From: Desulfobacula sp.
Lineage (GTDB): Bacteria; Desulfobacterota; Desulfobacteria; Desulfobacterales; Desulfobacteraceae
DNA: 64,000 bases
Assembly: GCF_030145145.1 (NCBI RefSeq)
Contig: NZ_JAQYWD010000003.1
Span: forward strand, 1-64,000
Reading direction: 5' to 3'
Positions within the stretch are counted from its first letter, which is position 1. Every line of letters starts with the position of its first letter. Below are positions 1 to 64,000 of the stretch, one piece after another. The translations under genes and the position numbers were made by a program. Below the pieces are notes generated by a model, which searched no databases, was not told where the DNA came from, and saw nothing but the letters and a program-made list of their open reading frames with translations.

Positions 1-1104
1 ATGGCAAATGTACCAGAGAAAATTCAGACATGGCAAATGGTAACCCCTTTTAGAAAAGACAGGGAAACAGGAGAGGTAACCCCCGGTAAAATTGAAAAGA
101 CCGAGATTGATGTGCCGGAACTGAAAGCCGGAGAAGTCCTGGTCCAGGTGGCAGGGTGCGGTGTCTGTCATACGGATCTGGGGTATTATTATGATGGTGT
201 TCCCACAGTGAACAAACCCCCGTTGACACTGGGCCATGAGATTTCAGGCACCGTTGTGGCCGGGGATGAAAAATGGATGGGAAAAGAAGTCATCATTCCG
301 GCGGTTATGCCGTGCAGGAAATGCCTGCTGTGCAAGACCGGAAAAGGAAACCGCTGCCTGGCCCAGAAAATGCCGGGTAACAGCATGGGCATCTATGGCG
401 GATTTTCCAGCCATATCCCTGTTCCCGCCATTGACCTGTGTGAGGTCAAAGATCGGGGAGATATCCCCCTTGAGCACCTGGCCGTTGTGGCAGATGCTGC
501 CACATCTCCGTTCCAGGCCATCCTTCGATCCGGTTTCAAGATGGGCGACAATGCCATTGTCATGGGTATCGGCGGTATTGGCCAGTACCTGGTGCAGGAA
601 CTCAAAGCCATGGGTGCCAACACGGTGATTGCCCTGGCCCGTCGCCAGGAACCCCTGGATAAAATGCTGCTGAATGGTGCGGATTATGCGGTGAATATCA
701 AAGATAAATCTTCAAGAGATGTGTCCAAAGAGATCAAGGGCATTCAAAAATCACAAGGCCTTGCCAACACGGACTGGAAGATCTTTGAAGCCACGGGTTC
801 CAAACCCGGCGCTGAACTGGCCCTGTCCCTGTTAAGCTTTACCGGCACACTGGTCATCGTGGGATACGGCGGATATAAGGCTGATTTTGCCTTCAGCCGC
901 CTCATGGCCTTTGATGCGGAAGTCAAGGGAAGCTGGGGATGCCTGCCGGAATATTACCCGCTGGTATTGGGTATGGTCACCAGTAAAAAGATCAACCTGA
1001 CCGATTATGTCCAGACCAGACCCATGAGTACCATTAATGAGGTGTTTGAAGAAGCACACGCCCAATCACCGGAAAAGAGAATTGTTCTTGTCCCTGATTT
1101 CTAA
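1..1104 (+). CDS. had: 6-hydroxycyclohex-1-ene-1-carbonyl-CoA dehydrogenase
   Basis: A zinc-type medium-chain alcohol dehydrogenase of 367 aa. It should oxidise 6-hydroxycyclohex-1-ene-1-carbonyl-CoA to the 6-oxo compound with NAD+, a step of the anaerobic benzoyl-CoA pathway in the cytoplasm. Visible features are the catalytic-zinc region CGVCHTDLG with the later GHE motif, the four-cysteine structural-zinc loop (PCRKCLLC...GNRC), and a Rossmann glycine motif (GIGGIGQ, near residue 190). The ATG is the first base of the window, so its ribosome binding site and promoter are outside. The family assignment rests on overall similarity to Had/BamQ and is strongly supported by BamA, which acts on its product, two genes downstream. 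Confidence 0.88.
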   Translation: MANVPEKIQTWQMVTPFRKDRETGEVTPGKIEKTEIDVPELKAGEVLVQVAGCGVCHTDLGYYYDGVPTVNKPPLTLGHEISGTVVAGDEKWMGKEVIIPAVMPCRKCLLCKTGKGNRCLAQKMPGNSMGIYGGFSSHIPVPAIDLCEVKDRGDIPLEHLAVVADAATSPFQAILRSGFKMGDNAIVMGIGGIGQYLVQELKAMGANTVIALARRQEPLDKMLLNGADYAVNIKDKSSRDVSKEIKGIQKSQGLANTDWKIFEATGSKPGAELALSLLSFTGTLVIVGYGGYKADFAFSRLMAFDAEVKGSWGCLPEYYPLVLGMVTSKKINLTDYVQTRPMSTINEVFEEAHAQSPEKRIVLVPDF

Positions 1105-1121
1105 CCCCGTATGAGGTGAAT

Positions 1122-1871
1122 ATGAAACTTGAAGGAAAAAAAGCCATCGTTACCGGTGGCAGTCGCGGCATCGGAAAAGCCATTGCCCTGATGTATGCAA
1201 AAGAGGGTGCAGATGTACTGGTGAACTACCATTCCAATGATGCGGCGGCACGAGAAACCGTAGCAGAAATCGAAGCCCTGGGCCGCAAAGCCGTGGCAGT
1301 GGCCGCAGATGTGGCGAATTACACCAGCGCCCAGAACATGGTGGATGAATGTGTGAAACAGCTGGGCGGCGTGGATATTGTCGTCAACAATGCCGGGGTT
1401 TCCAAACCCTCCATGCTGCTGAAAATGAAGGAAGAAGACTGGGATGCCATCATTGATATCCATTTGAAAGCCGCCTTTAATACCACCCAGGCAGCCGGTC
1501 GGTATATGAAGGAAAAAAAATACGGCAAAATCATTAACGTGATTTCCACCGCCGGTATTTTCGGCACCATCGGCCAGATCAACTATGCCTCTGCAAAAGC
1601 CGGTATCATCGGGTTTACAAAATCCGCGTCCCGGGAACTGGGCAGATACAATATCAATGTAAACGTCATCTGTCCGGGAATTACAAAGACAGAAATGACT
1701 GGCAAGCTTCAGTCTGATGAAAAACTTCGAAAAATCTATGAAGGCCGCATTCAACTGGGCCGATTTGCAGCACCGGAAGAAATTGCCCCGGCGTTTGTTT
1801 TCCTTGCATCGGATGATGCCAGTTATATTACCGGCCAGGTCCTGGGTGTGGACGGCGGATATATCGGTTAA
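1122..1871 (+). CDS. SDR-family oxidoreductase (FabG-like)
   Basis: A classical short-chain dehydrogenase of 249 aa. It has the cofactor motif TGGSRGIG near the N-terminus, the NNAG motif, a catalytic serine (VISTAG), and the catalytic YASAK pair. The start is placed at the ATG at 1122 behind GAGGTG; an in-frame GTG lies 6 nt upstream. It sits between had and bamA, so a CoA-thioester role in ring-cleavage product oxidation, such as a 3-hydroxypimeloyl-CoA-type dehydrogenase, is plausible. That is an inference from position. The sequence alone fits a 3-oxoacyl-ACP/CoA reductase just as well. Confidence 0.85.
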   Translation: MKLEGKKAIVTGGSRGIGKAIALMYAKEGADVLVNYHSNDAAARETVAEIEALGRKAVAVAADVANYTSAQNMVDECVKQLGGVDIVVNNAGVSKPSMLLKMKEEDWDAIIDIHLKAAFNTTQAAGRYMKEKKYGKIINVISTAGIFGTIGQINYASAKAGIIGFTKSASRELGRYNINVNVICPGITKTEMTGKLQSDEKLRKIYEGRIQLGRFAAPEEIAPAFVFLASDDASYITGQVLGVDGGYIG

Positions 1872-1885
1872 CCCAAGTATATGAA

Positions 1886-1937
1886 TAACTCAACTTTCGG
1901 AGGTTAGCATAAATGGCCAACCCCGAAAGTTGAGTTA
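1886..1937. repeat. Short copy of nested inverted-repeat element
   Basis: A 15-bp perfect inverted repeat (left arm 1886-1900, right arm 1923-1937) with the core CTCAACTTTCGG. The inner bases (GGTTAGC...GGCCAACC) extend the pairing imperfectly. The arms match the outer arms of the two long copies at 5.5 and 42.8 kb, but the 83-bp inner hairpin carrying GGGGTCAGGCTT is missing. It lies between the SDR gene and bamA, and its RNA could act as a terminator or a stabilising hairpin. Whether it is an empty or an internally deleted form of a mobile element cannot be decided here. Confidence 0.8.
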
Positions 1938-1996
1938 ATAAACAACCCATTTAACATGGTAAATTTAAAAACAATAATTAGTAAAGGAGAGTTAAA

Positions 1997-3133
1997 ATGA
2001 GTCTTGAGTGGATGCCAAGAGAAAATGAAGTCAAAGATCATGCCTTGCACAGAAACCCCCATTGGGGAACAGAAGCACCCTGCGTAGTGTATGAGAAAAG
2101 ACCGTTAACAGATCCCCAGGGAAATGTTACGGACAAATTGTTTGTGGCATGGATTACGTTGAACAACCCAAGACAGTTCAACTCTTATACCACAGACATG
2201 GTAAAAGGCGTTATTGCCGGATTTGAAAATGCATCTCTTGACAGAAGTGTTGTGGCTGTTGTTTTCACTGGTACAGGTCCCTATGCGTTCTGCACCGGTG
2301 GCAACACCAAAGAATATTCAGAATTCTATTCAAAAAGATGTGATGAATATGGTCAGTACATGGAGCTGTTCAACCACATGGTGGATTCCATCCTGGCCTG
2401 CAAAAAACCGGTTATTTCCCGGGTGAACGGCATGAGAGTCGCCGGTGGCCAGGAAATCGGTCTGGCATGTGACATTGCCATTTCTTCCGATCTGGCCATT
2501 TTCGGTCAGGCAGGACCCAAACATGGTTCCGCCCCTGCCGGCGGTTCCTCAGATTTCCTTCCCTGGTACCTGAGTGCAGAAGATGCCATGTACAACTGCG
2601 TATCCTGCGAGATGTGGTCTGCCTATAAAATGAAAGCCAAAGGCATGCTCTCCAAGGTTGTTCCGGTTCTGAAAATTGATGGCGAATGGGTCAGAAATCC
2701 CACCGTCATCACGGACACCTATGTCCAGGACGGTGAGATTGTTTACGGTGATTCTAAATCCGGCCAGGCTCTCAAAGACGGCCGTGCCATCCTGAAACAG
2801 CACCAGGCCAATGCAGATTTTGAACTGCTTGACAAAGAAGTGAACGCGATTATCTGGAAGTTCGCCAACCTGTTCCCGGGCTGCCTGATTAAATCCATTG
2901 ACGGTATCCGTCAGAAAAAGAAATTCTTCTGGGATACCATGAAAAATGATCACAGACACTGGCTGGCAGCCAATATGTCCGGTGAAGCCTTCCTTGGATT
3001 TGGTGCGTTCAATACCAAGAAAATAACCGGTCAGGATACGGTTGATTTCATCAAATTCCGTCAGAACGTTGCCGATTCCAGACTGTGGAATGATGACATG
3101 TTTGCGGAAGTATTGGGCAAACCCAAAGAATAA
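1997..3133 (+). CDS. bamA: 6-oxocyclohex-1-ene-1-carbonyl-CoA hydrolase
   Basis: A crotonase-superfamily hydrolase of 378 aa, the usual BamA length. It adds water to and opens the ring of 6-oxocyclohex-1-ene-1-carbonyl-CoA to give 3-hydroxypimeloyl-CoA; bamA is the common marker gene for anaerobic aromatic degraders. The crotonase oxyanion-hole segments are visible (TGTGPYAFCTGG and RVAGGQEIGLACD), followed by the family-typical long C-terminal region. A strong ribosome binding site (AAAGGAGAG) precedes the ATG. It follows had and the SDR on the same strand but is separated from them by 125 bp with an inverted repeat, so it may also be expressed separately. Confidence 0.93.
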   Translation: MSLEWMPRENEVKDHALHRNPHWGTEAPCVVYEKRPLTDPQGNVTDKLFVAWITLNNPRQFNSYTTDMVKGVIAGFENASLDRSVVAVVFTGTGPYAFCTGGNTKEYSEFYSKRCDEYGQYMELFNHMVDSILACKKPVISRVNGMRVAGGQEIGLACDIAISSDLAIFGQAGPKHGSAPAGGSSDFLPWYLSAEDAMYNCVSCEMWSAYKMKAKGMLSKVVPVLKIDGEWVRNPTVITDTYVQDGEIVYGDSKSGQALKDGRAILKQHQANADFELLDKEVNAIIWKFANLFPGCLIKSIDGIRQKKKFFWDTMKNDHRHWLAANMSGEAFLGFGAFNTKKITGQDTVDFIKFRQNVADSRLWNDDMFAEVLGKPKE

Positions 3134-3188
3134 GATGAGACAATAATTCTGATCATTGATCAGAAGGAATTGATAAACGCGTAAAAAT

Positions 3189-3231
3189 AATTTATGGTTC
3201 AAAGCTGATGTCAGGCTTTGAACCATAAATT
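3189..3231 (+). terminator. Hairpin downstream of bamA
   Basis: A 17-bp perfect inverted repeat (3189-3205 with 3215-3231) around a 9-nt loop, immediately followed by TATTT. It may terminate or stabilise the bamA transcript. The T-run is weak and the structure ends only 16 nt before the next start codon, so a regulatory hairpin on the mRNA of the downstream small gene is an alternative. Confidence 0.6.
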
Positions 3232-3247
3232 TATTTGGGGGGATACA

Positions 3248-3604
3248 ATGGAAAGAGCAATGGTATGGTTTAAGTGTGCGGCAGTGCATGACCCTGTCCG
3301 TCCGGTGGTGAAGAGACCAGCAGCCATCGGCTGGGAAGCCAAGCACCGCCAGGTGGATCTGGTCATCGAAGGTCCCTTAAAAGGGGAGGAGCTGCTCCGC
3401 CGGATGAAGGGGTGGTTTACCGCAGATGTGTATCAGGCCATCGACGTTTTTCAACAGCATGGGAAGCTCAAGGTTCTGGATGAAAAGGACCTGGTTGTGG
3501 AAACCCGGGACATGGATCAAATGGAGTCGCTTTCAAATACGTTGCACCAGGTCTTTAATGACCAGGTCTGGATTGAGGTAATCCCCCGCAAAAAGCTTGT
3601 TTGA
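3248..3604 (+). CDS. Small conserved protein of unknown function (paralogue 1)
   Basis: A 118-aa soluble protein of unknown function. The start is the ATG at 3248, behind a GGGGGG ribosome binding site; a longer frame beginning at 3218 would start inside the hairpin and is less likely. It shares a clear pattern with the protein encoded at 3742-4077: HDPVxPVxKxPAxIGW, an LKGxELLxRxxGWxT block, and a C-terminal FNDQV. Neither shows a signal peptide, membrane segment or metal motif. Its place directly after bamA suggests a role linked to aromatic-CoA metabolism, but no function can be read from the sequence. Confidence 0.75.
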   Translation: MERAMVWFKCAAVHDPVRPVVKRPAAIGWEAKHRQVDLVIEGPLKGEELLRRMKGWFTADVYQAIDVFQQHGKLKVLDEKDLVVETRDMDQMESLSNTLHQVFNDQVWIEVIPRKKLV

Positions 3605-3741
3605 TATCCTGAGAAGCGTTCTCAAGGGAGATCCGTGGGTGAGGGGATAACACAAATCAGGACACCGCCCCTCGTGGTCACGGGGAAGGATGCTGCCGAA
3701 TGATGCCGGATCCATGGCTTTTATGGGGCCATGCAGCTGGG

Positions 3742-4077
3742 TCAGGGGGCCAGGAACACCTGATCGTTGAAATTTTTCGTCAGGTCCCGGGCCAGTGCCG
3801 CGGCCTTATCCTCATCCGGGCATTCAACCATGAGTTCGCCTTTTTTTCCGACCATGAGCCGCCCCTGTTTTTCTACAATATCGGCCACAAGAGCCGGTTC
3901 AACCGTCCACCAGCCCCGGGTGCGGTAAAGCAGTTCTTTCCCTTTTAATTTCCGGGGGGTGACAAGATCAATGTCCCGGAACCAGGAGGCCCATCCAATC
4001 TGTGCTGGTTCCTTTAAAACCGGGCTGACCGGATCATGATAAATGCGGCATCGGCCAAACAGTCTTAGTCGAATCAT
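3742..4077 (-). CDS. Small conserved protein of unknown function (paralogue 2)
   Basis: A 111-aa protein homologous over its whole length to the one encoded at 3248-3604: shared HDPVxPVxKxPAxIGW, LKGxELLxRxxGWxT and FNDQV. The two genes face each other across about 140 bp. This copy is last in a minus-strand operon, overlapping the preceding gene by 4 nt (ATGA), after an amidohydrolase. Duplication within one locus with opposite orientation suggests two versions used with different partners. No function is known to me. Confidence 0.75.
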   Translation of the reverse strand: MIRLRLFGRCRIYHDPVSPVLKEPAQIGWASWFRDIDLVTPRKLKGKELLYRTRGWWTVEPALVADIVEKQGRLMVGKKGELMVECPDEDKAAALARDLTKNFNDQVFLAP

Positions 4078-4412
4078 TTCAGCACCTCCTGGACCAGGGA
4101 CAGCAGCTCCGGGTTTCGGTGGACAGGAGAAGCGACATCCGATAATCCGGACGCTTTGAATGCCATGTCCTGGCAGATTTCAAACAGTTCAAGGCCAAGG
4201 GCTTCATCCAATCGGACCCCTTTCCCATGGGCCTTGGCGCAGGTGGTTTCAAAGAGGTTGAATCTCAATTCCCGGGCAGCCCGAAGCGTTGGATCAAACA
4301 CGGATATGTCCGAACGTTTAATCCGTTCGGCATCCAGCGCCTCCATCCGGGAAAAATAGTGTCGGGTCCTTAGAATAACAGGGTCCTGGCCAAACTCATC
4401 TTGGGTTTCCAT
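4074..4412 (-). CDS. Hypothetical protein in amidohydrolase operon
   Basis: A 112-aa, mostly helical, charged protein with no signal peptide or recognised domain. The start is the ATG at 4412, preceded by AAGGAGTCAGGA on the minus strand. It lies 45 bp after the amidohydrolase gene and overlaps the next gene by 4 nt, so the three are probably co-translated. One cysteine is near the middle and one near the C-terminal third, with no CxxC. I do not recognise the family. Its operon position between an amidohydrolase and a small conserved protein, facing the bam genes, is the only functional hint. Confidence 0.65.
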   Translation of the reverse strand: METQDEFGQDPVILRTRHYFSRMEALDAERIKRSDISVFDPTLRAARELRFNLFETTCAKAHGKGVRLDEALGLELFEICQDMAFKASGLSDVASPVHRNPELLSLVQEVLK

Positions 4413-4457
4413 TCTTTTTTCCTGACTCCTTTTGCCTGAATTTACTTACCAATTTAT

Positions 4458-5318
4458 TTAATGGGTGAGCCCCAGCAATTGACGGATATTTTTCGAAAAT
4501 ACCTGGGCCATGTCTTTTTTGGAATACCCGGCTTTCTTGAGCATCCGGTTTTGCAGGTCTATTTCCGGGGCATGGGTAAACCACGGCCAGTCGGTTCCAA
4601 AAATGATGTGCTCGGGTCCATGGGCTTTTAGCAAGGATATAAATTGATTCTCATCCAGTACATGGGCGGCATTGGATGTGTCCAGAAACAGATTTTCCAT
4701 GGGATCAAGATGCGTGCTGACATCTTTGAACGGTGCTGCCAATCCCCCCATGTGGGCACCAATAAAATTAATCTCAGGAAATAGTGTAACCAAATGGGCC
4801 AGGCGATCGGGTGTTGTATTATGTTCCGGGTGACTGCCAAAGAAGCCGTCTGCACCGTACAGGGTATCCAGAATGACAAAAAAATCGGCATGACGGGTGA
4901 TATTGAAGTCGCGGATCAAATCAAACAGTTCAAAGGTCCTGGGATCATCCAGGGCAAATTTCTGGGAAAACGAACACATCTTGATTCCCTTGATGTTTCG
5001 TTCCATGAAGGTAACCAGCTCTTTTTTGTTGTCGCTATATCCCGGATGAAGCGTGCCCGCGGTATACAACAGATCAGAGGGTTCAACCATCCTGTAAAAG
5101 GATTCGTTCACCCGGCTCACCTCCTGTACCCCCGCAGTGGGAAGAATAAAACACCCCCCGATCCTGTTTGCTCTCAGTTCCTTTTCAAGGAATGCTCTGC
5201 CCACCCTGTCTTCTGCTCCATTTGTCTGCAATCCCAACATATCCACCAGTGCCGTTCTTTTTTTAACATTGGAGATGACTTTCGGGTGAAACAAATGGGC
5301 GTGACCATCAAATATCAT
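4458..5318 (-). CDS. Amidohydrolase-2 family metal-dependent hydrolase
   Basis: A TIM-barrel hydrolase of 286 aa. The N-terminal HxH metal motif (FDGHAHLF, His6 and His8), GAHMGG in the middle and GTDWPW near the C-terminus are the usual landmarks of the amidohydrolase-2 (ACMSD/decarboxylase-like) family. These enzymes hydrolyse or decarboxylate small cyclic or aromatic acids and lactones. The substrate is unknown; the adjacent aromatic-CoA genes make a ring-derived acid plausible (inference). It is the first gene of a three-gene minus-strand operon. The start codon begins a clean MIFDGHAH N-terminus with a GGAG about 14 nt upstream. Confidence 0.82.
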   Translation of the reverse strand: MIFDGHAHLFHPKVISNVKKRTALVDMLGLQTNGAEDRVGRAFLEKELRANRIGGCFILPTAGVQEVSRVNESFYRMVEPSDLLYTAGTLHPGYSDNKKELVTFMERNIKGIKMCSFSQKFALDDPRTFELFDLIRDFNITRHADFFVILDTLYGADGFFGSHPEHNTTPDRLAHLVTLFPEINFIGAHMGGLAAPFKDVSTHLDPMENLFLDTSNAAHVLDENQFISLLKAHGPEHIIFGTDWPWFTHAPEIDLQNRMLKKAGYSKKDMAQVFSKNIRQLLGLTH

Positions 5319-5799
5319 TTTTATTTACCACTCCATAATCTACAGGCTTTTTTACAACCTCTACAAATATTCAAATTTATGTTAGAAATCAAGACATATT
5401 CGAAAAACAAAGGGCTTTTTATGGACGTCATGCCTGGTTCCGGCATTTTGTTTGGGCTTGACACCCCTGTAAATCGGTTTTAATAATTAGGGTACGCAAC
5501 TTTCGGACGTTAGCTTTAATCGACGGGGTCAGGCTTTTTTTATGGTACTTTTTATCACTATTTCATAACCAGACGGGTAAAAAGTGCCATAAAGAAAGCC
5601 TGACCCCATATAAAAATGATCAACTACGAAAGTTGAGTAAGGTATTTAAAAGGCGATGGATGTTTGATCCGGGTTTTGCCGGTAGATTATTGGCTTTGAA
5701 TACGCGCGGCTGGTCAGATGTTGACAGCCTTTTGGATGGTAAAGACAGATGATGTTCAGTCGAATATAAAATATAAATAAATTAACAAGGAGATTGTAA
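5319..5799. other. Intergenic region with repeat and short coding-like frame
   Basis: A 481-bp gap between the divergent amidohydrolase and sulfite reductase genes. It should hold both promoters; none is clear enough to mark. Its centre is the long repeat copy at 5495-5640. Directly to the right, 5660-5752 is a 30-codon open frame (MFDPGFAGRLLALN...GKDR) whose frame runs back into the repeat arm. It reads like the tail of a protein, so it may be a gene remnant interrupted by the element, though it is too short to identify. Nothing else is visible. Confidence 0.5.
5495..5640. repeat. Nested inverted-repeat element, long copy 1
   Basis: About 146 bp. The outer inverted arms are CAACTTTCGG (5497-5506) and CGAAAGTTGAGT (5627-5638). 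The inner imperfect hairpin of 83 bp has arms 5525-5555 and 5577-5607, starting GGGGTCAGGCTT and ending AAAGCCTGACCCC. The element at 42807-42952 is nearly the same sequence in reverse complement. The GTCAGGCT core resembles REP-type palindromes mobilised by RAYT (TnpA-REP) transposases; that comparison is from memory and no such transposase is in the window. Confidence 0.85.
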
Positions 5800-6456
5800 A
5801 TGCTCAAGCTTGGAGAAAAAGGGGCCATACCCCAAAAGGACAACGAAACCTATGCCATCGCTCCCCATATCCCCTGCGGCGTGGTAACACCTGACCTGTT
5901 GAGAAAAATCGCAGATGTGTCTGAAAAATTTAATGCCCAGGCCATTAAAATTACCGGTGCCACCCGCATCGCCATTGTGGGACTCAAGGAAGAAGATATT
6001 GACAGTGCCTGGGAGGAATTGGGCCTGGATAAGGGGGCGGCTGTTGGGTTGTGTGTTCGAAGCATCCGGTCGTGTCCCGGCAATACGTTCTGTAAAATCG
6101 GCAAACAAGATTCCCTGGGTCTTGGCATGGCCCTTGATAAAAAATATCATGGATTTAAGCTTCCTGGAAAATTTAAAATGGCGGTTTCCGGGTGCCATCT
6201 CAGTTGTGCTGAATCCTGGGTCAGGGACATTGGGTTCATCGGGAAAAAAGACGGCTGGACATTGACCATTGGCGGGAACGTGGGTGCCCACCCCCGTATC
6301 GGTGAGGAACTGCTAACGGGTCTGGATGATAAAGCCGCTCTGGATGTTGTTGATAAAGTGGTGGCCCATTACCAGGAAAATGCTAAACCCGGGGAGCGCC
6401 TTGGAAAAATGATTGACCGTCTGGGACTTGACGGGTTCAAGGCGGCTGTCGGATAA
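5800..6456 (+). CDS. Small siroheme-[4Fe-4S] sulfite reductase, assimilatory type
   Basis: A 218-aa nitrite/sulfite reductase hemoprotein, matching in length the low-molecular-mass 'assimilatory-type' sulfite reductase described from Desulfovibrio vulgaris. A ferredoxin-like half domain precedes the siroheme/Fe-S cysteines, seen as C...SIRSCPGNTFC followed by SGCHLSC near residue 130. It should reduce sulfite to sulfide with six electrons in the cytoplasm, but its physiological donor and role in sulfate reducers are unsettled. It has a good ribosome binding site (AAGGAGA) and appears monocistronic. It is not DsrAB, which is larger and two-subunit. Confidence 0.85.
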   Translation: MLKLGEKGAIPQKDNETYAIAPHIPCGVVTPDLLRKIADVSEKFNAQAIKITGATRIAIVGLKEEDIDSAWEELGLDKGAAVGLCVRSIRSCPGNTFCKIGKQDSLGLGMALDKKYHGFKLPGKFKMAVSGCHLSCAESWVRDIGFIGKKDGWTLTIGGNVGAHPRIGEELLTGLDDKAALDVVDKVVAHYQENAKPGERLGKMIDRLGLDGFKAAVG

Positions 6457-6700
6457 GCGTTTAACTCTTGCCGGCAGACCGGTAAAGTGCATCACCCCGG
6501 AGGACAGGTGGCGCGAAGATGATTTTCCAACCGCCTGTCATTCTCAGTCAATTTGGCCCTGGTTTTTATGATCTCCATGTACGCCCGGGGTATATGGCGG
6601 TCTTTATAGACAGTAGCACGCTGAACAGGCACCCTGTTTATTTTGATGCGCCATAGAGGGTTTAAAACTTATCGTCAGATTGATCTGGAGGGATCGAACG

Positions 6701-7765
6701 ATGCAGGCAGAATTACCCAGCAACGAAGCAGCACGTCTTGATGCGTTGCGCGATTATCGAATTTTAGATACTTTGCCGGAGGATTGCTACGATGACATCA
6801 CCCTGCTGGCCTCCGAGATCTGTGGTACGCCCATGGCGGCGGTATCTTTGATTGACAGCACCCGGCAGTGGTTCAAGTCCAGGGTGGGCCTGACGGTTCC
6901 GGAAACGGCCCGGGAAAATGCGTTTTGCGCCCACACCATTCTTCAAGCCGATATCAACGTTGTCAACAACGTTCTGGAGGACGAACGGTTTGCGGATAAT
7001 CCGCTGGTTACCGGAGATCCGTGGATCCGATTCTATGCCGGTGCCCCCCTGGTAACACCAGAGGGCAAGGCCCTGGGCACACTCTGTGTTATCGATCAAA
7101 TCCAGCGAACCCTCACTGACATGCAGATCAACGCTCTGAGAGCCTTGTCCCGTCAGGTCATGGCACAGCTGGAGCTACGCCGGTACATCAAACTGCAGGC
7201 AAAAAACCAGCGGACGCTGAACGACTATCAAAAAAAGCTGGAGCAAATGAACGCACTGTTTCAGAAGCAGAGCGTTACCGACGATGTCACAGGGTTTCAT
7301 AACACGCGTTTTCTTCATCAATACCTTAACCAGTGCCTGGGTCCTGTCTCTGCTGAGTTAGAAAAGTTGACCCTGGTGTTTTTCGATATGGATAACTTCA
7401 AGCAGGTGGTGGATCGGCACGGGCATCTGCTTGGCGCAAAGGTATTAAAGGAAGTGGCAGAAGTCGTCCATTCATATCTTGACACCGGGGATCAAATCGT
7501 CCGGTATGGCGGAGACGAGTACATCGTGATCCTTCCCGGTCAGGGCGCTGAAAAAGCCCTGCCAAAGGTCGAGGCCATCAGGAAAGGCATCAGTTCCAAC
7601 AGTTACCTTCAGCACGAAGAGATCCATCTCAGGGTATCGGCCTCCTTTGGAATGGCCACATTTCCCGATGATGCCAGGGACAAAAAGCAACTCCTCATGG
7701 CGGCAGATCAGTGTCTGTTTTATAGCAAAAAAGGGGGGAAGAACCGAATTACTACCTGGAGATAG
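6701..7765 (+). CDS. GAF-GGDEF diguanylate cyclase
   Basis: A soluble protein of 354 aa with an N-terminal GAF domain (about 20-160), a short coiled segment (about 170-195) and a C-terminal GGDEF domain. The active-site motif reads GGDEY, a functional-looking variant, so it probably makes cyclic di-GMP from two GTP in response to a small ligand or redox cue. The RxxD inhibitory site is not obvious before the motif. The start is the ATG at 6701 behind CTGGAGGGA; the longer frame from 6680 has no binding site. It follows a 244-bp gap in which I see no gene. Confidence 0.85.
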   Translation: MQAELPSNEAARLDALRDYRILDTLPEDCYDDITLLASEICGTPMAAVSLIDSTRQWFKSRVGLTVPETARENAFCAHTILQADINVVNNVLEDERFADNPLVTGDPWIRFYAGAPLVTPEGKALGTLCVIDQIQRTLTDMQINALRALSRQVMAQLELRRYIKLQAKNQRTLNDYQKKLEQMNALFQKQSVTDDVTGFHNTRFLHQYLNQCLGPVSAELEKLTLVFFDMDNFKQVVDRHGHLLGAKVLKEVAEVVHSYLDTGDQIVRYGGDEYIVILPGQGAEKALPKVEAIRKGISSNSYLQHEEIHLRVSASFGMATFPDDARDKKQLLMAADQCLFYSKKGGKNRITTWR

Positions 7766-7861
7766 ATAATTTATCGGGTTGGATCCATCTAAGCGGGCCA
7801 CATACAGTCCGGCAAATTGACGCTGGAAGTTTAAGATAAAAAACAAGGAGTTGGCATAACC

Positions 7862-8557
7862 ATGAAAACTATCGGCATAATCGGGGGGCTTGGTCCAGAA
7901 TCAACCCGTGATTATTACAAAGAAATAATCGATGCATTCACTGCAAAATATGGTGAAATGATTTACCCGGAAATCATTATATACAGTGTTAACATCAATG
8001 AACTGATGAAGATGATAGAGACCCGGAATTGGGCCGGAATGACAGCGTGGCTAGTGGAAAAGATTAAGGCCCTCCATCGAGCAGGCGCGGAATTCGCTGT
8101 GATCGCATCTAACACACCGCATATTGTTTTTGATGACATCCGATTAAAATCTCCTATCCCCCTTTTGAGCATTGTTGAAGAGACCTGCAGCAAAGCCCGG
8201 GCAATGAATTTAAAAAATCTGGGTTTAATGGGGACGCAACTCACTATGGCGGCGGATTTTTATAAAAAGCCATTTATCGCCAACGGCATCTCTGTTGTGA
8301 CGCCTTCCAAAGAGGAACAGCAATTCATCCAACATAAGCTGTTTTCAGAAATTGAATTGGGAATATTTAAAGACGCAACAAGAGCGCAATTGCTATCCAT
8401 CGCAAAAAGAATGAAGGATGAAGATGACATTGATGCATTGATTCTGGGGTGCACGGAACTGCCGTTAATCTTGACTGAAAACACATATGGTATTCCTTTC
8501 CTGAATACCACCGCAATCCATTGTGACAGTATTATCAAGTACTGCCTTGAAGCGTAG
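7862..8557 (+). CDS. Aspartate/glutamate racemase family protein
   Basis: A 231-aa cofactor-independent amino-acid racemase. The N-terminal IGIIGGLGPEST, the first catalytic cysteine position replaced in the segment ASNTPH, and the second cysteine in GCTELPLIL are visible. Canonical aspartate racemases have a Cys in the first segment (for example xxCNTxH); here it reads SNT. That could make the enzyme one-sided like some RacX/YgeA-type members, or shift its substrate. The product is presumably a D-amino acid. It lies 38 bp upstream of a radical SAM gene on the same strand, and the two are likely co-transcribed. Confidence 0.8.
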   Translation: MKTIGIIGGLGPESTRDYYKEIIDAFTAKYGEMIYPEIIIYSVNINELMKMIETRNWAGMTAWLVEKIKALHRAGAEFAVIASNTPHIVFDDIRLKSPIPLLSIVEETCSKARAMNLKNLGLMGTQLTMAADFYKKPFIANGISVVTPSKEEQQFIQHKLFSEIELGIFKDATRAQLLSIAKRMKDEDDIDALILGCTELPLILTENTYGIPFLNTTAIHCDSIIKYCLEA

Positions 8558-8595
8558 CTTAAATTGATATGAAAACCAGAGGAGTGCCTTTAAAC

Positions 8596-9501
8596 ATGCG
8601 CAAATTGGCTTTTGGATACTCGACCCGATGCAATATCCGGTGCGAACACTGTGTGGCTGTGGAAGATCGTGTCGACAGCAGAAAGATGGACCATGACAGG
8701 GCAAAAGAGATTATTGTGGAGATGGCCCAGGCAGGGGTTGGTGGCATCAGTTTTTCTGCGGGGGAACCGTTTCTGTATTTCAATGACATTGCAGCCCTGG
8801 TTCACCTGTGCCGGCAGATCGGAATATATACGAGAATGGTTACCAATAGTTTTTGGGCAAAAACGGCTGAATCTTCCGACCGGCACGTATCAGAACTGAA
8901 AACGAATGGACTTTGTCAATTGCGATTGAGCTACTCAAGGTGGCACCAGAAAAACGTCAGCCGGAACAATGTGCTCAATGCAGCCCGCAGCTGTCAAAAG
9001 ATCGGGTTAAATTATTTTGTTTCATTTGTTACTGATTTTTCCAAAGCAGATGATCCCTATGAACAGTTTTTGCGGGATCATGGGCTCCTGTTTTTCCCCG
9101 AACCCCTGATCTATGCCGGTCGGGCGGCGGCTTTTGATCGAAGGCAGATTTTGACGGATTATCAGTCAAATTGTTGCGATATGAATCCCTATCTAACGCC
9201 TGATCTGGATATGTATGCCTGTTGCGATGCCGGGAGCCATTTTCCGGAAACCCAATTTTTTTACCTGGGAAATTTGAACGACCATGGGATGGAACAGCTG
9301 TTTGTCAAAACAGAAACCAACCGGTTGCACAATCTCATCAGAACCATGGGGATCACCGCTATCGCATCTTTTAGCGGTATGAAGGCCCGTGACATCATCA
9401 CCTATAGTAAATGTGAGTTGTGCCGTAAATTGTTCAATTCTCCTGAAACCTTAACACGGTTGCGGGCGGACGTGTCTCAACTGGAAGCCTGGCAGCGATG
9501 A
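8596..9501 (+). CDS. Radical SAM protein with C-terminal cysteine cluster
   Basis: A radical S-adenosylmethionine protein of about 301 aa. The CxxxCxxC motif (TRCNIRCEHC) begins near residue 12, followed by SAGEP, the SAM-binding GGE-like motif. The C-terminal part has extra cysteines (NCCDMNP, ACCD, CELCRK) that resemble a SPASM/twitch-type auxiliary Fe-S site. The start at 8596 follows GAGGAG; an alternative ATG at 8569 lacks a binding site. The neighbouring racemase suggests a joint role in amino-acid or peptide modification, but no precursor peptide was found nearby. The substrate is unknown. Confidence 0.78.
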   Translation: MRKLAFGYSTRCNIRCEHCVAVEDRVDSRKMDHDRAKEIIVEMAQAGVGGISFSAGEPFLYFNDIAALVHLCRQIGIYTRMVTNSFWAKTAESSDRHVSELKTNGLCQLRLSYSRWHQKNVSRNNVLNAARSCQKIGLNYFVSFVTDFSKADDPYEQFLRDHGLLFFPEPLIYAGRAAAFDRRQILTDYQSNCCDMNPYLTPDLDMYACCDAGSHFPETQFFYLGNLNDHGMEQLFVKTETNRLHNLIRTMGITAIASFSGMKARDIITYSKCELCRKLFNSPETLTRLRADVSQLEAWQR

Positions 9502-9529
9502 GAAGGTCCTGTATGCCTTCAAATGAAAT

Positions 9530-10303
9530 ATGGCAACCTATTACTATTTAATCCATATTCAATACCTGGGGTATCGATATCATGGCTGGTTAAAACAACC
9601 CGGCTTAAAAACGATTGAGTTCATGATTGAAAAAACAACCGGGTTTGTTCTGGGGCACACTGACTTTAAAATTTTAGGTGCCAGCCGGACAGATGCACGG
9701 GTTTCTGCCCATCATTCCGCTTTTGAACTGTTTGTCAATGATCCGTTGAATATCAACCAATTGCTCCTGGACTTTAATCAAAACTTACCCAATGATATCA
9801 AAGTCATAAAAATTCAGGCCGTGGACAAACAATTTAATATCCTTCAGGCCCCACGGATCAAAGAATATATATATCTGTTTGCTTTTGGAGAAAAAAGTCA
9901 TCCCTTTAGTGCCCCCCTGATCTGTTCCTTCCGGGATGATCTTGATATCGATTTGATGAAACAAGGGGCCGCCTTATTTGAGGGACCCCATAATTTTATC
10001 AATTATTGTACAAAACCCAAAAAGGGCACAACCTTTGAGAGGGACATACTGGTCAGCAAAATCGAAAAGAATACGATGTTCACGGCCAGTTTTTTTCCGG
10101 CGGAAACCTATGCCTTTCACCTCCATTCCCGGGGGTTTTTACGGTATCAGGTCCGGTTAATCATGGGCCAGCTTCTGAGCCTTGGACGGGGGGAGATAGG
10201 ATTAGCGGACATTCAGGCATCTCTTAAGGGAGATGATCACCAGCCCTTAAGGCACATTGCCCCGTCCTCGGGGCTGGTGTTGAATAAAATTGAGTTTGAT
10301 TAA
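9530..10303 (+). CDS. Divergent TruA-like tRNA pseudouridine synthase
   Basis: A 257-aa pseudouridine synthase of the TruA fold. The catalytic aspartate motif reads SRTDARVSA (canonical GRTDAGVHA), and the later KEYIYLF and GFLRYQVRLIMGQL segments match TruA core motifs. The canonical FxxxMVR is here FLRYQVR. TruA isomerises uridines 38-40 in the tRNA anticodon arm. The substitutions around the catalytic loop suggest either a drifted TruA or a paralogue with another RNA target. The start codon at 9530 has only a weak binding site. Its stop overlaps that of the remnant on the other strand. Confidence 0.75.
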   Translation: MATYYYLIHIQYLGYRYHGWLKQPGLKTIEFMIEKTTGFVLGHTDFKILGASRTDARVSAHHSAFELFVNDPLNINQLLLDFNQNLPNDIKVIKIQAVDKQFNILQAPRIKEYIYLFAFGEKSHPFSAPLICSFRDDLDIDLMKQGAALFEGPHNFINYCTKPKKGTTFERDILVSKIEKNTMFTASFFPAETYAFHLHSRGFLRYQVRLIMGQLLSLGRGEIGLADIQASLKGDDHQPLRHIAPSSGLVLNKIEFD

Positions 10304-10446
10304 TCCCTGTTTTTGAAAAAATTCAGCACAAACTTGATGTGCTTTTTCATGGCAGTATGGGATTTGTAGGAATCCCTGGGCTTGATAGCCGCCAAAATGG
10401 TTTTGTGCTGATGCAGAATTTTCTGAATAAGGAGTGATACCACCAT
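10300..10446 (-). pseudogene. C-terminal stub of a GntR/FadR-family (FCD) regulator
   Basis: A 48-codon minus-strand frame whose sequence (KILHQHKTILAAI, then HTAMKKHIKFVLN) matches the last helices of FCD-domain GntR regulators, where H..IL.AI...D...A...M..H is typical. The DNA-binding domain and most of the ligand domain are missing; the frame begins exactly at the start codon of lldG on the other strand. Regulators of this family (LldR/LutR) often sit next to lactate oxidation genes, so this looks like the tail of a lost local regulator. The assignment is by pattern only, over a short stretch. Confidence 0.5.
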
Positions 10447-11065
10447 GAAAGCAAACACCCAGATGTTTATTGAAAAAGCATCCCTGGTTTCTGCCCGGGT
10501 TCACCGGGTCAAGGACATGGCATCTGCCCTTTCCTTTTCCATTGACCTTTGCAGGTCGAAATTGCCCTGTGAACCCCAAATGGCCGTGGAACAGATATCA
10601 GGGTCCGGGGGAAAAGAGATTTCCCTATCCAGGGAACGTGTCAGGATTATCGCAGCCCCCAACCTGGATGAAAATGATTTTGCACGTCTCGCCCAGGGGT
10701 GCGGGAAAACCAAAGATATCCTCTCCATTCGGGAAAACTTAAGGGATTATCCCGGCGGTATTGACATGGGCGTAACCCTGATGGATTTTGGTATCGCTGA
10801 AACCGGTACCCTTGTGTTGAATTCCGATTCCGAAGACACGCGGCTGTCCACCATGCTCTGTGAAATTCATGTGGCCATTCTGGAGACATCAAAGATTCGG
10901 GAAACAGTCCTTTCCATGGCCGATGAACTCAATGAAATGATCAAACAGCCCTCTTCCTATACGGCATTTATCACCGGTGCCAGCCGGACAGCAGATATCG
11001 AACGGGTGCTGGCATTGGGGGTCCACGGTCCTTTGGAACTTGTCATCCTTTTGGTGGAGGCATAA
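10445..11065 (+). CDS. lldG: LUD-domain protein LldG/LutC
   Basis: A 206-aa protein of the LutC/YkgG (LUD) family. The GVTLMDFGIAETGTLVL segment is the family's characteristic core (usually GVT..d.aIAeTGTlv). It is one subunit of the LldEFG/LutABC-type L-lactate oxidising complex that feeds electrons to the quinone pool or other carriers. The next gene starts 3 bp later and encodes the fused partner subunits, the same lldG-lldEF order as in Desulfovibrio. Its start lies inside the boundary of the GntR remnant on the other strand, so the original promoter region may have been rearranged. A ribosome binding site (AAGGAG) is present. Confidence 0.85.
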   Translation: MKANTQMFIEKASLVSARVHRVKDMASALSFSIDLCRSKLPCEPQMAVEQISGSGGKEISLSRERVRIIAAPNLDENDFARLAQGCGKTKDILSIRENLRDYPGGIDMGVTLMDFGIAETGTLVLNSDSEDTRLSTMLCEIHVAILETSKIRETVLSMADELNEMIKQPSSYTAFITGASRTADIERVLALGVHGPLELVILLVEA

Positions 11066-11068
11066 CGC

Positions 11069-13192
11069 ATGAGAACAGAAGAAAGCTTAACCGAATATAA
11101 ATACAGGCTTGATACGGCACTGGAAAACCCATTTTTACGCACTGCCATGGATAATTTTGCTGTGGCCTATAGGGCTTCCAGGGAAACCGCCTTTTCCGGC
11201 ATGGATGTGGATGCCATGATTCAGGAAGTGGCCCGGATTAAGGCGGCCGCCATTAAAAACAATGAAGCGCTGTTGGCTGAATTTATTAAAAAGGCTAAGA
11301 AAACAGGTGTCCACGTGCATCTGGCAGACACGGCCGAGGATGCCAACCGCATTATCGGGGAAATTGCCCGGAATACCGGTTCTAAACGGATCGTCAAATC
11401 CAAGTCCATGACCGCGGAAGAGATTCATTTGAACAAATGGTTGGAAAACCTGGGACTTGAGGTCACGGAAACAGATCTGGGGGAATGGATTGTCCAGCTG
11501 CGCCATGAAGGACCTTCCCACATGGTCATGCCGGCCATTCATTTGTCCCGGTTCCAGGTGGCAGACCTGTTTACACAAGTGACAGGCAAGGACCAGGCAG
11601 CGGAGATTGAACGTCTGGTCAAGGTGGCCAGAAAGCAATTGCGGGAAAAATATGTCCGGGCAGACATGGGCATCACCGGGGCCAATTATGCCGTGGCCGC
11701 AACCGGTACCCTGGGCATTGTCACCAATGAGGGCAATGCCCGCCTGGTGTCCACCCTGCCAAGGGTCCATGTGGCCCTGGTGGGCATTGACAAGCTGTTG
11801 CCCACCCTGCACAGCGCCCTGTCCATTAACCGGGTCTTACCTAAAAACGCCACAGGCCAGGCCATTACCTCTTATGTGACCTGGATTACCGGCCCGTCTG
11901 AATGTAAAACCGTGACAGACAACAAACGGGAGATGCATATCGTGTTTCTGGATAATGGTCGGAAAAAAATTGCCCAGGATCCGGTTTTTGCCCAGGTGCT
12001 GCAATGTGTCCGGTGTGGTGCCTGCGCCAATGTCTGCCCGGTTTACCGAATGGTGGGCGGTCACCAGATGGGATACGTCTATATCGGGGCCATCGGTCTG
12101 ATCACCACCTATTTTTTCCATGGCCGGGAACATGCCCGGAACCTGGTCCAGAACTGTACCAATTGCGGTGCTTGCAAGGCAGTTTGTGCCGGGGGAATTG
12201 ATCTGCCCAAATTGATCAAGGAAATCCATGCCAGGATTCAGGATGAGGACGGTCATCCGTTAAAGAGTCTGCTATTGGGCAAGGTATTAAAAAATCGGAA
12301 GCTTTTCCATACCCTGCTGCGTACGGCAAAACTGGCCCAGAAACCGGTCACCGGTGGCACCCCTTTTCTACGTCATCTGCCCATGATTTTTTCCAAGGAA
12401 CATAATTTCAGGGTATTGCCGGCCATCACGGAAATCCCTTTCCGGGATCGATTTGAAAAACTGAGTCAGCCCATTAAAACGCCTTCCCATAAAATTGCCC
12501 TTTTTTCCGGCTGTGTCCAGGATTTTGTGTATCCGGAGCAGCTGGAAGCGGCCATGAAATTGTTTGCCAGGACCAATGTCCGGGTCAGTTTTCCCATGGG
12601 CCAGTCCTGTTGCGGGCTGCCTGCCCTGATGATGGGGGAAAAATCAGCGGCCAGGGATGTGGCCCTCCAGAACCTGGCAGCCTTTGAAAATGAGGATGTG
12701 GACTATATTGTCACCCTTTGCGCGTCGTGTGGGTCTCATTTGAAAAACAGCCTGCCCTCTCTGGTCCAGGACTATGCCCCGGACAAGGCCGCTGTTTTTG
12801 CTAAAAAAATTATCCCCTTCAGTCAATTCATGAATCAGGTGGTGGGGGTTAAACCCATTGCAGGGAAGGGGCGAAAGACAGCGTTCCATTCTCCCTGCCA
12901 TCTTTGCCGGGGGCTTGGGGTGAGAAAAGATCCAAAAGAAATGATCAACACGTCAGGAAATCGTTACGTGGAAACCCGGGAAGAGGAAACCTGCTGCGGG
13001 TTTGGGGGCAGTTTCTCTGTGAATTTTCCAGCGGTTTCCAATGAAATTTTAACAAAAAAACTTGAAGATGTTCAAACCTCCGGGGCTGACCTTCTGGTCA
13101 CGGAATGCCCGGGATGTGTCATGCAGCTTCGGGGAGGGGCGTTGAAACAGAACCGGGACATCACGGTGATTCATTTGTCCGAACTTTTTTAA
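11069..13192 (+). CDS. lldEF: Fused LldEF (LutB-LutA) iron-sulfur lactate oxidation protein
   Basis: A 707-aa fusion. Residues about 60-300 form a LUD domain (with GITGANYAVAATGTLGIV). Two [4Fe-4S] motifs follow (CVRCGACANVCP and CTNCGACKAVC, about 310-375). The C-terminal half carries two CCG domains (SCCGLP..., CCGFGG...ECPGC), the LutA part. It should catalyse lactate to pyruvate oxidation with LldG at the membrane or in the cytoplasm. Fusion of LutB and LutA is common in sulfate reducers. No lactate permease lies adjacent, and the local regulator seems lost, so import and control must come from elsewhere. Confidence 0.88.
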   Translation: MRTEESLTEYKYRLDTALENPFLRTAMDNFAVAYRASRETAFSGMDVDAMIQEVARIKAAAIKNNEALLAEFIKKAKKTGVHVHLADTAEDANRIIGEIARNTGSKRIVKSKSMTAEEIHLNKWLENLGLEVTETDLGEWIVQLRHEGPSHMVMPAIHLSRFQVADLFTQVTGKDQAAEIERLVKVARKQLREKYVRADMGITGANYAVAATGTLGIVTNEGNARLVSTLPRVHVALVGIDKLLPTLHSALSINRVLPKNATGQAITSYVTWITGPSECKTVTDNKREMHIVFLDNGRKKIAQDPVFAQVLQCVRCGACANVCPVYRMVGGHQMGYVYIGAIGLITTYFFHGREHARNLVQNCTNCGACKAVCAGGIDLPKLIKEIHARIQDEDGHPLKSLLLGKVLKNRKLFHTLLRTAKLAQKPVTGGTPFLRHLPMIFSKEHNFRVLPAITEIPFRDRFEKLSQPIKTPSHKIALFSGCVQDFVYPEQLEAAMKLFARTNVRVSFPMGQSCCGLPALMMGEKSAARDVALQNLAAFENEDVDYIVTLCASCGSHLKNSLPSLVQDYAPDKAAVFAKKIIPFSQFMNQVVGVKPIAGKGRKTAFHSPCHLCRGLGVRKDPKEMINTSGNRYVETREEETCCGFGGSFSVNFPAVSNEILTKKLEDVQTSGADLLVTECPGCVMQLRGGALKQNRDITVIHLSELF

Positions 13193-13387
13193 TGGGGTAT
13201 CGGGAAAATGCCTTGATCGGTTTGCACGGTCAGTTCCGGCATGGTCTGGTGGGTGACAAAAATTAAGATCCTTTGAAAATCATGTGGCAGGGGTGACGAT
13301 TGATTTTGACCTTGCCAAGGGATAATACCTTGATGTAATAAAGAATGGTAATATAATGATATTCTGTTGTGAAAGGAGGCTCCCATA

Positions 13388-14230
13388 ATGAGCGGAACCA
13401 TCACTTTTTTGGTGGATAACAGGGCGGAAGAATCCTTTATGGCTGAGAATGGTTTCTCAATCCTGATAGAAAAGGAAGGGAAAAGAGTCCTGTTTGATAC
13501 CGGCCAGAAGGGGGAGACACTGTTTTATAATGCAGAAAAATTAGGCGTTTCTCTGTCTGGACTGGATGCCGTGGTGCTAAGTCATGGGCATTTTGATCAC
13601 AGTGGGAATCTGGGGGAAATTTTCCGTCTGAATCCATCTGTCGCTTTTTTTTCGCACCCCGCCTGCCGGATAACCCGCTGGTCCCTTCATCCCGGTAAAA
13701 CACCTCACTCGGTGGGGCTTTCCCGGGAAAATAACGCTGCCATCATGCACCTGCCTCCCCATCAAGTGCATTGGTGTGATACCCCTGCCCAAATACTGCC
13801 GGACGTGTGGGTAACCGGTTCCATACCGAGAAAGAGTCGCTTTGAAGATCCCGGGGGGCCGTTCTATCAAGATGAGACCGGACATATACCGGATTTGATT
13901 TTAGATGATATGGCGCTTTGGATTGTCGGTGAGAAGGGCCTTACACTCGTTTGTGGGTGTTGTCATTCAGGGATAAAAAATACGATAGATTACATTGATT
14001 CTCTTGCTGAAGGCGTTGGCATTCATTCCCTGATAGGGGGCTTTCATCTGTTAAAGGCAACACCTGAAAGACTCACGAAAACCATTTCTTTTTTGAACCA
14101 GACAGGCATTAAACGCGTCTTTCCAGCGCACTGCACGGGTGAATCGGCGATGCGGGCATTGCAGGAACAGCTGAAGGCCCAGGTGCAACTGGGGCGTGTT
14201 GGAATGGCATCCAGGATCCAGGTGATTTAG
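13388..14230 (+). CDS. Metallo-beta-lactamase-fold hydrolase
   Basis: A 280-aa MBL-fold protein. The metal-binding HGHFDHSGN motif lies near residue 60, with the later CGCCHSG and a C-terminal HCTGE segment. This pattern is typical of the subfamily annotated as 7,8-dihydropterin-6-methyl-4-(beta-D-ribofuranosyl)-aminobenzene-5'-phosphate synthase-like MBL proteins, whose real substrates are mostly unknown. It has a very strong ribosome binding site (GAAAGGAGG) 7 nt before the ATG and is preceded by a 195-bp gap without a visible gene. It seems to be monocistronic. Confidence 0.82.
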   Translation: MSGTITFLVDNRAEESFMAENGFSILIEKEGKRVLFDTGQKGETLFYNAEKLGVSLSGLDAVVLSHGHFDHSGNLGEIFRLNPSVAFFSHPACRITRWSLHPGKTPHSVGLSRENNAAIMHLPPHQVHWCDTPAQILPDVWVTGSIPRKSRFEDPGGPFYQDETGHIPDLILDDMALWIVGEKGLTLVCGCCHSGIKNTIDYIDSLAEGVGIHSLIGGFHLLKATPERLTKTISFLNQTGIKRVFPAHCTGESAMRALQEQLKAQVQLGRVGMASRIQVI

Positions 14231-14301
14231 ATTTAAGACCACAAATCTTATACGTTGAGCTAAATTGCTTGTCTTTTGATCCATCTACTAGGTTGTATTA
14301 A

Positions 14302-14424
14302 AGGCCAGATAGGCCTGTTATTGAACCTTTAATTCGCCTTGTAGATGAACCAAATTCCTGGGCTATTTCTGCTCAACTTATTTCATCTGCGGTCCTGGGC
14401 GATGAAAAATTAAAACAGGCTTAA
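14302..14424 (+). pseudogene. Possible 3' remnant of a HEAT-repeat-like gene
   Basis: An open stretch of 40 codons without a start, ending in TAA at 14422-14424. Its translation (PVIEPLIRLVDEPNSW then QLISSAVLGDEKL) has the spacing of one HEAT-like repeat, VxPLIxLLxDPxxxxxxxAxxALGxxx. An in-frame TAA at 14299 closes it upstream. It lies in the 190-bp gap between the convergent MBL gene and ilvC. It may be a decayed fragment or chance; no flanking part of the same gene was found. Confidence 0.3.
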
Positions 14425-15893
14425 GAGATGGGTTTCATGGCCCCCATGTAGGCCCGCAGTTTTCTGCCAATCCGTTCAACACCAGTGGAGCGGATGGCCT
14501 CATTGACATGGATGAGGGTGATATTTTCAACCCCGTTGGTTTCAACCATAAGGCCTTTACCGATCACATCTATATCCAGTTTTTCCATGAAATCGGAAAG
14601 CAATGGTGCGGCCTGGTGGTTAAACAGATAACATCCGTATTCAGCGGTGTCGGAGATGACCACATTCATCTCATAGAGTTTTTTCCTTGCAATCAGATTG
14701 GCGATCAACGGCAATTCATGAAGGGATTCATAATAGGCGGATTCTTCACCGATACCGGTTGAAACCATGGTGTCAAACGCCAGTTCAACACCGGCTTTGA
14801 CAAAGGCCACCATGAGAAGGCCGTTGTCAAAATACGCCTGTTCCGGGATGTCCTGATCCGTGGGGATTGATTGTTCAAAAGCCGTCTTGGCGGTTTCCGC
14901 CCTCCATTTAAGCAGGTTGGCATCATTATTTGCCCAGTCTTCCATCATGGTTTGGGAAAATTTTCCCGACATGATATCATCCATGTGCTGGTTGTACAGG
15001 GGGGTAAGAATGGTTTTTAATTCTTCACTAAGTGTCTGGGCAAGGATTTTTTCGGGGTTGCTCAACCGGTCCATCATATTGGTTACGCCGCCATGTTTCA
15101 AGGCTTCAGTAATGGTTTCCCATCCATATTGAACCAGTTTTGAGGCATATTCAGGGGGGGCCCCTTTTTCAATCATTTTGTCATAACACAGCAGGGACCC
15201 GGTCTGGAGAACACCACAGAGAATGGTTTGTTCACCCATGAGGTCAGATTTTACTTCCGCTACAAAAGAAGACTGAAGAACCCCGGCCCGGTCTCCCCCG
15301 GTGCCGCAGGCATAGGCTTTGGCCAGTTCCATTCCCTCGCCTCTTGGGTCATTTTCCTTGTGAACGGCAATCAGTGTGGGCACGCCGAATCCCCGTTTGT
15401 ATTCTTCCCGGACTTCTGTACCCGGAGATTTCGGTGCCACCATGATAACGGTGATATCTTTTCTGATGGGCATGCCTTCTTCTACAATATTAAATCCATG
15501 GGAATAGGATAAACAGGCATCCTGTTTCATCAGCGGCATGACAGCTTCGATCACAGGGGTGTGCTGTTTGTCCGGGGTCAGGTTGATCAAGAGATCTGCC
15601 TGGGGAATCAGTTCGGTATAGGTTCCCACATGAAATCCGTTTTCCGTGGCGTTTTTCCAGGACTGTCGTTTTTCTTCTATTGCGGCATCCCGAAGGGTAT
15701 AGGAGATGTCCAGGCCGCTGTCCCTCAGGTTTAATCCCTGGTGAAGTCCCTGGGAACCGCAACCGATGATGACGATTTTTTTGCCTTTCAGGGCATCAAC
15801 GCCGCTGAATTCAGATGCATCCATGAAACGGCACTGGGACAACTCTTCCAATTGTCGTCTCAATGGCAGGGTGTTAAAATAATTTTGGCCCAT
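14421..15893 (-). CDS. ilvC: Ketol-acid reductoisomerase, class II
   Basis: A 490-aa enzyme, the long (class II, E. coli-like) form with duplicated C-terminal helical domain. It converts 2-acetolactate or 2-aceto-2-hydroxybutyrate to the dihydroxy acids of valine, leucine and isoleucine synthesis, with Mg2+ and NADPH. The nucleotide motif [17 protein letters not shown] lies near residue 45, and SLRD-like TLRD nearby favours NADPH. The gene is divergent from ilvY across 207 bp with repeated TTGCAA boxes, the same arrangement as in enterobacteria. The usual other ilv genes are not in this window. Confidence 0.93.
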
Positions 15894-15984
15894 TATGGTC
15901 TCCTTTGCTGATAAAGTTTAAATCGGTTCTAACATTCACTGCTGTATGAATGTCCTATATTTATGATTGCGTCAAATGAATCAT

Positions 15985-16070
15985 TTGCAATGTTATATTT
16001 TAAATATTGCAATATACAGGGGTAAAGATGATATTGCAAATATTTTTTATTGATTGATGTAATGTTGCAA
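15985..16070. promoter_or_regulatory. Candidate IlvY operator region (four TTGCAA boxes)
   Basis: The ilvC-ilvY gap contains TTGCAA at 15985, TTGCAA within ATTGCAAT at 16006-16013, within ATTGCAAA at 16033-16040, and at 16065-16070, all in AT-rich sequence. Such regularly repeated palindromic-core boxes between a LysR-type gene and its divergent target are what an IlvY binding region looks like. The assignment is an inference from position and repetition. Confidence 0.55.
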
Positions 16071-16100
16071 AATTTGAAATACGATGGTAGAGGGTGACAT

Positions 16101-16979
16101 ATGGATATTCGAAATTTAAGGCTTTTCAGGCACCTTGCCGGGACCTTGCATTTTGCAAGGACCAGCCAGGCCTGTTATATCACGCCATCAGCATTGACAC
16201 GGGTGATCCAGCGGATTGAAGCAGAGCTGGGGCAACCGCTTTTTATCCGGGACAACCGGTCTGTGGCGTTGACATTGGCCGGGATGGCATTTAAAAAATA
16301 TGCCGATGATGTGCTGCAAAGATGGCATCAGCTCCATGACGAATTGACGGCTGATGATGTCCTCCAGGGAGAATTGTCATTGTATTGCTCTGTGACAGCA
16401 GCCTATGGCATCCTCCCCCGCATTATGGCAACCTATCGAAAGACCCATCCTGACGTTCGTATCCGTCTTGAAACCGGAGATGCTGCCAAAGCCCTGGTCA
16501 AACTGTCTCACCAGGATGCCGATGTGGCCATTGCCGCCCTGCCCGACACCCTGCCCAGGGATCTGGTCTTTCACACGCTGTCCCGGACGCCGCTGGTCTT
16601 TATTGCCCCCCTGCAATATCCGGATATCGTTATCCACACAACAGACGGTATCATTGACTGGGAACAGACCCCGTTAATCATTCCGGATCACGGATTGAGT
16701 CGGGATCGTATTGATCAGTGGTTTGCAACGGAACATTTTATTCCCAATATTTATTCCCAGGTGGCCGGTCACGAGGCCATCATTGTAATGATCAGCCTTG
16801 GCTGCGGCATTGGACTGGTTCCCAGAATGGTGCTGGAAAAAAGTCCTTTTTTAAACCAGGTAACGGTTCTGGAAAGCGCCCCGGAACTGCCGCCCTTTGT
16901 CATTGGGCTTTGCACCCGGAAAAAAAACCTGGCCAATCCCAGGGTCCAGGCATTATGGCGAATGGCCAGTGAACAATGA
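16101..16979 (+). CDS. ilvY: LysR-type activator IlvY
   Basis: A 292-aa LysR-family regulator with an N-terminal winged helix-turn-helix (DIRNLRLFRHLAGTLHFARTSQACYITPSALTRVIQRIEAELG) followed by a periplasmic-binding-like sensor domain. The N-terminal wording and the divergent ilvC make it IlvY, which activates ilvC when its substrate acetolactate accumulates. Its stop codon overlaps the start of hrpB by 4 nt (ATGA), so it is translationally coupled to an unrelated helicase gene, which may make helicase expression follow ilvY autoregulation. Confidence 0.87.
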   Translation: MDIRNLRLFRHLAGTLHFARTSQACYITPSALTRVIQRIEAELGQPLFIRDNRSVALTLAGMAFKKYADDVLQRWHQLHDELTADDVLQGELSLYCSVTAAYGILPRIMATYRKTHPDVRIRLETGDAAKALVKLSHQDADVAIAALPDTLPRDLVFHTLSRTPLVFIAPLQYPDIVIHTTDGIIDWEQTPLIIPDHGLSRDRIDQWFATEHFIPNIYSQVAGHEAIIVMISLGCGIGLVPRMVLEKSPFLNQVTVLESAPELPPFVIGLCTRKKNLANPRVQALWRMASEQ

Positions 16980-19513
16980 CCCCTGTTTTACCCATACAAC
17001 AGCATCTTCCCGAAATAAAAAAAGCCCTTGAAACGTCCCGGCGTGCTGTGGTTCAGGCACCGCCAGGTGCCGGTAAAACCACCCATGTGCCCCTGGCCCT
17101 TCTGGAAGAACCCTGGCTGAAAACGAAAAAAATTATTCTTCTGGAGCCCCGGCGCCTGGCCGCCAGATCCTGTGCCGCTTATATGGCTGGCCTTCTGGCT
17201 GAAAAGATCGGGCAGACCATTGGGTACCAGGTTCGCCTGGACAGGCGGGTGGGTCCGAATACCCGGATTGAAGTGGTTACCGAAGGTGTTTTTCTCCGGA
17301 AAATCCAGTCCGATCCCTTTCTGGAAGGCGTTGGGCTGGTGATATTTGATGAATTCCATGAAAGGAATCTTCCCAGTGATCTTGGGCTTGCCCTGTGTTG
17401 GGAGTCGTTTGACGCATTGCGCGATGATTTGCGCATTCTTGTCATGTCGGCCACAATGGATGTGACAGCGGTTTCAATCCTCATGGAGAATGCCCCCAGG
17501 ATTCTTTCCAGGGGAAAAAGCTTTCCTGTGGAAACCATTTATAGCCCGGGACCGGAAAAAAGGCAGAACCGGCGCATTCCCATTGAAATGGCGTGTGCAT
17601 CGGTTATCCGGCGAGCGCTGTCAGAAACCCGGGGGGATATACTGGTTTTTTTGCCCGGTGTTCGGGAAATTAAGCGGCTGATGTTCATTCTGGAGGAAAC
17701 CCTGGATTCAGGGTACCGTGTTTTTCCTTTATATGGAAACCTGTCTCAAAAAGAACAGACCCGGGTGTTTTGTCCCTCCCTTCCGGGGGAACGAAAAATT
17801 GTGCTGGCCACCGCCATTGCCGAGACGTCCATCACCATTGAAGGCATTCGGGTGGTCATTGATTCGGGCCTGATGCGGGTGCCTGAATTTTCCCCCCAGA
17901 CAGGAATGAGCCGTCTGGTCACAGTGCCGGTTTCAAAGGCGGCGGCTGACCAGAGAAGGGGGCGGGCAGGTCGAACCGCATCGGGGCGGTGTTACCGGTT
18001 ATGGTCCCTGTATGACCAGGGATTGCTGAACGCGTTTACGCGACCTGAAATTTTAAGTGTTGAACTCACCGGGTTTGCCTTGGAACTGGCAGTCTGGGGG
18101 GTATCAGACCCGTGTCAATTAAAATGGCTTGACCCGCCGGAAGAAACACCATTTGAACAGGCCACCACCCTGCTTAAAACCCTGGGTGCCCTTGATAAAC
18201 AGGGACGGATTACCCTTCATGGGAAGAAAATGGCCTCCGGCGGCCTGCATCCCCGGCTTGCCCATATGATCATCAAAGGGGAGGAAACAGGTCAGGGACT
18301 GCTGGCCTGCAGACTGGCAGCTTTTCTCAACGAGCGGGATGTTGTCCAATTTGACCGAACACCGGTGGATCCGGATATCCGGCTTCGCCTGGAGCTGATT
18401 GAACGGATGATCCAGAAGCAACCGATATGGCAAAAAGGCATCCAGGTACATAAAGAGATTCTTCGCCGGATCATTAAAACCGAAAAAAAACTGGTACGTC
18501 ATTTTGGGATTACACCTGAACCACCAGACACTGAAATGGCCGGTAGAGTTCTGGCTTATGCCTATCCCGACCGGATTGCCAGGCGACGAAATCGGGATAA
18601 CACCTTTTTAATGACATCGGGAAAAGGGGCCTTTTTTACAGAAACAAACACGGTCTCCCAATGCGATTATATTGTGGCCCTTCATCTGGACGGCAATCCG
18701 AGAAACGCAAAGATTTTTCTTGCTGCCCCATATTCACAGCAGGACCTTGAGCAGGATTTCAGTCAGGCGCTTCAAACCCTTCAGACCATAAAATGGGATA
18801 AAAAAACCGGCACGGTACAGGCAAACGAAGACACCCGTCTGGGGGCCCTGGTAATTGACCGGAAGCGCTTACCGGCCATTGATCCGGAAAAGGCCTGCGG
18901 CATCCTGATTCGGGAAATTCAACGAGCAGGGCTTGCGTTGCTGCCCTGGACGAATAAACTGGTAAGCCTGAAAACCCGTGCTGTATTTTTGAAAAATACC
19001 GGTGGGTTTCCCGGCTTGCCCGATCTTTCCGATACCGCCCTTGAAGCCGGAATGGAAACCTGGTTGACACCGTTTCTCCCCGGCATTTTTTCCTTAAAAC
19101 ACCTGGAAAAAATTGACCTTGAAACTGCTTTTTTATCCCTGCTGACCTGGGCGCAGCAGCAGACCATAGAGAAGAATGCCCCCCCCCATATCCGGGTGCC
19201 CAGTGGGTCTAAACAGCCCTTGATCTATAGCGGTGAAAAGGGCCTGCTTCCCTCACCAATCCTTGAAGTCCGGCTCCAGGAAATGTTTGGCCTGACCGCA
19301 ACACCGCAAATTGCGGGTATCCCGGTTACGCTTCATCTGCTGTCGCCTGCGGGACGACCGGTTCAGATCACAACAGATCTTGAAAGTTTCTGGAAGAATA
19401 CGTATCAGCAAGTGAAAAAAGACCTGATGGGTCGGTATCCGAAACATTTCTGGCCGGATGATCCCCTTTGTGCCGGACCGACAAACCGTGTGAAATCAAA
19501 GGCCCGGCCATAA
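16976..19513 (+). CDS. hrpB: ATP-dependent helicase HrpB
   Basis: A DEAH-family helicase of 845 aa, the usual HrpB size. Motif I is APPGAGKTTHVPLALL near residue 28, the Walker B is DEFHER (the HrpB version of DEAH), motif III is SATMD, and motif VI is QRRGRAGRT. The helical, OB-like and HrpB-specific C-terminal parts follow. Its role in bacteria is not firmly known beyond nucleic-acid unwinding. It overlaps ilvY by 4 nt. About 115 bp without a gene separate it from the following Nudix gene. Confidence 0.92.
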   Translation: MTPVLPIQQHLPEIKKALETSRRAVVQAPPGAGKTTHVPLALLEEPWLKTKKIILLEPRRLAARSCAAYMAGLLAEKIGQTIGYQVRLDRRVGPNTRIEVVTEGVFLRKIQSDPFLEGVGLVIFDEFHERNLPSDLGLALCWESFDALRDDLRILVMSATMDVTAVSILMENAPRILSRGKSFPVETIYSPGPEKRQNRRIPIEMACASVIRRALSETRGDILVFLPGVREIKRLMFILEETLDSGYRVFPLYGNLSQKEQTRVFCPSLPGERKIVLATAIAETSITIEGIRVVIDSGLMRVPEFSPQTGMSRLVTVPVSKAAADQRRGRAGRTASGRCYRLWSLYDQGLLNAFTRPEILSVELTGFALELAVWGVSDPCQLKWLDPPEETPFEQATTLLKTLGALDKQGRITLHGKKMASGGLHPRLAHMIIKGEETGQGLLACRLAAFLNERDVVQFDRTPVDPDIRLRLELIERMIQKQPIWQKGIQVHKEILRRIIKTEKKLVRHFGITPEPPDTEMAGRVLAYAYPDRIARRRNRDNTFLMTSGKGAFFTETNTVSQCDYIVALHLDGNPRNAKIFLAAPYSQQDLEQDFSQALQTLQTIKWDKKTGTVQANEDTRLGALVIDRKRLPAIDPEKACGILIREIQRAGLALLPWTNKLVSLKTRAVFLKNTGGFPGLPDLSDTALEAGMETWLTPFLPGIFSLKHLEKIDLETAFLSLLTWAQQQTIEKNAPPHIRVPSGSKQPLIYSGEKGLLPSPILEVRLQEMFGLTATPQIAGIPVTLHLLSPAGRPVQITTDLESFWKNTYQQVKKDLMGRYPKHFWPDDPLCAGPTNRVKSKARP

Positions 19514-19630
19514 AGGGATTCTCTTCTTGCACTCACCCCCTAAACAGTCTACTAATAAGACAAAAACGAGACATAAAAAGGCCTTTTAAAAATGATTAAA
19601 CAATTTTAATGAAGGGGAAGATAATGTGTT

Positions 19631-20164
19631 ATGGAAATTAAATTTTGTACTGCCTGTGGTGCACCCACGGCATTGAAAATTCCGACGGATGATGATCATG
19701 TCCGTTCCGTCTGCACGAATTGCGGCCTGGTTCATTATAACAATCCCAAGATGGTGGTGGGAACTATCCCGGAATTGAACGGACAGGTTTTGTTGTGCAA
19801 AAGAAATATTGAACCCCGGAAAGGCAAATGGACCCTTCCGGCCGGATACCTTGAAAACGGGGAGTCGGTTCAGGATGGTGCCGGCCGGGAAACCCTTGAG
19901 GAAACAAGGGCCAGGGTTCGGATAGTCGAGCCGTATCGCCTGTTTAATATTGTGTTTGTGGATCAAATCTATCTCATGTTCAGGGCGGATTTGACGTCTG
20001 ATACATTCGGACCCACCAAGGAAAGTACCGAGGTCCGGTTGTTCGGGGAAAAAGATGTCCCCTGGGATGATATTGCCTTTGAAGTGATCAAACAAACCCT
20101 TGAACATTATTTCCAGGATAGGAAAAAAGGCACATTTCCATTTAAGATTTTTGACCTTCAGTGA
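19631..20164 (+). CDS. Nudix hydrolase with zinc-ribbon N-terminus
   Basis: A 177-aa protein. An N-terminal zinc ribbon (CTACG...CTNCG, about 6-35) precedes a Nudix domain. The Nudix box is GYLENGESVQDGAGRETLEET near residue 77, with the RExxxEE core intact. This layout resembles NudC/YfcD-like NDP-sugar or NADH pyrophosphatases, which hydrolyse nucleoside diphosphates linked to another moiety. The substrate cannot be read from the sequence. A GGGGAAG binding site precedes the ATG at a distance of about 10 nt. It is the only gene of its transcript that I can support. Confidence 0.85.
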   Translation: MEIKFCTACGAPTALKIPTDDDHVRSVCTNCGLVHYNNPKMVVGTIPELNGQVLLCKRNIEPRKGKWTLPAGYLENGESVQDGAGRETLEETRARVRIVEPYRLFNIVFVDQIYLMFRADLTSDTFGPTKESTEVRLFGEKDVPWDDIAFEVIKQTLEHYFQDRKKGTFPFKIFDLQ

Positions 20165-20378
20165 TTTCCAACAGGCTATTCCCGGGGGTCTTTTTCCGTG
20201 TAAATATTCCAATAGTCAGCTTTTTCTTCACACATCCCTTGACAACACGCGGGTTTCTATCTTACTTCTATCTGGATTACGGGTATGAACACCGTTATTT
20301 GAAGGAATTTCAGTAGTATTGAAGAAGGGATGCCGGCAGCGGGAGCAGCAGGGGAATGATGATGGATATCTTTTGTTG

Positions 20379-21644
20379 ATGAGAACACGGGTTGAAATGG
20401 GGTGGACGATTCCTCCCCTTCTAAAGTGCAGCCTCCGGGCCAAGCTTGGCTTTCTTATGGGGGGTGTCGCCCTGCTGACATTGTTCATGGTGTCTACGGC
20501 ACTTATTGTAAACGAAAAATATAATGCCCGGAAAAATCTTGTTCGGGAACTGCAGTCCATGGCAGATCTTGTTGCCTTGAACAGTAGTGTTGCCATGGTG
20601 TTTCACGATGAGCAGGCGGCCCGGGAAACCCTGGCTTCCCTGGCAGCAAAACCGGAAATTATGGCGGCCGTCCTTTATGATGACACCGGAACCGTTTACA
20701 GCCGATACAGCTGGGGAACCATTGATGGTGCCACGGTTATATCTGATTTGAGACAGGTTCATACCCGTCCGGAAAACACCCTGAAGCAAGTAAAAACTTT
20801 CGGTGGGCTGAGTTATCTGCTGGAGGGCCGTCTCCATGTGATCCAGCCGGTGATGGACAAGGGAAATTTTATGGGGGCCATCCACCTGGTTGACAATATG
20901 CAGCAGGTCAAACAACGGCTGAATACCTATTACCAGGTGGTGGCTGCTATTATTTTGATTACACTGATGGTGGTGGCGTTTTTGTCTTCCAGAATGCAAA
21001 CGTTGATAACAGACCCACTGTTTGACGTCATTGATTCCATGAGTCAGGTGATAGACCTCAAAAATTACAAGGTTCGGGTCAAAAAGCCGCGGGAAGATGA
21101 ATTCGGGATACTGGTGGATCATTTTAATAAAATGATTGAAGAAATTCAAACCCGGGATGAAGAATTAAACACATATAATGCCGACCTTGAAAAAATGGTT
21201 AAAAAAAGAACACAAGATCTTTCCCAGGCCCCAGGCCTTCTCCAGGACGGTTTGGCAACAGAGGATTCCCCGGGTGACGGGCGGCCCGATTCAACCGTGA
21301 TTGATCCCACGGCCATTCAAACGATTAAGGCCCTTCAAATGGAAGGCGAGCCCAATATTTTATCCAGCGTTATAACCACATACCTGACGGGGGTGGAATC
21401 TAAAATATCCCAGTTGCGGGATACGGGATCCTGTCATACCCTTCTGGATCTGCAGGCATTTGCCCACAGCCTCAAATCATCCAGTGCGAATGTGGGTGCT
21501 GTTGTTTTGTCTGAACTATGCAAATCCCTTGAAATGACATGCAGGAATAATACACTGGACGATTCAGATGTTTATATTAAAGCGATTGAGTGTGAATTTG
21601 TAAACGTTAAATCTGCTTTGGAAGAGGAAATCAGCCGGTTATGA
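20379..21644 (+). CDS. Membrane CHASE8-HAMP-HPt protein lacking a kinase core
   Basis: A 421-aa protein with TM1 (about 21-44), a periplasmic CHASE8-like sensor (about 45-185), TM2 (about 187-204), a HAMP linker (about 205-258), a coil, and an HPt domain (about 312-420) whose phosphorylatable histidine is His363 in AHSLKSSS. There is no DHp histidine box and no ATPase motif. A sensor kinase would normally start its DHp domain right after the coil ending KKRTQDLSQA, so the kinase and receiver parts look deleted. It overlaps the next gene by 4 nt, which encodes a REC-type c-di-GMP enzyme, a likely phosphotransfer partner. The start is uncertain; a TTG-led form begins at 20319. Confidence 0.75.
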   Translation: MRTRVEMGWTIPPLLKCSLRAKLGFLMGGVALLTLFMVSTALIVNEKYNARKNLVRELQSMADLVALNSSVAMVFHDEQAARETLASLAAKPEIMAAVLYDDTGTVYSRYSWGTIDGATVISDLRQVHTRPENTLKQVKTFGGLSYLLEGRLHVIQPVMDKGNFMGAIHLVDNMQQVKQRLNTYYQVVAAIILITLMVVAFLSSRMQTLITDPLFDVIDSMSQVIDLKNYKVRVKKPREDEFGILVDHFNKMIEEIQTRDEELNTYNADLEKMVKKRTQDLSQAPGLLQDGLATEDSPGDGRPDSTVIDPTAIQTIKALQMEGEPNILSSVITTYLTGVESKISQLRDTGSCHTLLDLQAFAHSLKSSSANVGAVVLSELCKSLEMTCRNNTLDDSDVYIKAIECEFVNVKSALEEEISRL

Positions 21645-23770
21645 TATACACCGACAAACGAAGACAAACCCCATTGGCATTGATTGTGGACGATGACGCG
21701 TCTTTAAGGATGGTAATGGTTGCTGCATTGAAAAAATTCGGTCTTGATGCCATTGAAGCGGATAGCGGCAGCAGCGGTATTGAAGTGTTTAAATCCGAAA
21801 ACCCCGATATTGTCCTCCTGGATGTGGTCATGCCAGAGATGGATGGGTTTGAAGTCTGCAAATTAATCCGCCAATCCCCCGGGGGGACCTATACGCAGAT
21901 TCTTATGGTCACCGGGCTTGAAGATACTGAATCAACAAAAAAGGCGTTTGACGTGGGGGCGAACGGGTTTGTCACAAAGCCGTTAAGCCTTGTCATGCTC
22001 GGGTATCGGGTTCAGTACATGCTGCGGGCGGGCCATGCCTTCAGAGAATTGGATATCAGCAAACGTCGCCTGGCCAAAACCCAGGAACTGGCCAGAATTG
22101 GCAACTGGCAGGTTGATTTGAGGAGCAGTGAATTCTATTGTTCACCGGAAGCCCTCAGTCTGCTGGAACTGAGCAGTACTGATAATTACATGGTTCTGGA
22201 TGCGTTTATCCGTTCCATCCTGGATCAGGATAAACGTCGGGTAAAAAACGCTCTGGGAAAGGCACTCCAGACAAAAAAAGGCACCACCCTGGAATATCAA
22301 ATTCGCGATATTGAGGGGTCTCAAAGATATATACTCAACAAATCAGAGATTGTTTTTGATGCCCAGGCACAACCCATATTAATGCTGGGTATTGTCCAGG
22401 ATATATCCCCGTTGAAAAAAGCAGAAAAGGAAATTCGTTTTCTCGCTTTTTATGACGGCTTGACCGGCCTGGCCAACCGCATGCTGTTCATGGACCGGCT
22501 GGATCAGGCCATAGTATCGGCCAAGCGCAACAAAAAATATTTTGCCTTATTGTTTCTGGACCTGGATAATTTTAAACAGATTAATGATACCCTGGGCCAT
22601 CATATCGGTGACCTGCTGCTTAAAAAGGTGGCTGAAAGTATAACAAAATCGATACGGAGAAGTGATTCAGCAACACGATTGGTAAAAGAGGGGGAACCCG
22701 ATTCTTTAATCGCCCGGCTTGGCGGCGATGAATTTACCATTCTGGTGACCGATCTTAAAGATCCGGAATATGCCGCCTTGATTGCTGAGCGGCTGATCAA
22801 GGTCATCCCTGTGGTTTATGATTTGGCTGGCAATGATGTGTCCATCACTACCAGCATTGGGATCAGTGTTTTTCCAACGGATGGCAACAAGGCTGACACC
22901 CTCCTGAAAAATGCGGATACAGCCATGTACCATGCAAAAAAGGGAGGAAAAAATACCTACCAGTTTTTCATGGATTCCATGAACAAGGCAGCGCTTGAGC
23001 GTTTTTCTATGGACAGGGATATCAAAAAGGCCCTGCAGAACAATGAGTTTGTGCTATATTACCAACCGCAAGTAAACCTGTCGGATCGGAAAATTGTGGG
23101 GGCAGAGGCCTTGATTCGATGGCATCACCCCCTTCGGGGCATGATCCCGCCGGATAAATTCATCCCCATTGCAGAAGAATCCGGCATCATCATTGAAATA
23201 AATCGATGGGTGTTTCTCACGGCGTGCCAACAGGCAAAACAATGGTTCAAACAGGGGCTATGCCCCATCAGAATGGCGATTAATTTGTCCGGGTATAAGC
23301 TGGCCAGCCAGAAAATAATTGAGACCATTGAAACGGTTCTTCAGCAAACAAAGTTTGCTGCCCAAAATATTGAAATCGAAATTACCGAAAATGTTCTCAT
23401 GCAGGATACCAAGGCAACCGTGTCAACCCTGAGCAAAATAAAGGACCTGGAGTTGAAAATTGCTTTAGATGACTTTGGTACAGGATATTCCTCCTTGAGT
23501 TATTTGACGTCATTCCCTGTGGATACCATAAAAATCGATCGGTCGTTTGTCATGGACTGTACGTCGAAAAGCAATAATCTTGTGATTATCAAGGCCATCA
23601 TTGCAATGGGGCACAGCCTGGGTAAAAAGATTGTTGCCGAGGGAATTGAAACTGAAGAACAATATCATTTGATGAAAGACCTGGGCTGCGATGAGTGCCA
23701 GGGATATTATTTCAGTCGTCCGGTTCCCCCGGATGAATTTATAAAACTCCTTACCCGGGGGTCTTTTTAA
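21641..23770 (+). CDS. Response regulator with PAS, GGDEF and EAL domains
   Basis: A 709-aa cytoplasmic protein. The receiver domain (about 10-130) has the phospho-acceptor Asp61 in LLDVVMPEMDG. A PAS domain (about 140-260) follows, then GGDEF with intact GGDEF motif (RLGGDEF), and a C-terminal EAL domain (GAEALIRW). Both cyclase and phosphodiesterase motifs are present, so it could make or break down cyclic di-GMP. Between the usual RESD-like strand and GGDEF there is a short insertion (TRLVKEGEPDSL). Its overlap with the HPt gene suggests a phosphorelay input. A motility or surface-attachment role is likely but inferred. Confidence 0.9.
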   Translation: MIYTDKRRQTPLALIVDDDASLRMVMVAALKKFGLDAIEADSGSSGIEVFKSENPDIVLLDVVMPEMDGFEVCKLIRQSPGGTYTQILMVTGLEDTESTKKAFDVGANGFVTKPLSLVMLGYRVQYMLRAGHAFRELDISKRRLAKTQELARIGNWQVDLRSSEFYCSPEALSLLELSSTDNYMVLDAFIRSILDQDKRRVKNALGKALQTKKGTTLEYQIRDIEGSQRYILNKSEIVFDAQAQPILMLGIVQDISPLKKAEKEIRFLAFYDGLTGLANRMLFMDRLDQAIVSAKRNKKYFALLFLDLDNFKQINDTLGHHIGDLLLKKVAESITKSIRRSDSATRLVKEGEPDSLIARLGGDEFTILVTDLKDPEYAALIAERLIKVIPVVYDLAGNDVSITTSIGISVFPTDGNKADTLLKNADTAMYHAKKGGKNTYQFFMDSMNKAALERFSMDRDIKKALQNNEFVLYYQPQVNLSDRKIVGAEALIRWHHPLRGMIPPDKFIPIAEESGIIIEINRWVFLTACQQAKQWFKQGLCPIRMAINLSGYKLASQKIIETIETVLQQTKFAAQNIEIEITENVLMQDTKATVSTLSKIKDLELKIALDDFGTGYSSLSYLTSFPVDTIKIDRSFVMDCTSKSNNLVIIKAIIAMGHSLGKKIVAEGIETEEQYHLMKDLGCDECQGYYFSRPVPPDEFIKLLTRGSF

Positions 23771-23779
23771 CCTCTGAGG

Positions 23780-24598
23780 TTATAAGATGTCCGGTAAAAT
23801 ATCAAACCTGTCAAAGGGTGGCATGATACAGGCACCGGAAAAATAGGATTTTCCAAGTTCAAGCAGCTGTTTTGACAGGTAAATCCCCTCTTTTACAGGG
23901 TCCTTGGTATGTTTCATCTGTTGCCGTAAGGGGTCGGGAACAGCAATGCCGTTCACCTTGTCATGAAGAAATACAGCATGTTTATAGGACAATAACGGAA
24001 GGATGCCCATGATGACAGGCACTTTCAGGTGTTTTGTGGCACGATGGATCGCTTGAGCGGTTTGTTCATCATATATTGGCTGGGTGACAATAAACCGACA
24101 GCCGGCTGCCACTTTTTTTTCCAGTCTTTTGGCTTCATGTTCCAGTCCATTGACTTCAGGTCTGAAATCAAGTACTGCGCCGGTATTGAGGTCAGCATCT
24201 CTGGCCATGGAAATGAGCTGAAAGACATTTAAATCGCCGACGGTTGATGTGGGGTCCTGGGCTCTGGCGGCTGACGGATCGCCGGTTACGGCGATAACCG
24301 TATCAATACCCAGGGCTTTGGCACCCCAGAGTTCACTTTGTAATCCCAGGCGGTTGTGGTCCCTTATGGTACAATGCAGGATGGCCGGTTTTTGGGTGGC
24401 TTTTTGTACCAGGTGGGTGAATACCATGGCTGACATTTTGGGTTTGGCCACCGGGTTTGATGCCACACTGAAGGCGTGAAACCCGAGACTGGAAAGGCGG
24501 CACAGTTTTTCCAAAATTCCGGTGGGGTCATTGCCTGCTGGCGGCACCACTTCAATGGTGATAATAAAATCAGTATCATCGGAAAAAAGAAACGGCAT
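23780..24598 (-). CDS. metF: Methylenetetrahydrofolate reductase
   Basis: A 272-aa TIM-barrel flavoprotein. The catalytic glutamate lies in the N-terminal FIITIEVVPPAG, with RDHNR, VTGDP and a C-terminal QPIYD segment as further landmarks of the MetF family. It reduces 5,10-methylene-THF to 5-methyl-THF; in anaerobes it can also serve the methyl branch of the Wood-Ljungdahl pathway, often with an Fe-S partner (MetV), which is not present here. The start is set at the ATG at 24598 behind GGGAGA; an upstream ATG at 24616 has no binding site. It ends 9 bp from the convergent EAL gene. Confidence 0.9.
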   Translation of the reverse strand: MPFLFSDDTDFIITIEVVPPAGNDPTGILEKLCRLSSLGFHAFSVASNPVAKPKMSAMVFTHLVQKATQKPAILHCTIRDHNRLGLQSELWGAKALGIDTVIAVTGDPSAARAQDPTSTVGDLNVFQLISMARDADLNTGAVLDFRPEVNGLEHEAKRLEKKVAAGCRFIVTQPIYDEQTAQAIHRATKHLKVPVIMGILPLLSYKHAVFLHDKVNGIAVPDPLRQQMKHTKDPVKEGIYLSKQLLELGKSYFSGACIMPPFDRFDILPDIL

Positions 24599-24692
24599 AT
24601 GTTCTCCCTTGATCAATTTGTTTGGTTCACGATCCTTAATATGGCGCGAAATATCAACTGAAGTTTAATATGCAACAGGATAAAAAGCAAAT

Positions 24693-24709
24693 CAATACCT
24701 TGGTATTTG
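24693..24709. promoter_or_regulatory. Possible operator palindrome upstream of the cytochrome cluster
   Basis: CAATACCTTGGTATTTG, an imperfect palindrome with arms AATACC and GGTATT, about 160 bp before the tetraheme gene and 95 bp from metF, in the 268-bp divergent gap. It could be a regulator site for either transcript. No matching second copy was found in the gap. Confidence 0.3.
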
Positions 24710-24866
24710 AAAAAAAACTTGCCCTGGTTAATCGGGTAATGGTATGCTTGCATTTATTGTAGAGACAGTTCCTGATGCGTATTCTCAATGTCTGCAAATA
24801 AACATAAAATTCGGGTTGCAATGGACGATTCAAACCCCAGGTTAGGAATAACCACAGGAGGTCGGT

Positions 24867-25403
24867 GTGAAATTAAGCTATCGCTTGCGTCTTTTGATTG
24901 TGTTGATCAGCCTGGGGGTGTTGACCGGGGGGGGGCTTTTATTGAAACACTTGCTGCTGCCGGACTCTTTTGGCGTTTACGGCCCCTACCGGGCAAATGC
25001 CATTGCCGAAGCAGCCCTTGTTCCCATTCGCCATGGGACCAATGCCAGTTGTTTTAAGTGCCATGCCTATGAAGCCGGTATTCATAAAACAGGTCGCCAT
25101 CAGACCATCTCCTGTGAATTTTGTCATGGCACATATATGGATCATGTAGAGAACGGCCGGAAGATCGGAACCCTTCCTGTTAAACGTGAAAAGCAGATCA
25201 CCACCCTGTGCCTCCGATGCCATAATACGGAAATAAAGGCAAGGAGTGAACTCGTCATTAAAACCGTTGCCATGCCCAACCACCTGGCAGACCAGAACGT
25301 CAAACTCACCCACAATTGCAATCAATGCCATCATGTTCATGCGCCGTTGAAATATATTATCCGGGCAAAACAGATGACCCGATGGACGGAGGCAGGCAGA
25401 TGA
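24867..25403 (+). CDS. Membrane-anchored tetraheme cytochrome c
   Basis: A 178-aa protein with one N-terminal membrane anchor (about 7-28) and four CxxCH motifs (CFKCH, CEFCH, CLRCH, CNQCH). It resembles the small NrfH/CycX-type quinol-dehydrogenase cytochromes that pass electrons to periplasmic multiheme reductases. It starts with GTG behind CAGGAGG. It is first of a cluster whose next gene overlaps it by 4 nt and which ends in an octaheme protein, so it probably connects a ferredoxin/NrfD membrane module with that protein. The HH after the last heme motif could supply a distal ligand. Confidence 0.82.
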   Translation: MKLSYRLRLLIVLISLGVLTGGGLLLKHLLLPDSFGVYGPYRANAIAEAALVPIRHGTNASCFKCHAYEAGIHKTGRHQTISCEFCHGTYMDHVENGRKIGTLPVKREKQITTLCLRCHNTEIKARSELVIKTVAMPNHLADQNVKLTHNCNQCHHVHAPLKYIIRAKQMTRWTEAGR

Positions 25404-26200
25404 AAATCTTAGATCCCTCCCCGAAAATGAATCGGCGATCTTTCGTCAAAAACGTATTAAATGGCACCATTGCCGGTTCTTTGTACCTGGTCTGGCCCAT
25501 GGGCGGTGACAGTCTGGAAATCCCGGAACAGATTCCTGGCATCCGGGACACCGCCTATGATATCCATAACCAGGCGTTTGTGTTTATCGTGGATATTACC
25601 CGGTGTATCGGCTGCGGGTCCTGCTGTGTAGCGGACAAAAGGGAATACAATGTACCCGATGGGAACTACCGGACCTGGGTTGAGCGGTATGTAAAGGGAT
25701 TCAGCGACCAGATCTATGTGGACTGCCCCAATGGGGGGCTGGATGGATACCAGCATCCCAGAACAGATATTGATGAGGACATAAGAGACACCTTTTTTGT
25801 GCCCAAGCTGTGCAATATGTGCAGGGAAGCTCCCTGTGTCCAGGTGTGTCCGGTGGGGGCCACCTTTATTTCTCCGGACGGATTTGTCCTGGTGGACGAA
25901 AAACGGTGTGTGGGCTGTGCCTATTGCATCCAGGCCTGTCCCTATTCTGTCCGGTTTTTGAACCCGGTTACCCGGGTGGTGGAAAAATGCACCTGGTGCT
26001 ATCACCGGGTCAGAAAAGGGTTGCTGCCGGCCTGTGTAGAGGTCTGTCCCACCGGTGCCAGGAAATTTGGTTCCATGCGGGATGACACCTCGGAAGTCTA
26101 TAACATTCTGAAGGGTCCCGGTGTTTTGACCGTATTGAAAAAAGAAATGGGGACCTGGCCGGCCCTTTATTACAAGGGTGCCAGAAGGGAGGTGGTTTGA
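25400..26200 (+). CDS. Periplasmic four-cluster ferredoxin (NrfC-like) with Tat signal
   Basis: A 266-aa protein. The N-terminus MKILDPSPKMNRRSFVKNV carries a twin-arginine-type signal with a short hydrophobic stretch, so it is probably exported folded. Four cysteine groups follow for four [4Fe-4S] clusters: CIGCGSCC, CNMCREAPCVQVCP, CVGCAYCIQACP, and CTWC with CVEVCP. This is the electron-transfer subunit pattern of NrfC/PsrB/TtrB. The ATG at 25400 overlaps the tetraheme gene's stop; longer in-frame starts lie inside that gene. It is expected to dock on the NrfD subunit encoded next. Confidence 0.87.
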   Translation: MKILDPSPKMNRRSFVKNVLNGTIAGSLYLVWPMGGDSLEIPEQIPGIRDTAYDIHNQAFVFIVDITRCIGCGSCCVADKREYNVPDGNYRTWVERYVKGFSDQIYVDCPNGGLDGYQHPRTDIDEDIRDTFFVPKLCNMCREAPCVQVCPVGATFISPDGFVLVDEKRCVGCAYCIQACPYSVRFLNPVTRVVEKCTWCYHRVRKGLLPACVEVCPTGARKFGSMRDDTSEVYNILKGPGVLTVLKKEMGTWPALYYKGARREVV

Positions 26201-27390
26201 TGGATGCTGTCAATGGCACGGCAACGATGCTGATATCGAATTATGTCTTCCCCAATGATTTACATGTTCACTGGAGCATGATGATCGTATTGTACCCCTA
26301 TATTACAGGACTTGTTGACGGGGCCTTTATCATTGCTGCCCTCTACTATCTGTTTGATATCAAAAGTCTTAAACCCCTGGCCCGGTTTTCCCTTTTGTTT
26401 GCCCTGGCATTCCTGTGTTGTGCCACCTTGCCGCTGTTGCTCCATTTGGGCCGGCCCGAGCGAAATCTCAACATGCTGTTAACCCCCAGTCCCAGTTCGG
26501 CCATGGCAGGGTTTGGATATATCTATGCCGTGTCCATGGGGGTTCTGGTGTTTATCGTGTTGTTTGTCTATCGTCCGGATCTGGTGGTATTAAGAGACAC
26601 TTCCAAAGGATTGCTCAAGCTGCTGTACCGGGCCATAACCTTTGACAGCCGGGATCTTTCAACTTATTCCCTGGCGCTTGACCGGAAGATCATCCGGTTT
26701 CTGGTGGGCATCGGTATTCCCATTGCCGCTGTGCTTCACGGGTATGTGGGCTTTATCTTTGGTGGTGTTAAAGCCATTCCCACCTGGTCAACCCCCCTGA
26801 TGCCGGTGATTTTTCTCTTTTCCGCCTGTTTATCGGGAATCTCTGCCATTATTCTGGCCTATATCGTCATCCGAAAAATAACCGGCCGGTCCATTGATTC
26901 GGACTGCATCAAGACGTGTATCAAGACATTGACCCTTTTTTTCATCCTTGCCTTTGCGTTTGAGATGCTGGAGGTATTTTCCCATTCATATTTGAAATCC
27001 GGGTATCACCACATGGTGGAGGGCCTTTTAAACGGTCCCCTGGCCAGCTCCTTCTGGTTGTGGCAGGTTAAAATCTGTTCGGTAATCCCGCTGGTCATTC
27101 TGGGGGTGATGGCTTTTTTTCGTATGGGACGGGCGATGTATCATTTTTGGGCAGCGGTTGTCTCGGCGATTCTTTTGCTGCAGGTGTTGATCATGCGGTG
27201 GAATGTTGTCATCGGTGGTCAGCTCATGAGCAAGAGTGCAAGGGGGTATACCGAGTTTCATCCCCAATGGTTTGACAAAGAAGGCATTCTTGCCGTGATC
27301 ATTGTCATGGCCATCCCGTTTATGATTCTTTTTGTATTGAGTCGGATTTTTCCTTTCTGGACACCCGATAATGAAACGACCGTAACGTAA
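26200..27390 (+). CDS. NrfD/PsrC-like membrane quinol subunit
   Basis: A polytopic membrane protein of 396 aa with about nine to ten hydrophobic segments (for example MMIVLYPYITGLVDGAFIIA, FALAFLCCATLPLLL, and several towards the C-terminus). It matches the NrfD/PsrC family, which binds menaquinol and passes electrons to a periplasmic ferredoxin, in some cases with proton translocation. It overlaps the ferredoxin gene by one base (TGATG), so the two are translationally coupled. A 120-bp gap follows before the octaheme gene. There is no molybdopterin catalytic subunit, so the partner must be the cytochromes of this cluster. Confidence 0.87.
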   Translation: MDAVNGTATMLISNYVFPNDLHVHWSMMIVLYPYITGLVDGAFIIAALYYLFDIKSLKPLARFSLLFALAFLCCATLPLLLHLGRPERNLNMLLTPSPSSAMAGFGYIYAVSMGVLVFIVLFVYRPDLVVLRDTSKGLLKLLYRAITFDSRDLSTYSLALDRKIIRFLVGIGIPIAAVLHGYVGFIFGGVKAIPTWSTPLMPVIFLFSACLSGISAIILAYIVIRKITGRSIDSDCIKTCIKTLTLFFILAFAFEMLEVFSHSYLKSGYHHMVEGLLNGPLASSFWLWQVKICSVIPLVILGVMAFFRMGRAMYHFWAAVVSAILLLQVLIMRWNVVIGGQLMSKSARGYTEFHPQWFDKEGILAVIIVMAIPFMILFVLSRIFPFWTPDNETTVT

Positions 27391-27510
27391 CCCTTAATCA
27401 ATATACCGTTAAATCCCGGAAAGGAGGTGTTGCCGTCAATCGACGCGGTCGCGCAAAAAGTGAAAATGGAATCATTTGCAGTTTAATTTATATTTTGGGA
27501 GGAAAGCCAT

Positions 27511-29100
27511 ATGATAATTTTAAGGTCATTACTTGTTTTTGTGATGATGGTTGTTTTTGTCCCGGGGATGGCGTTTGCGTTGACCCAGGAATCCTTTGAT
27601 GTAAAAAACAAAAAGAACCAGGAAATGAACAAAAAGTGCATCACCTGTCATTTAAAAGAAAATGCGTCCCTGGTCCGGCAATGGGAAAATTCAGCCCATG
27701 CAGCTGCCAAAGACGGGCAGATCGGGTGTTTTACCTGTCATGCTGCAAATGTGGGGGAAGAAATGGGGTACACCCATGAAGGTGCCTTTATCAAAGCCAT
27801 TCTTTCACCCAATGACTGTGCCATGTGTCATGAACCCGAGGCCAGGGAAATGGCCCAGTCGCATCATGCCACTGCCGGTGAAATCATGGCATCCCTTGAT
27901 AATATGTTGGCAGAAGTGGTGGGGGGGATGCCCTCGAATAAGGCAAACATGGCCAGCGGCTGCTGGCAGTGCCACGGCTCCATCGTATCGTTGAAAAAGG
28001 ATAAGGACGGAAACGCCCTGAGATCCAAAACAGATGCCCCTCAAATGGATTATAATACCTGGCCCAATTCCGGTATCGGGAGAATTAATCCCGACGGCAG
28101 CAAGGGGGCCTGTAATGCCTGTCATTCCAAACATTCTTTTTCTGCATCCAGGGCAAGACAGCCTGAAAATTGCGGGAAATGCCATTTGGGGCCGGATCAT
28201 CCCCAAAAAGAGATCTATGAAGAATCCAAACACGGGATTGCCTATTTTACGGCTGAGCGGGGAAATTCTCCTGACGGCATGAATATCCTGAAAGACGGGT
28301 CCTGGGTGTTAGGGGATGATTATTATACCGCCCCCACCTGCTCCACTTGCCACATGGGGTCCTTTATTAAACTCAATGGTGCGGTGGCTAAAAACAGCCA
28401 TAATGTGGGAGACAGGATTTCGTGGAACTTAAGGGCCCCTGTTTCTTCAAAATTGAACCGGGTGATATTTACAGACGGTACGGGCACGGATATTACCGGA
28501 GATATAGCACCCCGCCCCGGACAGACAGCCACGGCAAAAAGTTATTCCAGGGAAGGCGATAAGCTAAAGAAAATCGTTTCTGAAAAAACCATCCAGAGTG
28601 TTATGTCCTGGAAACAGAGGCGATCGAACATGAAGGAGGTTTGCAAGTCCTGTCATGGCATCAACCAGGCTGATAATTTTTATCGGCAGCTGGATGATGT
28701 GGTGATGCTGTACAATGAAAAATTCGCCAAACCCGGTGTGGAACTGGTGAACATGCTAAAAGAAGACGGGATCTGGGAAAATTCGGGTTTCCAGCATCGA
28801 ATCGGGTATACCTGGTTTGAAATCTGGCACCATGAAGGCCGGAGGGCCAGGATGGCTGCTGCCATGTTTGCACCGGATTACACTCACTGGCATGGGATGT
28901 ATGAAATTTCCAGAAATTTTTACCATGAGTTTTTACCGGAAGTCCAGGAAATGGCGGATCATGCTGATAAGGGGGAGCGATACCGGACCTATATCAAAGC
29001 GCTTATGGCCAAACCGGAACATTTATGGATAAAAACCGGTGGCAGTGCTGAAACCATGCAGTTGATCGAAGAAGAAAATAAATTAAGATATAACCAGTAA
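27511..29100 (+). CDS. Hydroxylamine oxidoreductase-like octaheme cytochrome c
   Basis: A 529-aa secreted protein with signal peptide (about 1-23) and exactly eight CxxCH motifs, starting at residues 43, 73, 103, 151, 201, 221, 277 and 378, followed by a long helical C-terminus. Eight canonical motifs with this spacing point to the HAO-like octaheme family rather than to NrfA or Otr, which use a CxxCK active-site heme. In bacteria that reduce, HAO-like proteins work on nitrite or hydroxylamine; in ammonia oxidisers they oxidise hydroxylamine. Direction and substrate depend on a C-terminal tyrosine cross-link, which I could not settle by eye. Upstream genes supply the quinol link. Confidence 0.85.
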   Translation: MIILRSLLVFVMMVVFVPGMAFALTQESFDVKNKKNQEMNKKCITCHLKENASLVRQWENSAHAAAKDGQIGCFTCHAANVGEEMGYTHEGAFIKAILSPNDCAMCHEPEAREMAQSHHATAGEIMASLDNMLAEVVGGMPSNKANMASGCWQCHGSIVSLKKDKDGNALRSKTDAPQMDYNTWPNSGIGRINPDGSKGACNACHSKHSFSASRARQPENCGKCHLGPDHPQKEIYEESKHGIAYFTAERGNSPDGMNILKDGSWVLGDDYYTAPTCSTCHMGSFIKLNGAVAKNSHNVGDRISWNLRAPVSSKLNRVIFTDGTGTDITGDIAPRPGQTATAKSYSREGDKLKKIVSEKTIQSVMSWKQRRSNMKEVCKSCHGINQADNFYRQLDDVVMLYNEKFAKPGVELVNMLKEDGIWENSGFQHRIGYTWFEIWHHEGRRARMAAAMFAPDYTHWHGMYEISRNFYHEFLPEVQEMADHADKGERYRTYIKALMAKPEHLWIKTGGSAETMQLIEEENKLRYNQ

Positions 29101-29110
29101 AAAAAATGTC

Positions 29111-29145
29111 TCCGGCAGGACAGCATTGCCTGCTGTCCTGCCGGA
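29111..29145 (+). terminator. Strong hairpin after the octaheme gene
   Basis: A 15-bp perfect inverted repeat (29111-29125 with 29131-29145) around a 5-nt loop, GC-rich at the top, starting 10 bp after the octaheme stop codon and ending 19 bp before the next start. It should end most transcription of the cytochrome cluster or protect its 3' end. The T-run behind it is weak (ATAGTTT), so some read-through into the next gene is possible. Confidence 0.75.
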
Positions 29146-29164
29146 ATAGTTTGGACATCTCCCT

Positions 29165-29758
29165 ATGCCTGAAAAAAATATAAAGGGGTGTATTCTCCTG
29201 TCCCTGCTGCTTTGTCTGATGTCGGTCAGACTTTATGCCAATGACCTGGCCCCTCTTTTTGAGCGGGTTGAAGCATTGAATATTCAGCGGCAGGGATATG
29301 TTTTAGGGGCGGTTTTGAATCCCGAACAACTCAAAACAGCCTCGGCCAATCCAATGGATGCAGCTGCACCGGATACCGTTAAATTCAAAGATCAAAACCT
29401 GGTTGTGGTGGCCCAGAAATCAACCCACCGGATTCTTATCCTTTATGAAGAATTTGAAACCTTAACACAGCCGGAAATTCAAGACCTCATCGGTGACCTG
29501 TATCTGCAGTTTGATGACCCAACGGTCCTGGCCCATGACCGGGTGGTTTACTGGGCCTATGGAGAAAAAGGAAAAATTACCGCCAGAGAATTTGATACCG
29601 CAGGACATGACAAGCGAACCCTTAAAATCCTGGCAACCGTGAAATGTATCAGTGACATCAACATCATGGAAAAGGGTAAAGATCCCTCATCAGGTCATGT
29701 CTATTATATTATCAGTTCAGATCCGATTCTAAGGCTTTTTAAAGATAAAAAGGCTTAA
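29165..29758 (+). CDS. Exported hypothetical protein downstream of octaheme gene
   Basis: A 197-aa protein with a signal peptide (about 1-25, ending near LYANDLAP) and a soluble domain of mixed alpha/beta character. It has one cysteine in the mature part, no heme motif and no recognised domain. It starts 19 bp after the strong hairpin and may be expressed by read-through, which would make it an accessory factor of the cytochrome cluster. It converges with the M20 gene, sharing the last bases of the stop codons (29755-29758). The function is not recognised. Confidence 0.7.
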   Translation: MPEKNIKGCILLSLLLCLMSVRLYANDLAPLFERVEALNIQRQGYVLGAVLNPEQLKTASANPMDAAAPDTVKFKDQNLVVVAQKSTHRILILYEEFETLTQPEIQDLIGDLYLQFDDPTVLAHDRVVYWAYGEKGKITAREFDTAGHDKRTLKILATVKCISDINIMEKGKDPSSGHVYYIISSDPILRLFKDKKA

Positions 29759-30900
29759 TTTTCCTCGCGAATCGCCTTGCAGACCTGGGCCACAAGCCAT
29801 ACCATGTTGTCAATACTGTCAAGTTCAGCATACTCGTCAATGCTGTGGGAATTGGCTCCCACAATGCCCATCCCGTCAATGGTGGGGGTGCCGCAGGCAG
29901 ACGTGTAATTGCCGTCAGAACATCCCCCGGTTGAAATCGCTTCCAGGGGCAGCCCGATTTTTTCTCCTGTGGATCGGACCAGATCCCACAGTTGGCGGGT
30001 AGCCTTCCCCGTTTCCATGGGCGGCCGATCGATCCGGCCCTGAACACGGATGGTTGATCCCTCTATACAGGGGGTTTTGCCCAGGGTATGAAAAAATTCT
30101 TCAACACGGTTTTTTTCTTCCTGTTTTAAGATTCGCACATCAACAGAGGCCGTGGCCCTGTCGGGAATAATATTGACCTTATCACCACCGGTGATGACCG
30201 TCACCTGGGCCGATGTCCCCATATCATTTTGATTTAACCGGTTTATCTTGACGATCTGGTGGGCCAGTTCCACAACGGCGTTGATCCCTTTTTCAGGGTC
30301 AGCACCGGCATGGGCTTCCCGGCCGTTTACACAGACGTGAAACCAGCCGCCGCCTTTTCGTTGAAGGACGAACCGATATCCGGGCCGGCAGGGTTCAAAA
30401 ACAAAGGTTCGAAGGCTTTTTTTTGCCGTTGACTGGATCCATTTTTTGGAGGCGTGGGAGCCGGTTTCTTCATCCCCATTAAACGCCACACACACGGAGA
30501 GCGCGCCGAGAATACCTTCATGTTTAAGGGTTTCAAGAACATGCAGCACCACAAGCAACCCGCCTTTCATGTCACAGACACCCGGTCCGAATGCCCTGCC
30601 ATCTTTGATTGAAAACGGTCGTTTTGCCACTTCTCCCGGGGGAAATACCGTGTCCATGTGCCCTAGAAACATGATATCAAATGGGGATGTTCCCTTTTTA
30701 TGCGCTGCATAGAGGCAGGGAATTTTATTGTCCCCTAAAAATAGCACCTGGGAATTCAGACCGATGTGGGAAAACCGGGTGTCAAAAAATCGGGCCACGC
30801 TTTCAATGCCGGGTTTGTTATCACTGCTGCTGTCAATGTTCACAATGGTTTGAAAATCAGCTAAAAATTGGTCGTGCCGGGAGGCAATATAGGGTTTCAT
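29755..30900 (-). CDS. M20-family metallopeptidase (carboxypeptidase G2-like)
   Basis: A 381-aa M20 peptidase. Metal-binding landmarks are FLGHMDTVFPPG (His and Asp), GPGVCDMKGG, and the catalytic GDEETGS; the dimerisation domain follows. The C-terminal metal His lies in the segment near VGANSHSIDEY. Such enzymes remove C-terminal glutamate from folates or peptides, or deacylate amino acids. It has a typical family length and appears complete. It follows the SLC13-family transporter gene by 27 bp on the same strand, and the two may be one operon for uptake and breakdown of a dicarboxylate-bearing compound (inference). Confidence 0.87.
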   Translation of the reverse strand: MKPYIASRHDQFLADFQTIVNIDSSSDNKPGIESVARFFDTRFSHIGLNSQVLFLGDNKIPCLYAAHKKGTSPFDIMFLGHMDTVFPPGEVAKRPFSIKDGRAFGPGVCDMKGGLLVVLHVLETLKHEGILGALSVCVAFNGDEETGSHASKKWIQSTAKKSLRTFVFEPCRPGYRFVLQRKGGGWFHVCVNGREAHAGADPEKGINAVVELAHQIVKINRLNQNDMGTSAQVTVITGGDKVNIIPDRATASVDVRILKQEEKNRVEEFFHTLGKTPCIEGSTIRVQGRIDRPPMETGKATRQLWDLVRSTGEKIGLPLEAISTGGCSDGNYTSACGTPTIDGMGIVGANSHSIDEYAELDSIDNMVWLVAQVCKAIREEN

Positions 30901-30927
30901 CTGTTACGCCTTCTGTTAAAACGGATT

Positions 30928-32799
30928 TCAGCCAGAGATGCCATAGAAAAAATACAGGATAAACATGACCACGCCAATGAATAGAAATGTCATACCGGTA
31001 CCGGCTCTGACATAATCCATGACCTTGTAACCGCCGGGCCTCATGATCAGGGCATTCACCTGGTGGGTGGGAAGAATAAACGTGTTTGATGCCGCAATGG
31101 CAACCAGCAATGCAGCCATTCTGGGGTCTGCATGGCATTGGACAGCCAAATTCATGGCCAGGGGAATCATGAGCACGGTTGCACCAACATTGGAGATCAT
31201 CAGGGTAAAAAAAGAGGTTAAACAGCCAATGAGCAGAAACAAGACCAGGGGGGTGAGTGCCCCCTGCAGGAGATTGGCAATGGCGGTGGATAAATAATGG
31301 GCCGCCCCGGTTTTTTCAAAGGCCAGACCCAGGGGGATCAGACCGGCCAGCAGAAAAACCGTCATCCAGTCAACCCCTTGATAGGCCTCATCAATGGTTA
31401 AAACTCGGGTGAGAATCATACCGATGGCCCCGGTGAGCAGGGCGATGGACAATTGGACGTTCAGCCCCAGTGCCAGAAAAAGGGCCAGGGCAAGGCAGCC
31501 AATAGCAAACCCTGCTTTTTCAGGGTGCATGAGTTCCCCCTGGATATGCTCTGTAAAGGCCAGATTTTTTTTGTGCTGGAGTAAATGAAATTTTTCCAAC
31601 TCCCCAAACAGGAGAAAGGCATCCCCGGGTTGAATTTTGGTTGCCGAGATATTTTCAAGCAGCACCTTGTTCTTTTGGAAAAGCGCGATGGGATTGACCT
31701 GGTATCGTTTTCTGAAATAGATCTGGTGCAAGGTCTTTCCCACCAGTTCGGATCTGGGTGTGACAATGGCTTCGGTGATGCAGGCGTTGTCAGGAGATAA
31801 CACCTCGCTCATGTGGTTAAGTTCATCACACAGTTCCCAGCCCATGGTCTCGGCCAGATGACGAATATGTTCATTGTTGCTGATAATGCCCACGATATCA
31901 CCGGGTTCAATAATATCGGATCTTGAGGGAACGGCGACTTTATACCAGCCATCGCCTGCGCCCTGTTTGCAGATGCAGATGACGGTGGAATGGAATTTCG
32001 GTCGTATTTCCAATTCATCCAGCCGTTTTGTGATAAAGGTGGCAGGGATATTCAGTTCATAGGCATTATGGATTTCCTGACCATAGGTACATTCAAGGTC
32101 GTAGTCGAGGAAGCATTGGTCCTTATCCTCAGGGATAACCTTCGGTAAAACAAACCTTCCAAAGATAATAAAATAAAAAATAGCGGTAATGACAAGGGCA
32201 ATACCGATGGGGGTGACACTGAAAAGTCCAAAGGCCTCAAAGGGTTTGTCTCCTAAAACGCCAGGATTGTTTGACCACCACGCCGCCATCAGGTCATTTA
32301 AAAGGATGAGGGGGCTCGACCCTACCAGGGTAAGGCATCCGCCGATAACGGCACAAAATCCCATGGGGATGAGAATCTTTGAAATGGGCACATTCAGTTG
32401 CCGGCAGATCCGGTTGGTTGCCGGTAAAAACAGAGCGGCAGCACCAATATTCTGCATGAAACCGGAAATGAAGGCAACCGTTCCTGAAATCAGGGCCATG
32501 ATGCGAACCTCACTTTTTCCGGCAAACTTGATGATATGCCGGGCAAAAATATTCATGACACCTGTTTTATCAAGGCCGTCTCCGATAATAATGACGGCAA
32601 TGATGGAAACAACCGCATTGGAACTTAAGCCGCTGATGGCCTGGGACGGTTCGATGATGCCGGATAATGGCAGCAGCACCATCATTAAAAGCCCCACCAT
32701 ATCAACCCGCACCACTTCAAAAACAAACAGCAGGATCACAAAAATCAAAAACCCGAATACGATTATCATATCCGATGTTATGTCAGGAGATGGAATCAT
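30928..32799 (-). CDS. SLC13/DASS-type transporter with central RCK (TrkA-C) domains
   Basis: A 623-aa inner-membrane carrier. An N-terminal half with about five to six membrane segments, a soluble central region (about 205-380) with two TrkA-C/RCK-C modules (for example AVPSRSDIIEPGDIVGII and LVGKTLHQIYFRKRYQVNPIAL), and a second membrane half are visible. Relatives carry sulfate, dicarboxylates or other anions with sodium. The start is set at the ATG at 32799 behind GAGGAAAA; an upstream in-frame ATG at 32892 lacks a binding site and adds an atypical N-terminus. It is divergent from iorAB. Confidence 0.85.
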   Translation of the reverse strand: MIPSPDITSDMIIVFGFLIFVILLFVFEVVRVDMVGLLMMVLLPLSGIIEPSQAISGLSSNAVVSIIAVIIIGDGLDKTGVMNIFARHIIKFAGKSEVRIMALISGTVAFISGFMQNIGAAALFLPATNRICRQLNVPISKILIPMGFCAVIGGCLTLVGSSPLILLNDLMAAWWSNNPGVLGDKPFEAFGLFSVTPIGIALVITAIFYFIIFGRFVLPKVIPEDKDQCFLDYDLECTYGQEIHNAYELNIPATFITKRLDELEIRPKFHSTVICICKQGAGDGWYKVAVPSRSDIIEPGDIVGIISNNEHIRHLAETMGWELCDELNHMSEVLSPDNACITEAIVTPRSELVGKTLHQIYFRKRYQVNPIALFQKNKVLLENISATKIQPGDAFLLFGELEKFHLLQHKKNLAFTEHIQGELMHPEKAGFAIGCLALALFLALGLNVQLSIALLTGAIGMILTRVLTIDEAYQGVDWMTVFLLAGLIPLGLAFEKTGAAHYLSTAIANLLQGALTPLVLFLLIGCLTSFFTLMISNVGATVLMIPLAMNLAVQCHADPRMAALLVAIAASNTFILPTHQVNALIMRPGGYKVMDYVRAGTGMTFLFIGVVMFILYFFYGISG

Positions 32800-32882
32800 T
32801 TTTCCTCGCAATACGATTTGTATGGAGAGTGTATTCAACATTACCCGAATAGTCAAGAATCTTGCTGCTGAAAAAGCAGCAT

Positions 32883-32915
32883 CCTTTTTCAAATATTTTT
32901 AATGTTTGAAAAAGG
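32883..32915. promoter_or_regulatory. Inverted repeat and possible promoter between transporter and iorA
   Basis: An 11-bp perfect inverted repeat (32883-32893 CCTTTTTCAAA, 32905-32915 TTTGAAAAAGG) with an 11-nt spacer, in the divergent gap. A TTGAAA at 32906-32911 overlaps the right arm and, with TATGAC at 32928-32933 (16-nt spacer), could form a sigma-70-like iorA promoter, so a bound regulator would cover it. The promoter call is weak. Confidence 0.4.
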
Positions 32916-32968
32916 AATTCGTGTTAGTATGACGATTAAATACCAACCTTTTTCCCAAGGATGTATAT

Positions 32969-34822
32969 ATGAAAAAATTAGGTGAACTCCTTATGGGCAG
33001 TGATCCCTTTGAAGAAATCTTAATGGGGAACGAGGCGGTTGTCAGGGCAATGATAGAAACCGGGACAAAAGTGGTCGCCTCCTATCCTGGTTCGCCGACC
33101 CCTGAGATCGCAACGGCTATTCTAAGCATTCCCGAAGATCGCCGACCCTTTTATTTTGAATTTTCAGTCAATGAAAAAGTGGCCACGGAAGTGGCTTTTG
33201 GCGCCGCATTAAATGGCAATCTTTCCTGCGTTTTTTTTAAAAGCGTTGGCCTGAATGTTGCCCTTGATACCTTTGTCCAGTTGTCACTGATGAATATCAT
33301 CGGCGGGATGGTTGTGGTTCTGGGAGATGACCCGGGTGCCAATTCCTCCCAGAATGAGCAGGACAATCGAAATGTTTATAAAATGGCCCGGGTAACGGTT
33401 TTTGAACCGGCTTCCCCCCGGGAGGCGTATGAATATTATAAATATGCCGCCGCCCTTGCAAAAAAAGAAAAAACCGTTGTGGTCCTGAGGATGACCACCC
33501 ATGTCTGCCATGCGCGGCAAAAGGTTACCTTTGATACATATGAAGAAAGGATGCCTTACAAAACTGATTTTAATAGGGAAAATGGCCCGTATATCCCCTT
33601 GACCACCATGGCCCTGGATATGAAACGGCAATCCATTCAAAAAATGCATCGAGCCGGACATTTTATTAAGGATGTGGGGCTGAATACGGCATTGATTTCA
33701 AACAACAGCCGGGGCAAAGGCATCATCACCTCCGGGTTGACCTATTTGTCCGTTCTTGATGGGCTCGAGCAAGCCCTTTACACCCCGGATATCCTGAAGC
33801 TGGGGGCTATAAATCCCATTGAGAAGGACATCCTGCTTTCATTCTTAACCGCCCATGACCAGATCCTGATCCTGGAGGAACTGGACGATATCCTTGAAAT
33901 TCAGATAAAAGCCCTGGCCTATGATGCCGGGCTGAGCATAAAATTGATGGGGAAAACTCAGGATGAGGATTATGTGGGTGAGTACACCCCGGATAAGGTA
34001 GCGGGCATATTTGCAAGGATCTGGCCGGATATGATGACTCAAGCGCCAAAAGCCGCTGTCCTGCCAATGGAAGTCCCTACAAGGCCCGCCCAGATGTGTC
34101 CTGGCTGTGGTCACAGGAGTGCCTTTTTTGCCATAAAAAAAGCCCTGGGAGAGGAAGATGTTACGGTAGCCGATATTGGTTGTCACACGCTGGGGTACCT
34201 GCCACCGTATGACATGGGAGAGATTTTAATGTGCATGGGGGCGTCTCCCGGCATGGCATCCGGGTTATCCTTGTATAATGACAAAAAAAGAGTCGTGGCA
34301 TTTTTAGGGGACTCGACCTTTTTTCATGCCGGCCTGCCAGGCTTGATCAACACCTTGTTCAACCATCACAATATCACCTTGATTATCATGGAAAACGGTA
34401 CCACGGCCATGACCGGTCACCAGGATCATGCCGGCAGTGAAATTCCCATTGAAGGCTTTTTAAAGGGGCTTGGCATTGAGAGCATCCGCTCGTGTGATAC
34501 CTATAGCCAGTCTAAATTAACAGACCTTGTAAAGACATCCCTGAATATAAACGGCATCAGTGTCGTCATTGCCAGACACCCTTGTATGCTCAAGTTCACA
34601 CGGCACCAGCGGAAAAAATCCGGGTTTGTTCAACAGCATATCACCATTGACTCTGGAACCTGTAGCAAAATCCACGACTGTGTGGAGCGGTTCGGCTGTC
34701 CCACATTCATTCGAAACCCGGATGAGAGTGTGGGGATTAATCTGGATCTTTGTATCGGAGACGGATCATGCACACCGTCATGCCCGGAACAGGCCATTGG
34801 TTTTGAAAAAGGAGCAAAATGA
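32969..34822 (+). CDS. iorA: Indolepyruvate:ferredoxin oxidoreductase, alpha subunit
   Basis: A 617-aa TPP enzyme subunit. The N-terminal pyrimidine-binding part (MGNEAVVRAMIETGTKVVASYPGSPT region) is followed by the linker, then the TPP-binding part with CPGCGHRSAFF and GDSTFFHAGLPGL. IorAB oxidatively decarboxylates aryl pyruvates to aryl-acetyl-CoA with ferredoxin. The C-terminal ferredoxin domain is odd: the motifs read Cys565-x5-Cys571-x5-Cys577 and Cys595-x5-Cys601-x3-Cys605, with the second cysteine of each replaced by Ile568 and Asp598. It overlaps iorB by 4 nt. Confidence 0.9.
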   Translation: MKKLGELLMGSDPFEEILMGNEAVVRAMIETGTKVVASYPGSPTPEIATAILSIPEDRRPFYFEFSVNEKVATEVAFGAALNGNLSCVFFKSVGLNVALDTFVQLSLMNIIGGMVVVLGDDPGANSSQNEQDNRNVYKMARVTVFEPASPREAYEYYKYAAALAKKEKTVVVLRMTTHVCHARQKVTFDTYEERMPYKTDFNRENGPYIPLTTMALDMKRQSIQKMHRAGHFIKDVGLNTALISNNSRGKGIITSGLTYLSVLDGLEQALYTPDILKLGAINPIEKDILLSFLTAHDQILILEELDDILEIQIKALAYDAGLSIKLMGKTQDEDYVGEYTPDKVAGIFARIWPDMMTQAPKAAVLPMEVPTRPAQMCPGCGHRSAFFAIKKALGEEDVTVADIGCHTLGYLPPYDMGEILMCMGASPGMASGLSLYNDKKRVVAFLGDSTFFHAGLPGLINTLFNHHNITLIIMENGTTAMTGHQDHAGSEIPIEGFLKGLGIESIRSCDTYSQSKLTDLVKTSLNINGISVVIARHPCMLKFTRHQRKKSGFVQQHITIDSGTCSKIHDCVERFGCPTFIRNPDESVGINLDLCIGDGSCTPSCPEQAIGFEKGAK

Positions 34823-35394
34823 AATCCTATAATATTCATATCACCGGTGTTGGGGGCCAGGGCATTGGATTGTTAAGCCAGGCCGTGTTGAGGGGGATAG
34901 ATCATGCCGGGATCAACGTCATTGCCGTGGACACCCACGGACTTGCCCAGCGCGGGGGGGTGGTTGTTTCCATGATTCGATGTGGTGAAAAAATCCATTC
35001 CCCAATGATCATGAAACACAGTGCTGACCTGGTTCTGGGATTGGAAATCCATGAAGCCCTGCGGGGACTTGAGGTGGCCTTGAAGACGGGGGGTACCCTG
35101 GTCTACCTGGATGTGTCCTGGCAGCCGCTTCCCGTTCGTCTTGGCCTGAACACTGAAATTACAGCCAGAGAGATTCAGACGGCCTGTGAGATTGCGGATG
35201 CAACCGAGATAAAAGTGAATACACGTTTCCTGGAAGATTCAAGAATGCAGAACATGGCCCTTTTGGGGTCTCTTGCAAAACAACGGCTTATTCCCGGCGT
35301 AACAAAAGAACATTATGATATGGCCCTGGAAGATTTGCTGACAGGGGAAATGTTAAAAAAAAACAGGGCGATTTTTGAGGGGTATGCATCATAA
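34819..35394 (+). CDS. iorB: Indolepyruvate:ferredoxin oxidoreductase, beta subunit
   Basis: A 191-aa gamma-type domain protein. The N-terminal ITGVGGQGIGLLSQAV and DTHGLAQRGG segments are the conserved marks of IorB and the gamma domain of 2-oxoacid:ferredoxin oxidoreductases. It completes the enzyme with IorA, whose gene overlaps it by 4 nt. Its stop codon overlaps that of the convergent histidine kinase gene by 6 bp. Aryl-pyruvate oxidation would fit amino-acid fermentation or degradation, and the acids produced could join the aromatic-CoA pathway (inference). Confidence 0.9.
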   Translation: MKSYNIHITGVGGQGIGLLSQAVLRGIDHAGINVIAVDTHGLAQRGGVVVSMIRCGEKIHSPMIMKHSADLVLGLEIHEALRGLEVALKTGGTLVYLDVSWQPLPVRLGLNTEITAREIQTACEIADATEIKVNTRFLEDSRMQNMALLGSLAKQRLIPGVTKEHYDMALEDLLTGEMLKKNRAIFEGYAS

Positions 35395-37263
35395 ACAATC
35401 GGGGTTTTCCGGCTTGGCTTTCTTGATCCCTCGCTGGATGCTTTCAATCAGTGTCTGTTTATCATAAGGCTTCTGGATAAACGCATCCACCTCATATTTC
35501 GCCAGGATTGTTTTAGAATTTTCTTCTAACAATCCCGTACAGAGGATGACAGGGATATCGCGCCGGATTTTTTTTATTTTTGACGCCAGCACATCACCGG
35601 TCATTTCAGGCATGGTCAGGTCGGTGATCACCATATCGAACCGTTCAGGTTCCTTACTGAAAACTACCAGCGCCTGTTTTCCGGACGTTGTAGCAACGAT
35701 GTCATATCCCAGATGCGTCAAGACCATCTTGACGCCCATGGCAATGGCCGCCTCATCATCCACAAAAAGGACAGCAGCATTCCCAGGGGGTATGGCCGGG
35801 GGGGGGGATTCCTTTGCCCTGATGTCGGGTTCAAAAAAACACGGGACAAGCAGCTTAAACGTCGTGCCCTGGCCCAAATGACTGTCCACCAGGATGGCAC
35901 CGCCATGATTTTTGATGATGCCGTGGGTAACAAAGAGTCCCAACCCGGTCCCTTCCCCGAGTTTTTTAGTGGTAAAATACGGATCGAAAATTTTCTGGAT
36001 ATTCGCCGGTAGTATCCCCTGTCCTGTATCGCTGATCATAATTTGGGCATACTTTCCAGGGGGGATGCCATTTGTCAATTTGCATTGCTCTGGGTTCAGG
36101 TCCGTCATATCCAGCTTTATTGTCAGAACACCGCTTTGGTTGCCCATTGCATGGACCGCATTGGTACAGACATTCATAAGGACCTGGTGCATCTGGACCG
36201 GATCTGCAAAGACGATACAGGGTTGAACGCTCATCTGTTCCCGGATATTAATTGTCGAAGGCAATGAGGCTCTCATCATGTTAACCACATCCCGGATCAC
36301 AAGGTCAATCATGACCGGTTCTTTTATCTGTTCGGTCTTCCGGCTGAACATCATAATTTGCTTGACTAAATCTCTGGCTTGATAGGCAGATTGTAAAATC
36401 TGGCCCAGGCTGTGTTTCATATATTTTATGTCAGGAAACTTCTGCATCTCCAGCAATTGTGTATAGGCAATAATGCTGGTAAGGATATTGTTAAAGTCGT
36501 GGGCAATTCCGCTGGACAGGGTGCCCAGGGCTTCCATTTTCTGGGCTTGCCTGAGGTGTTTTTCCAGGGTTATTTCTTTTTGTTCACAGGCTTTTCGCTC
36601 TGCTATTTCCCGCTGGAGTTGCCGGTTGGCAGTTTCAAGCTTTTTCGTACGGTCTTTTACCCGGGCTTCAAGCGCTTTTTTTGCCATTTCCAAGGCATTT
36701 TCAGCCTTTTTTTGCTCGCTATTGTCAATGACAATGGTTCGATATTGTTCCGGATCTCCCTGTTCATCAAAACGGATCGTGCTTTCCAGATGCACATCAA
36801 AGGGTAGGCCCTTCTTTTTCTGCATGCGCAGGTCACAAGTTTGTCGTGTTTTTAAGTCGGACAGATTTCGCATATGCTGGTAATAGATATCCTGATCTTG
36901 GAAAATAATATAGTCAGACAATGGCTGGTTTATCAGATGCTTCCTTTCCATTGACAGCATTTCTGCAAAGGTTAGATTGGATTTGAGGATCATACCTTTT
37001 AAACTGAGGGTGACGTATCCTTGTGGCGCAAAATCATAGAGTTCGGCATAAAGGATCTGGGATTCCATCAGCTCCTGTTGGGAACGCTGCAGTTCCTCGT
37101 TCTGCAGTTCCAGTTCAATCTGAAGGGTCTGGAGCTCATGAATTAATGTCAGTGGATTTTCAAAAACAGCTGGTGCGACTGCGACATTCTTTTTTATCAT
37201 CAATTCTTCAGCCTGCCTGCGTAATTGATTGAACTTTTCCTGGGCAGTTTGATTTTTTTTCAT
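35389..37263 (-). CDS. Hybrid histidine kinase (PAS-HisKA-HATPase-REC)
   Basis: A 624-aa soluble sensor kinase. An N-terminal coiled segment and a PAS domain (about 60-190) lead into a coil, the HisKA domain with phospho-His in SSGIAHDFNN (about residue 250), the HATPase with GTGLGLF near 420, and a C-terminal receiver with phospho-Asp in VITDLTMPEMTG. No membrane segment is present, so the signal is probably cytoplasmic. It lies 77 bp downstream of, and on the same strand as, the CheB-CheR-PAS gene, a frequent pairing in large two-component systems of this group. No separate output regulator is adjacent. Confidence 0.87.
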   Translation of the reverse strand: MKKNQTAQEKFNQLRRQAEELMIKKNVAVAPAVFENPLTLIHELQTLQIELELQNEELQRSQQELMESQILYAELYDFAPQGYVTLSLKGMILKSNLTFAEMLSMERKHLINQPLSDYIIFQDQDIYYQHMRNLSDLKTRQTCDLRMQKKKGLPFDVHLESTIRFDEQGDPEQYRTIVIDNSEQKKAENALEMAKKALEARVKDRTKKLETANRQLQREIAERKACEQKEITLEKHLRQAQKMEALGTLSSGIAHDFNNILTSIIAYTQLLEMQKFPDIKYMKHSLGQILQSAYQARDLVKQIMMFSRKTEQIKEPVMIDLVIRDVVNMMRASLPSTINIREQMSVQPCIVFADPVQMHQVLMNVCTNAVHAMGNQSGVLTIKLDMTDLNPEQCKLTNGIPPGKYAQIMISDTGQGILPANIQKIFDPYFTTKKLGEGTGLGLFVTHGIIKNHGGAILVDSHLGQGTTFKLLVPCFFEPDIRAKESPPPAIPPGNAAVLFVDDEAAIAMGVKMVLTHLGYDIVATTSGKQALVVFSKEPERFDMVITDLTMPEMTGDVLASKIKKIRRDIPVILCTGLLEENSKTILAKYEVDAFIQKPYDKQTLIESIQRGIKKAKPENPDCL

Positions 37264-37340
37264 AGCAATACCTTTTTTATGAGGAAAGGCATAGAGCCTG
37301 TTTTAAAGGATCATTCATTTTTTGTGGCCTGGAAAGGCTG

Positions 37341-40217
37341 TCAATTCCTCCTTTCAATGGTGACGATACCATTGATGGCATCTTTTTCATCTCTAAGTGC
37401 TGCCGCCATCAGCCAGATGGTTATCGTTTTGCCGTCTTTGGTTTTACGCTGGGTTTCAAGGCTTTGGAAGAGGTTGCCGGTGAAGGCATTTTCCATAAAC
37501 GCCAGGGATTCCTGATGGTTTTCCCTGGGCATCATATCAAGGATGTTCATTTTCAAGGCCTCCTGTTCAGTATACCCATATAATTTTTGAGCGCCCTTAT
37601 TCCAGAAGGTAATGGTTCCGTCATTATCCTGAATGATGACAGCGTCCTTTGAATCCATGATAACTGCCAGGCGTTGGGTGGTCAAACGGAATTGTTTGAA
37701 TTCAGTGATGTCTTCAAAGGTAATCACAACCCCATCAATAACATTGTGCATGGTGCGGTAGGGCATCATCCGGGTTCGAAAAAATGTGTTGTTTCTGCTT
37801 GCCACTTCCAATTCCTGGGTTATCAGATCTTTTAGTACCTGCTGTGCATGTTCAAAGATATTAAAGTCCTTGAATTCAGTGGCAAAATGCTTGATGGGCC
37901 GGCCAATGTCTGCACTGCTTAACGGAATCAACCGGGTTATCCGGTTGGTAAACCGTCTGACATTCAGGTCGATATCAAGAAAGATCGTGCCGATTTCAGT
38001 GGAGTCCAGCAGGTTTTTCATGTCATCATTGGCATCTGACAACTCATCAATTCTGCTTTGAAGTTCCGCATTTACGGTGGCGGATTCTTCGTTAAGAGAC
38101 TGAAGTTCTTCTTTTGAGGTCTCCAGCTCCTCATTGGTGGATTGCAGTTCTTCGTTAGTTGATTGCAGTTCCTCATTAGTGGATTTGAGCGCTTCGTTGG
38201 CGGTCTCCAGCTCTTCGATAGTGGTCTGTAAATTTTCTTTGGTAAATTGCAGTTCCTGTTTCAGCTGAGTCACGTTTTCGGTTTGTTTCGATTTTTTGGG
38301 TATGATCTGGTTTTTCACGGGTGTTGTGTCATTAAAAATGATCATGAGCATGCCGCTGACAGCGCCATACGCCAGGACCGGTTTCACCGTTAAATTGACT
38401 TTTATCCCCCCGCCATTGTCCTGGATATCTATTCCATTATAGCTGAATTCCTGTTTAAGGGCGGAGACCTTACGGATGGCAGCAGATAGAACCGGTTTAA
38501 GGCCGGGTCTTGCCATTTCTAAAATATTGATGCTGGTCTTGCCGATGGACGGCTCCAGGTATTTGCCGGTGCGGCCATGGGTATACACGATATTTGATTT
38601 TTCATCGATGATGGCACAGGGAGGCGTGCCACTTTGCTTGAGAATGGTTTCCACCAGCATAAAACTATTGATATTTTCAGCTTTTCTGACAGTTTCAATG
38701 GTTTGTGCCGCTGCTGTGTGTTCATGGGGTGGTAGAACCGGAAAATCCAATATGGGTCTGGTGATTGACAAGGTGGACTGGCGTTTGAATAATCGCCATT
38801 TTTTATCCTGGATTTTAAACAGAGTTGTATTCTGACCAATGGATTCTGATGACCCTAAAAATAAGATCCCATGGGGTTTCAGGCTGTAATGAAACACGGG
38901 CAGTAATTTTTTTTGTAGTTCCGGTCCCAGATAGATCAGAAGATTCCGGCAGCTGAGGACATCCAGTTTAGTAAACGGCGGGTCCTTAATCAAATTCTGG
39001 GGCGCAAATACCAGCATTTCCCGGATGGTTTTCTTTACTCTGAAATGGTTTTCTTCTCTGGTGAAAAACCGTTTCAACCGTTCAGGATTAACATCTGCTG
39101 AAATACTCAATGGGTAGAGACCGGACCTGGCAATATTGATGGCCTCTTCATCAATATCTGTGGCAAAGATCTGAACATCAACCTGCCGATACTGTTTTTC
39201 CATGCATTCCTGTAAAAGAATCGCAATGGAATACGCCTCTTCGCCTGTGCTGCATCCGGCCACCCAGATTCTGACCATATCATCTTCTGATGTATCCGCA
39301 ATTAGATGGAATAAAAAGTTATTTTTGAGGATATCAAACGCTTCCGGATCTCTGAAAAAACTGGTCACGCCGATGAGAAGATCCTTAAACAGGACATATA
39401 CCTCACGCTTACGCGTCTGGAGATAGGTGACATAATCCTGAACATTATCAATCTGATGCACATGCATTCGTCTTTCAATCCGCCGGATAATGGTGGTTTT
39501 TTTGTAAAGGGAGAAGTCATGCTTTGTGTGGGCCCGAAGAAGGATGAAAATTTTTGGCAGGGCCTTTTGAAATTGATCCTTATTATTACAGATCCTACCC
39601 GTTGGTTCAACAAGGGCATGCCGGGTATATTTAATCAGCTGTTCCGGCATCTTGTCCACGGGCATCACATAATCCACCAGCCCGGTGGCAATGGCACTGC
39701 GGGGCATACCGGCATATTTGGCAGACTCCTCGTCCTGCACCATGACCAGGCCCAGTTGACCCTTGATCTGTTTTAATCCCAGGCTGCCGTCGCTGCCGGT
39801 TCCCGAGAGGATGATACAGATAGCGTTGGCACCCTGGTCCTGGGCCAGAGATTTGAAAAAATTGTCAATGGGAAGATTGAATCCCCGGGGTTGGGGCAGG
39901 TCCATGAGGTGCAGAACCCCGTTTAAAATGGCCACATCCTTGTTGGGGGGAATGGCATATACGCTGTTGGGCTTCATTTTTAAACCATCTGTTATCACCG
40001 TGACGGTCATCTCCGTCTTTTTTTGAATCAGCTCCGGCAGGATACTGACATGGGTGGGGTCCAGATGCGATATCAGGATAAAGGCCATGCCGCTGTTGGA
40101 AGGCATGGATGTGAAAAATGATTCAAACGCCTCCAGACCGCCGGCAGAAGCGCCAATTCCAACGATGGGGAATTTTGTTTTGATCCTGGCCGACTGGGGG
40201 ACGTCCTTTTTTGTCAT
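37341..40217 (-). CDS. CheB-CheR-PAS fusion protein
   Basis: A protein of 958 aa. The CheB methylesterase domain (about 15-200) keeps its triad regions GASAGG, SHLDPTH and SGTGSDG. A CheR methyltransferase domain follows (about 215-480, with AGCSTGEEAYS), then a long coiled coil built on repeated STNEELQ-type heptads (about 640-740), and two PAS domains that run to the C-terminus. There is no kinase domain. The start is placed at the ATG at 40217 behind GGGAG. No chemoreceptor, CheA or CheW gene is near, so it probably serves the adjacent hybrid kinase in a non-chemotactic circuit. The function of such fusions is not well established. Confidence 0.85.
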   Translation of the reverse strand: MTKKDVPQSARIKTKFPIVGIGASAGGLEAFESFFTSMPSNSGMAFILISHLDPTHVSILPELIQKKTEMTVTVITDGLKMKPNSVYAIPPNKDVAILNGVLHLMDLPQPRGFNLPIDNFFKSLAQDQGANAICIILSGTGSDGSLGLKQIKGQLGLVMVQDEESAKYAGMPRSAIATGLVDYVMPVDKMPEQLIKYTRHALVEPTGRICNNKDQFQKALPKIFILLRAHTKHDFSLYKKTTIIRRIERRMHVHQIDNVQDYVTYLQTRKREVYVLFKDLLIGVTSFFRDPEAFDILKNNFLFHLIADTSEDDMVRIWVAGCSTGEEAYSIAILLQECMEKQYRQVDVQIFATDIDEEAINIARSGLYPLSISADVNPERLKRFFTREENHFRVKKTIREMLVFAPQNLIKDPPFTKLDVLSCRNLLIYLGPELQKKLLPVFHYSLKPHGILFLGSSESIGQNTTLFKIQDKKWRLFKRQSTLSITRPILDFPVLPPHEHTAAAQTIETVRKAENINSFMLVETILKQSGTPPCAIIDEKSNIVYTHGRTGKYLEPSIGKTSINILEMARPGLKPVLSAAIRKVSALKQEFSYNGIDIQDNGGGIKVNLTVKPVLAYGAVSGMLMIIFNDTTPVKNQIIPKKSKQTENVTQLKQELQFTKENLQTTIEELETANEALKSTNEELQSTNEELQSTNEELETSKEELQSLNEESATVNAELQSRIDELSDANDDMKNLLDSTEIGTIFLDIDLNVRRFTNRITRLIPLSSADIGRPIKHFATEFKDFNIFEHAQQVLKDLITQELEVASRNNTFFRTRMMPYRTMHNVIDGVVITFEDITEFKQFRLTTQRLAVIMDSKDAVIIQDNDGTITFWNKGAQKLYGYTEQEALKMNILDMMPRENHQESLAFMENAFTGNLFQSLETQRKTKDGKTITIWLMAAALRDEKDAINGIVTIERRN

Positions 40218-40301
40218 TGAAAATCTCCCTGATTTTAAAAGTAGCAGATGCCTTATTGCCGTTTTATTCCCCATTTTTTAAACATGAGAACACGTTAATT
40301 T

Positions 40302-40970
40302 TTAAGCGGCACCATATTCCTCAAGATAGGTTTCAATTTTTGTCAGTATAGCATCATCAAGGATGACCTTGCCCTTGATTTTTTTATTGTAAAGGTAGGC
40401 TTTGATGTCGGTGATGGTGACAATGGCGTGGATGGGAATATCAAGGATCTGTTCAAGTTCCTTTAATGCATTTTTGTCTGTTTTCCCACGTTCCTGGCGG
40501 TTTACACTGATGATAATACCGCAGACCTTTGGGGTGTTACAGGCCGTTAACACGTCAAGGGATTCCCGGATGGCTTTGCCCGAGGTAATCACATCATCTA
40601 CTAAAATCAGCCGGGTATCGGATGTCAGGGGCATACCCACCACAAGGCTTTTATCTGCATAGGTTTTGGCTTCTTTTCGATTAAACACATACCCTTTATC
40701 CATGCCCATGCCGGCCAGGGCCTGGGCTGCGGAAATACATAAGGGGATTCCCTTGTAAGCCGGGCCATAGATGCCGTCGAAGGTGTCGGCATAGTGCTCA
40801 CGGATGGCTTTGGCATAAAACATGCCCAGAGTCTTTATTTTAGAACCGGTGTCGAACATGCCGGTATTGATAAAATAGGGGGCAATCCTGCCGCTTTTCA
40901 ATTCAAAGTCACCAAACTTTAAGGCATCACAGTCTATTAAAAAATCAATAAATTCTTCTTTATAACTCAT
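40302..40970 (-). CDS. pyrE: Orotate phosphoribosyltransferase
   Basis: A 222-aa enzyme that joins orotate and PRPP to form OMP in pyrimidine synthesis. The PRPP-binding motif LILVDDVITSGKAIRES lies near residue 125, and GPAYKGIPLC is the usual substrate loop. It is the last gene of a pyrD-pyrK-pyrE transcript on the minus strand, 23 bp behind pyrK. The C-terminus is slightly longer than in many PyrE proteins, which is common in this group. Confidence 0.92.
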   Translation of the reverse strand: MSYKEEFIDFLIDCDALKFGDFELKSGRIAPYFINTGMFDTGSKIKTLGMFYAKAIREHYADTFDGIYGPAYKGIPLCISAAQALAGMGMDKGYVFNRKEAKTYADKSLVVGMPLTSDTRLILVDDVITSGKAIRESLDVLTACNTPKVCGIIISVNRQERGKTDKNALKELEQILDIPIHAIVTITDIKAYLYNKKIKGKVILDDAILTKIETYLEEYGAA

Positions 40971-40993
40971 TTACAACCATCCTTTAGCCATCA

Positions 40994-41812
40994 TTATGAT
41001 TTGCATCGCCAGGAAAAATACTCGGTAAGATCCACGGCTTTGCCTGATTTTAACAGGGCCCGGGTATTAAAGTCCCGCATCTGTCGAAGGGCGTCTGTGT
41101 TAAAGACCGGTCCGTCCCTGCAGACCACCTGCTTGCCGCAGACACAGGCCCCGCAAACCCCGAACCCACATCTCATATACCGTTCCAGCGACACCTGGCA
41201 GGGGATATGGTGGTGTTCGCAGAGGGTGAAAACATGGTACATCATGATTTCAGGTCCGCAGGTATAGACACAGTCAAAGTGCTTGCCCGATGCAATTTCC
41301 TTTTCAAGGAGGTCGGTTACAAGGCCTTTGTGGCCGAAACTGCCGTCATCCGTACAAAATTGCCGCTGGATGTTAAACCGTTCCGGGTACAGGAGAAACG
41401 CTTTGGATTTTGCCCCATGAATAATGGTTGTGTTTTTATTGAGGGTTTCCACCAAAGTGGCCAGGGGCGCCATACCAAATCCGCCGGCAACAACTGCGAC
41501 GGTTTCGTCCGGTTTAATGTCAAACCCCTTTCCAAAAGGCCCCCGGATACCCACCAGATCCCCTTTGTCCAGGGTAACGGCCTTTTGGGAAAAGATTCCC
41601 TTGGCTTCAATGGTGATGGCAAATCTCTTGTCTGAATGATAGGAAAGGGTATAGGGTTTTTCATCAATGCCCGGAATCCAGACCATGATAAACTGACCGG
41701 GCGCAAACGGCAGGGCATATTGAAAAAACAGGGTGGCAAATTCCCGGCTTTCCATTTTTTTTTCTTCAACCCTGAGCATGATATGCTTCTGATCGGTCAT
41801 GGGTATCGTCAT
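40994..41812 (-). CDS. pyrK: Dihydroorotate dehydrogenase electron-transfer subunit
   Basis: A 272-aa flavoprotein of the ferredoxin-NADP reductase fold. FAD-binding segments are in the first half (YTLSYHSD), the NAD-binding part has GGFGMAPLATL, and the C-terminal [2Fe-2S] motif reads CGFGVCGACVCG then CRDGPVF. It passes electrons from PyrD to NAD+. Its start overlaps the pyrD stop codon by 4 nt (ATGA), as expected for a class 1B complex. Confidence 0.92.
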   Translation of the reverse strand: MTIPMTDQKHIMLRVEEKKMESREFATLFFQYALPFAPGQFIMVWIPGIDEKPYTLSYHSDKRFAITIEAKGIFSQKAVTLDKGDLVGIRGPFGKGFDIKPDETVAVVAGGFGMAPLATLVETLNKNTTIIHGAKSKAFLLYPERFNIQRQFCTDDGSFGHKGLVTDLLEKEIASGKHFDCVYTCGPEIMMYHVFTLCEHHHIPCQVSLERYMRCGFGVCGACVCGKQVVCRDGPVFNTDALRQMRDFNTRALLKSGKAVDLTEYFSWRCKS

Positions 41813-42720
41813 TTTTTTTCCTTATGGGCTGCCCCTTTAATCTCTTTTAAACTTAACTGATGGGTTGACAGCCAGTCGTCCATCTCATCTGCAACCTGTT
41901 GAAACACGTCTATTCCCCTGTACCGGACCGCGCTGCCGATTCCCACCAGGCTTGCCCCGGCCATAATGATTTCTATGGCATCTTCTCCCGTGGTAATGCC
42001 ACCAAGCCCGATGATGGGGATGTTGACCGCTTTGTAAATATCAAACACACACCGGACGGCAATGGGTTTTATCATGGGACCGGACAGTCCGCCTTTTTTA
42101 AAGGCCAGCACCGGCATTCGGGACTCAATATCAATGACCATACCAGGACCCGCTGTGTTGATGGCGCAGATGACGTCGGCACCGGCACCTTCACAGGCTT
42201 TGGCAATGTCTGCGATATCCGGGGCCTGGGGGGTCAGTTTGACAATGAGCGGGACATTAATGACGCTTTTAACGGCAGAGACAACATCATGGGAGGACTG
42301 CCGATTGATCCCGAATATCATGCCGTGCTGTTCAGAATTGGGACAGGAAATATTGATTTCGATAAAATCCGGTTTTTTTGAGCATACAAATTCGGCCACC
42401 ATCTGGTATTCCCTGACAGACCCGCCATAGACGCTGGCAATTAACGGAAAGTCTCTTTGCTCAAGATTTTTCCATTCATTTTCCATGTTTAAATATCCTG
42501 GAGACGGCAGGCCCACAGCATTGATCATCCCGTGACCCAGATCCAGCACCGTGGGGTTTTTATGACCATCTCTGGGGGCTGGACCGATGGATTTCATGGT
42601 CACAAGGCCGCAGCCGTTTTCATACACCCTTTCAAGAATATCCTTGCTGTTTCCAAGAATTCCGGAAGCCAGCACCGTGGGATTTTTCAATGTTTTTCCA
42701 AGAAACTGGAGGGTCATCAT
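41809..42720 (-). CDS. pyrD: Dihydroorotate dehydrogenase, class 1B catalytic subunit
   Basis: A 303-aa FMN-binding TIM barrel that oxidises dihydroorotate to orotate. The catalytic cysteine lies in INISCPNSEQHG near residue 130, which marks the class 1B (PyrDB) enzymes; KLTPQAPD and GLGGITTGEDA are further landmarks. It forms a heterotetramer with PyrK. It is the first gene of the operon. Its promoter should lie in the 42.72-42.95 kb region that also holds a repeat element on its other side. Confidence 0.93.
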   Translation of the reverse strand: MMTLQFLGKTLKNPTVLASGILGNSKDILERVYENGCGLVTMKSIGPAPRDGHKNPTVLDLGHGMINAVGLPSPGYLNMENEWKNLEQRDFPLIASVYGGSVREYQMVAEFVCSKKPDFIEINISCPNSEQHGMIFGINRQSSHDVVSAVKSVINVPLIVKLTPQAPDIADIAKACEGAGADVICAINTAGPGMVIDIESRMPVLAFKKGGLSGPMIKPIAVRCVFDIYKAVNIPIIGLGGITTGEDAIEIIMAGASLVGIGSAVRYRGIDVFQQVADEMDDWLSTHQLSLKEIKGAAHKEKK

Positions 42721-43046
42721 GTCTGTCCATTCTATAAAAATTTATCTTTACTGGCAATTCTTACCATATTATGGCAATTTGAAACAATGAAGATTTAAAA
42801 TTATTTACTCAACTTTCGGAGTTGGCCATTTTTACATGGGGTCAGGCTTTCTTTATGGCACTTTTTACCCGTCTGGTTATGAAATAGTGATAAAAAGCAC
42901 AATAAAAAAAGCCTGACCCCGTCGATTAAACTAAAGTCCAAAAGTTGAGTTATTTAATATGGCTTTTCCCGAAAAGGAAGACAATACCATACGAACCCCT
43001 TACCGTCAGATCCCACAGATCTGATATGTATTACAGGAGCTTCCTG
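42721..43046. other. Intergenic region between pyrD and EFR1 gene
   Basis: A 326-bp divergent gap. The centre is the long repeat copy at 42807-42952. Left of it is AT-rich sequence likely to carry the pyrD promoter. Right of it, 42959-43024 is a 21-codon open frame (MAFPEKEDN...) ending just before the EFR1 gene; it may be a leader peptide or a remnant. I see no other gene. Confidence 0.45.
42807..42952. repeat. Nested inverted-repeat element, long copy 2
   Basis: About 146 bp, with outer arms ACTCAACTTTCGG (42807-42819) and AAAGTTGAGT (42941-42950) and an inner hairpin of about 83 bp (42838-42868 with 42887-42920, GGGGTCAGGCTT...AAGCCTGACCCC). It is the reverse complement of the copy at 5495-5640 with few changes; even the loop bases (CCCGTCTGGTTATGAAATAG) are conserved. 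It lies between divergent genes, outside coding sequence, as is usual for REP- or MITE-type elements. Confidence 0.85.
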
Positions 43047-43856
43047 ATGAATATAGAAAAGACAACCCTGCTTTATTTCAGTCCCACGTCAACCACCCGG
43101 ATCATTCTCGAAGAAATTGCACGGGGAATGGGCAAAGAAGCATTGGCTGTCATTGATATTACAAAACCGGAAATGCGAACCCAGCCGGCACCCGAGTTTG
43201 GAAATGATCTGGTCCTCATGGGGGCCCCTGTCTATGGGGGGCGACTGCCGAAAGATGCTGCCGAGTATTTTAAAACCGTTCGGGCATCCGGTTCTTTGGC
43301 AGTCCTGGTCGTGTTATACGGCAACCGGGAGTTTGAAGACGCCCTCTTGGAATTAAAAGACATTGCCGTGGCGGATGGGTTTTCCCCATTGGCTGCCGGC
43401 GCGTTTATTGGAGAGCATTCTTTTTCCAACAATGAATTTTTGATCGCCGCCAACAGGCCGGATGAAGATGACCTTGAAAAAGCCTTTTCGTTTGGAAAAC
43501 AGATTGCCCGGTTACTGGACCATGTTCAAACACTCACAGATTTTTCTTGTGTTGATGTCCCGGGTAATTTTCCCTACAAAGACGGCATGTCCATGGGCCC
43601 TTTTTCGTTCATTGAGATCACGGATGACTGTGACAATTGTGGCATCTGTGTCACTGCATGCCCTGAAAATGCCATTGATGAAACCCGCACCTATTCAACC
43701 CTTGAGGACCTGTGTATCTATTGCTGTGCCTGTATTAAAGCCTGTCCCCAGCAGGCCAGAATCCTGAAAGACGGTCCCATCAAGGATAAAGCAAAATGGC
43801 TTTTTGAAACGTGTGCCCGGCGCAAAGAACCCCAGATCTTTCTGGCAGAAAACTAA
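43047..43856 (+). CDS. EFR1-type flavodoxin/ferredoxin fusion
   Basis: A 269-aa protein. The N-terminal flavodoxin-like domain begins with the FMN loop YFSPTSTTRIILEEIARGMG (about 9-28), and two [4Fe-4S] motifs lie near the C-terminus (CDNCGICVTACP and CIYCCACIKACP). Such fusions, called EFR1 family ferrodoxins, are one-protein electron carriers of anaerobes; partners are generally unknown. The start is the ATG at 43047 behind ACAGGAG, not the longer frame that runs into the repeat. It converges with the phage-tail-like operon that ends 47 bp away. Confidence 0.83.
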   Translation: MNIEKTTLLYFSPTSTTRIILEEIARGMGKEALAVIDITKPEMRTQPAPEFGNDLVLMGAPVYGGRLPKDAAEYFKTVRASGSLAVLVVLYGNREFEDALLELKDIAVADGFSPLAAGAFIGEHSFSNNEFLIAANRPDEDDLEKAFSFGKQIARLLDHVQTLTDFSCVDVPGNFPYKDGMSMGPFSFIEITDDCDNCGICVTACPENAIDETRTYSTLEDLCIYCCACIKACPQQARILKDGPIKDKAKWLFETCARRKEPQIFLAEN

Positions 43857-43903
43857 AGAATGGAGCAAAGCAAAACGGAAGAGACCGATCTGAAAAAGTA
43901 TCC

Positions 43904-44179
43904 TCACTCGGTGAAAGCTGATCTCTTTTCCCGGTCAACAGGTGTCACCCCCGGCAATGGATCTCGAATGCCGGATTGAACTTGAACACGGGCAATATCC
44001 GGCTTGCTCACTTTCCCTGCATCATTGATGACACGCAATTGAAATTGATAGACACCTGCTTTTAATCCATCGATCCGGAGAGTTGACGTCCTTGTTTCAA
44101 AGGGTTTGTTATACTCAAGTATCAACGGGTTACTCCAACAGGGTCCATTCATATTTGACGACACGGCCGGGTGCGACAT
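43904..44179 (-). pseudogene. Frameshifted second half of a PKD-like protein
   Basis: This frame encodes the C-terminal beta-strands of a PKD/fibronectin-like domain (LKAGVYQFQLRVINDAGKVS...). Their counterpart (LSPGRHSFQLVVEDDSGNVS) lies in the first half of the gene at 44130-44438. That gene stops right after the conserved KYEWTLLE. Continuing in the +1 frame from that stop gives NPLILEYNKPFE and then this segment, so the two frames join into one protein if one base is removed near 44130. The ATG at 44179 is inside the upstream gene and has no convincing binding site. A real frameshift, a read error or programmed shifting are all possible. Confidence 0.55.
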
Positions 44180-44438
44180 CGCTGGAGCGTTTGCCGTTCA
44201 GAAAAAAACTCTGGCCGGGTTGGACTGTCTTGGGAGCATCCATTACAGCAGTGGGCAATATGGTATCCCTTACAATGACTTCAACCACATCAGGTAAACT
44301 GACATTCCCTGAATCATCTTCCACGACCAATTGAAATGAATGTCGCCCGGGTGACAACGTTGGTTTCTCCGGGTTTTGGGTAACCTCAATGGTTGCGACT
44401 TCTGTTGTTATTATTTCTCCAGGTTTAAAATCTGCCAT
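44130..44438 (-). CDS. PKD-like domain protein (first half)
   Basis: A 102-aa protein at the end of the contractile-tail operon, with its own binding site (GGGAGA) before the ATG at 44438. It holds the C-terminal half of one PKD-like domain (about 28-58, SPGRHSFQLVVEDDSGN) followed by the N-terminal half of the next (VQPGQSFFLNGKRSS then VVKYEWTLLE), where it ends. The family resembles short beta-rich proteins seen with phage-tail-like loci, perhaps decorating the fibre or baseplate. Its natural C-terminus seems to be lost to a frameshift (see the neighbouring frame). Confidence 0.65.
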   Translation of the reverse strand: MADFKPGEIITTEVATIEVTQNPEKPTLSPGRHSFQLVVEDDSGNVSLPDVVEVIVRDTILPTAVMDAPKTVQPGQSFFLNGKRSSDVAPGRVVKYEWTLLE

Positions 44439-44452
44439 GTTTATGTCTCCCG

Positions 44453-45400
44453 TTAATCAAATAAAGACCACCGATACCGCACGACACTCCGTCCTTGGAA
44501 CGCCATGGAATCTGATCCATCCAGGTTAAAACTTTTACCATATTCTGTGTTTATATCCATACCGGCATCCGCCACCGGGGCCAATATCGGATTTGTCTGG
44601 GCGTCCAACCGCCAGAGTTTTGCACCAATTGTCAAGGGGTTATCCATAGTATTAAACAATCGGATGATGCTTTTGTCATGTAATTCATAGTAAAAATCAA
44701 TGCCGTTTCCTTTGTTGGAAATCATGCCGCCGGGCAATCTGTTTTGCAGCTGCACCAACAAAGCATCTGAACCCAGGCCGTGGGGAATATTGACGTCACT
44801 GGCTGCTTCCAGCGATAGCCAGCCGGAATCAAAATCAGGGGTAATTGCCGAAACAACAGGATCGCCATCGTAACGCCATCGGCCCTCAATATCTTCAAAG
44901 AACCGACCACTGTGGGCCGCATGAATTGGCGGTATATACCATTCTCCTTTTTGAATAATATCATAACCGCCTTCTCTTGGTCGGATTTGGGCCACGGCAA
45001 TTTCATGGGGTATTTCTGTCTCGGTGTCATCATACAAAACAAATTGATACCCATTTTCAATCCTCATGGGTTGTCCGTTATTTTCTTGTGTAACGGTTGG
45101 GACATATTTAACGGAAAGAAACAACGCATCATCTGCCAATGAGATGGGTATGGTTGTGGCCGCTGGATGAATGACAGGCCTTGAAAATTGATCAAACGCC
45201 AACCCTTTTCCAACCCGGATGGTTTTATGGTCACCGGCACTGACACGAAACCCCCAACTCACGCCAGTTTTACCTAAAACAGTGCGCAAATAGTGTTGGT
45301 TTTGCAATAGATTTTCCTGCAAAAATTCCAGGTCTTCTTGCCGTACTCGCTGGCCATCATAAAAAAGTAGTTTTGCCTGTTCGTTCATTGTGTTATCCAT
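44453..45400 (-). CDS. Baseplate/fibre-associated protein with C-terminal PKD-like half domain
   Basis: A 315-aa protein. The N-terminus (LFYDGQRVRQEDLEFLQENLL, then GVSWGFRV and GKGLAFDQFSRPV) follows the pattern of conserved proteins near fibres in contractile-injection and phage-tail loci (FYDGQxLxxxDL...GWGxxxGLxV...GxAxDxxGRxI). The middle is beta-rich. The C-terminal 40 residues (GKSFNLDGSDS then VVRYRWSLFD) look like the first half of a PKD domain that stops abruptly after the conserved Trp. The next gene begins 14 bp later with a complementary half. It probably sits at the distal end of the particle. The exact role is inferred. Confidence 0.65.
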   Translation of the reverse strand: MDNTMNEQAKLLFYDGQRVRQEDLEFLQENLLQNQHYLRTVLGKTGVSWGFRVSAGDHKTIRVGKGLAFDQFSRPVIHPAATTIPISLADDALFLSVKYVPTVTQENNGQPMRIENGYQFVLYDDTETEIPHEIAVAQIRPREGGYDIIQKGEWYIPPIHAAHSGRFFEDIEGRWRYDGDPVVSAITPDFDSGWLSLEAASDVNIPHGLGSDALLVQLQNRLPGGMISNKGNGIDFYYELHDKSIIRLFNTMDNPLTIGAKLWRLDAQTNPILAPVADAGMDINTEYGKSFNLDGSDSMAFQGRSVVRYRWSLFD

Positions 45401-45403
45401 TGT

Positions 45404-47125
45404 TCAGTAAGCCATTTCCTGCTGGTAACGGGCGATAACATTTTGAAATGTGATGCTGCCCGACGCGTGGGCGGTAATTTGTAAGTCCAGTCCGACACTA
45501 TTGTTTTCCGGTGCGACAACAGGTCCCTTACTCACACCGGTTTCAGCATCAAGATAGGAAAATGTGAGTGTATTCATCTCTTCCGGGAGATCAGCGTCCA
45601 CTGTTGTTCCCGCGATGGTTAAAGAGACCACCCGGGCATTTTCTCCTACTGCGGGTTTCCTGTATTGCCGGAATGAAATTGCCAGATTACCGCTGTTGTA
45701 AGGAAATTTCTTATACCCGGCACTATTTCGATTAAACAAAACCGCTTTTTCCGTTGAATCGCTATCAAGAACCACGGATAGTCGGCCCTTTTTTGATTTG
45801 ATCACAAACCAGAGATTTTTACCTGCCACAACCGACAGGGGTTTTGAAAACATCACATCCACCCAGCCGGCGTCATCATTGGCAGCAAAGGTGACACTTT
45901 CTTCAACAATCGGTATATTATCCGGTTGTCCTTGTTTGTCGGTTTGTATCTCAATTAGGATGGCACTTTTTTCCTTATTGGCTGAAACAAATAATCCAAG
46001 CCCGTACAGCTCCGTTGTTTCGGTTATGGAAAGACATTGTGCGATATTTAGATCTGAACACACACTGGCGGATATCTTATCCGGCACATCCAGGGTGTTT
46101 CTTGGAAATGACCGCCAGTCAGGAAATTCAGGGATCACATCAAGACTGATACGGTGTATTTGCCAGCTATTTGGAGTGCTAGCCGGAAATTTGAGGGGTA
46201 GATGTTGTACCCCCTGCCGATCAAAGCTGATGGATTGGCGATGGGAATCCCCCCATTTCGCTTTTCCTTCCCGGTCGTAAACAAGCTGAAAATCACCCAG
46301 CGCAATTTTCCCGGGGGCATCCATTGTTATCATTAACGGGAAGTTTTCAACATCTTCTGCCCCTGCTGCCCTGATCTCGTCAAGATACGCATTGAGTTCG
46401 TCGGAAAATTCCGGAAGGGGTGTCTCTTCCTTTAATTCACCGGCATAGGTATGGAAAGGGGGCCTGTTACCAACGGCTACGCGCGTATTTAACGGCAGTG
46501 TACTGCTGATAATAAACAGTTTGTCCAGCACCTCATCGGTTCTATCCATTTCTTCGCCGGGTGGATTTATTACCGGGTTTTCAAACTGTATAAACAATTT
46601 AGCGGTTTCTACCGCTGTAAAACTGACGTTATCGACACCCGGGTCGGCTAAGGTTAGTTTTTCGTTATAAGGGAAAAGGGGCTTGCTCCCAAATTCAATG
46701 CCCATCCAGGGCAGCACCATGACAATGGGTGGCAGTTTTCCGTCTACCTCTGCCACCGCAAGAGCTTTAACCTTTCGGATGCCGCCAAAATCCAGTATAA
46801 ACGCTTTTGATGATTCGCCTGCTGACGTAACAACGGCCTCACCTCCGGCAGCCGGGGTTTCATATTCTATGGCACTTGCAGAGACTGATGTACCTGAAAA
46901 ATGTCTCAAATTACCGTCGTGGGCAGAGCCGATCAAAGAACCGTTAACAATACGAACCCTTGCATTTCTGGGGATGTGGTGTTCAATTAACTGGGTGGTA
47001 TTCCCTGACTGAGCATCCAAATTATAATTAATATAATTTTCCCACCCCCAATGTGTCTGCCAGCTTACGGCGCTGTATTCGGTCGCTGTAACGGAGATGT
47101 CTAAATCGTGACGGGTATCTACCAC
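45404..47125 (-). CDS. Surface/fibre-type protein with jelly-roll module
   Basis: A 573-aa beta-rich protein. In the C-terminal half, a segment of about 110 residues (around 385-490) has the wording of the 'choice-of-anchor'/glycan-binding beta-sandwich seen in phage fibres (LFVSANKEKSAILIEIQTD..., GWVDVMFSKPLSVVAGKNLWFVIKS). The rest has no clear domain. Its place after baseplate genes, where receptor-binding proteins usually lie, suggests host or surface recognition. No chaperone, collagen-like repeat or trimerisation domain is visible. It is separated by 3 bp from the next gene and 14 bp from the previous one. Confidence 0.6.
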   Translation of the reverse strand: MVDTRHDLDISVTATEYSAVSWQTHWGWENYINYNLDAQSGNTTQLIEHHIPRNARVRIVNGSLIGSAHDGNLRHFSGTSVSASAIEYETPAAGGEAVVTSAGESSKAFILDFGGIRKVKALAVAEVDGKLPPIVMVLPWMGIEFGSKPLFPYNEKLTLADPGVDNVSFTAVETAKLFIQFENPVINPPGEEMDRTDEVLDKLFIISSTLPLNTRVAVGNRPPFHTYAGELKEETPLPEFSDELNAYLDEIRAAGAEDVENFPLMITMDAPGKIALGDFQLVYDREGKAKWGDSHRQSISFDRQGVQHLPLKFPASTPNSWQIHRISLDVIPEFPDWRSFPRNTLDVPDKISASVCSDLNIAQCLSITETTELYGLGLFVSANKEKSAILIEIQTDKQGQPDNIPIVEESVTFAANDDAGWVDVMFSKPLSVVAGKNLWFVIKSKKGRLSVVLDSDSTEKAVLFNRNSAGYKKFPYNSGNLAISFRQYRKPAVGENARVVSLTIAGTTVDADLPEEMNTLTFSYLDAETGVSKGPVVAPENNSVGLDLQITAHASGSITFQNVIARYQQEMAY

Positions 47126-47139
47126 GGTCTCACCATTGC

Positions 47140-47652
47140 TTAAATGTTATAGATAAATGTCAAATCTTTATGGACGGCTGCCAGTGTTTCATCCGTGGCA
47201 TTTGATGCAACGATTTCTTTTTCCACTGCATATTTTTTTACGGTATCTTTTTGTGTTGCACTCATGTCCGTATACGCTTTGTTTTCTGCTAACACCTTTT
47301 TCATCTCCACGTCTGACTGAATATCATCCGTGATCACTTTTACATCAGCGGTTTTATATTTTCCTTTTATGGCATCACTCAACGCTGCTATATCTCCCAC
47401 AGGAATTGAATCTTTTGACATAAACGTAAGAATAACAGGTGTCCCCAAAGGAACTTGTTCGCCAGCCCTGGGAAATTGATCCACAACAACCAAACGGGTT
47501 GGATTGATTTTTTCCGCGTCAACATACTTGGATAGATCGATTTTTTTCTGCAGCTCAGATGTATCCCGCAGGGCCATTTTCAATGTTCTGGAATCAACAT
47601 TTGTCGCCAGCAATGATTGACGGGACAAATTATTATTTGTTGTCAGTGCCAT
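47140..47652 (-). CDS. PASTA-like small tail-operon protein
   Basis: A 170-aa protein. Residues about 50-83 (VVVDQFPRAGEQVPLGTPVILTF) read as the second half of a PASTA domain, which in kinases and penicillin-binding proteins binds peptidoglycan; PASTA domains normally show V.dQ.P.aG..v..Gt.V.l. The remainder is helical and lysine-rich. It has its own ribosome binding site (GAGG). The gene directly upstream ends with the first half of a PASTA domain, so the domain appears split across the two genes. A cell-wall-binding tail part is an inference. Confidence 0.55.
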   Translation of the reverse strand: MALTTNNNLSRQSLLATNVDSRTLKMALRDTSELQKKIDLSKYVDAEKINPTRLVVVDQFPRAGEQVPLGTPVILTFMSKDSIPVGDIAALSDAIKGKYKTADVKVITDDIQSDVEMKKVLAENKAYTDMSATQKDTVKKYAVEKEIVASNATDETLAAVHKDLTFIYNI

Positions 47653-47668
47653 TTTAATTTACCTCATT

Positions 47669-48403
47669 TTATTTTGATGAAATTGTCTTTGTTTCACCCA
47701 ACACCAAACCCAAATTTTCCAGGGCAACCCTGGCCTCATTGAGACTCAGACCCTTAAGGTCCGGCACTTTTTCCCGCTGTTCCACGGCTGCTTTAGCTGA
47801 CACCAGAAGTGCGACAGGTCCACCGACGGTATGGTTAAGACCTGCTTCAGGAACCTGATTTAAAACTTTGACGTCAGCGCCTGATTCTTTTATATCTGCT
47901 TGAGTCAATTCTTTGCCGTGACTATCGATAATTCTATTCAACAAAAATCCCGCCTCTTTTATTGCACTATTGGCAGCAACCAGGCTAAGCCCAAAATAAT
48001 TGGCAACTGACTTTTGCTGTAGGGTTTTCGTCATTTCAATCTTGGTAACGACGGGTGCGTTACCTTCCGGCACAACTAGTTCTCTTGTTTCACCGGCATA
48101 GCCGTCAGCTTCAACAAACAATTTATAGTTGCCGTGGGAGATATCCCTAACAATGTATTTTTTAATATCAGCTCCGGCATAGGTCGCGATAACAGGGGGG
48201 TTTTTTTCTGATGTGAGGGTTATCTGTGCATTCTTTATGACATGATTATCCCCATCATCTATCACCGCAATGGTCAATTGACTCGCGGATTGATTGTATG
48301 CCTCATATAATTTTTTAATTGAAACAATGACATTATTCCATGCTTCAGAAGTGATCGGATCACCGGGTGTTGCAGTGATTAGTGGCGGATGTGTGATTGC
48401 CAT
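47669..48403 (-). CDS. PASTA-domain protein of the tail-like operon
   Basis: A 244-aa protein. The N-terminal part (about 40-130) has the look of a carboxypeptidase-regulatory/Ig-like beta domain (DISHGNYKLFVEADGYAGETR). One PASTA-like unit follows (about 130-205: ANYFGLSLVAANSAIKEAGF ... VLNQVPEAGLNHTVGGPVALLVS). At the C-terminus a second unit starts (KVPDLKGLSLNEARVALENLGLVLGETK) but the gene ends there, before the second half. PASTA in a contractile-tail cluster is unusual and points to binding of peptidoglycan or its fragments. The identification is by pattern. Confidence 0.6.
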   Translation of the reverse strand: MAITHPPLITATPGDPITSEAWNNVIVSIKKLYEAYNQSASQLTIAVIDDGDNHVIKNAQITLTSEKNPPVIATYAGADIKKYIVRDISHGNYKLFVEADGYAGETRELVVPEGNAPVVTKIEMTKTLQQKSVANYFGLSLVAANSAIKEAGFLLNRIIDSHGKELTQADIKESGADVKVLNQVPEAGLNHTVGGPVALLVSAKAAVEQREKVPDLKGLSLNEARVALENLGLVLGETKTISSK

Positions 48404-48457
48404 TTTTTACTCCTTGTTATACTGTTTGTCGGGTGGTTGGCTTGTTCACCCCTTTAT

Positions 48458-49819
48458 TCACAAAACCGTGCCATCAAAAAATATTCCTTTTCCTGTCAGC
48501 GCAGTGGTTTCTCGTAAAACACTATGGTTGATGATCCAGTCATCGGAATAATAGGCCACATTTACTCGAATCCCTGCCCCTCTAAAGCGCTCCAGACCCG
48601 CACGGATCCAGGCGGTTAAATCAACAGACTCCAGATATTCATCCAATGCCGTCAAATCATCCGGTATTAAAATGGTTACAGCATATAATTCGTGCTCCTC
48701 CCATAAGAGTTCTACCTTGCCGGAAGCAGGCAACGCATTCAGTTCAACCACATCTGTGGGAAGGGAAAAAACACATCGGTTAAATGCATCCCCATCAAAT
48801 ACGCCCTCTTTCACTGAAAATTGCCAGGTACTATCACCCAATGGTATCCGGGGCATTTTAAGTTCAATTAACGGCAGGATGACCGGTCTGGGAAATTTAC
48901 GGTGCAGTGCCCCTTCCGGCGCCACAACCACAAACAGATCATCCGGTGTGACCACCACTTTTTCTTCATCAAATAAGGCGCCTTCAAACGTGTAACACCG
49001 GTCCGTAACATCTAATCCGTTTAAGTATGCCTTTCCCTCCCGGGTAAACAATAAGGTTTGGCCTTCCATTATTGTTCCGTTAAAGCCGATTCCCTGGTGG
49101 GTGGTGAGGTTAATGATTTGAGGAAAAACGGTTCGGTTTTGTATACCAACAATTTTGATGGCGATCCGGGTATCAAAAAATCCGTTTTTCGTGATGGGAA
49201 ACCGTTCCCTCTGGCGCCGGTCTTTGATCGCACTGGATTTTTCCATAACCGGATTTTCCACCAGATAAAGATACCCTGATCGATCAACCAGGGTTTCATC
49301 TGCCATGGTTTTATACTTTACAGCCAGGCGGTGTATAAATCCGCCCCGATAGGTGTCATCTATCCAGATATCATCATCAGGATGTTCTAATGCAGGCGTA
49401 TTCTCTTCGGTAAAAAGTGTTTCTGCGGCAAGCAAAATACATGTCCCTTCCAATAAAGACCAAATGGTACCGCACCCGTCGGCAAACACCTTGACGGTTC
49501 GCTGAACTAAGGTCCGGAGAACAGATAGATACGCTTTGTAACCGGTGTGATCCCGGGGACCAAACACGTGTGATAGATAAAAATTCTGTACGATTGCAAA
49601 ATCAGCGGACGTCAATCCCAACAGAGCCGACAGACGGTGCAAATCCGCCGCGTGTCGTGCCAGGAACAACCGATGGGACCGTAAAATATCCGCCATCCTG
49701 CGCTCACATTCATCCAGATTCCCTCCGAGAACAGCACTGATCTCGCCCATTACCTTTCCGGTATGGTCCGTCCGCATAAACGCGGGGAAATGCTTGAGAA
49801 TACTTACGTCTCTGCCCAT
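48458..49819 (-). CDS. Tail protein I-like baseplate component
   Basis: A 453-aa protein. The N-terminal third (LKHFPAFMRTDHTGKVMGEI..., LHRLSALLGLT...) matches the gpI/P2-like tail protein, which together with gpJ closes the baseplate in contractile tails. It follows baseplate J by 2 bp. The later two thirds are beta-rich and longer than in P2, where gpI is about 200 aa. Comparable large versions occur in extracellular contractile injection systems. The start has an overlapping frame with the previous stop region and looks correct. Confidence 0.65.
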   Translation of the reverse strand: MGRDVSILKHFPAFMRTDHTGKVMGEISAVLGGNLDECERRMADILRSHRLFLARHAADLHRLSALLGLTSADFAIVQNFYLSHVFGPRDHTGYKAYLSVLRTLVQRTVKVFADGCGTIWSLLEGTCILLAAETLFTEENTPALEHPDDDIWIDDTYRGGFIHRLAVKYKTMADETLVDRSGYLYLVENPVMEKSSAIKDRRQRERFPITKNGFFDTRIAIKIVGIQNRTVFPQIINLTTHQGIGFNGTIMEGQTLLFTREGKAYLNGLDVTDRCYTFEGALFDEEKVVVTPDDLFVVVAPEGALHRKFPRPVILPLIELKMPRIPLGDSTWQFSVKEGVFDGDAFNRCVFSLPTDVVELNALPASGKVELLWEEHELYAVTILIPDDLTALDEYLESVDLTAWIRAGLERFRGAGIRVNVAYYSDDWIINHSVLRETTALTGKGIFFDGTVL

Positions 49820-49821
49820 AA

Positions 49822-51633
49822 TCAGGTTTTCTTTTCTTCTGTTGTTATTTTTCTCAACACAGCCTGTTCTTCCGGAGATAACATCATGGTTTCATCCAAT
49901 TCTTTGATCATCAGGCCGGCCTGCTCATATTCCACGGTCCAGTGCTGATCCGCTTCGGTCAGAGTAAACACGTCGCTGGGCTGCAATTGTGCCTGTATAC
50001 CGGATGAATCAATGGTGGCGGGAGCGGTTGAAAAATAGCTTACCAGTTTTTGTTTTATCTCCAGTTCCGCTGCAGCCAGTGTGTTTGCCACTTTTAAGCC
50101 CAGGGAAAATCGAAAATCAAAATACACTGGCGCACCAACAAACAGCACTTGAATATCCGTTTGCTTGTCCAGAAATACTGCCCGTTGTCCATCCGGAACG
50201 ATCAGGTTTCTTCTACCCTTCTGGGTGACATCCTCTGATGGATAAAGGTCCAGCACAATATCCCGTATGCCGCCCTGGGCCATAATAGTGACAATTAATT
50301 GATTGAAAATAATGGCACCCCCAATCGGTGTGCTATCTACATGGTCAAAGACTGCAGTAACAATTGAATTTTTTAAACGGGTCTTTTCATCCGCGGTTAA
50401 ACGGGTGTTTTCCGGATAAATCAGGATATTACAGTTGATCGGCAGCCTGAAATCATCACCGGCCATGGAAGAACTCATGCTAACCTCAAACGCGCTTTCT
50501 TCTCTTAAGTCTTCATCAGACACGGCCACACGGTTATCAATTGAAATCGTATTTTGCAGATTATGCTCAAAGCGAACCCCTGCGGGGCGGCTTGCCAGCA
50601 ATGCGTTATCAACATTAGCAGCTAACGCTGCGTCGGGCTCTCGAGCAATAAAGAGTTTCACTAACCCTGGATGACCCTGAAAGTCTTCAACCAGCTTTAT
50701 GTCATTCTCTTTTAACCCGGCCCCGGAAGTGATGGCATTAACAATAGCGCCTTTGGTTGCCCGGCCGGCTCGTTCCATCACACTTTTTGCCCGCAACCGT
50801 AATTCTTGATCTGATTCTTTTTCACCACTGAATAAAGTGGGCGCATCATTCGTTACAGCGGTGATGCCATGAATGGCTTTATTGATGATATTAATGGCGC
50901 TGGCTGCCACAACACCCGTGGCACCTGCAACCTCTGATCTTACCGTGGCTTCCACCGAGAGCTGTCCTTTCCGCAAGGTACGGTCACTGGTTGTAACAAA
51001 ACTGACCGGAGGATTCAGGTTTGTTGATAATTTTGTATCCGCCGGAATATAAATATCTCCCGGGGCGGCTGATTCACGGTATAATCTGACTGTGCCGCCG
51101 GCATAATCGCCGCCTTTGCGCGTTAACCCCAGCAGGGCGACAACCTGATCCAGGGCAGTGCCGTTTGCGGTATCGATAAATCCGGATTGATATACCATTT
51201 CCAATTGTTTTTCAAGAACCGCTAATTCCCGGCTGAAGGCTTCGGCAAGGGTGCGCGTCAGGCTGCCAACATTTCTATCTGTGAGTAAGGCGTTGTCGCT
51301 CTCATGATGATAATAACTGACAAAAAATTCCGACCCTTCGTCCGGCCAGATAGCGTTTGCCCCAGGCAATAATGCATCTTCCGTATCCGTGAGAAATTTT
51401 ATCTTGCCTTTTGTTGTAAACTGCCAGTCTCGCCCCGGTATAAAAACGAGAAAAGCTTCAGACGATTGTCCCAAAACTTTAATGGTGTTGACCTTTACCT
51501 CACTAAACGACCGGGACAGACTGTAACCGGGTGTTTTGGGAAAAAATTGATGCACCTCCCGGGTTTCTCCACCGGTCAAGCCGGTGAGAAGCTGATCAAC
51601 CAGTGCAACATACGGCTCTGCAATATAATTCAT
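49822..51633 (-). CDS. Baseplate J-like protein
   Basis: A 603-aa protein of the gpJ/gp6 baseplate wedge family. Typical segments are LTRTLAEAFSRELAVLEKQLEMVYQSGFIDTANGTALDQVVALLG (about 110-155), APGDIYIPADTKLSTN, and NAPTLFSGEKESDQELRLRAK near residue 270, where gpJ proteins show the conserved DPESDEELRxR. It forms the ring around the spike with gp25. It overlaps the gp25 gene by 4 nt, the order found in contractile tails. Confidence 0.85.
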   Translation of the reverse strand: MNYIAEPYVALVDQLLTGLTGGETREVHQFFPKTPGYSLSRSFSEVKVNTIKVLGQSSEAFLVFIPGRDWQFTTKGKIKFLTDTEDALLPGANAIWPDEGSEFFVSYYHHESDNALLTDRNVGSLTRTLAEAFSRELAVLEKQLEMVYQSGFIDTANGTALDQVVALLGLTRKGGDYAGGTVRLYRESAAPGDIYIPADTKLSTNLNPPVSFVTTSDRTLRKGQLSVEATVRSEVAGATGVVAASAINIINKAIHGITAVTNDAPTLFSGEKESDQELRLRAKSVMERAGRATKGAIVNAITSGAGLKENDIKLVEDFQGHPGLVKLFIAREPDAALAANVDNALLASRPAGVRFEHNLQNTISIDNRVAVSDEDLREESAFEVSMSSSMAGDDFRLPINCNILIYPENTRLTADEKTRLKNSIVTAVFDHVDSTPIGGAIIFNQLIVTIMAQGGIRDIVLDLYPSEDVTQKGRRNLIVPDGQRAVFLDKQTDIQVLFVGAPVYFDFRFSLGLKVANTLAAAELEIKQKLVSYFSTAPATIDSSGIQAQLQPSDVFTLTEADQHWTVEYEQAGLMIKELDETMMLSPEEQAVLRKITTEEKKT

Positions 51634-52112
51634 GTTTGTACCTCGAAATAAAACGGCAGAACAAAATTAATGACCTGGTTGATCATTCCCAGTTTAATGT
51701 CCAGGGCAATATCCACCCGGGATGGATCCAGGCGACGATCATACCGAATGTCAGCCCTTAATATTTTTTCGATGCGCGGTTCTTTTGCCAGCGCTTGTAA
51801 TATATACAATTTAACCAGGCGGCGATTATGTTCCGTGTTTGGCTCACCAATCAGTTCATTGTGCCGGGACCCATAATCGGGATGCCCAAGTGACGTCATT
51901 TCTCCATAACCGGTTTTTAAACGATGAATAATGGCCTGGGTTATGTTGTCAACACCTAAAGCCAAGGCCAGATCTCTCTCTTTTTTTCCCCGTCTTGTAA
52001 CCTGTGCAGTATCAAAATCGACATCTTCATACCGGCCATCTTTAATGCGGTAAACAGCCCTTAAGTCGGTACCGAATTTTTTGATTACGTCTTTTGATAA
52101 ATTAGTATCCAT
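51630..52112 (-). CDS. gp25-like baseplate wedge protein
   Basis: A 160-aa protein of the gp25/GPW family. The family core is visible in NITQAIIHRLKTGYGEM..GHPDYGSRHNELIGEP and in LRADIRYD, VDIALDIK. In contractile tails gp25 sits at the baseplate wedge near the sheath start and helps trigger contraction. It overlaps baseplate J by 4 nt. Its start at 52112 lies 71 bp after the PAAR-like gene. Confidence 0.82.
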   Translation of the reverse strand: MDTNLSKDVIKKFGTDLRAVYRIKDGRYEDVDFDTAQVTRRGKKERDLALALGVDNITQAIIHRLKTGYGEMTSLGHPDYGSRHNELIGEPNTEHNRRLVKLYILQALAKEPRIEKILRADIRYDRRLDPSRVDIALDIKLGMINQVINFVLPFYFEVQT

Positions 52113-52183
52113 ACCTTACCTGAATATCGTGTTGCTGATTGTTGAAAAACCCCGGGTTGCCCCTCCTGTTTTAACGGGTGGTA

Positions 52184-52513
52184 TCAACCGGACATGTCAT
52201 TCAAATAGGGTGCTGCCGGCGGCCCTATCACCTGCACAATCCCTGGCCCGGTGGGACAAAAATCTCCCATTCTGATCACCGGTAAATTATCAATTGTTAT
52301 TCCCTTTGCCAAGGGGGCACCAATCGGTAAAACATAGGGCACGCCCGTTACCGAGTGTATAAATTGGCAGCTGGACCCTTGCACCGCCAAGGGCATTCCC
52401 CCGGCAGTTGCAGTGACCTGGGTAACGGCGATGATTACACCCATGTCCGGTGCGCCGGCCATTCCCGGGGATAGCAGGAGTGCACAACCAATTGTAACCG
52501 GCATTCCAGGCAT
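52184..52513 (-). CDS. PAAR-like spike tip protein
   Basis: A 109-aa glycine/proline-rich protein, with repeated small units such as GMPVTIGCALL, GGMPLAVQGSSCQF, GAPLAKGITIDNLP and DNLPVIRMGDFCP. These are in keeping with PAAR-type or related spike-tip proteins, which cap the beta-helix spike. The two cysteines and one histidine (SCQFIH, DFCP) could supply a metal site. It lies directly downstream of the spike gene. The family call is by pattern and position. Confidence 0.6.
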   Translation of the reverse strand: MPGMPVTIGCALLLSPGMAGAPDMGVIIAVTQVTATAGGMPLAVQGSSCQFIHSVTGVPYVLPIGAPLAKGITIDNLPVIRMGDFCPTGPGIVQVIGPPAAPYLNDMSG

Positions 52514-52525
52514 TTTTCCATTTCC

Positions 52526-53272
52526 TTAACTGGCGCTAAAACTCGTCATTCCAGCAATGGTAACCATTGCACCTTTTAAGGTTCCGTCTGCGCCGCCTTC
52601 AACCTTGACCGAAGCCCCGGCTTTCAATGTTCCATTCATACTGCCTTCAGCCAGCAGATCTGCCCCGGCTTTTATTTGTGCATTTCCGCCGGACTCCAGT
52701 ATGAGATCACCGCCGGCTTCAATGGAAATATTTCCGTCCGCCTTGAGGCGAATGTCTTTTTTGCCGGTTAATTCAAGGGTTCCATCGTTTTTCATCATTA
52801 ATGTTGAATCACCAATGACAATCGTCGCTTCATCGTCAACAATTGTAATTGAATTATTATTGGGAAACACCGCTGAAAATCGACGGATATCCGTCTCTTC
52901 CGAATCCCGGGTTTCAAAATGCCACTCGTTGGGTTTTGCCACTGGCGGTCTGTCCACATCGTTATACACGCTACCCGTAATCACCGGATGGTGAAGATCT
53001 CCGCCTATAAATTGAACAATGACAAGATCCCCTATTCTGGGAAGTGCCACTGAACCAATCCGCTGGGTGGCAACGCTCACCCGGGGGAGTGAAATCCCTG
53101 AATCTCGCAGTATGACACTGACCTGGTAGTTGTTTTTATCCGCATCTGATTCATGGGAAAATACCTCGGTTACCTCACCCAGCTCTGTTATGTGCAAACT
53201 GGAGAGCGCTTCTTTGACAATCGCCTGTATGATGCCGTAAAGATCCTGACCTGTGTATGCCGGCATAGACAT
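52526..53272 (-). CDS. gp5/VgrG-like spike protein with beta-helix
   Basis: A 248-aa protein. An OB-fold part (about 35-100, QRIGSVALPRIGDLVIVQFIGGDLHHPVITGSVYN) is followed by a repetitive beta-helix region (about 135-235, with ITIVDDEATIVIGD, LKADGNISIEAGG, LTLESGG-like turns). This is the C-terminal spike of gp5/gpV/VgrG proteins. The start is set at the ATG at 53272, whose TAATG overlaps the hub gene's stop and which has GGGGG before it; an upstream ATG is at 53287. There is no lysozyme or effector domain. Confidence 0.85.
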   Translation of the reverse strand: MSMPAYTGQDLYGIIQAIVKEALSSLHITELGEVTEVFSHESDADKNNYQVSVILRDSGISLPRVSVATQRIGSVALPRIGDLVIVQFIGGDLHHPVITGSVYNDVDRPPVAKPNEWHFETRDSEETDIRRFSAVFPNNNSITIVDDEATIVIGDSTLMMKNDGTLELTGKKDIRLKADGNISIEAGGDLILESGGNAQIKAGADLLAEGSMNGTLKAGASVKVEGGADGTLKGAMVTIAGMTSFSAS

Positions 53273-54249
53273 TATGCTTGCCCCCATAAATGAATTGTAC
53301 TTCGAAACCCCCGAATACCGTCCAGGGCATGATCAACCCCGCTGATTTCATAATATCCGTTGGTATGACCATCCGGCATGTCTTTTAACTCAACAACCTG
53401 GCCGGGGTTTGCGTCAGGTTGTCCCATGACCATGATTTTTCCTTTAATCCCCCGCCGCTCAATATCCCGTTGATAGGATTTGGCTGCGGTTTCCGCTGCT
53501 TCTTTAGTGGTACATAAGGCACTGGAAAAACGGCGCGCATTTCCTTCTCCAGCCGTGGCAGCAAGATCCCGGGAAGACTTAACAAACCAGGTGCCGGCGT
53601 CAGTACCTTCCTGGCTTGTGGGTGACTCAGGGATGATCTGGATCGATGAAATGGCCGGTCTGGTTTGCGTTATTCTTGCATCCATCAAATTGATGCCGTA
53701 CTGATACGTGTAATCTGCTGTGAACGCTTCTCGTTTTGTAAAATTGATCTTTCCCTTTTCATCGGTAAACACATCAACCCCGCATATTCTTGCCAGCGTG
53801 TGTAAGTGTTCAAATAATGAAACACTGCCATCTGCTAAATATTTTGAAAGCTGGATGCCGGCATCAATGGTTCCGGTATCAATGCCAGCTCGATCGGCCA
53901 GGGCTTTAACAACATCTCCTGCTGTTTGATCAATAAAGGTTTCATCAATTCTGGTTTGTACCAGCGCTTTTTGCGACCCATGGGCGACACCCTGCACCTC
54001 ATTTAAGGTGTATTCAAGGGACTGAATGGCACCGGTAAACACTGTTGCACCCCTATCACCCCACCCCATATCCAGTGAAACTGACGCATCATTGCCAATA
54101 TCCAACCCGGCATTCAAGGCCATGGCAAACCGTAACTCATCGGTACGACCCGATAATCGACGACTGACCCTTATGGCACGCAAAGGACTGACACTGACGG
54201 TCATGCCGTCAATGGTGAGTTGTGCGTATGGTTTTAATTTGTTTGCCAT
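53272..54249 (-). CDS. Baseplate hub protein, gpD-like
   Basis: A 325-aa protein of the late-control gpD/gp27 family, the hub under the spike. It has the N-terminal beta strands (YAQLTIDGMTVSVSPLRAIRVSRR), an FTG-type strand (VFTGAIQSLEY), a KALADRAGID segment, and a C-terminal GYYEISGVDHAL block as in gpD. In VgrG this part is fused to the spike; here hub and spike are separate, coupled by one base of overlap. Separate genes are the phage-like state and are also found in some contractile injection systems. Confidence 0.82.
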   Translation of the reverse strand: MANKLKPYAQLTIDGMTVSVSPLRAIRVSRRLSGRTDELRFAMALNAGLDIGNDASVSLDMGWGDRGATVFTGAIQSLEYTLNEVQGVAHGSQKALVQTRIDETFIDQTAGDVVKALADRAGIDTGTIDAGIQLSKYLADGSVSLFEHLHTLARICGVDVFTDEKGKINFTKREAFTADYTYQYGINLMDARITQTRPAISSIQIIPESPTSQEGTDAGTWFVKSSRDLAATAGEGNARRFSSALCTTKEAAETAAKSYQRDIERRGIKGKIMVMGQPDANPGQVVELKDMPDGHTNGYYEISGVDHALDGIRGFRSTIHLWGQA

Positions 54250-54252
54250 AAC

Positions 54253-57162
54253 CTATGCTTCATTGTCCGAGGTATAATAATCCATTGCTTTTAAAACACC
54301 ATGTCCTTCATATAAAAAGGGAATCGTGAGCAAATTATTGGCCTCATACACATCAGCAAATAATCCGGTCACATGGGTATGCAGATGATTGTATGCACTG
54401 ATACCGGTATCACCGGCTTCCATGACCTGCTCACCCTGGGTGATAAATTCCCAGGAGATATCCGCATCCGTCCAGGGACTTGTTTTATTCGGCCGTGATA
54501 ACCGCGATGAAAATACACGCTGGATAAATCCCTGCATACCATGACCATAAGAGCAGCAGGTCGCTGTCAACGCTTCATAGCCCTTAGCCGCGATATAGAC
54601 CCCACCGGTAGTGTTGTAGACAGTGTCTGCAGGTGGTAAAAAGGTGGTACCTACCGGATAAGAGGTGGCTGTACCATGATTGGCTGCTGTGATATCCGGG
54701 GCAAAAACCAGGTTGGGACTGTCGTCAAATGTCTTGCCGGCCATGGCCCTGTCCTGATGTTTGTCAATAAATGCAAACGATGTCCCGGAAGGTCGGGCCG
54801 CACTTTCCCTGGGTATCGGAGTCGACCCATCCGGCAGTGCCGGGAAAACCACATCCAGCGGAATGTCTGTGTCTGTAAATGGATATTTCTGCAATGTGCC
54901 CGATGATGGTGCAGGGTCTGCATAGTTACGTCTCCCGGTGTAGGGAGAATAAACCTGGGGGTATTGTATCAGGTTATCCGGTACAGCCTCACCCGGCGCT
55001 ATTTCCATAACATGGACAATCTCAATATAGTTCCAGTCACTGGTATCATGATCCGCAATGGTGTCCCTGGATCTTCTGACGATACCGCTGCGGGAACACA
55101 AGACCGGCTCCCCCTCTTTGTGGGAAAAGTCATAGGCGTAAGTTTGTTTGCCTTCTGGAAAATGACTCCAGATTCCCATGGGATTTTGTACACACTGCAT
55201 GTCACGGCCACGGGTCCAGGGCAATTTATAGGTTGAATGTTCCAGGGCGGGAAATCCCATGTAGGTTCTTTCCACCCCGGTATCATCCAGGCAGTAAGTG
55301 CCGTCATTTGTATTGCCATTGGTAAAGAAATACAACATCAGATAATTATCTATGGGCCGGCCAAACAGCCCCAGCAACCCTGGAAAGATTGACGTAGTGA
55401 CTTCAGAGGCCCCCCATAGGTCGGAAAAAAACAGCCCTTTAATGCATCGTTCACGGAAAGGCAGCATGCCGAAGCGCACATTATGACTGAACCATTCGCC
55501 GGCAAGCAGTCGTGATGCAATGCCGCCAAACAAATATTCACTGACCCAGGTGATGGCGCCGCCACCGAGAAACGTATACCAGAATTGTTTTGCCGGACCA
55601 CCGCCGACAAACCCGTAATTTTTCTTGTCTGTGTGGGAGAGGATGCCGGGAAGCATCATGCTCATGAGTTCACCAAAAAAATAACAGGTACCGGCAAAAC
55701 AATTGTTATTCCGGTTATGCCATGCTGTTTCTTTTTCTTCCTCACTTAAGTCTGTGGCCGAGGAACGCCATTGCGCTGCCTGTTCCGGGTCATTATTCAA
55801 CAGGGTCACCAAAGACAAAATGGTTTCACGCAGGGTCCAGCTATACCGTCGATAGGTATAGACTTCTCCATAGTCACCCAGCATATTGATGATCACATAG
55901 GGATCATTGCCCCAGGACCACCGTCCTTCATGACTTTCAAAGCCACCCAGGGTGGTAATCACCGGCAGGCCCAACCATTGTGACCAACGGGGAAAATCAA
56001 TTTTTCCGGCGCCATTGATAACGGCTTCCATAAAATTCCACATGATATTAGCCGCATTACTGGCCACATCCCCTTTTTCAATTGAAACAAGATGGGGAAT
56101 ACATTCAAGTGCCGGGGTGATCCAGGCCGTATGAAAGGCCAAGGCTTCCATGGTTTCACGGGATACATGTTTATAGGTGAACCCTCGCAATTCCGGGTTT
56201 TCATAAATATTCACCGCTTCTGCGGTGTTGTCACAATAGGACACATTTTTGCCCGCAACCCAGGAGGCGTACCAGGCGGTCACTTCATTGCCACCGGCGC
56301 CACTGGTTCCGGCAGCAGTTTCACGGAATAGCATGCTTTCGTCCGGGGTCCTTGCGGCATACCAGCCAGGGCTTTCATTTCTGCTGGAACCACTATCGCC
56401 AGAATGTGTTCCGGCTGCCGCCTGCAATTGTTGAACAATGCATTGGGCAATATTGGCAAGCGGTTCTACAATTTCCTCACCGGCATCAAAAAATGTTTTG
56501 ATAGTTGTTATTGTTTCATCAATGGAATTACTTTTCCAGATATGCTCAACCGCATTGATCAGCAATTGTTTTTCAATACCGGGAAGTTTCATTTCATCCA
56601 TTACAAAACCGCGCAGGCGATCCACACGATAACTGAAATCCAGCAGGGCAATGGCTTGGGCATCCCGGGCGCCATTCTTGTAGTCTTGACGTAATACCAT
56701 TACTACGGTGTCAAACATGTCACGGATCAGGGTGTGTATGGTATTCCCGGAGACGTCCAGGTCATCGACTGCCAGATCCCATACATCAGCGACAAATATT
56801 TTTATCTTCTCCAGCGTCAGACCGTCTAATATTGATTGTATGATATCGATAATTTTTGGAATGGTGTCAAAGATATCGGTATCCAACCCATTTATCAGGG
56901 TGCTGATGGTTGTTTCCATGGGTGAAAATAAGTTGCGGGCTTTGCCAAAAGCCAATCGCGCGTTTTCTTCCCGAAGGACAAGAAATCCCCGCAGCTTAGA
57001 AACCATAACCGGCAATATTTTTTCTCCAATTTTCCGGCCCAGCCGAGGGTTTTGAATAAAGACCCGGGTCAGATCTGCAATGAACTGGATTTCATGTTCA
57101 CCGACAGTATCTGTCGTTGCTTCAAAGGCATCGGGTTTTGCTAAAACGGCAGATAAACTCAT
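54253..57162 (-). CDS. Large tail protein with C-terminal M23-like module
   Basis: A 969-aa protein. Residues 1-245 are helical and look like a continuation of the tape-measure-type sequence before it. The middle (about 260-650) is a globular, tryptophan-rich part that I cannot identify. The C-terminal third contains an M23/LytM-type pattern: YAYDF (675-679) then RSGIV, IEIVH, and far later GDTG...NHLHTHV (917-931, HLH at 926-928). In M23 enzymes the first ligand is His four residues before Asp; here it is Thr674, so the zinc site may be incomplete. Inserts separate the motifs. It overlaps the preceding gene by 4 nt. Confidence 0.6.
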   Translation of the reverse strand: MSLSAVLAKPDAFEATTDTVGEHEIQFIADLTRVFIQNPRLGRKIGEKILPVMVSKLRGFLVLREENARLAFGKARNLFSPMETTISTLINGLDTDIFDTIPKIIDIIQSILDGLTLEKIKIFVADVWDLAVDDLDVSGNTIHTLIRDMFDTVVMVLRQDYKNGARDAQAIALLDFSYRVDRLRGFVMDEMKLPGIEKQLLINAVEHIWKSNSIDETITTIKTFFDAGEEIVEPLANIAQCIVQQLQAAAGTHSGDSGSSRNESPGWYAARTPDESMLFRETAAGTSGAGGNEVTAWYASWVAGKNVSYCDNTAEAVNIYENPELRGFTYKHVSRETMEALAFHTAWITPALECIPHLVSIEKGDVASNAANIMWNFMEAVINGAGKIDFPRWSQWLGLPVITTLGGFESHEGRWSWGNDPYVIINMLGDYGEVYTYRRYSWTLRETILSLVTLLNNDPEQAAQWRSSATDLSEEEKETAWHNRNNNCFAGTCYFFGELMSMMLPGILSHTDKKNYGFVGGGPAKQFWYTFLGGGAITWVSEYLFGGIASRLLAGEWFSHNVRFGMLPFRERCIKGLFFSDLWGASEVTTSIFPGLLGLFGRPIDNYLMLYFFTNGNTNDGTYCLDDTGVERTYMGFPALEHSTYKLPWTRGRDMQCVQNPMGIWSHFPEGKQTYAYDFSHKEGEPVLCSRSGIVRRSRDTIADHDTSDWNYIEIVHVMEIAPGEAVPDNLIQYPQVYSPYTGRRNYADPAPSSGTLQKYPFTDTDIPLDVVFPALPDGSTPIPRESAARPSGTSFAFIDKHQDRAMAGKTFDDSPNLVFAPDITAANHGTATSYPVGTTFLPPADTVYNTTGGVYIAAKGYEALTATCCSYGHGMQGFIQRVFSSRLSRPNKTSPWTDADISWEFITQGEQVMEAGDTGISAYNHLHTHVTGLFADVYEANNLLTIPFLYEGHGVLKAMDYYTSDNEA

Positions 57163-60100
57163 ATCGGCACCGCCTGCATCATGCCTTGATAAGCGGTATC
57201 GACTTTATTCAGCTCAATATCCAACTCTTCGGCCAGACCATCCATTCTTTCCAACAATACCGCGATGGGATCGGTTAAATCGAAAAGCGTTAATATGGGT
57301 TCGATTTTCTCATCAAACGCGGGCTGAACAACTTCAGAAATGAGCGTGTCCGGATTTAACGCCCCAAGTTTTAATAGTGTCTCAGCATAGGTATGATCAA
57401 TTGCTTGTACTTCAGCGTGTGGCAATACTTGCTCGACATCAATTAACGCCAGGGTATTGTCCAGTAACGTCTGCAAGGATTCCCGCAAGGGTTTGGGATT
57501 GATATCATTAAATTTTTGTTTGACAGCAGTAAAAACATCCTTGAGTTCCTGCTCAAGAAAATCCAGGTTTAAATTCCTGATACGGTCTACCATGCCCGCC
57601 AGTATGGTCTGAATCTCTCCCAATGATCCCGGCCCTTCCACGATATCTGAAAACAGATCGTCCATGGCATCAACAAACCCCTGTAATCGATTAACCGGAC
57701 CGTCAAATGCGCTGAACGCGGTTGTGATGCTGGAAAATAAGTTGCTTATCGGTTTAATGGTATGGTCCTGGATGCTTTGCTTCATCATATCTTTAACCGT
57801 TTGTGACGTTGGATTATCCAATTGCAGGGCCCTAAAGGAGGAGTCGGTCCCAAAAAAACGATCCTCCCAATCGGCCAGCAGATTCTCTGTGTTGCTGAGT
57901 GTGGTCTGTAAACCGGTTTGGGTTTCCCGAAGCTTGCCAAATACCAGATTCACGGGTGGAGAAACCGGATTAAACCGACCCCGTATGGATAACAAGGCCG
58001 TCTTTTGCGGGCCTGGGGGCAAGACGTCAATTGCAGATGGATTCAACCGCCCATAAGCGGCTAACAAACGAGGGTGTATGGTTTGTGGGTCCAGCGTATC
58101 CAGAGCCGTTTGCAACGGTGTGACGGCTTGACTGATTTGAGACATAATCCCCGTTTTTTTTAGGGTGTCGACATTTTGTGACATCTGATTCAGTGTGATG
58201 TCAATGCCGGGTATTTCCGGCAGGTTGTCAACCTGGTCCAGCACCGGTTGTAACCATTGGGTTAACTGGGCTTCCGGATTTGCCAATTCAGTTACCATGC
58301 CTGTCAATGTGTCCACCAGACTTTTTATTTCAGTCACAATCGCCCGGGCGCTTTCCAGACCTGAAACGATTTTTTCCAATATTTCAAACACTGATTCTTC
58401 GGGTAATATGTCAAGAAAACTGGTGGTCATTTCATTTATCTTGTTGTTTATCGGCTCAACAATGGCGCTGGGATCCAATTGGGTTAATTGCTGCGCCATG
58501 CCATCGTACAAATCTTCCACTGGTTTTAGCAAAGTAACAAGATCAATTTGCCTGGAAATTTCTTCTTTTAAATGGGTGAGGGCAGTCTGGATGGGGGTTA
58601 GCACCGTGCTGGGTGTAAAGTCTGCCAGATCTTTGAGTAGATTGTCGTATTCCTTGAACAAATCATTCCCGATGAGTTTATCCGGAGAAATTTCGTTAAG
58701 CTGCGCAGCTAATGATTTTACGGGTTCCTGAAGTTGTAAGAGGAGCGCTTTGGGACCCTCTTCTATGAGGTTGTCCAACTCTGATGTCAGCGTATGGATC
58801 GGTTGTTCAAGGTCCTGTGGCAACGCGTTAATGGCCGTCTGGATCTGCTGTTTTAAATCATCGCTCAACAACGATGATGGAACCAGTTGGAAGACGTCTT
58901 TGACACCATCAATACCCGTCACAACACCATCCACAACAGGGGTAAATGATGCGGCCTGTAGTTGCTCAGTTATTGTCTCAATAGTGGATTTAATCAGATG
59001 AATCGCATCCATTACTTCCTGGGATGAAAATATAGCGGTCATCTGATCAATCATATCCTGTATCGTTGCTTTTATTTGTTCAGGATGAAAGCTGTCAACG
59101 GCGGATTCTATCAAATCAACAGCAGAGGTTACGGCAGTTCGTATGGGGGTAAACAATTGATCGATAACGGACTTGATCGTGTCGTGTATTTCCTGCAGCG
59201 CGTTCTCTACACTCTCTTGAAAAGTAACCGTGTCAATGAGGTCCAGCGCATTTTGGACGTCATCGAAAACTGCCGACACAGTGCTGGTGACTTGCAACAT
59301 GGCGCTGTCAAAGGTATCCAGCGCATCACCCAGGCTATTTGTCACAGCGCTTAACGCATCCTTCACCACCGAAGTGTTCAGCAATGCAAGCATATCGGTC
59401 ATCTGTTTAAACAGGTTCTCTGCCGCTTTGGTTAACTCTTGAATACCGGATTGATGGATTCCCTGTTGAATGAGATCATCAATGATGACGAAAAAATCAG
59501 CTGTAGCAGGTGGTTTCAATAATCTTTGCAATTGCAGCATGGACTGATTCAACCCGCTGCTTAATTTTGACAGGGACTGATTCAACTGGACCAGTTCATT
59601 TTCTAGTACCGTGTCACGGAGACTATCCAACAGCGGTAATAATATATCCAGAGACGTATCAACAACACGTAATTGGTCATCCATGCCCGTGATATCATTT
59701 GCTTCCAGCCCAGTGGCAATCTCTTCCATTGCACTGGCCACTTGTATGCTTTGAGTCCCTAATTCATTAAAGTCTATTTTTACCAGGATATCATTGACCT
59801 GTTTTGATAGGTCATGCACGGGTTTTAATCCGTCCCGATCCAGGGCAGTTGTCAATGAGGTGAGTGTGTTCTGAATATGGGTCTGTATTCCGGACGAATC
59901 CATTTCAGAAAATCCAACGCCTGTATTTAATAATAGAAATACGTCGTCATAAACCGGGACGTGGGACATGTTGACATTATCACGGGGTATCCCTTTTAAA
60001 ACGTCTCGGAAAAACCCAACCGCATTTTCAGCATTAAAAGGCGTTGGAAAAGCACCCACTAACGCTGAAATATTTTTTGTTGCGACAACAGCGCCACTCG

Positions 60101-60689
60101 CTGAAGCATCCACTGATGCGCCGGCATTTGCCTCAGCAGTGCCGGACCCCTGGCTGCCCGAGTCTTCGGCCCCACCTTCTGACCCGCCATTTCCTGTTGC
60201 CAGGGGTTCACTTGCCGCAGGCCCACCTGCAGCGCTTGAACTTGTTGGGCTTTCACTGGCTTCTGCCAAGCTTGCCGGGGGGCTGCCGCTGGCAGTAAAC
60301 TGAAAACGACTAAAATCCATTTCGATCAATACTGACAACGTCTCAAGACACTGGATAAACGCCTGGATGGAAGTTAAAACATTGACATCCAGTACGTTAT
60401 TTATCCCGGACAACACGCTGTCCAGGCCACCGGTGATGCTATTGAAGTCTGTGGGGATGACATCGGATATACCGGAAAATCCGCTGATAAAATTATCCGG
60501 CAAACGGATATTTGTCAGAGAAATATTCGACAACCCTTTGATAAGGTCATCAATCTCTTCGGGGGGACTGTTGATCAGATTGCTCAACGTGGATGCAGCA
60601 CTGGTTATCGACCCTATTTGGCCATCGAGATCTGCTAAGATGCCGCTGGAAGAAATCAGGCTTTGCAATTGCTCGGGTAAACTTGCCAT
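57159..60689 (-). CDS. Giant helical protein, probable tape measure
   Basis: A 1176-aa protein built of amphipathic helices with leucines in repeated heptads from about 230 to 1170, and a Ser/Ala/Gly-rich, low-complexity linker at about 133-203. Only one cysteine is seen (near 115). Size, helix content and position between tube/chaperone genes and hub genes fit a tape measure, which sets tail length. If so, a tail of more than 150 nm would be expected from length alone, using roughly 1.5 A per residue (inference). It overlaps the following gene by 4 nt and the previous one by 1 nt (TAATG). Confidence 0.6.
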   Translation of the reverse strand: MASLPEQLQSLISSSGILADLDGQIGSITSAASTLSNLINSPPEEIDDLIKGLSNISLTNIRLPDNFISGFSGISDVIPTDFNSITGGLDSVLSGINNVLDVNVLTSIQAFIQCLETLSVLIEMDFSRFQFTASGSPPASLAEASESPTSSSAAGGPAASEPLATGNGGSEGGAEDSGSQGSGTAEANAGASVDASASGAVVATKNISALVGAFPTPFNAENAVGFFRDVLKGIPRDNVNMSHVPVYDDVFLLLNTGVGFSEMDSSGIQTHIQNTLTSLTTALDRDGLKPVHDLSKQVNDILVKIDFNELGTQSIQVASAMEEIATGLEANDITGMDDQLRVVDTSLDILLPLLDSLRDTVLENELVQLNQSLSKLSSGLNQSMLQLQRLLKPPATADFFVIIDDLIQQGIHQSGIQELTKAAENLFKQMTDMLALLNTSVVKDALSAVTNSLGDALDTFDSAMLQVTSTVSAVFDDVQNALDLIDTVTFQESVENALQEIHDTIKSVIDQLFTPIRTAVTSAVDLIESAVDSFHPEQIKATIQDMIDQMTAIFSSQEVMDAIHLIKSTIETITEQLQAASFTPVVDGVVTGIDGVKDVFQLVPSSLLSDDLKQQIQTAINALPQDLEQPIHTLTSELDNLIEEGPKALLLQLQEPVKSLAAQLNEISPDKLIGNDLFKEYDNLLKDLADFTPSTVLTPIQTALTHLKEEISRQIDLVTLLKPVEDLYDGMAQQLTQLDPSAIVEPINNKINEMTTSFLDILPEESVFEILEKIVSGLESARAIVTEIKSLVDTLTGMVTELANPEAQLTQWLQPVLDQVDNLPEIPGIDITLNQMSQNVDTLKKTGIMSQISQAVTPLQTALDTLDPQTIHPRLLAAYGRLNPSAIDVLPPGPQKTALLSIRGRFNPVSPPVNLVFGKLRETQTGLQTTLSNTENLLADWEDRFFGTDSSFRALQLDNPTSQTVKDMMKQSIQDHTIKPISNLFSSITTAFSAFDGPVNRLQGFVDAMDDLFSDIVEGPGSLGEIQTILAGMVDRIRNLNLDFLEQELKDVFTAVKQKFNDINPKPLRESLQTLLDNTLALIDVEQVLPHAEVQAIDHTYAETLLKLGALNPDTLISEVVQPAFDEKIEPILTLFDLTDPIAVLLERMDGLAEELDIELNKVDTAYQGMMQAVPI

Positions 60690-61312
60690 TAGCTGCCACT
60701 CCCAAAAAGCGACTCCAGGGCGCTGGAAGCCGCATCCAAGGCACCCATGCTTTTTTTAACACCATCCAGAGCGGTCGCCAGGGGCGGTGAGGGATCACCA
60801 AAATCAGGGATAGACAGCAAATCGGGTATTTCCATCATATCAAACAAATTTCCTGCATCTATATCAAGTCCCAAATCCAGATCCGGCCCCAAATCGTCTA
60901 AGCCGGGGAATCCTTCGCCAAAACCGTTGTCGGTTGTTGGCTCAGGTGGGGGAACATATTGCCTGAGTTTTAATTGGTATAGAAATGGACTGTCAGTGCC
61001 GGCGACTTCCTGAACACGAATGCTTTCGATCAGGATCTCAAACACTTCTGTAGCCGTGACGATATCGGCAACAAAGTCCACTGGTTCAGCAGCATCGTAC
61101 ATCTCTCTGACGGATTCGAGAAATCCATCTCTTGCCTCATCTTTGGCCAATGATCCCTCTATAACAATGATGACCGACTCAGCCCCAAGGTCCTGACTTA
61201 AACCGCCTTCCAGTCCTGGAACCGGAATATCCACAATGCGTCGGTTTTGATCAGCACCAATACGCTGTAATCCAGGCACTTCCAAGTCACCTATCATGGG
61301 GTGAATATTCAT
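60689..61312 (-). CDS. XkdP/DNA-circulation-like tail protein
   Basis: A 207-aa protein. The N-terminal 120 residues (RIVDIPVPGLEGGLSQDLG ... VIIVIEGSLAKDE ... EPVDFVADIVTATEVFEILIESIRVQEVAG) have the wording of the N-terminal domain shared by phage tail proteins of the XkdP/gp53/DNA-circulation group, which connects hub and tape measure. The C-terminal part is Asp/Gly/Leu-rich and has no LysM domain. Start and stop overlap the neighbouring genes by 4 and 1 nt. The family assignment is by memory of the pattern. Confidence 0.55.
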   Translation of the reverse strand: MNIHPMIGDLEVPGLQRIGADQNRRIVDIPVPGLEGGLSQDLGAESVIIVIEGSLAKDEARDGFLESVREMYDAAEPVDFVADIVTATEVFEILIESIRVQEVAGTDSPFLYQLKLRQYVPPPEPTTDNGFGEGFPGLDDLGPDLDLGLDIDAGNLFDMMEIPDLLSIPDFGDPSPPLATALDGVKKSMGALDAASSALESLFGSGS

Positions 61313-62715
61313 GAGAGATCAACGCCTCGCAGCCTGGCTTGTCGGGTTAATACTTCCACCAGTTTATTTTCCACCTCTTCCTGTGCCATCCACTGCACGG
61401 CAGTCTGTAATTCTTCCGGAATCGTATTGGGACTGCTCTTTTGTGTCGTCACGGGTGTTTGATCTTGTTGGTCCTGAATTTGATCCGTCTGATTTTGTAT
61501 GGTTTGGCCTCGTTCAATAACAGGCGGATTATTCTGCTTCGGTGTTATTCCCTTATCAGATCTGTTGAATGTTTCATCAAGTTTTTGATGAAATTTTGCC
61601 GTTGCCCTGGCTGGCGCCGTCAGTTTTTTTGTTTCTACTGGATTGTTTTCAATACCCTTACGATCAATACCTGTTTTTTTATTTCGTACCTGGTGAATGG
61701 ATTCTTTTTCGCGTATAAAGTGTTTTATCTGCTCTGATACGATATCGCCGAATCGAATCGTGTCATTCTTTGCCGGCTTTTCTCTCCCTGCTATCTTAGT
61801 ATTGGCCTGGGAGATGAGGGTTCCGATATTCGCCGGTTGTTTTTTTGTTAGGGTACCCTTTTTTTTATTTGACAATTGTTTTTCAAACACAAGTCTAACT
61901 TTGTCGTCTGCTATTTTTTTGGTGTCTATATTTTCTTGAGTGGTCGTCCTATCCCCAGATGCAACATTTTTGTGTTCCCTAATTGATCTTGACGCTATTT
62001 CATCCGTGTCTTTGGGCGTATGGATATCGTTCTGATGGTGTTTGATATAATTTGAATCAGCAATTAATTTGCTTTTTCCCTTTAATACATTCCCGTATAC
62101 AGGATTCATATTCGTTGCCGGCCTTTTTTTCTCTACTATTTCTGCAGTGGTTTGGGCGATGTGTTTTTCGACCGTTGTCGGTTGCTTGTTTGTTGTGCTA
62201 ACCGCTTTTTTGTTTGACAGTCCTTTTTTAAACAGGGTTCTAATTTTAGTGGCTGCTTTTTTTTTGGCATCTATGTTTTCTTGAGTCGCCGTCATAACTG
62301 CATCATTTTTCAGTTCAGTGATTGATCTTGACGCAATTTCATCGGTGTCTTTGGTCTTATGAATATTATTCTGAGGTTGTTTTATATGTTTTGAATCAGC
62401 AGTTAAGTCACCTTTTATTCGTTCAACTATGGATGGAAGGTCTTTATGAATTTCGTTTTTGATCACGTTCAATAAAAATAGTTGGGTCTCTTCATCCCCT
62501 TTGGAGGCAATTTTTTGCCCATTTTTATCGAGAACCGTATGTTTAAGACCATGGGCAAGCTTTTTAACTTCATCTAACAACGATTGCTGTCTTTTATCAA
62601 TGGGGTTTTGTCCTAAAAGGGAAAAAATATCTTTAAAAAGCATTGATACATCCGCATCAAGGGCATTTTTCAGGTCACTTGGTCTGGCATTAAAGTTATG
62701 GAGGGTATGTATCAT
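61309..62715 (-). CDS. Lysine-rich protein with a duplicated ~98-residue unit
   Basis: A 468-aa protein with no recognised domain. Residues about 106-202 and about 219-317 are two copies of one unit: DTDEIASRSI, TQENIDxKK, LSNKK and KPAxN recur in the same order at the same distance. The protein is rich in Lys, Gln, Asn and Thr, probably disordered or coiled, with a conserved-looking C-terminus (PEELQTAVQWMAQEEVENKLVEVLTRQARLRGVDL). It lies between chaperone-like and XkdP-like genes, overlapping both by 4 nt. The tail C-terminus could dock to another tail part. The function is unknown. Confidence 0.65.
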   Translation of the reverse strand: MIHTLHNFNARPSDLKNALDADVSMLFKDIFSLLGQNPIDKRQQSLLDEVKKLAHGLKHTVLDKNGQKIASKGDEETQLFLLNVIKNEIHKDLPSIVERIKGDLTADSKHIKQPQNNIHKTKDTDEIASRSITELKNDAVMTATQENIDAKKKAATKIRTLFKKGLSNKKAVSTTNKQPTTVEKHIAQTTAEIVEKKRPATNMNPVYGNVLKGKSKLIADSNYIKHHQNDIHTPKDTDEIASRSIREHKNVASGDRTTTQENIDTKKIADDKVRLVFEKQLSNKKKGTLTKKQPANIGTLISQANTKIAGREKPAKNDTIRFGDIVSEQIKHFIREKESIHQVRNKKTGIDRKGIENNPVETKKLTAPARATAKFHQKLDETFNRSDKGITPKQNNPPVIERGQTIQNQTDQIQDQQDQTPVTTQKSSPNTIPEELQTAVQWMAQEEVENKLVEVLTRQARLRGVDLS

Positions 62716-63203
62716 GGGTCCTGACTTTCAGATTGATTTTGACGGATCATTTCAATATACATCAACACCTGCCCCAGGGTGAGATCAGAAATTTGCTGGG
62801 GCGACCAGCCAAATTCTCTGGCCAGAATAAAACAGGCTTTTGCCATGGGTTCCTGAACTGCCTGGGTTAATTCATCTTCACTGGCCTTTAATCCACTGAT
62901 TCGTTGAACTTCACCCAGGATGTAACGAATCAGTCCGCTGTTTAATTTCATCACCTCTTCATAACTCAACACCGGCTCTATCACTGACTCTTTCACCATA
63001 AGGGCTGACATCAATCCGTCGTTGTCCCGGGATGCTTTTAGAATACGCTGCACGGCATTCATGGACAAGGGTGTTAGCTTTATTTTTAATCCCGGGCCAT
63101 TGCCAGGTTTCAATTGCCCGGGGTTAATTATCTCATCCGGTACTTCCATGTCATAACTGAGTGTACTGCCGGCCAGTAATTCTTCAGCACTTAAATAAGC
63201 CAT
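62712..63203 (-). CDS. Tail assembly chaperone-like protein
   Basis: A 163-aa protein. The N-terminal half has a strand-rich segment (LKIKLTPLSMNAVQRILKASRD), the C-terminal half ends in AREFGWSPQQISDLTLGQVLMYIEMIRQ. Proteins of this length and ending, between tube and tape-measure genes, are typically tail assembly chaperones of contractile tails. It starts 3 bp after the tube gene and overlaps the next gene by 4 nt. No slippery frameshift site was checked in detail. The call rests on position and the C-terminal pattern. Confidence 0.5.
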   Translation of the reverse strand: MAYLSAEELLAGSTLSYDMEVPDEIINPGQLKPGNGPGLKIKLTPLSMNAVQRILKASRDNDGLMSALMVKESVIEPVLSYEEVMKLNSGLIRYILGEVQRISGLKASEDELTQAVQEPMAKACFILAREFGWSPQQISDLTLGQVLMYIEMIRQNQSESQDP

Positions 63204-63206
63204 TGC

Positions 63207-63704
63207 TTAAGCCTCTGCGTCTTCTATACCAACCCACAGTGCCTGAAAGCCGACCTTTTCCATGACAAAATCATCTTCCGGAATATCAAATGACCAGTTT
63301 TCCAGTTTTACACCGTATAGGGTAACGGCAGATGATGTCCCCTCCTTGGCCGGGTTTTCCAGCCGCAGATTCAAATTAAATGTCGGGCTGATAAAGGTGC
63401 CGGCCGGGCGACTTGATGCCGCGTCTCCAAGAAACATTTTCAGCAGGGCGCCGTTGATGAACGCTCGATCGATACTTCCATGAACATTGACATTCCCTGG
63501 TCGCAACTCGGTTGCATACCGCTGTCCCAACTCATGAAACGGTTTTAAATCAGATTCCACTGTCACCTGCACACCCGTCACCCGTCCCACCGGTGTTAAT
63601 GCGTATGCATCAATTACAGACTGTGCACTGTCTCCTTCTGCGCCACTATCAACAGAAACGGATATGGAACCATCTGAACCTCTAAAAACATTAGTATTGG
63701 CCAT
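63207..63704 (-). CDS. Tail tube protein
   Basis: A 165-aa protein of beta-rich character. It has the usual size for a contractile tail tube and directly follows the sheath gene. Segments such as GRVTGVQVTVESDLKPFHELGQRYATELRPGNVNVHGSIDRAFINGALLKMFLG fit tube proteins of the gp19/XkdM type, which stack into the hollow rod inside the sheath. A very strong ribosome binding site (AAGGAGAGG) suits a protein needed in many copies. 48 bp separate it from the sheath gene's stop. Confidence 0.7.
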   Translation of the reverse strand: MANTNVFRGSDGSISVSVDSGAEGDSAQSVIDAYALTPVGRVTGVQVTVESDLKPFHELGQRYATELRPGNVNVHGSIDRAFINGALLKMFLGDAASSRPAGTFISPTFNLNLRLENPAKEGTSSAVTLYGVKLENWSFDIPEDDFVMEKVGFQALWVGIEDAEA

Positions 63705-63752
63705 TTAAACCTCTCCTTGTTATTTAAACCTCATATCAAAAGCGTGAAAAAA

Positions 63753-64000
63753 TTATGACAAATTCATAATCACTTTGACATAATCGATACTGAATGTGGG
63801 TTTCAAGTAGAGTGTTACCAATGCAACTCCCGCAATTTCCTGTTCCCGGGTAGCCGTGACTTCCAATTGAAAATCTGTGAGCTGCTCATCGAGTACCATT
63901 TGCGACAAGAAACCATTCAGTGTGCCATACATGGCACCACGAACGCGAGCATTATTCAGTTTGCCGATATACGGCAGTGTGGCGCGACGCACCCCTTCCT
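63753..64000 (-). CDS. Tail sheath protein, C-terminal fragment (cut by window edge)
   Basis: The last 82 residues of a contractile tail sheath. The frame stays open to the right edge and contains GVRRATLPYIGKLNN, then a LNGFLSQMVLDEQLTDFQLEVTATREQE segment and a C-terminal VTLYLKPTFSIDYVKVIMNLS, which is the conserved end of gp18-like sheaths where strands link neighbouring subunits. The body of the gene and any upstream genes are outside the window. Confidence 0.75.
   Translation of the reverse strand, partial: EGVRRATLPYIGKLNNARVRGAMYGTLNGFLSQMVLDEQLTDFQLEVTATREQEIAGVALVTLYLKPTFSIDYVKVIMNLS

What the first reader, a model, noticed from the sequence alone, without database searches (positions are those of the whole stretch)
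43904..64000. A contractile-tail-like operon with no head genes, in an anaerobic sulfate reducer
About 20 kb on one strand, with gene gaps of a few bases or overlaps, encodes sheath, tube, chaperone-like protein, tape-measure-like protein, hub, spike, PAAR-like tip, gp25, gpJ, gpI and surface proteins. Capsid, portal, terminase, integrase and lysis genes are not in the window. The order resembles extracellular contractile injection systems and tailocins. Seen: gene order and families. Inference: an exported injection machine rather than a prophage.
Basis: partly seen in the sequence, partly recalled or inferred. Interest (0 to 1): 0.8.

Follow-up and report, generated by a model that had tools for sequence, protein, structure and literature searches.

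The report
Headless contractile tail with payload slot
A bacterium related to sulfate reducers carries a complete spring-loaded phage-tail machine with no virus head and a gene slot that relatives fill with different large enzymes, so it looks like an uncatalogued kind of protein-injecting or killing device.

Summary
A one-strand operon of 20 genes encodes a complete contractile tail. It runs from window 43904 to 1,973 bases past the window end, where a tail-terminator-like gene lies upstream of the sheath. Ordinary bacterial genes flank it, and no capsid, portal, terminase, integrase or lysis gene was recognised. The eCIS reading fails three membership tests: the tube is not of the gp19 family, and no DUF4255 cap or AAA+ ATPase was found. 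The gene order is that of a Mu-type phage tail. Syntenic clusters occur in eight other genomes (Desulfobacteraceae, Myxococcota, unnamed kin) and four IMG/VR contigs. In 10 of 13 loci the slot before the hub holds one or more large variable genes: subtilase, propeller-metallopeptidase, Rhs, deiminase, or the window's 969-residue protein with a sub-threshold M23-like end. Two loci fuse such domains to the baseplate-like protein p207. Fibre genes split PASTA and PKD domains across gene boundaries. Best reading: a headless injection tail whose payload is assembled in at the tip without an ATPase loader. Headlessness is well supported. Payload delivery is inferred. A cargo-free tailocin remains possible.

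The parts
63753..64000 (-). tail sheath gene, C-terminal 81 residues in the window (whole gene to contig position 65420, 555 aa)
   Evidence: PF17482 2.2e-6; full gene PF04984 5.9e-12, PF17482 2.3e-10. Upstream, outside the window at contig 65458-65973, lies a 171-aa tail-terminator-like gene
63207..63704 (-). tail tube, 165 aa
   Evidence: PF18906 Phage_tube_2 6.1e-6 just below cut-off; PHROG tail 3.9e-7; 7-sequence alignment with 76% mean column identity
62712..63203 (-). p163, in the place of a tail assembly chaperone
   Evidence: no Pfam/PHROG match; aligned in 7 loci, 39-91% identity to the window copy; position as Mu gp41
61309..62715 (-). p468, low-complexity protein with conserved C-terminus
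   Evidence: against G481 only the C-terminal 53 residues match (56.6%); the first 49 match G480, whose contig ends there
60689..61312 (-). p207, baseplate-hub-like protein
   Evidence: weak PF19512 DUF6046 0.028 and PHROG hub 0.014; family profile; fused to OmpA and peptidoglycan-binding (in G428 also PAD) domains in G410 and G428
57159..60689 (-). tape measure, 1176 aa
   Evidence: PHROG tape measure 1.5e-18; recognised relatives 1125-1206 aa
54253..57162 (-). p969, large protein in the variable slot before the hub; candidate payload or tip enzyme
   Evidence: C-terminal M23-like segment only sub-threshold (E 0.008-0.057 in 3 of 3 relatives); no hydrophobic 19-residue stretch over 1.6; structure model failed, pLDDT 28.7
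53272..54249 (-). baseplate hub (gpD-like)
   Evidence: PHROG hub 1.0e-8; NCBIfam VgrG-related 8e-16, under its cut-off
52526..53287 (-). spike (gpV-like)
   Evidence: PF04717 1.8e-7; VgrG models 1.2e-13, under cut-off
52184..52513 (-). PAAR-like tip
   Evidence: PF05488 0.0072, below cut-off
51630..52112 (-). gp25 sheath initiator
   Evidence: PF04965 8.3e-6, just under cut-off; PHROG baseplate 1.6e-17
49822..51633 (-). gpJ baseplate wedge
   Evidence: PF04865 1.1e-16; PHROG 1.4e-37
48458..49819 (-). p453, in the gpI position
   Evidence: no family match; syntenic relatives
47669..48403 (-). p244, fibre-like protein with N-terminal GD..I....WN motif, ending in the first half of a PASTA domain
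   Evidence: PASTA profile 2-30 of 64; motif in 9 of 9 loci that reach this gene (pattern chosen after seeing the sequences)
47140..47652 (-). p170, holds the second half of the PASTA domain
   Evidence: PASTA profile 40-62 of 64, E 0.026; G481 relative 41-62, E 0.0067
45404..47125 (-). p573, likely fibre or receptor-binding protein
   Evidence: relative in 7 of 7 other genomes whose cluster reaches this position
44453..45400 (-). p315, baseplate/fibre-like protein ending in the first half of a PKD domain
   Evidence: PKD_4 profile 3-41 of 85, weak, 0.093
44130..44438 (-). p102, C-terminal first half of a PKD domain
   Evidence: PKD_4 profile 4-40 of 85; the G481 relative also holds a second half at its N-terminus
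43904..44125 (-). p91, second half of a PKD domain; start re-placed to TTG 44125 (the ORF list's first ATG is at 44179)
   Evidence: PKD profile 47-77 of 84; G481 relative is 61 aa

Best explanation
The operon makes a stand-alone contractile tail without a head. Shown by sequence: it starts with a tail-terminator-like gene, then sheath, tube, assembly factors, tape measure, a large variable gene, hub, spike, tip, gp25, gpJ, gpI-like and fibre genes, in the order of a Mu-type phage tail, between ordinary bacterial genes; the same headless arrangement is conserved in other genomes; the slot before the hub holds very different large proteins in different genomes, some with recognised enzyme domains; two loci fuse such domains to the baseplate-like protein p207. 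Inferred: the slot protein is built into the tip (near p207, tape measure and hub) during assembly, which would do without the AAA+ loader that PVC needs; sheath contraction drives tip and payload into a target cell; in the window the payload is p969, whose M23-like end suggests, weakly, an effect on a bacterial cell wall; fibres join through half-domains shared between neighbouring proteins. The target, the mode of release and the particle itself are not shown.
For: Complete tail module with terminator-like gene. Mu order. Syntenic clusters in 8 other genomes and 4 IMG/VR contigs; flanks scanned in three loci are bacterial genes. Slot content: a large extra gene in 10 of 13 loci: subtilase 1.5e-31, NHL-propeller proteins with HExxH, PAD 1.2e-94, Rhs (PDB Rhs 2.7e-22 and 7e-31), p969 type in three. 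Fusion of p207 to OmpA/peptidoglycan-binding domains in G410 and G428, found by a profile built without them (1.2e-31, 6.9e-31). No AAA match among the window operon's genes in Pfam and no glycine-rich Walker-A motif in the called operon ORFs of the carriers. PVC needs Pvc15 for payload (PMC11495950 passages).
Against: No particle, delivery or toxicity is shown. p969 matches no family above threshold and its fold failed. Three of 13 loci (L053, L091, G482) have no slot gene, so it is not essential to the tail; G482 also lacks a recognised tape measure and p207 there. Slot proteins share no recognised common tag. In G410 and G428 the tape measure is short or unrecognised. The Walker-A control is weak: of four eCIS stretches fetched, only one (G355:C18) showed the motif. 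The sheath tree does not cleanly separate the family from Mu (support 73/88, long branches).
Confidence: 0.55

Rival explanations
1. It is a tailocin-like bactericidal tail without payload. p969 is a structural tip protein or muralytic helper, and killing comes from envelope puncture alone, as with R-type pyocins.
For: Phage-tail gene order and terminator-like gene; pyocin R2 collar and monocin cap among the fold matches; M23-like end of p969; 3 of 13 loci have no slot gene.
Against: The slot holds unrelated large enzymes in relatives, which a structural role does not explain. [quoted passage not shown] No holin or endolysin gene was recognised by Pfam in the operon.
Confidence: 0.25
2. It is a cell-bound or cytoplasmic contractile system, acting by contact or on the producer itself, as haloarchaeal T6SS-like or Streptomyces CIS do.
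For: No lysis gene recognised; membrane proteins (u396, CHAT-CHASE2) lie upstream on the same strand; caspase-type peptidase genes adjoin the operon in G285 and G481.
Against: The membrane and CHAT genes matched nothing in the other regions compared. No anchor gene was found conserved. Fibre-like genes with a shared N-terminal motif point to a free particle.
Confidence: 0.1
3. It is a canonical eCIS (Afp/PVC type) with diverged parts.
For: Headless contractile tail with enzyme-like genes; the third-best PDB match of the sheath is the S. coelicolor CIS sheath 8bky (0.0064; organism), after two other sheaths (9ezm 2.3e-6, 5li2 4.5e-4).
Against: PF06841 tube and PF14065 cap absent from this genome and from 7 of 9 carriers; present only on other contigs in the remaining 2. 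No AAA+ ATPase found in the operon. Phage-type tube family and gene order.
Confidence: 0.04
4. It is the tail part of a decayed or split prophage.
For: Relatives of the sheath (L095, L097) and of p207 (L095) occur in IMG/VR contigs that carry head or packaging genes (L095 major head protein 6.2e-23; L097 terminase 4.3e-37), so the tail is of phage origin.
Against: Intact ORFs and same synteny across phyla, conserved over deep divergence (39-93% identity to the window copies); bacterial genes at the flanks; no sheath, tube or hub match in 50,697 phage records.
Confidence: 0.05

Closest known systems
Contractile tail module of Mu-type myophages
   Same: sheath, tube, chaperone position, tape measure, [gene], hub, V, gp25-like, J, I, fibre in the same order; the Mu gene gp37 before the sheath is annotated 'portal protein' in that record, I recall it as the tail terminator
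   Different: no head, packaging or lysis genes; a PAAR-like gene is inserted; the Mu gene-N place holds a variable large protein; no sequence match of sheath, tube or hub in 50,697 phage records
R-type tailocins (pyocin R2, monocin)
   Same: headless phage-derived contractile tail with a tail terminator; R2 collar and monocin cap among the terminator fold matches
   Different: slot with large enzyme-like genes; no lysis gene recognised; [quoted passage not shown]
eCIS (Afp, PVC, MAC and relatives)
   Same: headless contractile machine with enzyme-like accessory genes
   Different: no gp19-type tube, DUF4255 cap or AAA+ ATPase found; phage tail order. Core list from PMC8213781 (passages)
Haloarchaeal CIS / archaeal T6SS (PMC11566945, abstract and passages)
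   Same: toxin genes sit in the middle of the structural cluster
   Different: there the cluster has homologues of all but cis6, cis14 and cis19, an ATPase among the annotated groups, and is membrane-bound

Membership tests
eCIS | tube of Phage_T4_gp19 (PF06841) | tested here: not met
   locus tube matches PF18906; PF06841 found nowhere in this genome and in 2 of 9 carriers, on other contigs
eCIS | cap/terminator of DUF4255 (PF14065) | tested here: not met
   none in this genome; 2 of 9 carriers, on other contigs. The locus has a phage-terminator-like protein instead (TM-scores mostly 0.3-0.5)
eCIS | AAA+ ATPase (Afp15/Pvc15/Cis15) | tested here: not met
   no AAA match among the window operon's 20 genes; no glycine-rich P-loop in called operon ORFs of the carriers. 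Control: 1 of 4 eCIS stretches showed the motif (G355:C18), the others being short or cut, so the motif scan alone is weak
eCIS | sheath, gp25, gpJ, spike/PAAR | tested here: met
   shared with phages, so not specific. PAAR and gp25 below cut-off
R-type tailocin | contractile phage tail with terminator, no head genes | tested here: met
R-type tailocin | own lysis genes and regulators in the cluster | tested here: not met
   none recognised among the 20 genes by Pfam. One PHROG endolysin match (3.7e-5) lies in the coiled tape measure among many tape-measure matches and is not taken as a lysin; divergent genes could be missed
R-type tailocin | kills bacteria by puncture without cargo | not testable with these tools
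   needs particles
Prophage | capsid, portal, terminase, integrase | tested here: not met
   not recognised in operon or scanned flanks; no tRNA in the window
T6SS (types i-iii) | membrane complex and ClpV | tested here: inconclusive
   no such gene recognised in the locus; whole genome not searched for them

The most novel reading that the evidence does not exclude
A separate lineage of headless injection machines, built on a Mu-ordered phage tail, that carries exchangeable payload enzymes assembled into the tip through p207 and the tape-measure/hub slot, so needing no AAA+ loader, with fibres joined by half-domains complementing between neighbouring proteins. Published screens that demand an ATPase or eCIS-specific genes would discard it as phage or tailocin.
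Probability: 0.4. Interest if true: 0.8.

Novelty: new variant of a known kind. Interest (0 to 1): 0.62.

Why it matters
It points to a blind spot. [quoted passage not shown] By that logic clusters of this kind would probably be dropped; I did not run those screens. If the slot proteins are payload, this bridges tailocins (not known to carry harmful cargo) and eCIS (ATPase-loaded), and makes the question of how a tail acquires and loads cargo testable with a small set of genes.

Tried and rejected
eCIS membership: rejected on tube, cap and ATPase. Prophage: rejected for the close family. Structure of p969 was useless (pLDDT 28.7) and was not searched. A PDB profile search of its C-terminus found nothing. 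My early note that p969 has a hydrophobic middle is withdrawn: no 19-residue window passes 1.6. M23 assignment of p969 stays sub-threshold, and its first zinc-ligand motif looks degenerate (my reading). PGB579 gave no PDB match. The idea that the upstream genes (CHAT-CHASE2, FecR-PASTA, PG-binding, M6, EEP, MBL) belong to the machine is not supported: none matched the other regions, and PGB579 occurs in 1 of 86 family genomes. Promoter and terminator scans gave about as many sites as shuffles. Sheath tree: the three eCIS sheaths fall apart from the family, but Mu, P2 and HRTV8 are long branches and the deep split is weak. Three further weak gpJ matches in the phylum (G015, G109, G245) were not followed up. 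Chen et al. 2019 (PMC6899500) was not held, so its six eCIS clades were not checked. Literature searches whose listings showed no description of this arrangement: (open-licence PMC only; not all hits were listed: 20 of 26, 10 of 1,975 and 13 of 14).

Rows left out of the 13-locus slot count: L094 (several small genes before the sheath, origin unclear), L095 and L097 (head or packaging genes), L096 (partial), L098 and L099 (not annotated), L054-L056 (short p163 matches only). G380 and G480 are taken as one genome, since their 7,170-base contigs are identical, and count once; L090 is L053. In the motif scan one further hit, in the G482 sheath, is taken as chance.
Full report
WHAT IS THERE. The window is positions 1-64000 of a 189,115-base contig. 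On the minus strand, 20 genes run from 65973 to 43904 with gaps of -50 to 71 bases; a 490-base gap precedes the first gene, and a convergent gene ends 47 bases beyond the last. The window edge cuts the sheath gene, and a 171-residue gene precedes it. That first protein was modelled from an 8-sequence alignment (mean pLDDT 74.8). Its 50 listed PDB matches are mostly phage neck and tail-terminator proteins (best E 4.9e-5, TM-scores mostly 0.3-0.5); among them are the monocin cap, the R2 pyocin collar, and, further down, PVC and Anabaena CIS caps. The sequence families of the other genes are in the parts list.

NO HEAD. Among the operon genes and the flanking genes scanned with Pfam, none matched head, packaging, integrase or lysis families. 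One flank of the window locus is dihydroorotate dehydrogenase, its partner subunit, a phosphoribosyltransferase and a CheB/CheR protein, beyond a ferredoxin-type gene; the other side carries a CHAT-CHASE2 protein, a FecR-PASTA protein and a thiamine-diphosphate enzyme. No tRNA lies in the window. tblastn of sheath, tube and hub against 50,697 phage records found nothing; gpJ found 63 distant matches, led by haloarchaeal tailed viruses, none covering 80%.

A FAMILY. Syntenic clusters were read in 8 other genomes: a Desulfobacteraceae MAG (G480, its contig identical to that of G380), a second Desulfobacteraceae MAG (G481), a Myxococcota MAG (G482), G355 and G318 (same family), and G285, G410 (single-contig chromosome) and G428 (same phylum). 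It is rare: close sheath relatives in 4 of 86 genomes of the family (10 of 86 counting weaker matches), the tube profile in 4 of 395 of the phylum, and 1 of 282 of the set around the Myxococcota genome, that genome itself. None of the 25 other genomes of its genus has a sheath match at 1e-5, though several are incomplete. Scans of IMG/VR found no tube relative, 4 p163 matches of which 3 are short, and 10 sheath relatives. Of the IMG/VR contigs, L053, L091, L092 and L093 hold the same cluster with no head gene recognised in the stretches read, though these were checked almost only against the family profiles and a Walker-A motif, and only L053 was read whole. L095 and L097 are phages with head or packaging genes and more distant sheaths (30% and 25% identity), which shows the phage origin.

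NOT AN eCIS BY MEMBERSHIP. Geller et al. (PMC8213781, passages) list gp19 tube, DUF4255 terminator and AAA among the core. PF14065 and PF06841 are each absent from 7 of 9 carrier genomes, this one included; the two with matches, G355 and G482, have them on other contigs. For the ATPase, Pfam found no AAA match among the window operon's genes, and a Walker-A motif scan over all carriers gave only weak patterns inside operons (G000 p468, G355 slot protein, a G428 fibre gene), while glycine-rich P-loops occurred only in genes outside them. As control, the G355:C18 contig, which also has the gp19 tube and DUF4255 cap, carries a 738-residue ORF with a canonical P-loop; the other three eCIS stretches fetched, mostly short or cut contigs, did not show one, so the motif scan alone is a weak test. 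Draft assemblies could hide genes elsewhere. The order matches phage Mu: sheath, tube, chaperone, tape measure, N-like gene, hub, V, wedge, J-like, I-like, fibre (the gene before the sheath, gp37, is annotated as portal protein there, and I recall it as the terminator).

THE SLOT. In Mu the N-like gene lies between tape measure and hub. Here that place is variable. Three loci (G000, G480, G481) have the p969 type, 50-81% identical to the window's. G285 has a 1869-residue subtilase (1.5e-31); G355 has two NHL-propeller proteins (1409 and 1373 residues), the first with an HELSHW motif; G318 has a 1681-residue NHL protein with HEMAHW and a 1895-residue protein without a Pfam match. L092 and L093 have Rhs-type proteins (7e-31 and 2.7e-22 to a solved Rhs protein). 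G410 and G428 have giant proteins that begin with a p207 domain and continue with OmpA and peptidoglycan-binding domains, in G428 also a protein-arginine deiminase (1.2e-94); there the tape measure is short or not recognised. L053, L091 and G482 have nothing in the slot; in G482 neither tape measure nor p207 was recognised there. That is 10 of 13. G410 also has an 814-residue subtilase between spike and gpJ. These identities suggest exchangeable payload, and the p207 fusions suggest where it attaches. Both are inference.

p969. No 19-residue window passes the hydropathy threshold. Its last third resembles peptidase M23 around an HLHTH motif, below threshold in all three relatives (0.008-0.057). 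The structure prediction failed and the PDB profile search found nothing.

FIBRES. A GD..I....WN motif near the N-terminus marks one protein after gpI in 9 of 9 loci that reach this place (the pattern was drawn from these sequences). In the window that protein, p244, ends with PASTA positions 2-30 and the next, p170, holds 40-62. G481 shows a p170 relative with 41-62 and a p244 relative with two PASTA stretches. In G482 the alignment agrees, but Pfam does not detect the second half. PKD is likewise divided: p102 in G481 matches PKD 37-73 at its N-terminus and 3-40 at its C-terminus, and the next protein matches 52-80. The G481 p315 C-terminal fragment gave no match and the window p315 match is weak (0.093). 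Most of these half-matches are below cut-off; their order and conservation carry the argument. In G481 the first two frames are separated by a stop and restart in the same frame, in the window by a frame change, so a sequencing slip is unlikely.

SITE. Of 26 genus genomes, this one included, 18 have the flanking DHODH gene at 1e-60. Seven of the other 17 were fetched with flanks, some short. Homology to the contig ends at 42,787-42,806 in all seven; G343 also keeps the next gene (Fer4). In one of the seven (G344) the gene found at contig 88535 follows after 975 bases instead of 45.7 kb. The locus thus lies in a variable stretch that holds other genes as well.

HOW IT PROBABLY WORKS. Shown: genes, order, conservation, slot variation, fusions, no ATPase found. 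Inferred: particle, tip loading, contraction, delivery, target. PVC particles form without Pvc15 but lack payload (PMC11495950, passages), so a payload-bearing tail without an ATPase must load differently; incorporation of tip-borne proteins during assembly is the simplest way.

NOVELTY. Searches of open-licence papers, of which I saw the listings, showed no description of this arrangement. PMC10553843 (passages) reports eCIS in some sulfate-reducing partners of methanotrophic archaea, found with BLASTP and dbeCIS; its supplements were not open to me, so overlap with this family cannot be excluded.

Noticed in passing
window 47140-48403 and 43904-45400: PASTA and PKD domains are split across neighbouring genes at conserved points, in the window and G481 (PASTA also in G482 by alignment): possible half-domain complementation between fibre subunits.
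   Followed up: partly
L010:9765-10610 (G285) and L049:13664-14749 (G481): A caspase-family (Peptidase C14) gene follows the operon in two loci; those genomes hold only 2 and 3 C14 matches in all. In G481 an Amidase_3 and a metallophosphatase follow. Of the other 7 carriers 6 have no C14 and G482 has 15, none on its two tail contigs. Rough chance of adjacency 0.002 and 0.006, not corrected for the families looked at.
   Followed up: partly
L002:6464-16872 (contig 66464-76872): Same-strand genes upstream of the operon: MBL-like, M6-peptidase-like, endonuclease/phosphatase-like, peptidoglycan-binding, membrane protein, FecR-PASTA, CHAT-CHASE2. The peptidoglycan-binding gene is in 1 of 86 family genomes. 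Possibly extra payload, but not conserved with the tail.
   Followed up: partly
L024:19234-19998 continuing in L025, and L027:583-1680: In G355 and G318 (and G285) the tail-terminator-like protein carries an extra C-terminal domain that reads like a lectin-type fold (my reading; no Pfam match).
   Followed up: no
L092, L093: Contigs held as viral in IMG/VR carry this cluster with Rhs proteins; the genes before the L092 sheath read like bacterial metabolic genes and the gene before the L093 sheath like a transposase (my reading): probably bacterial loci misfiled as virus.
   Followed up: partly
G355:C16, C18; G482:C258, C389, C403, C502: Two carrier genomes also hold gp19-tube and/or DUF4255-cap genes of conventional eCIS type on other contigs.
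   Followed up: partly
window 61309-62715: p468 is low-complexity with a conserved C-terminal end; the G481 relative is 368 aa and matches only at that end.
   Followed up: no
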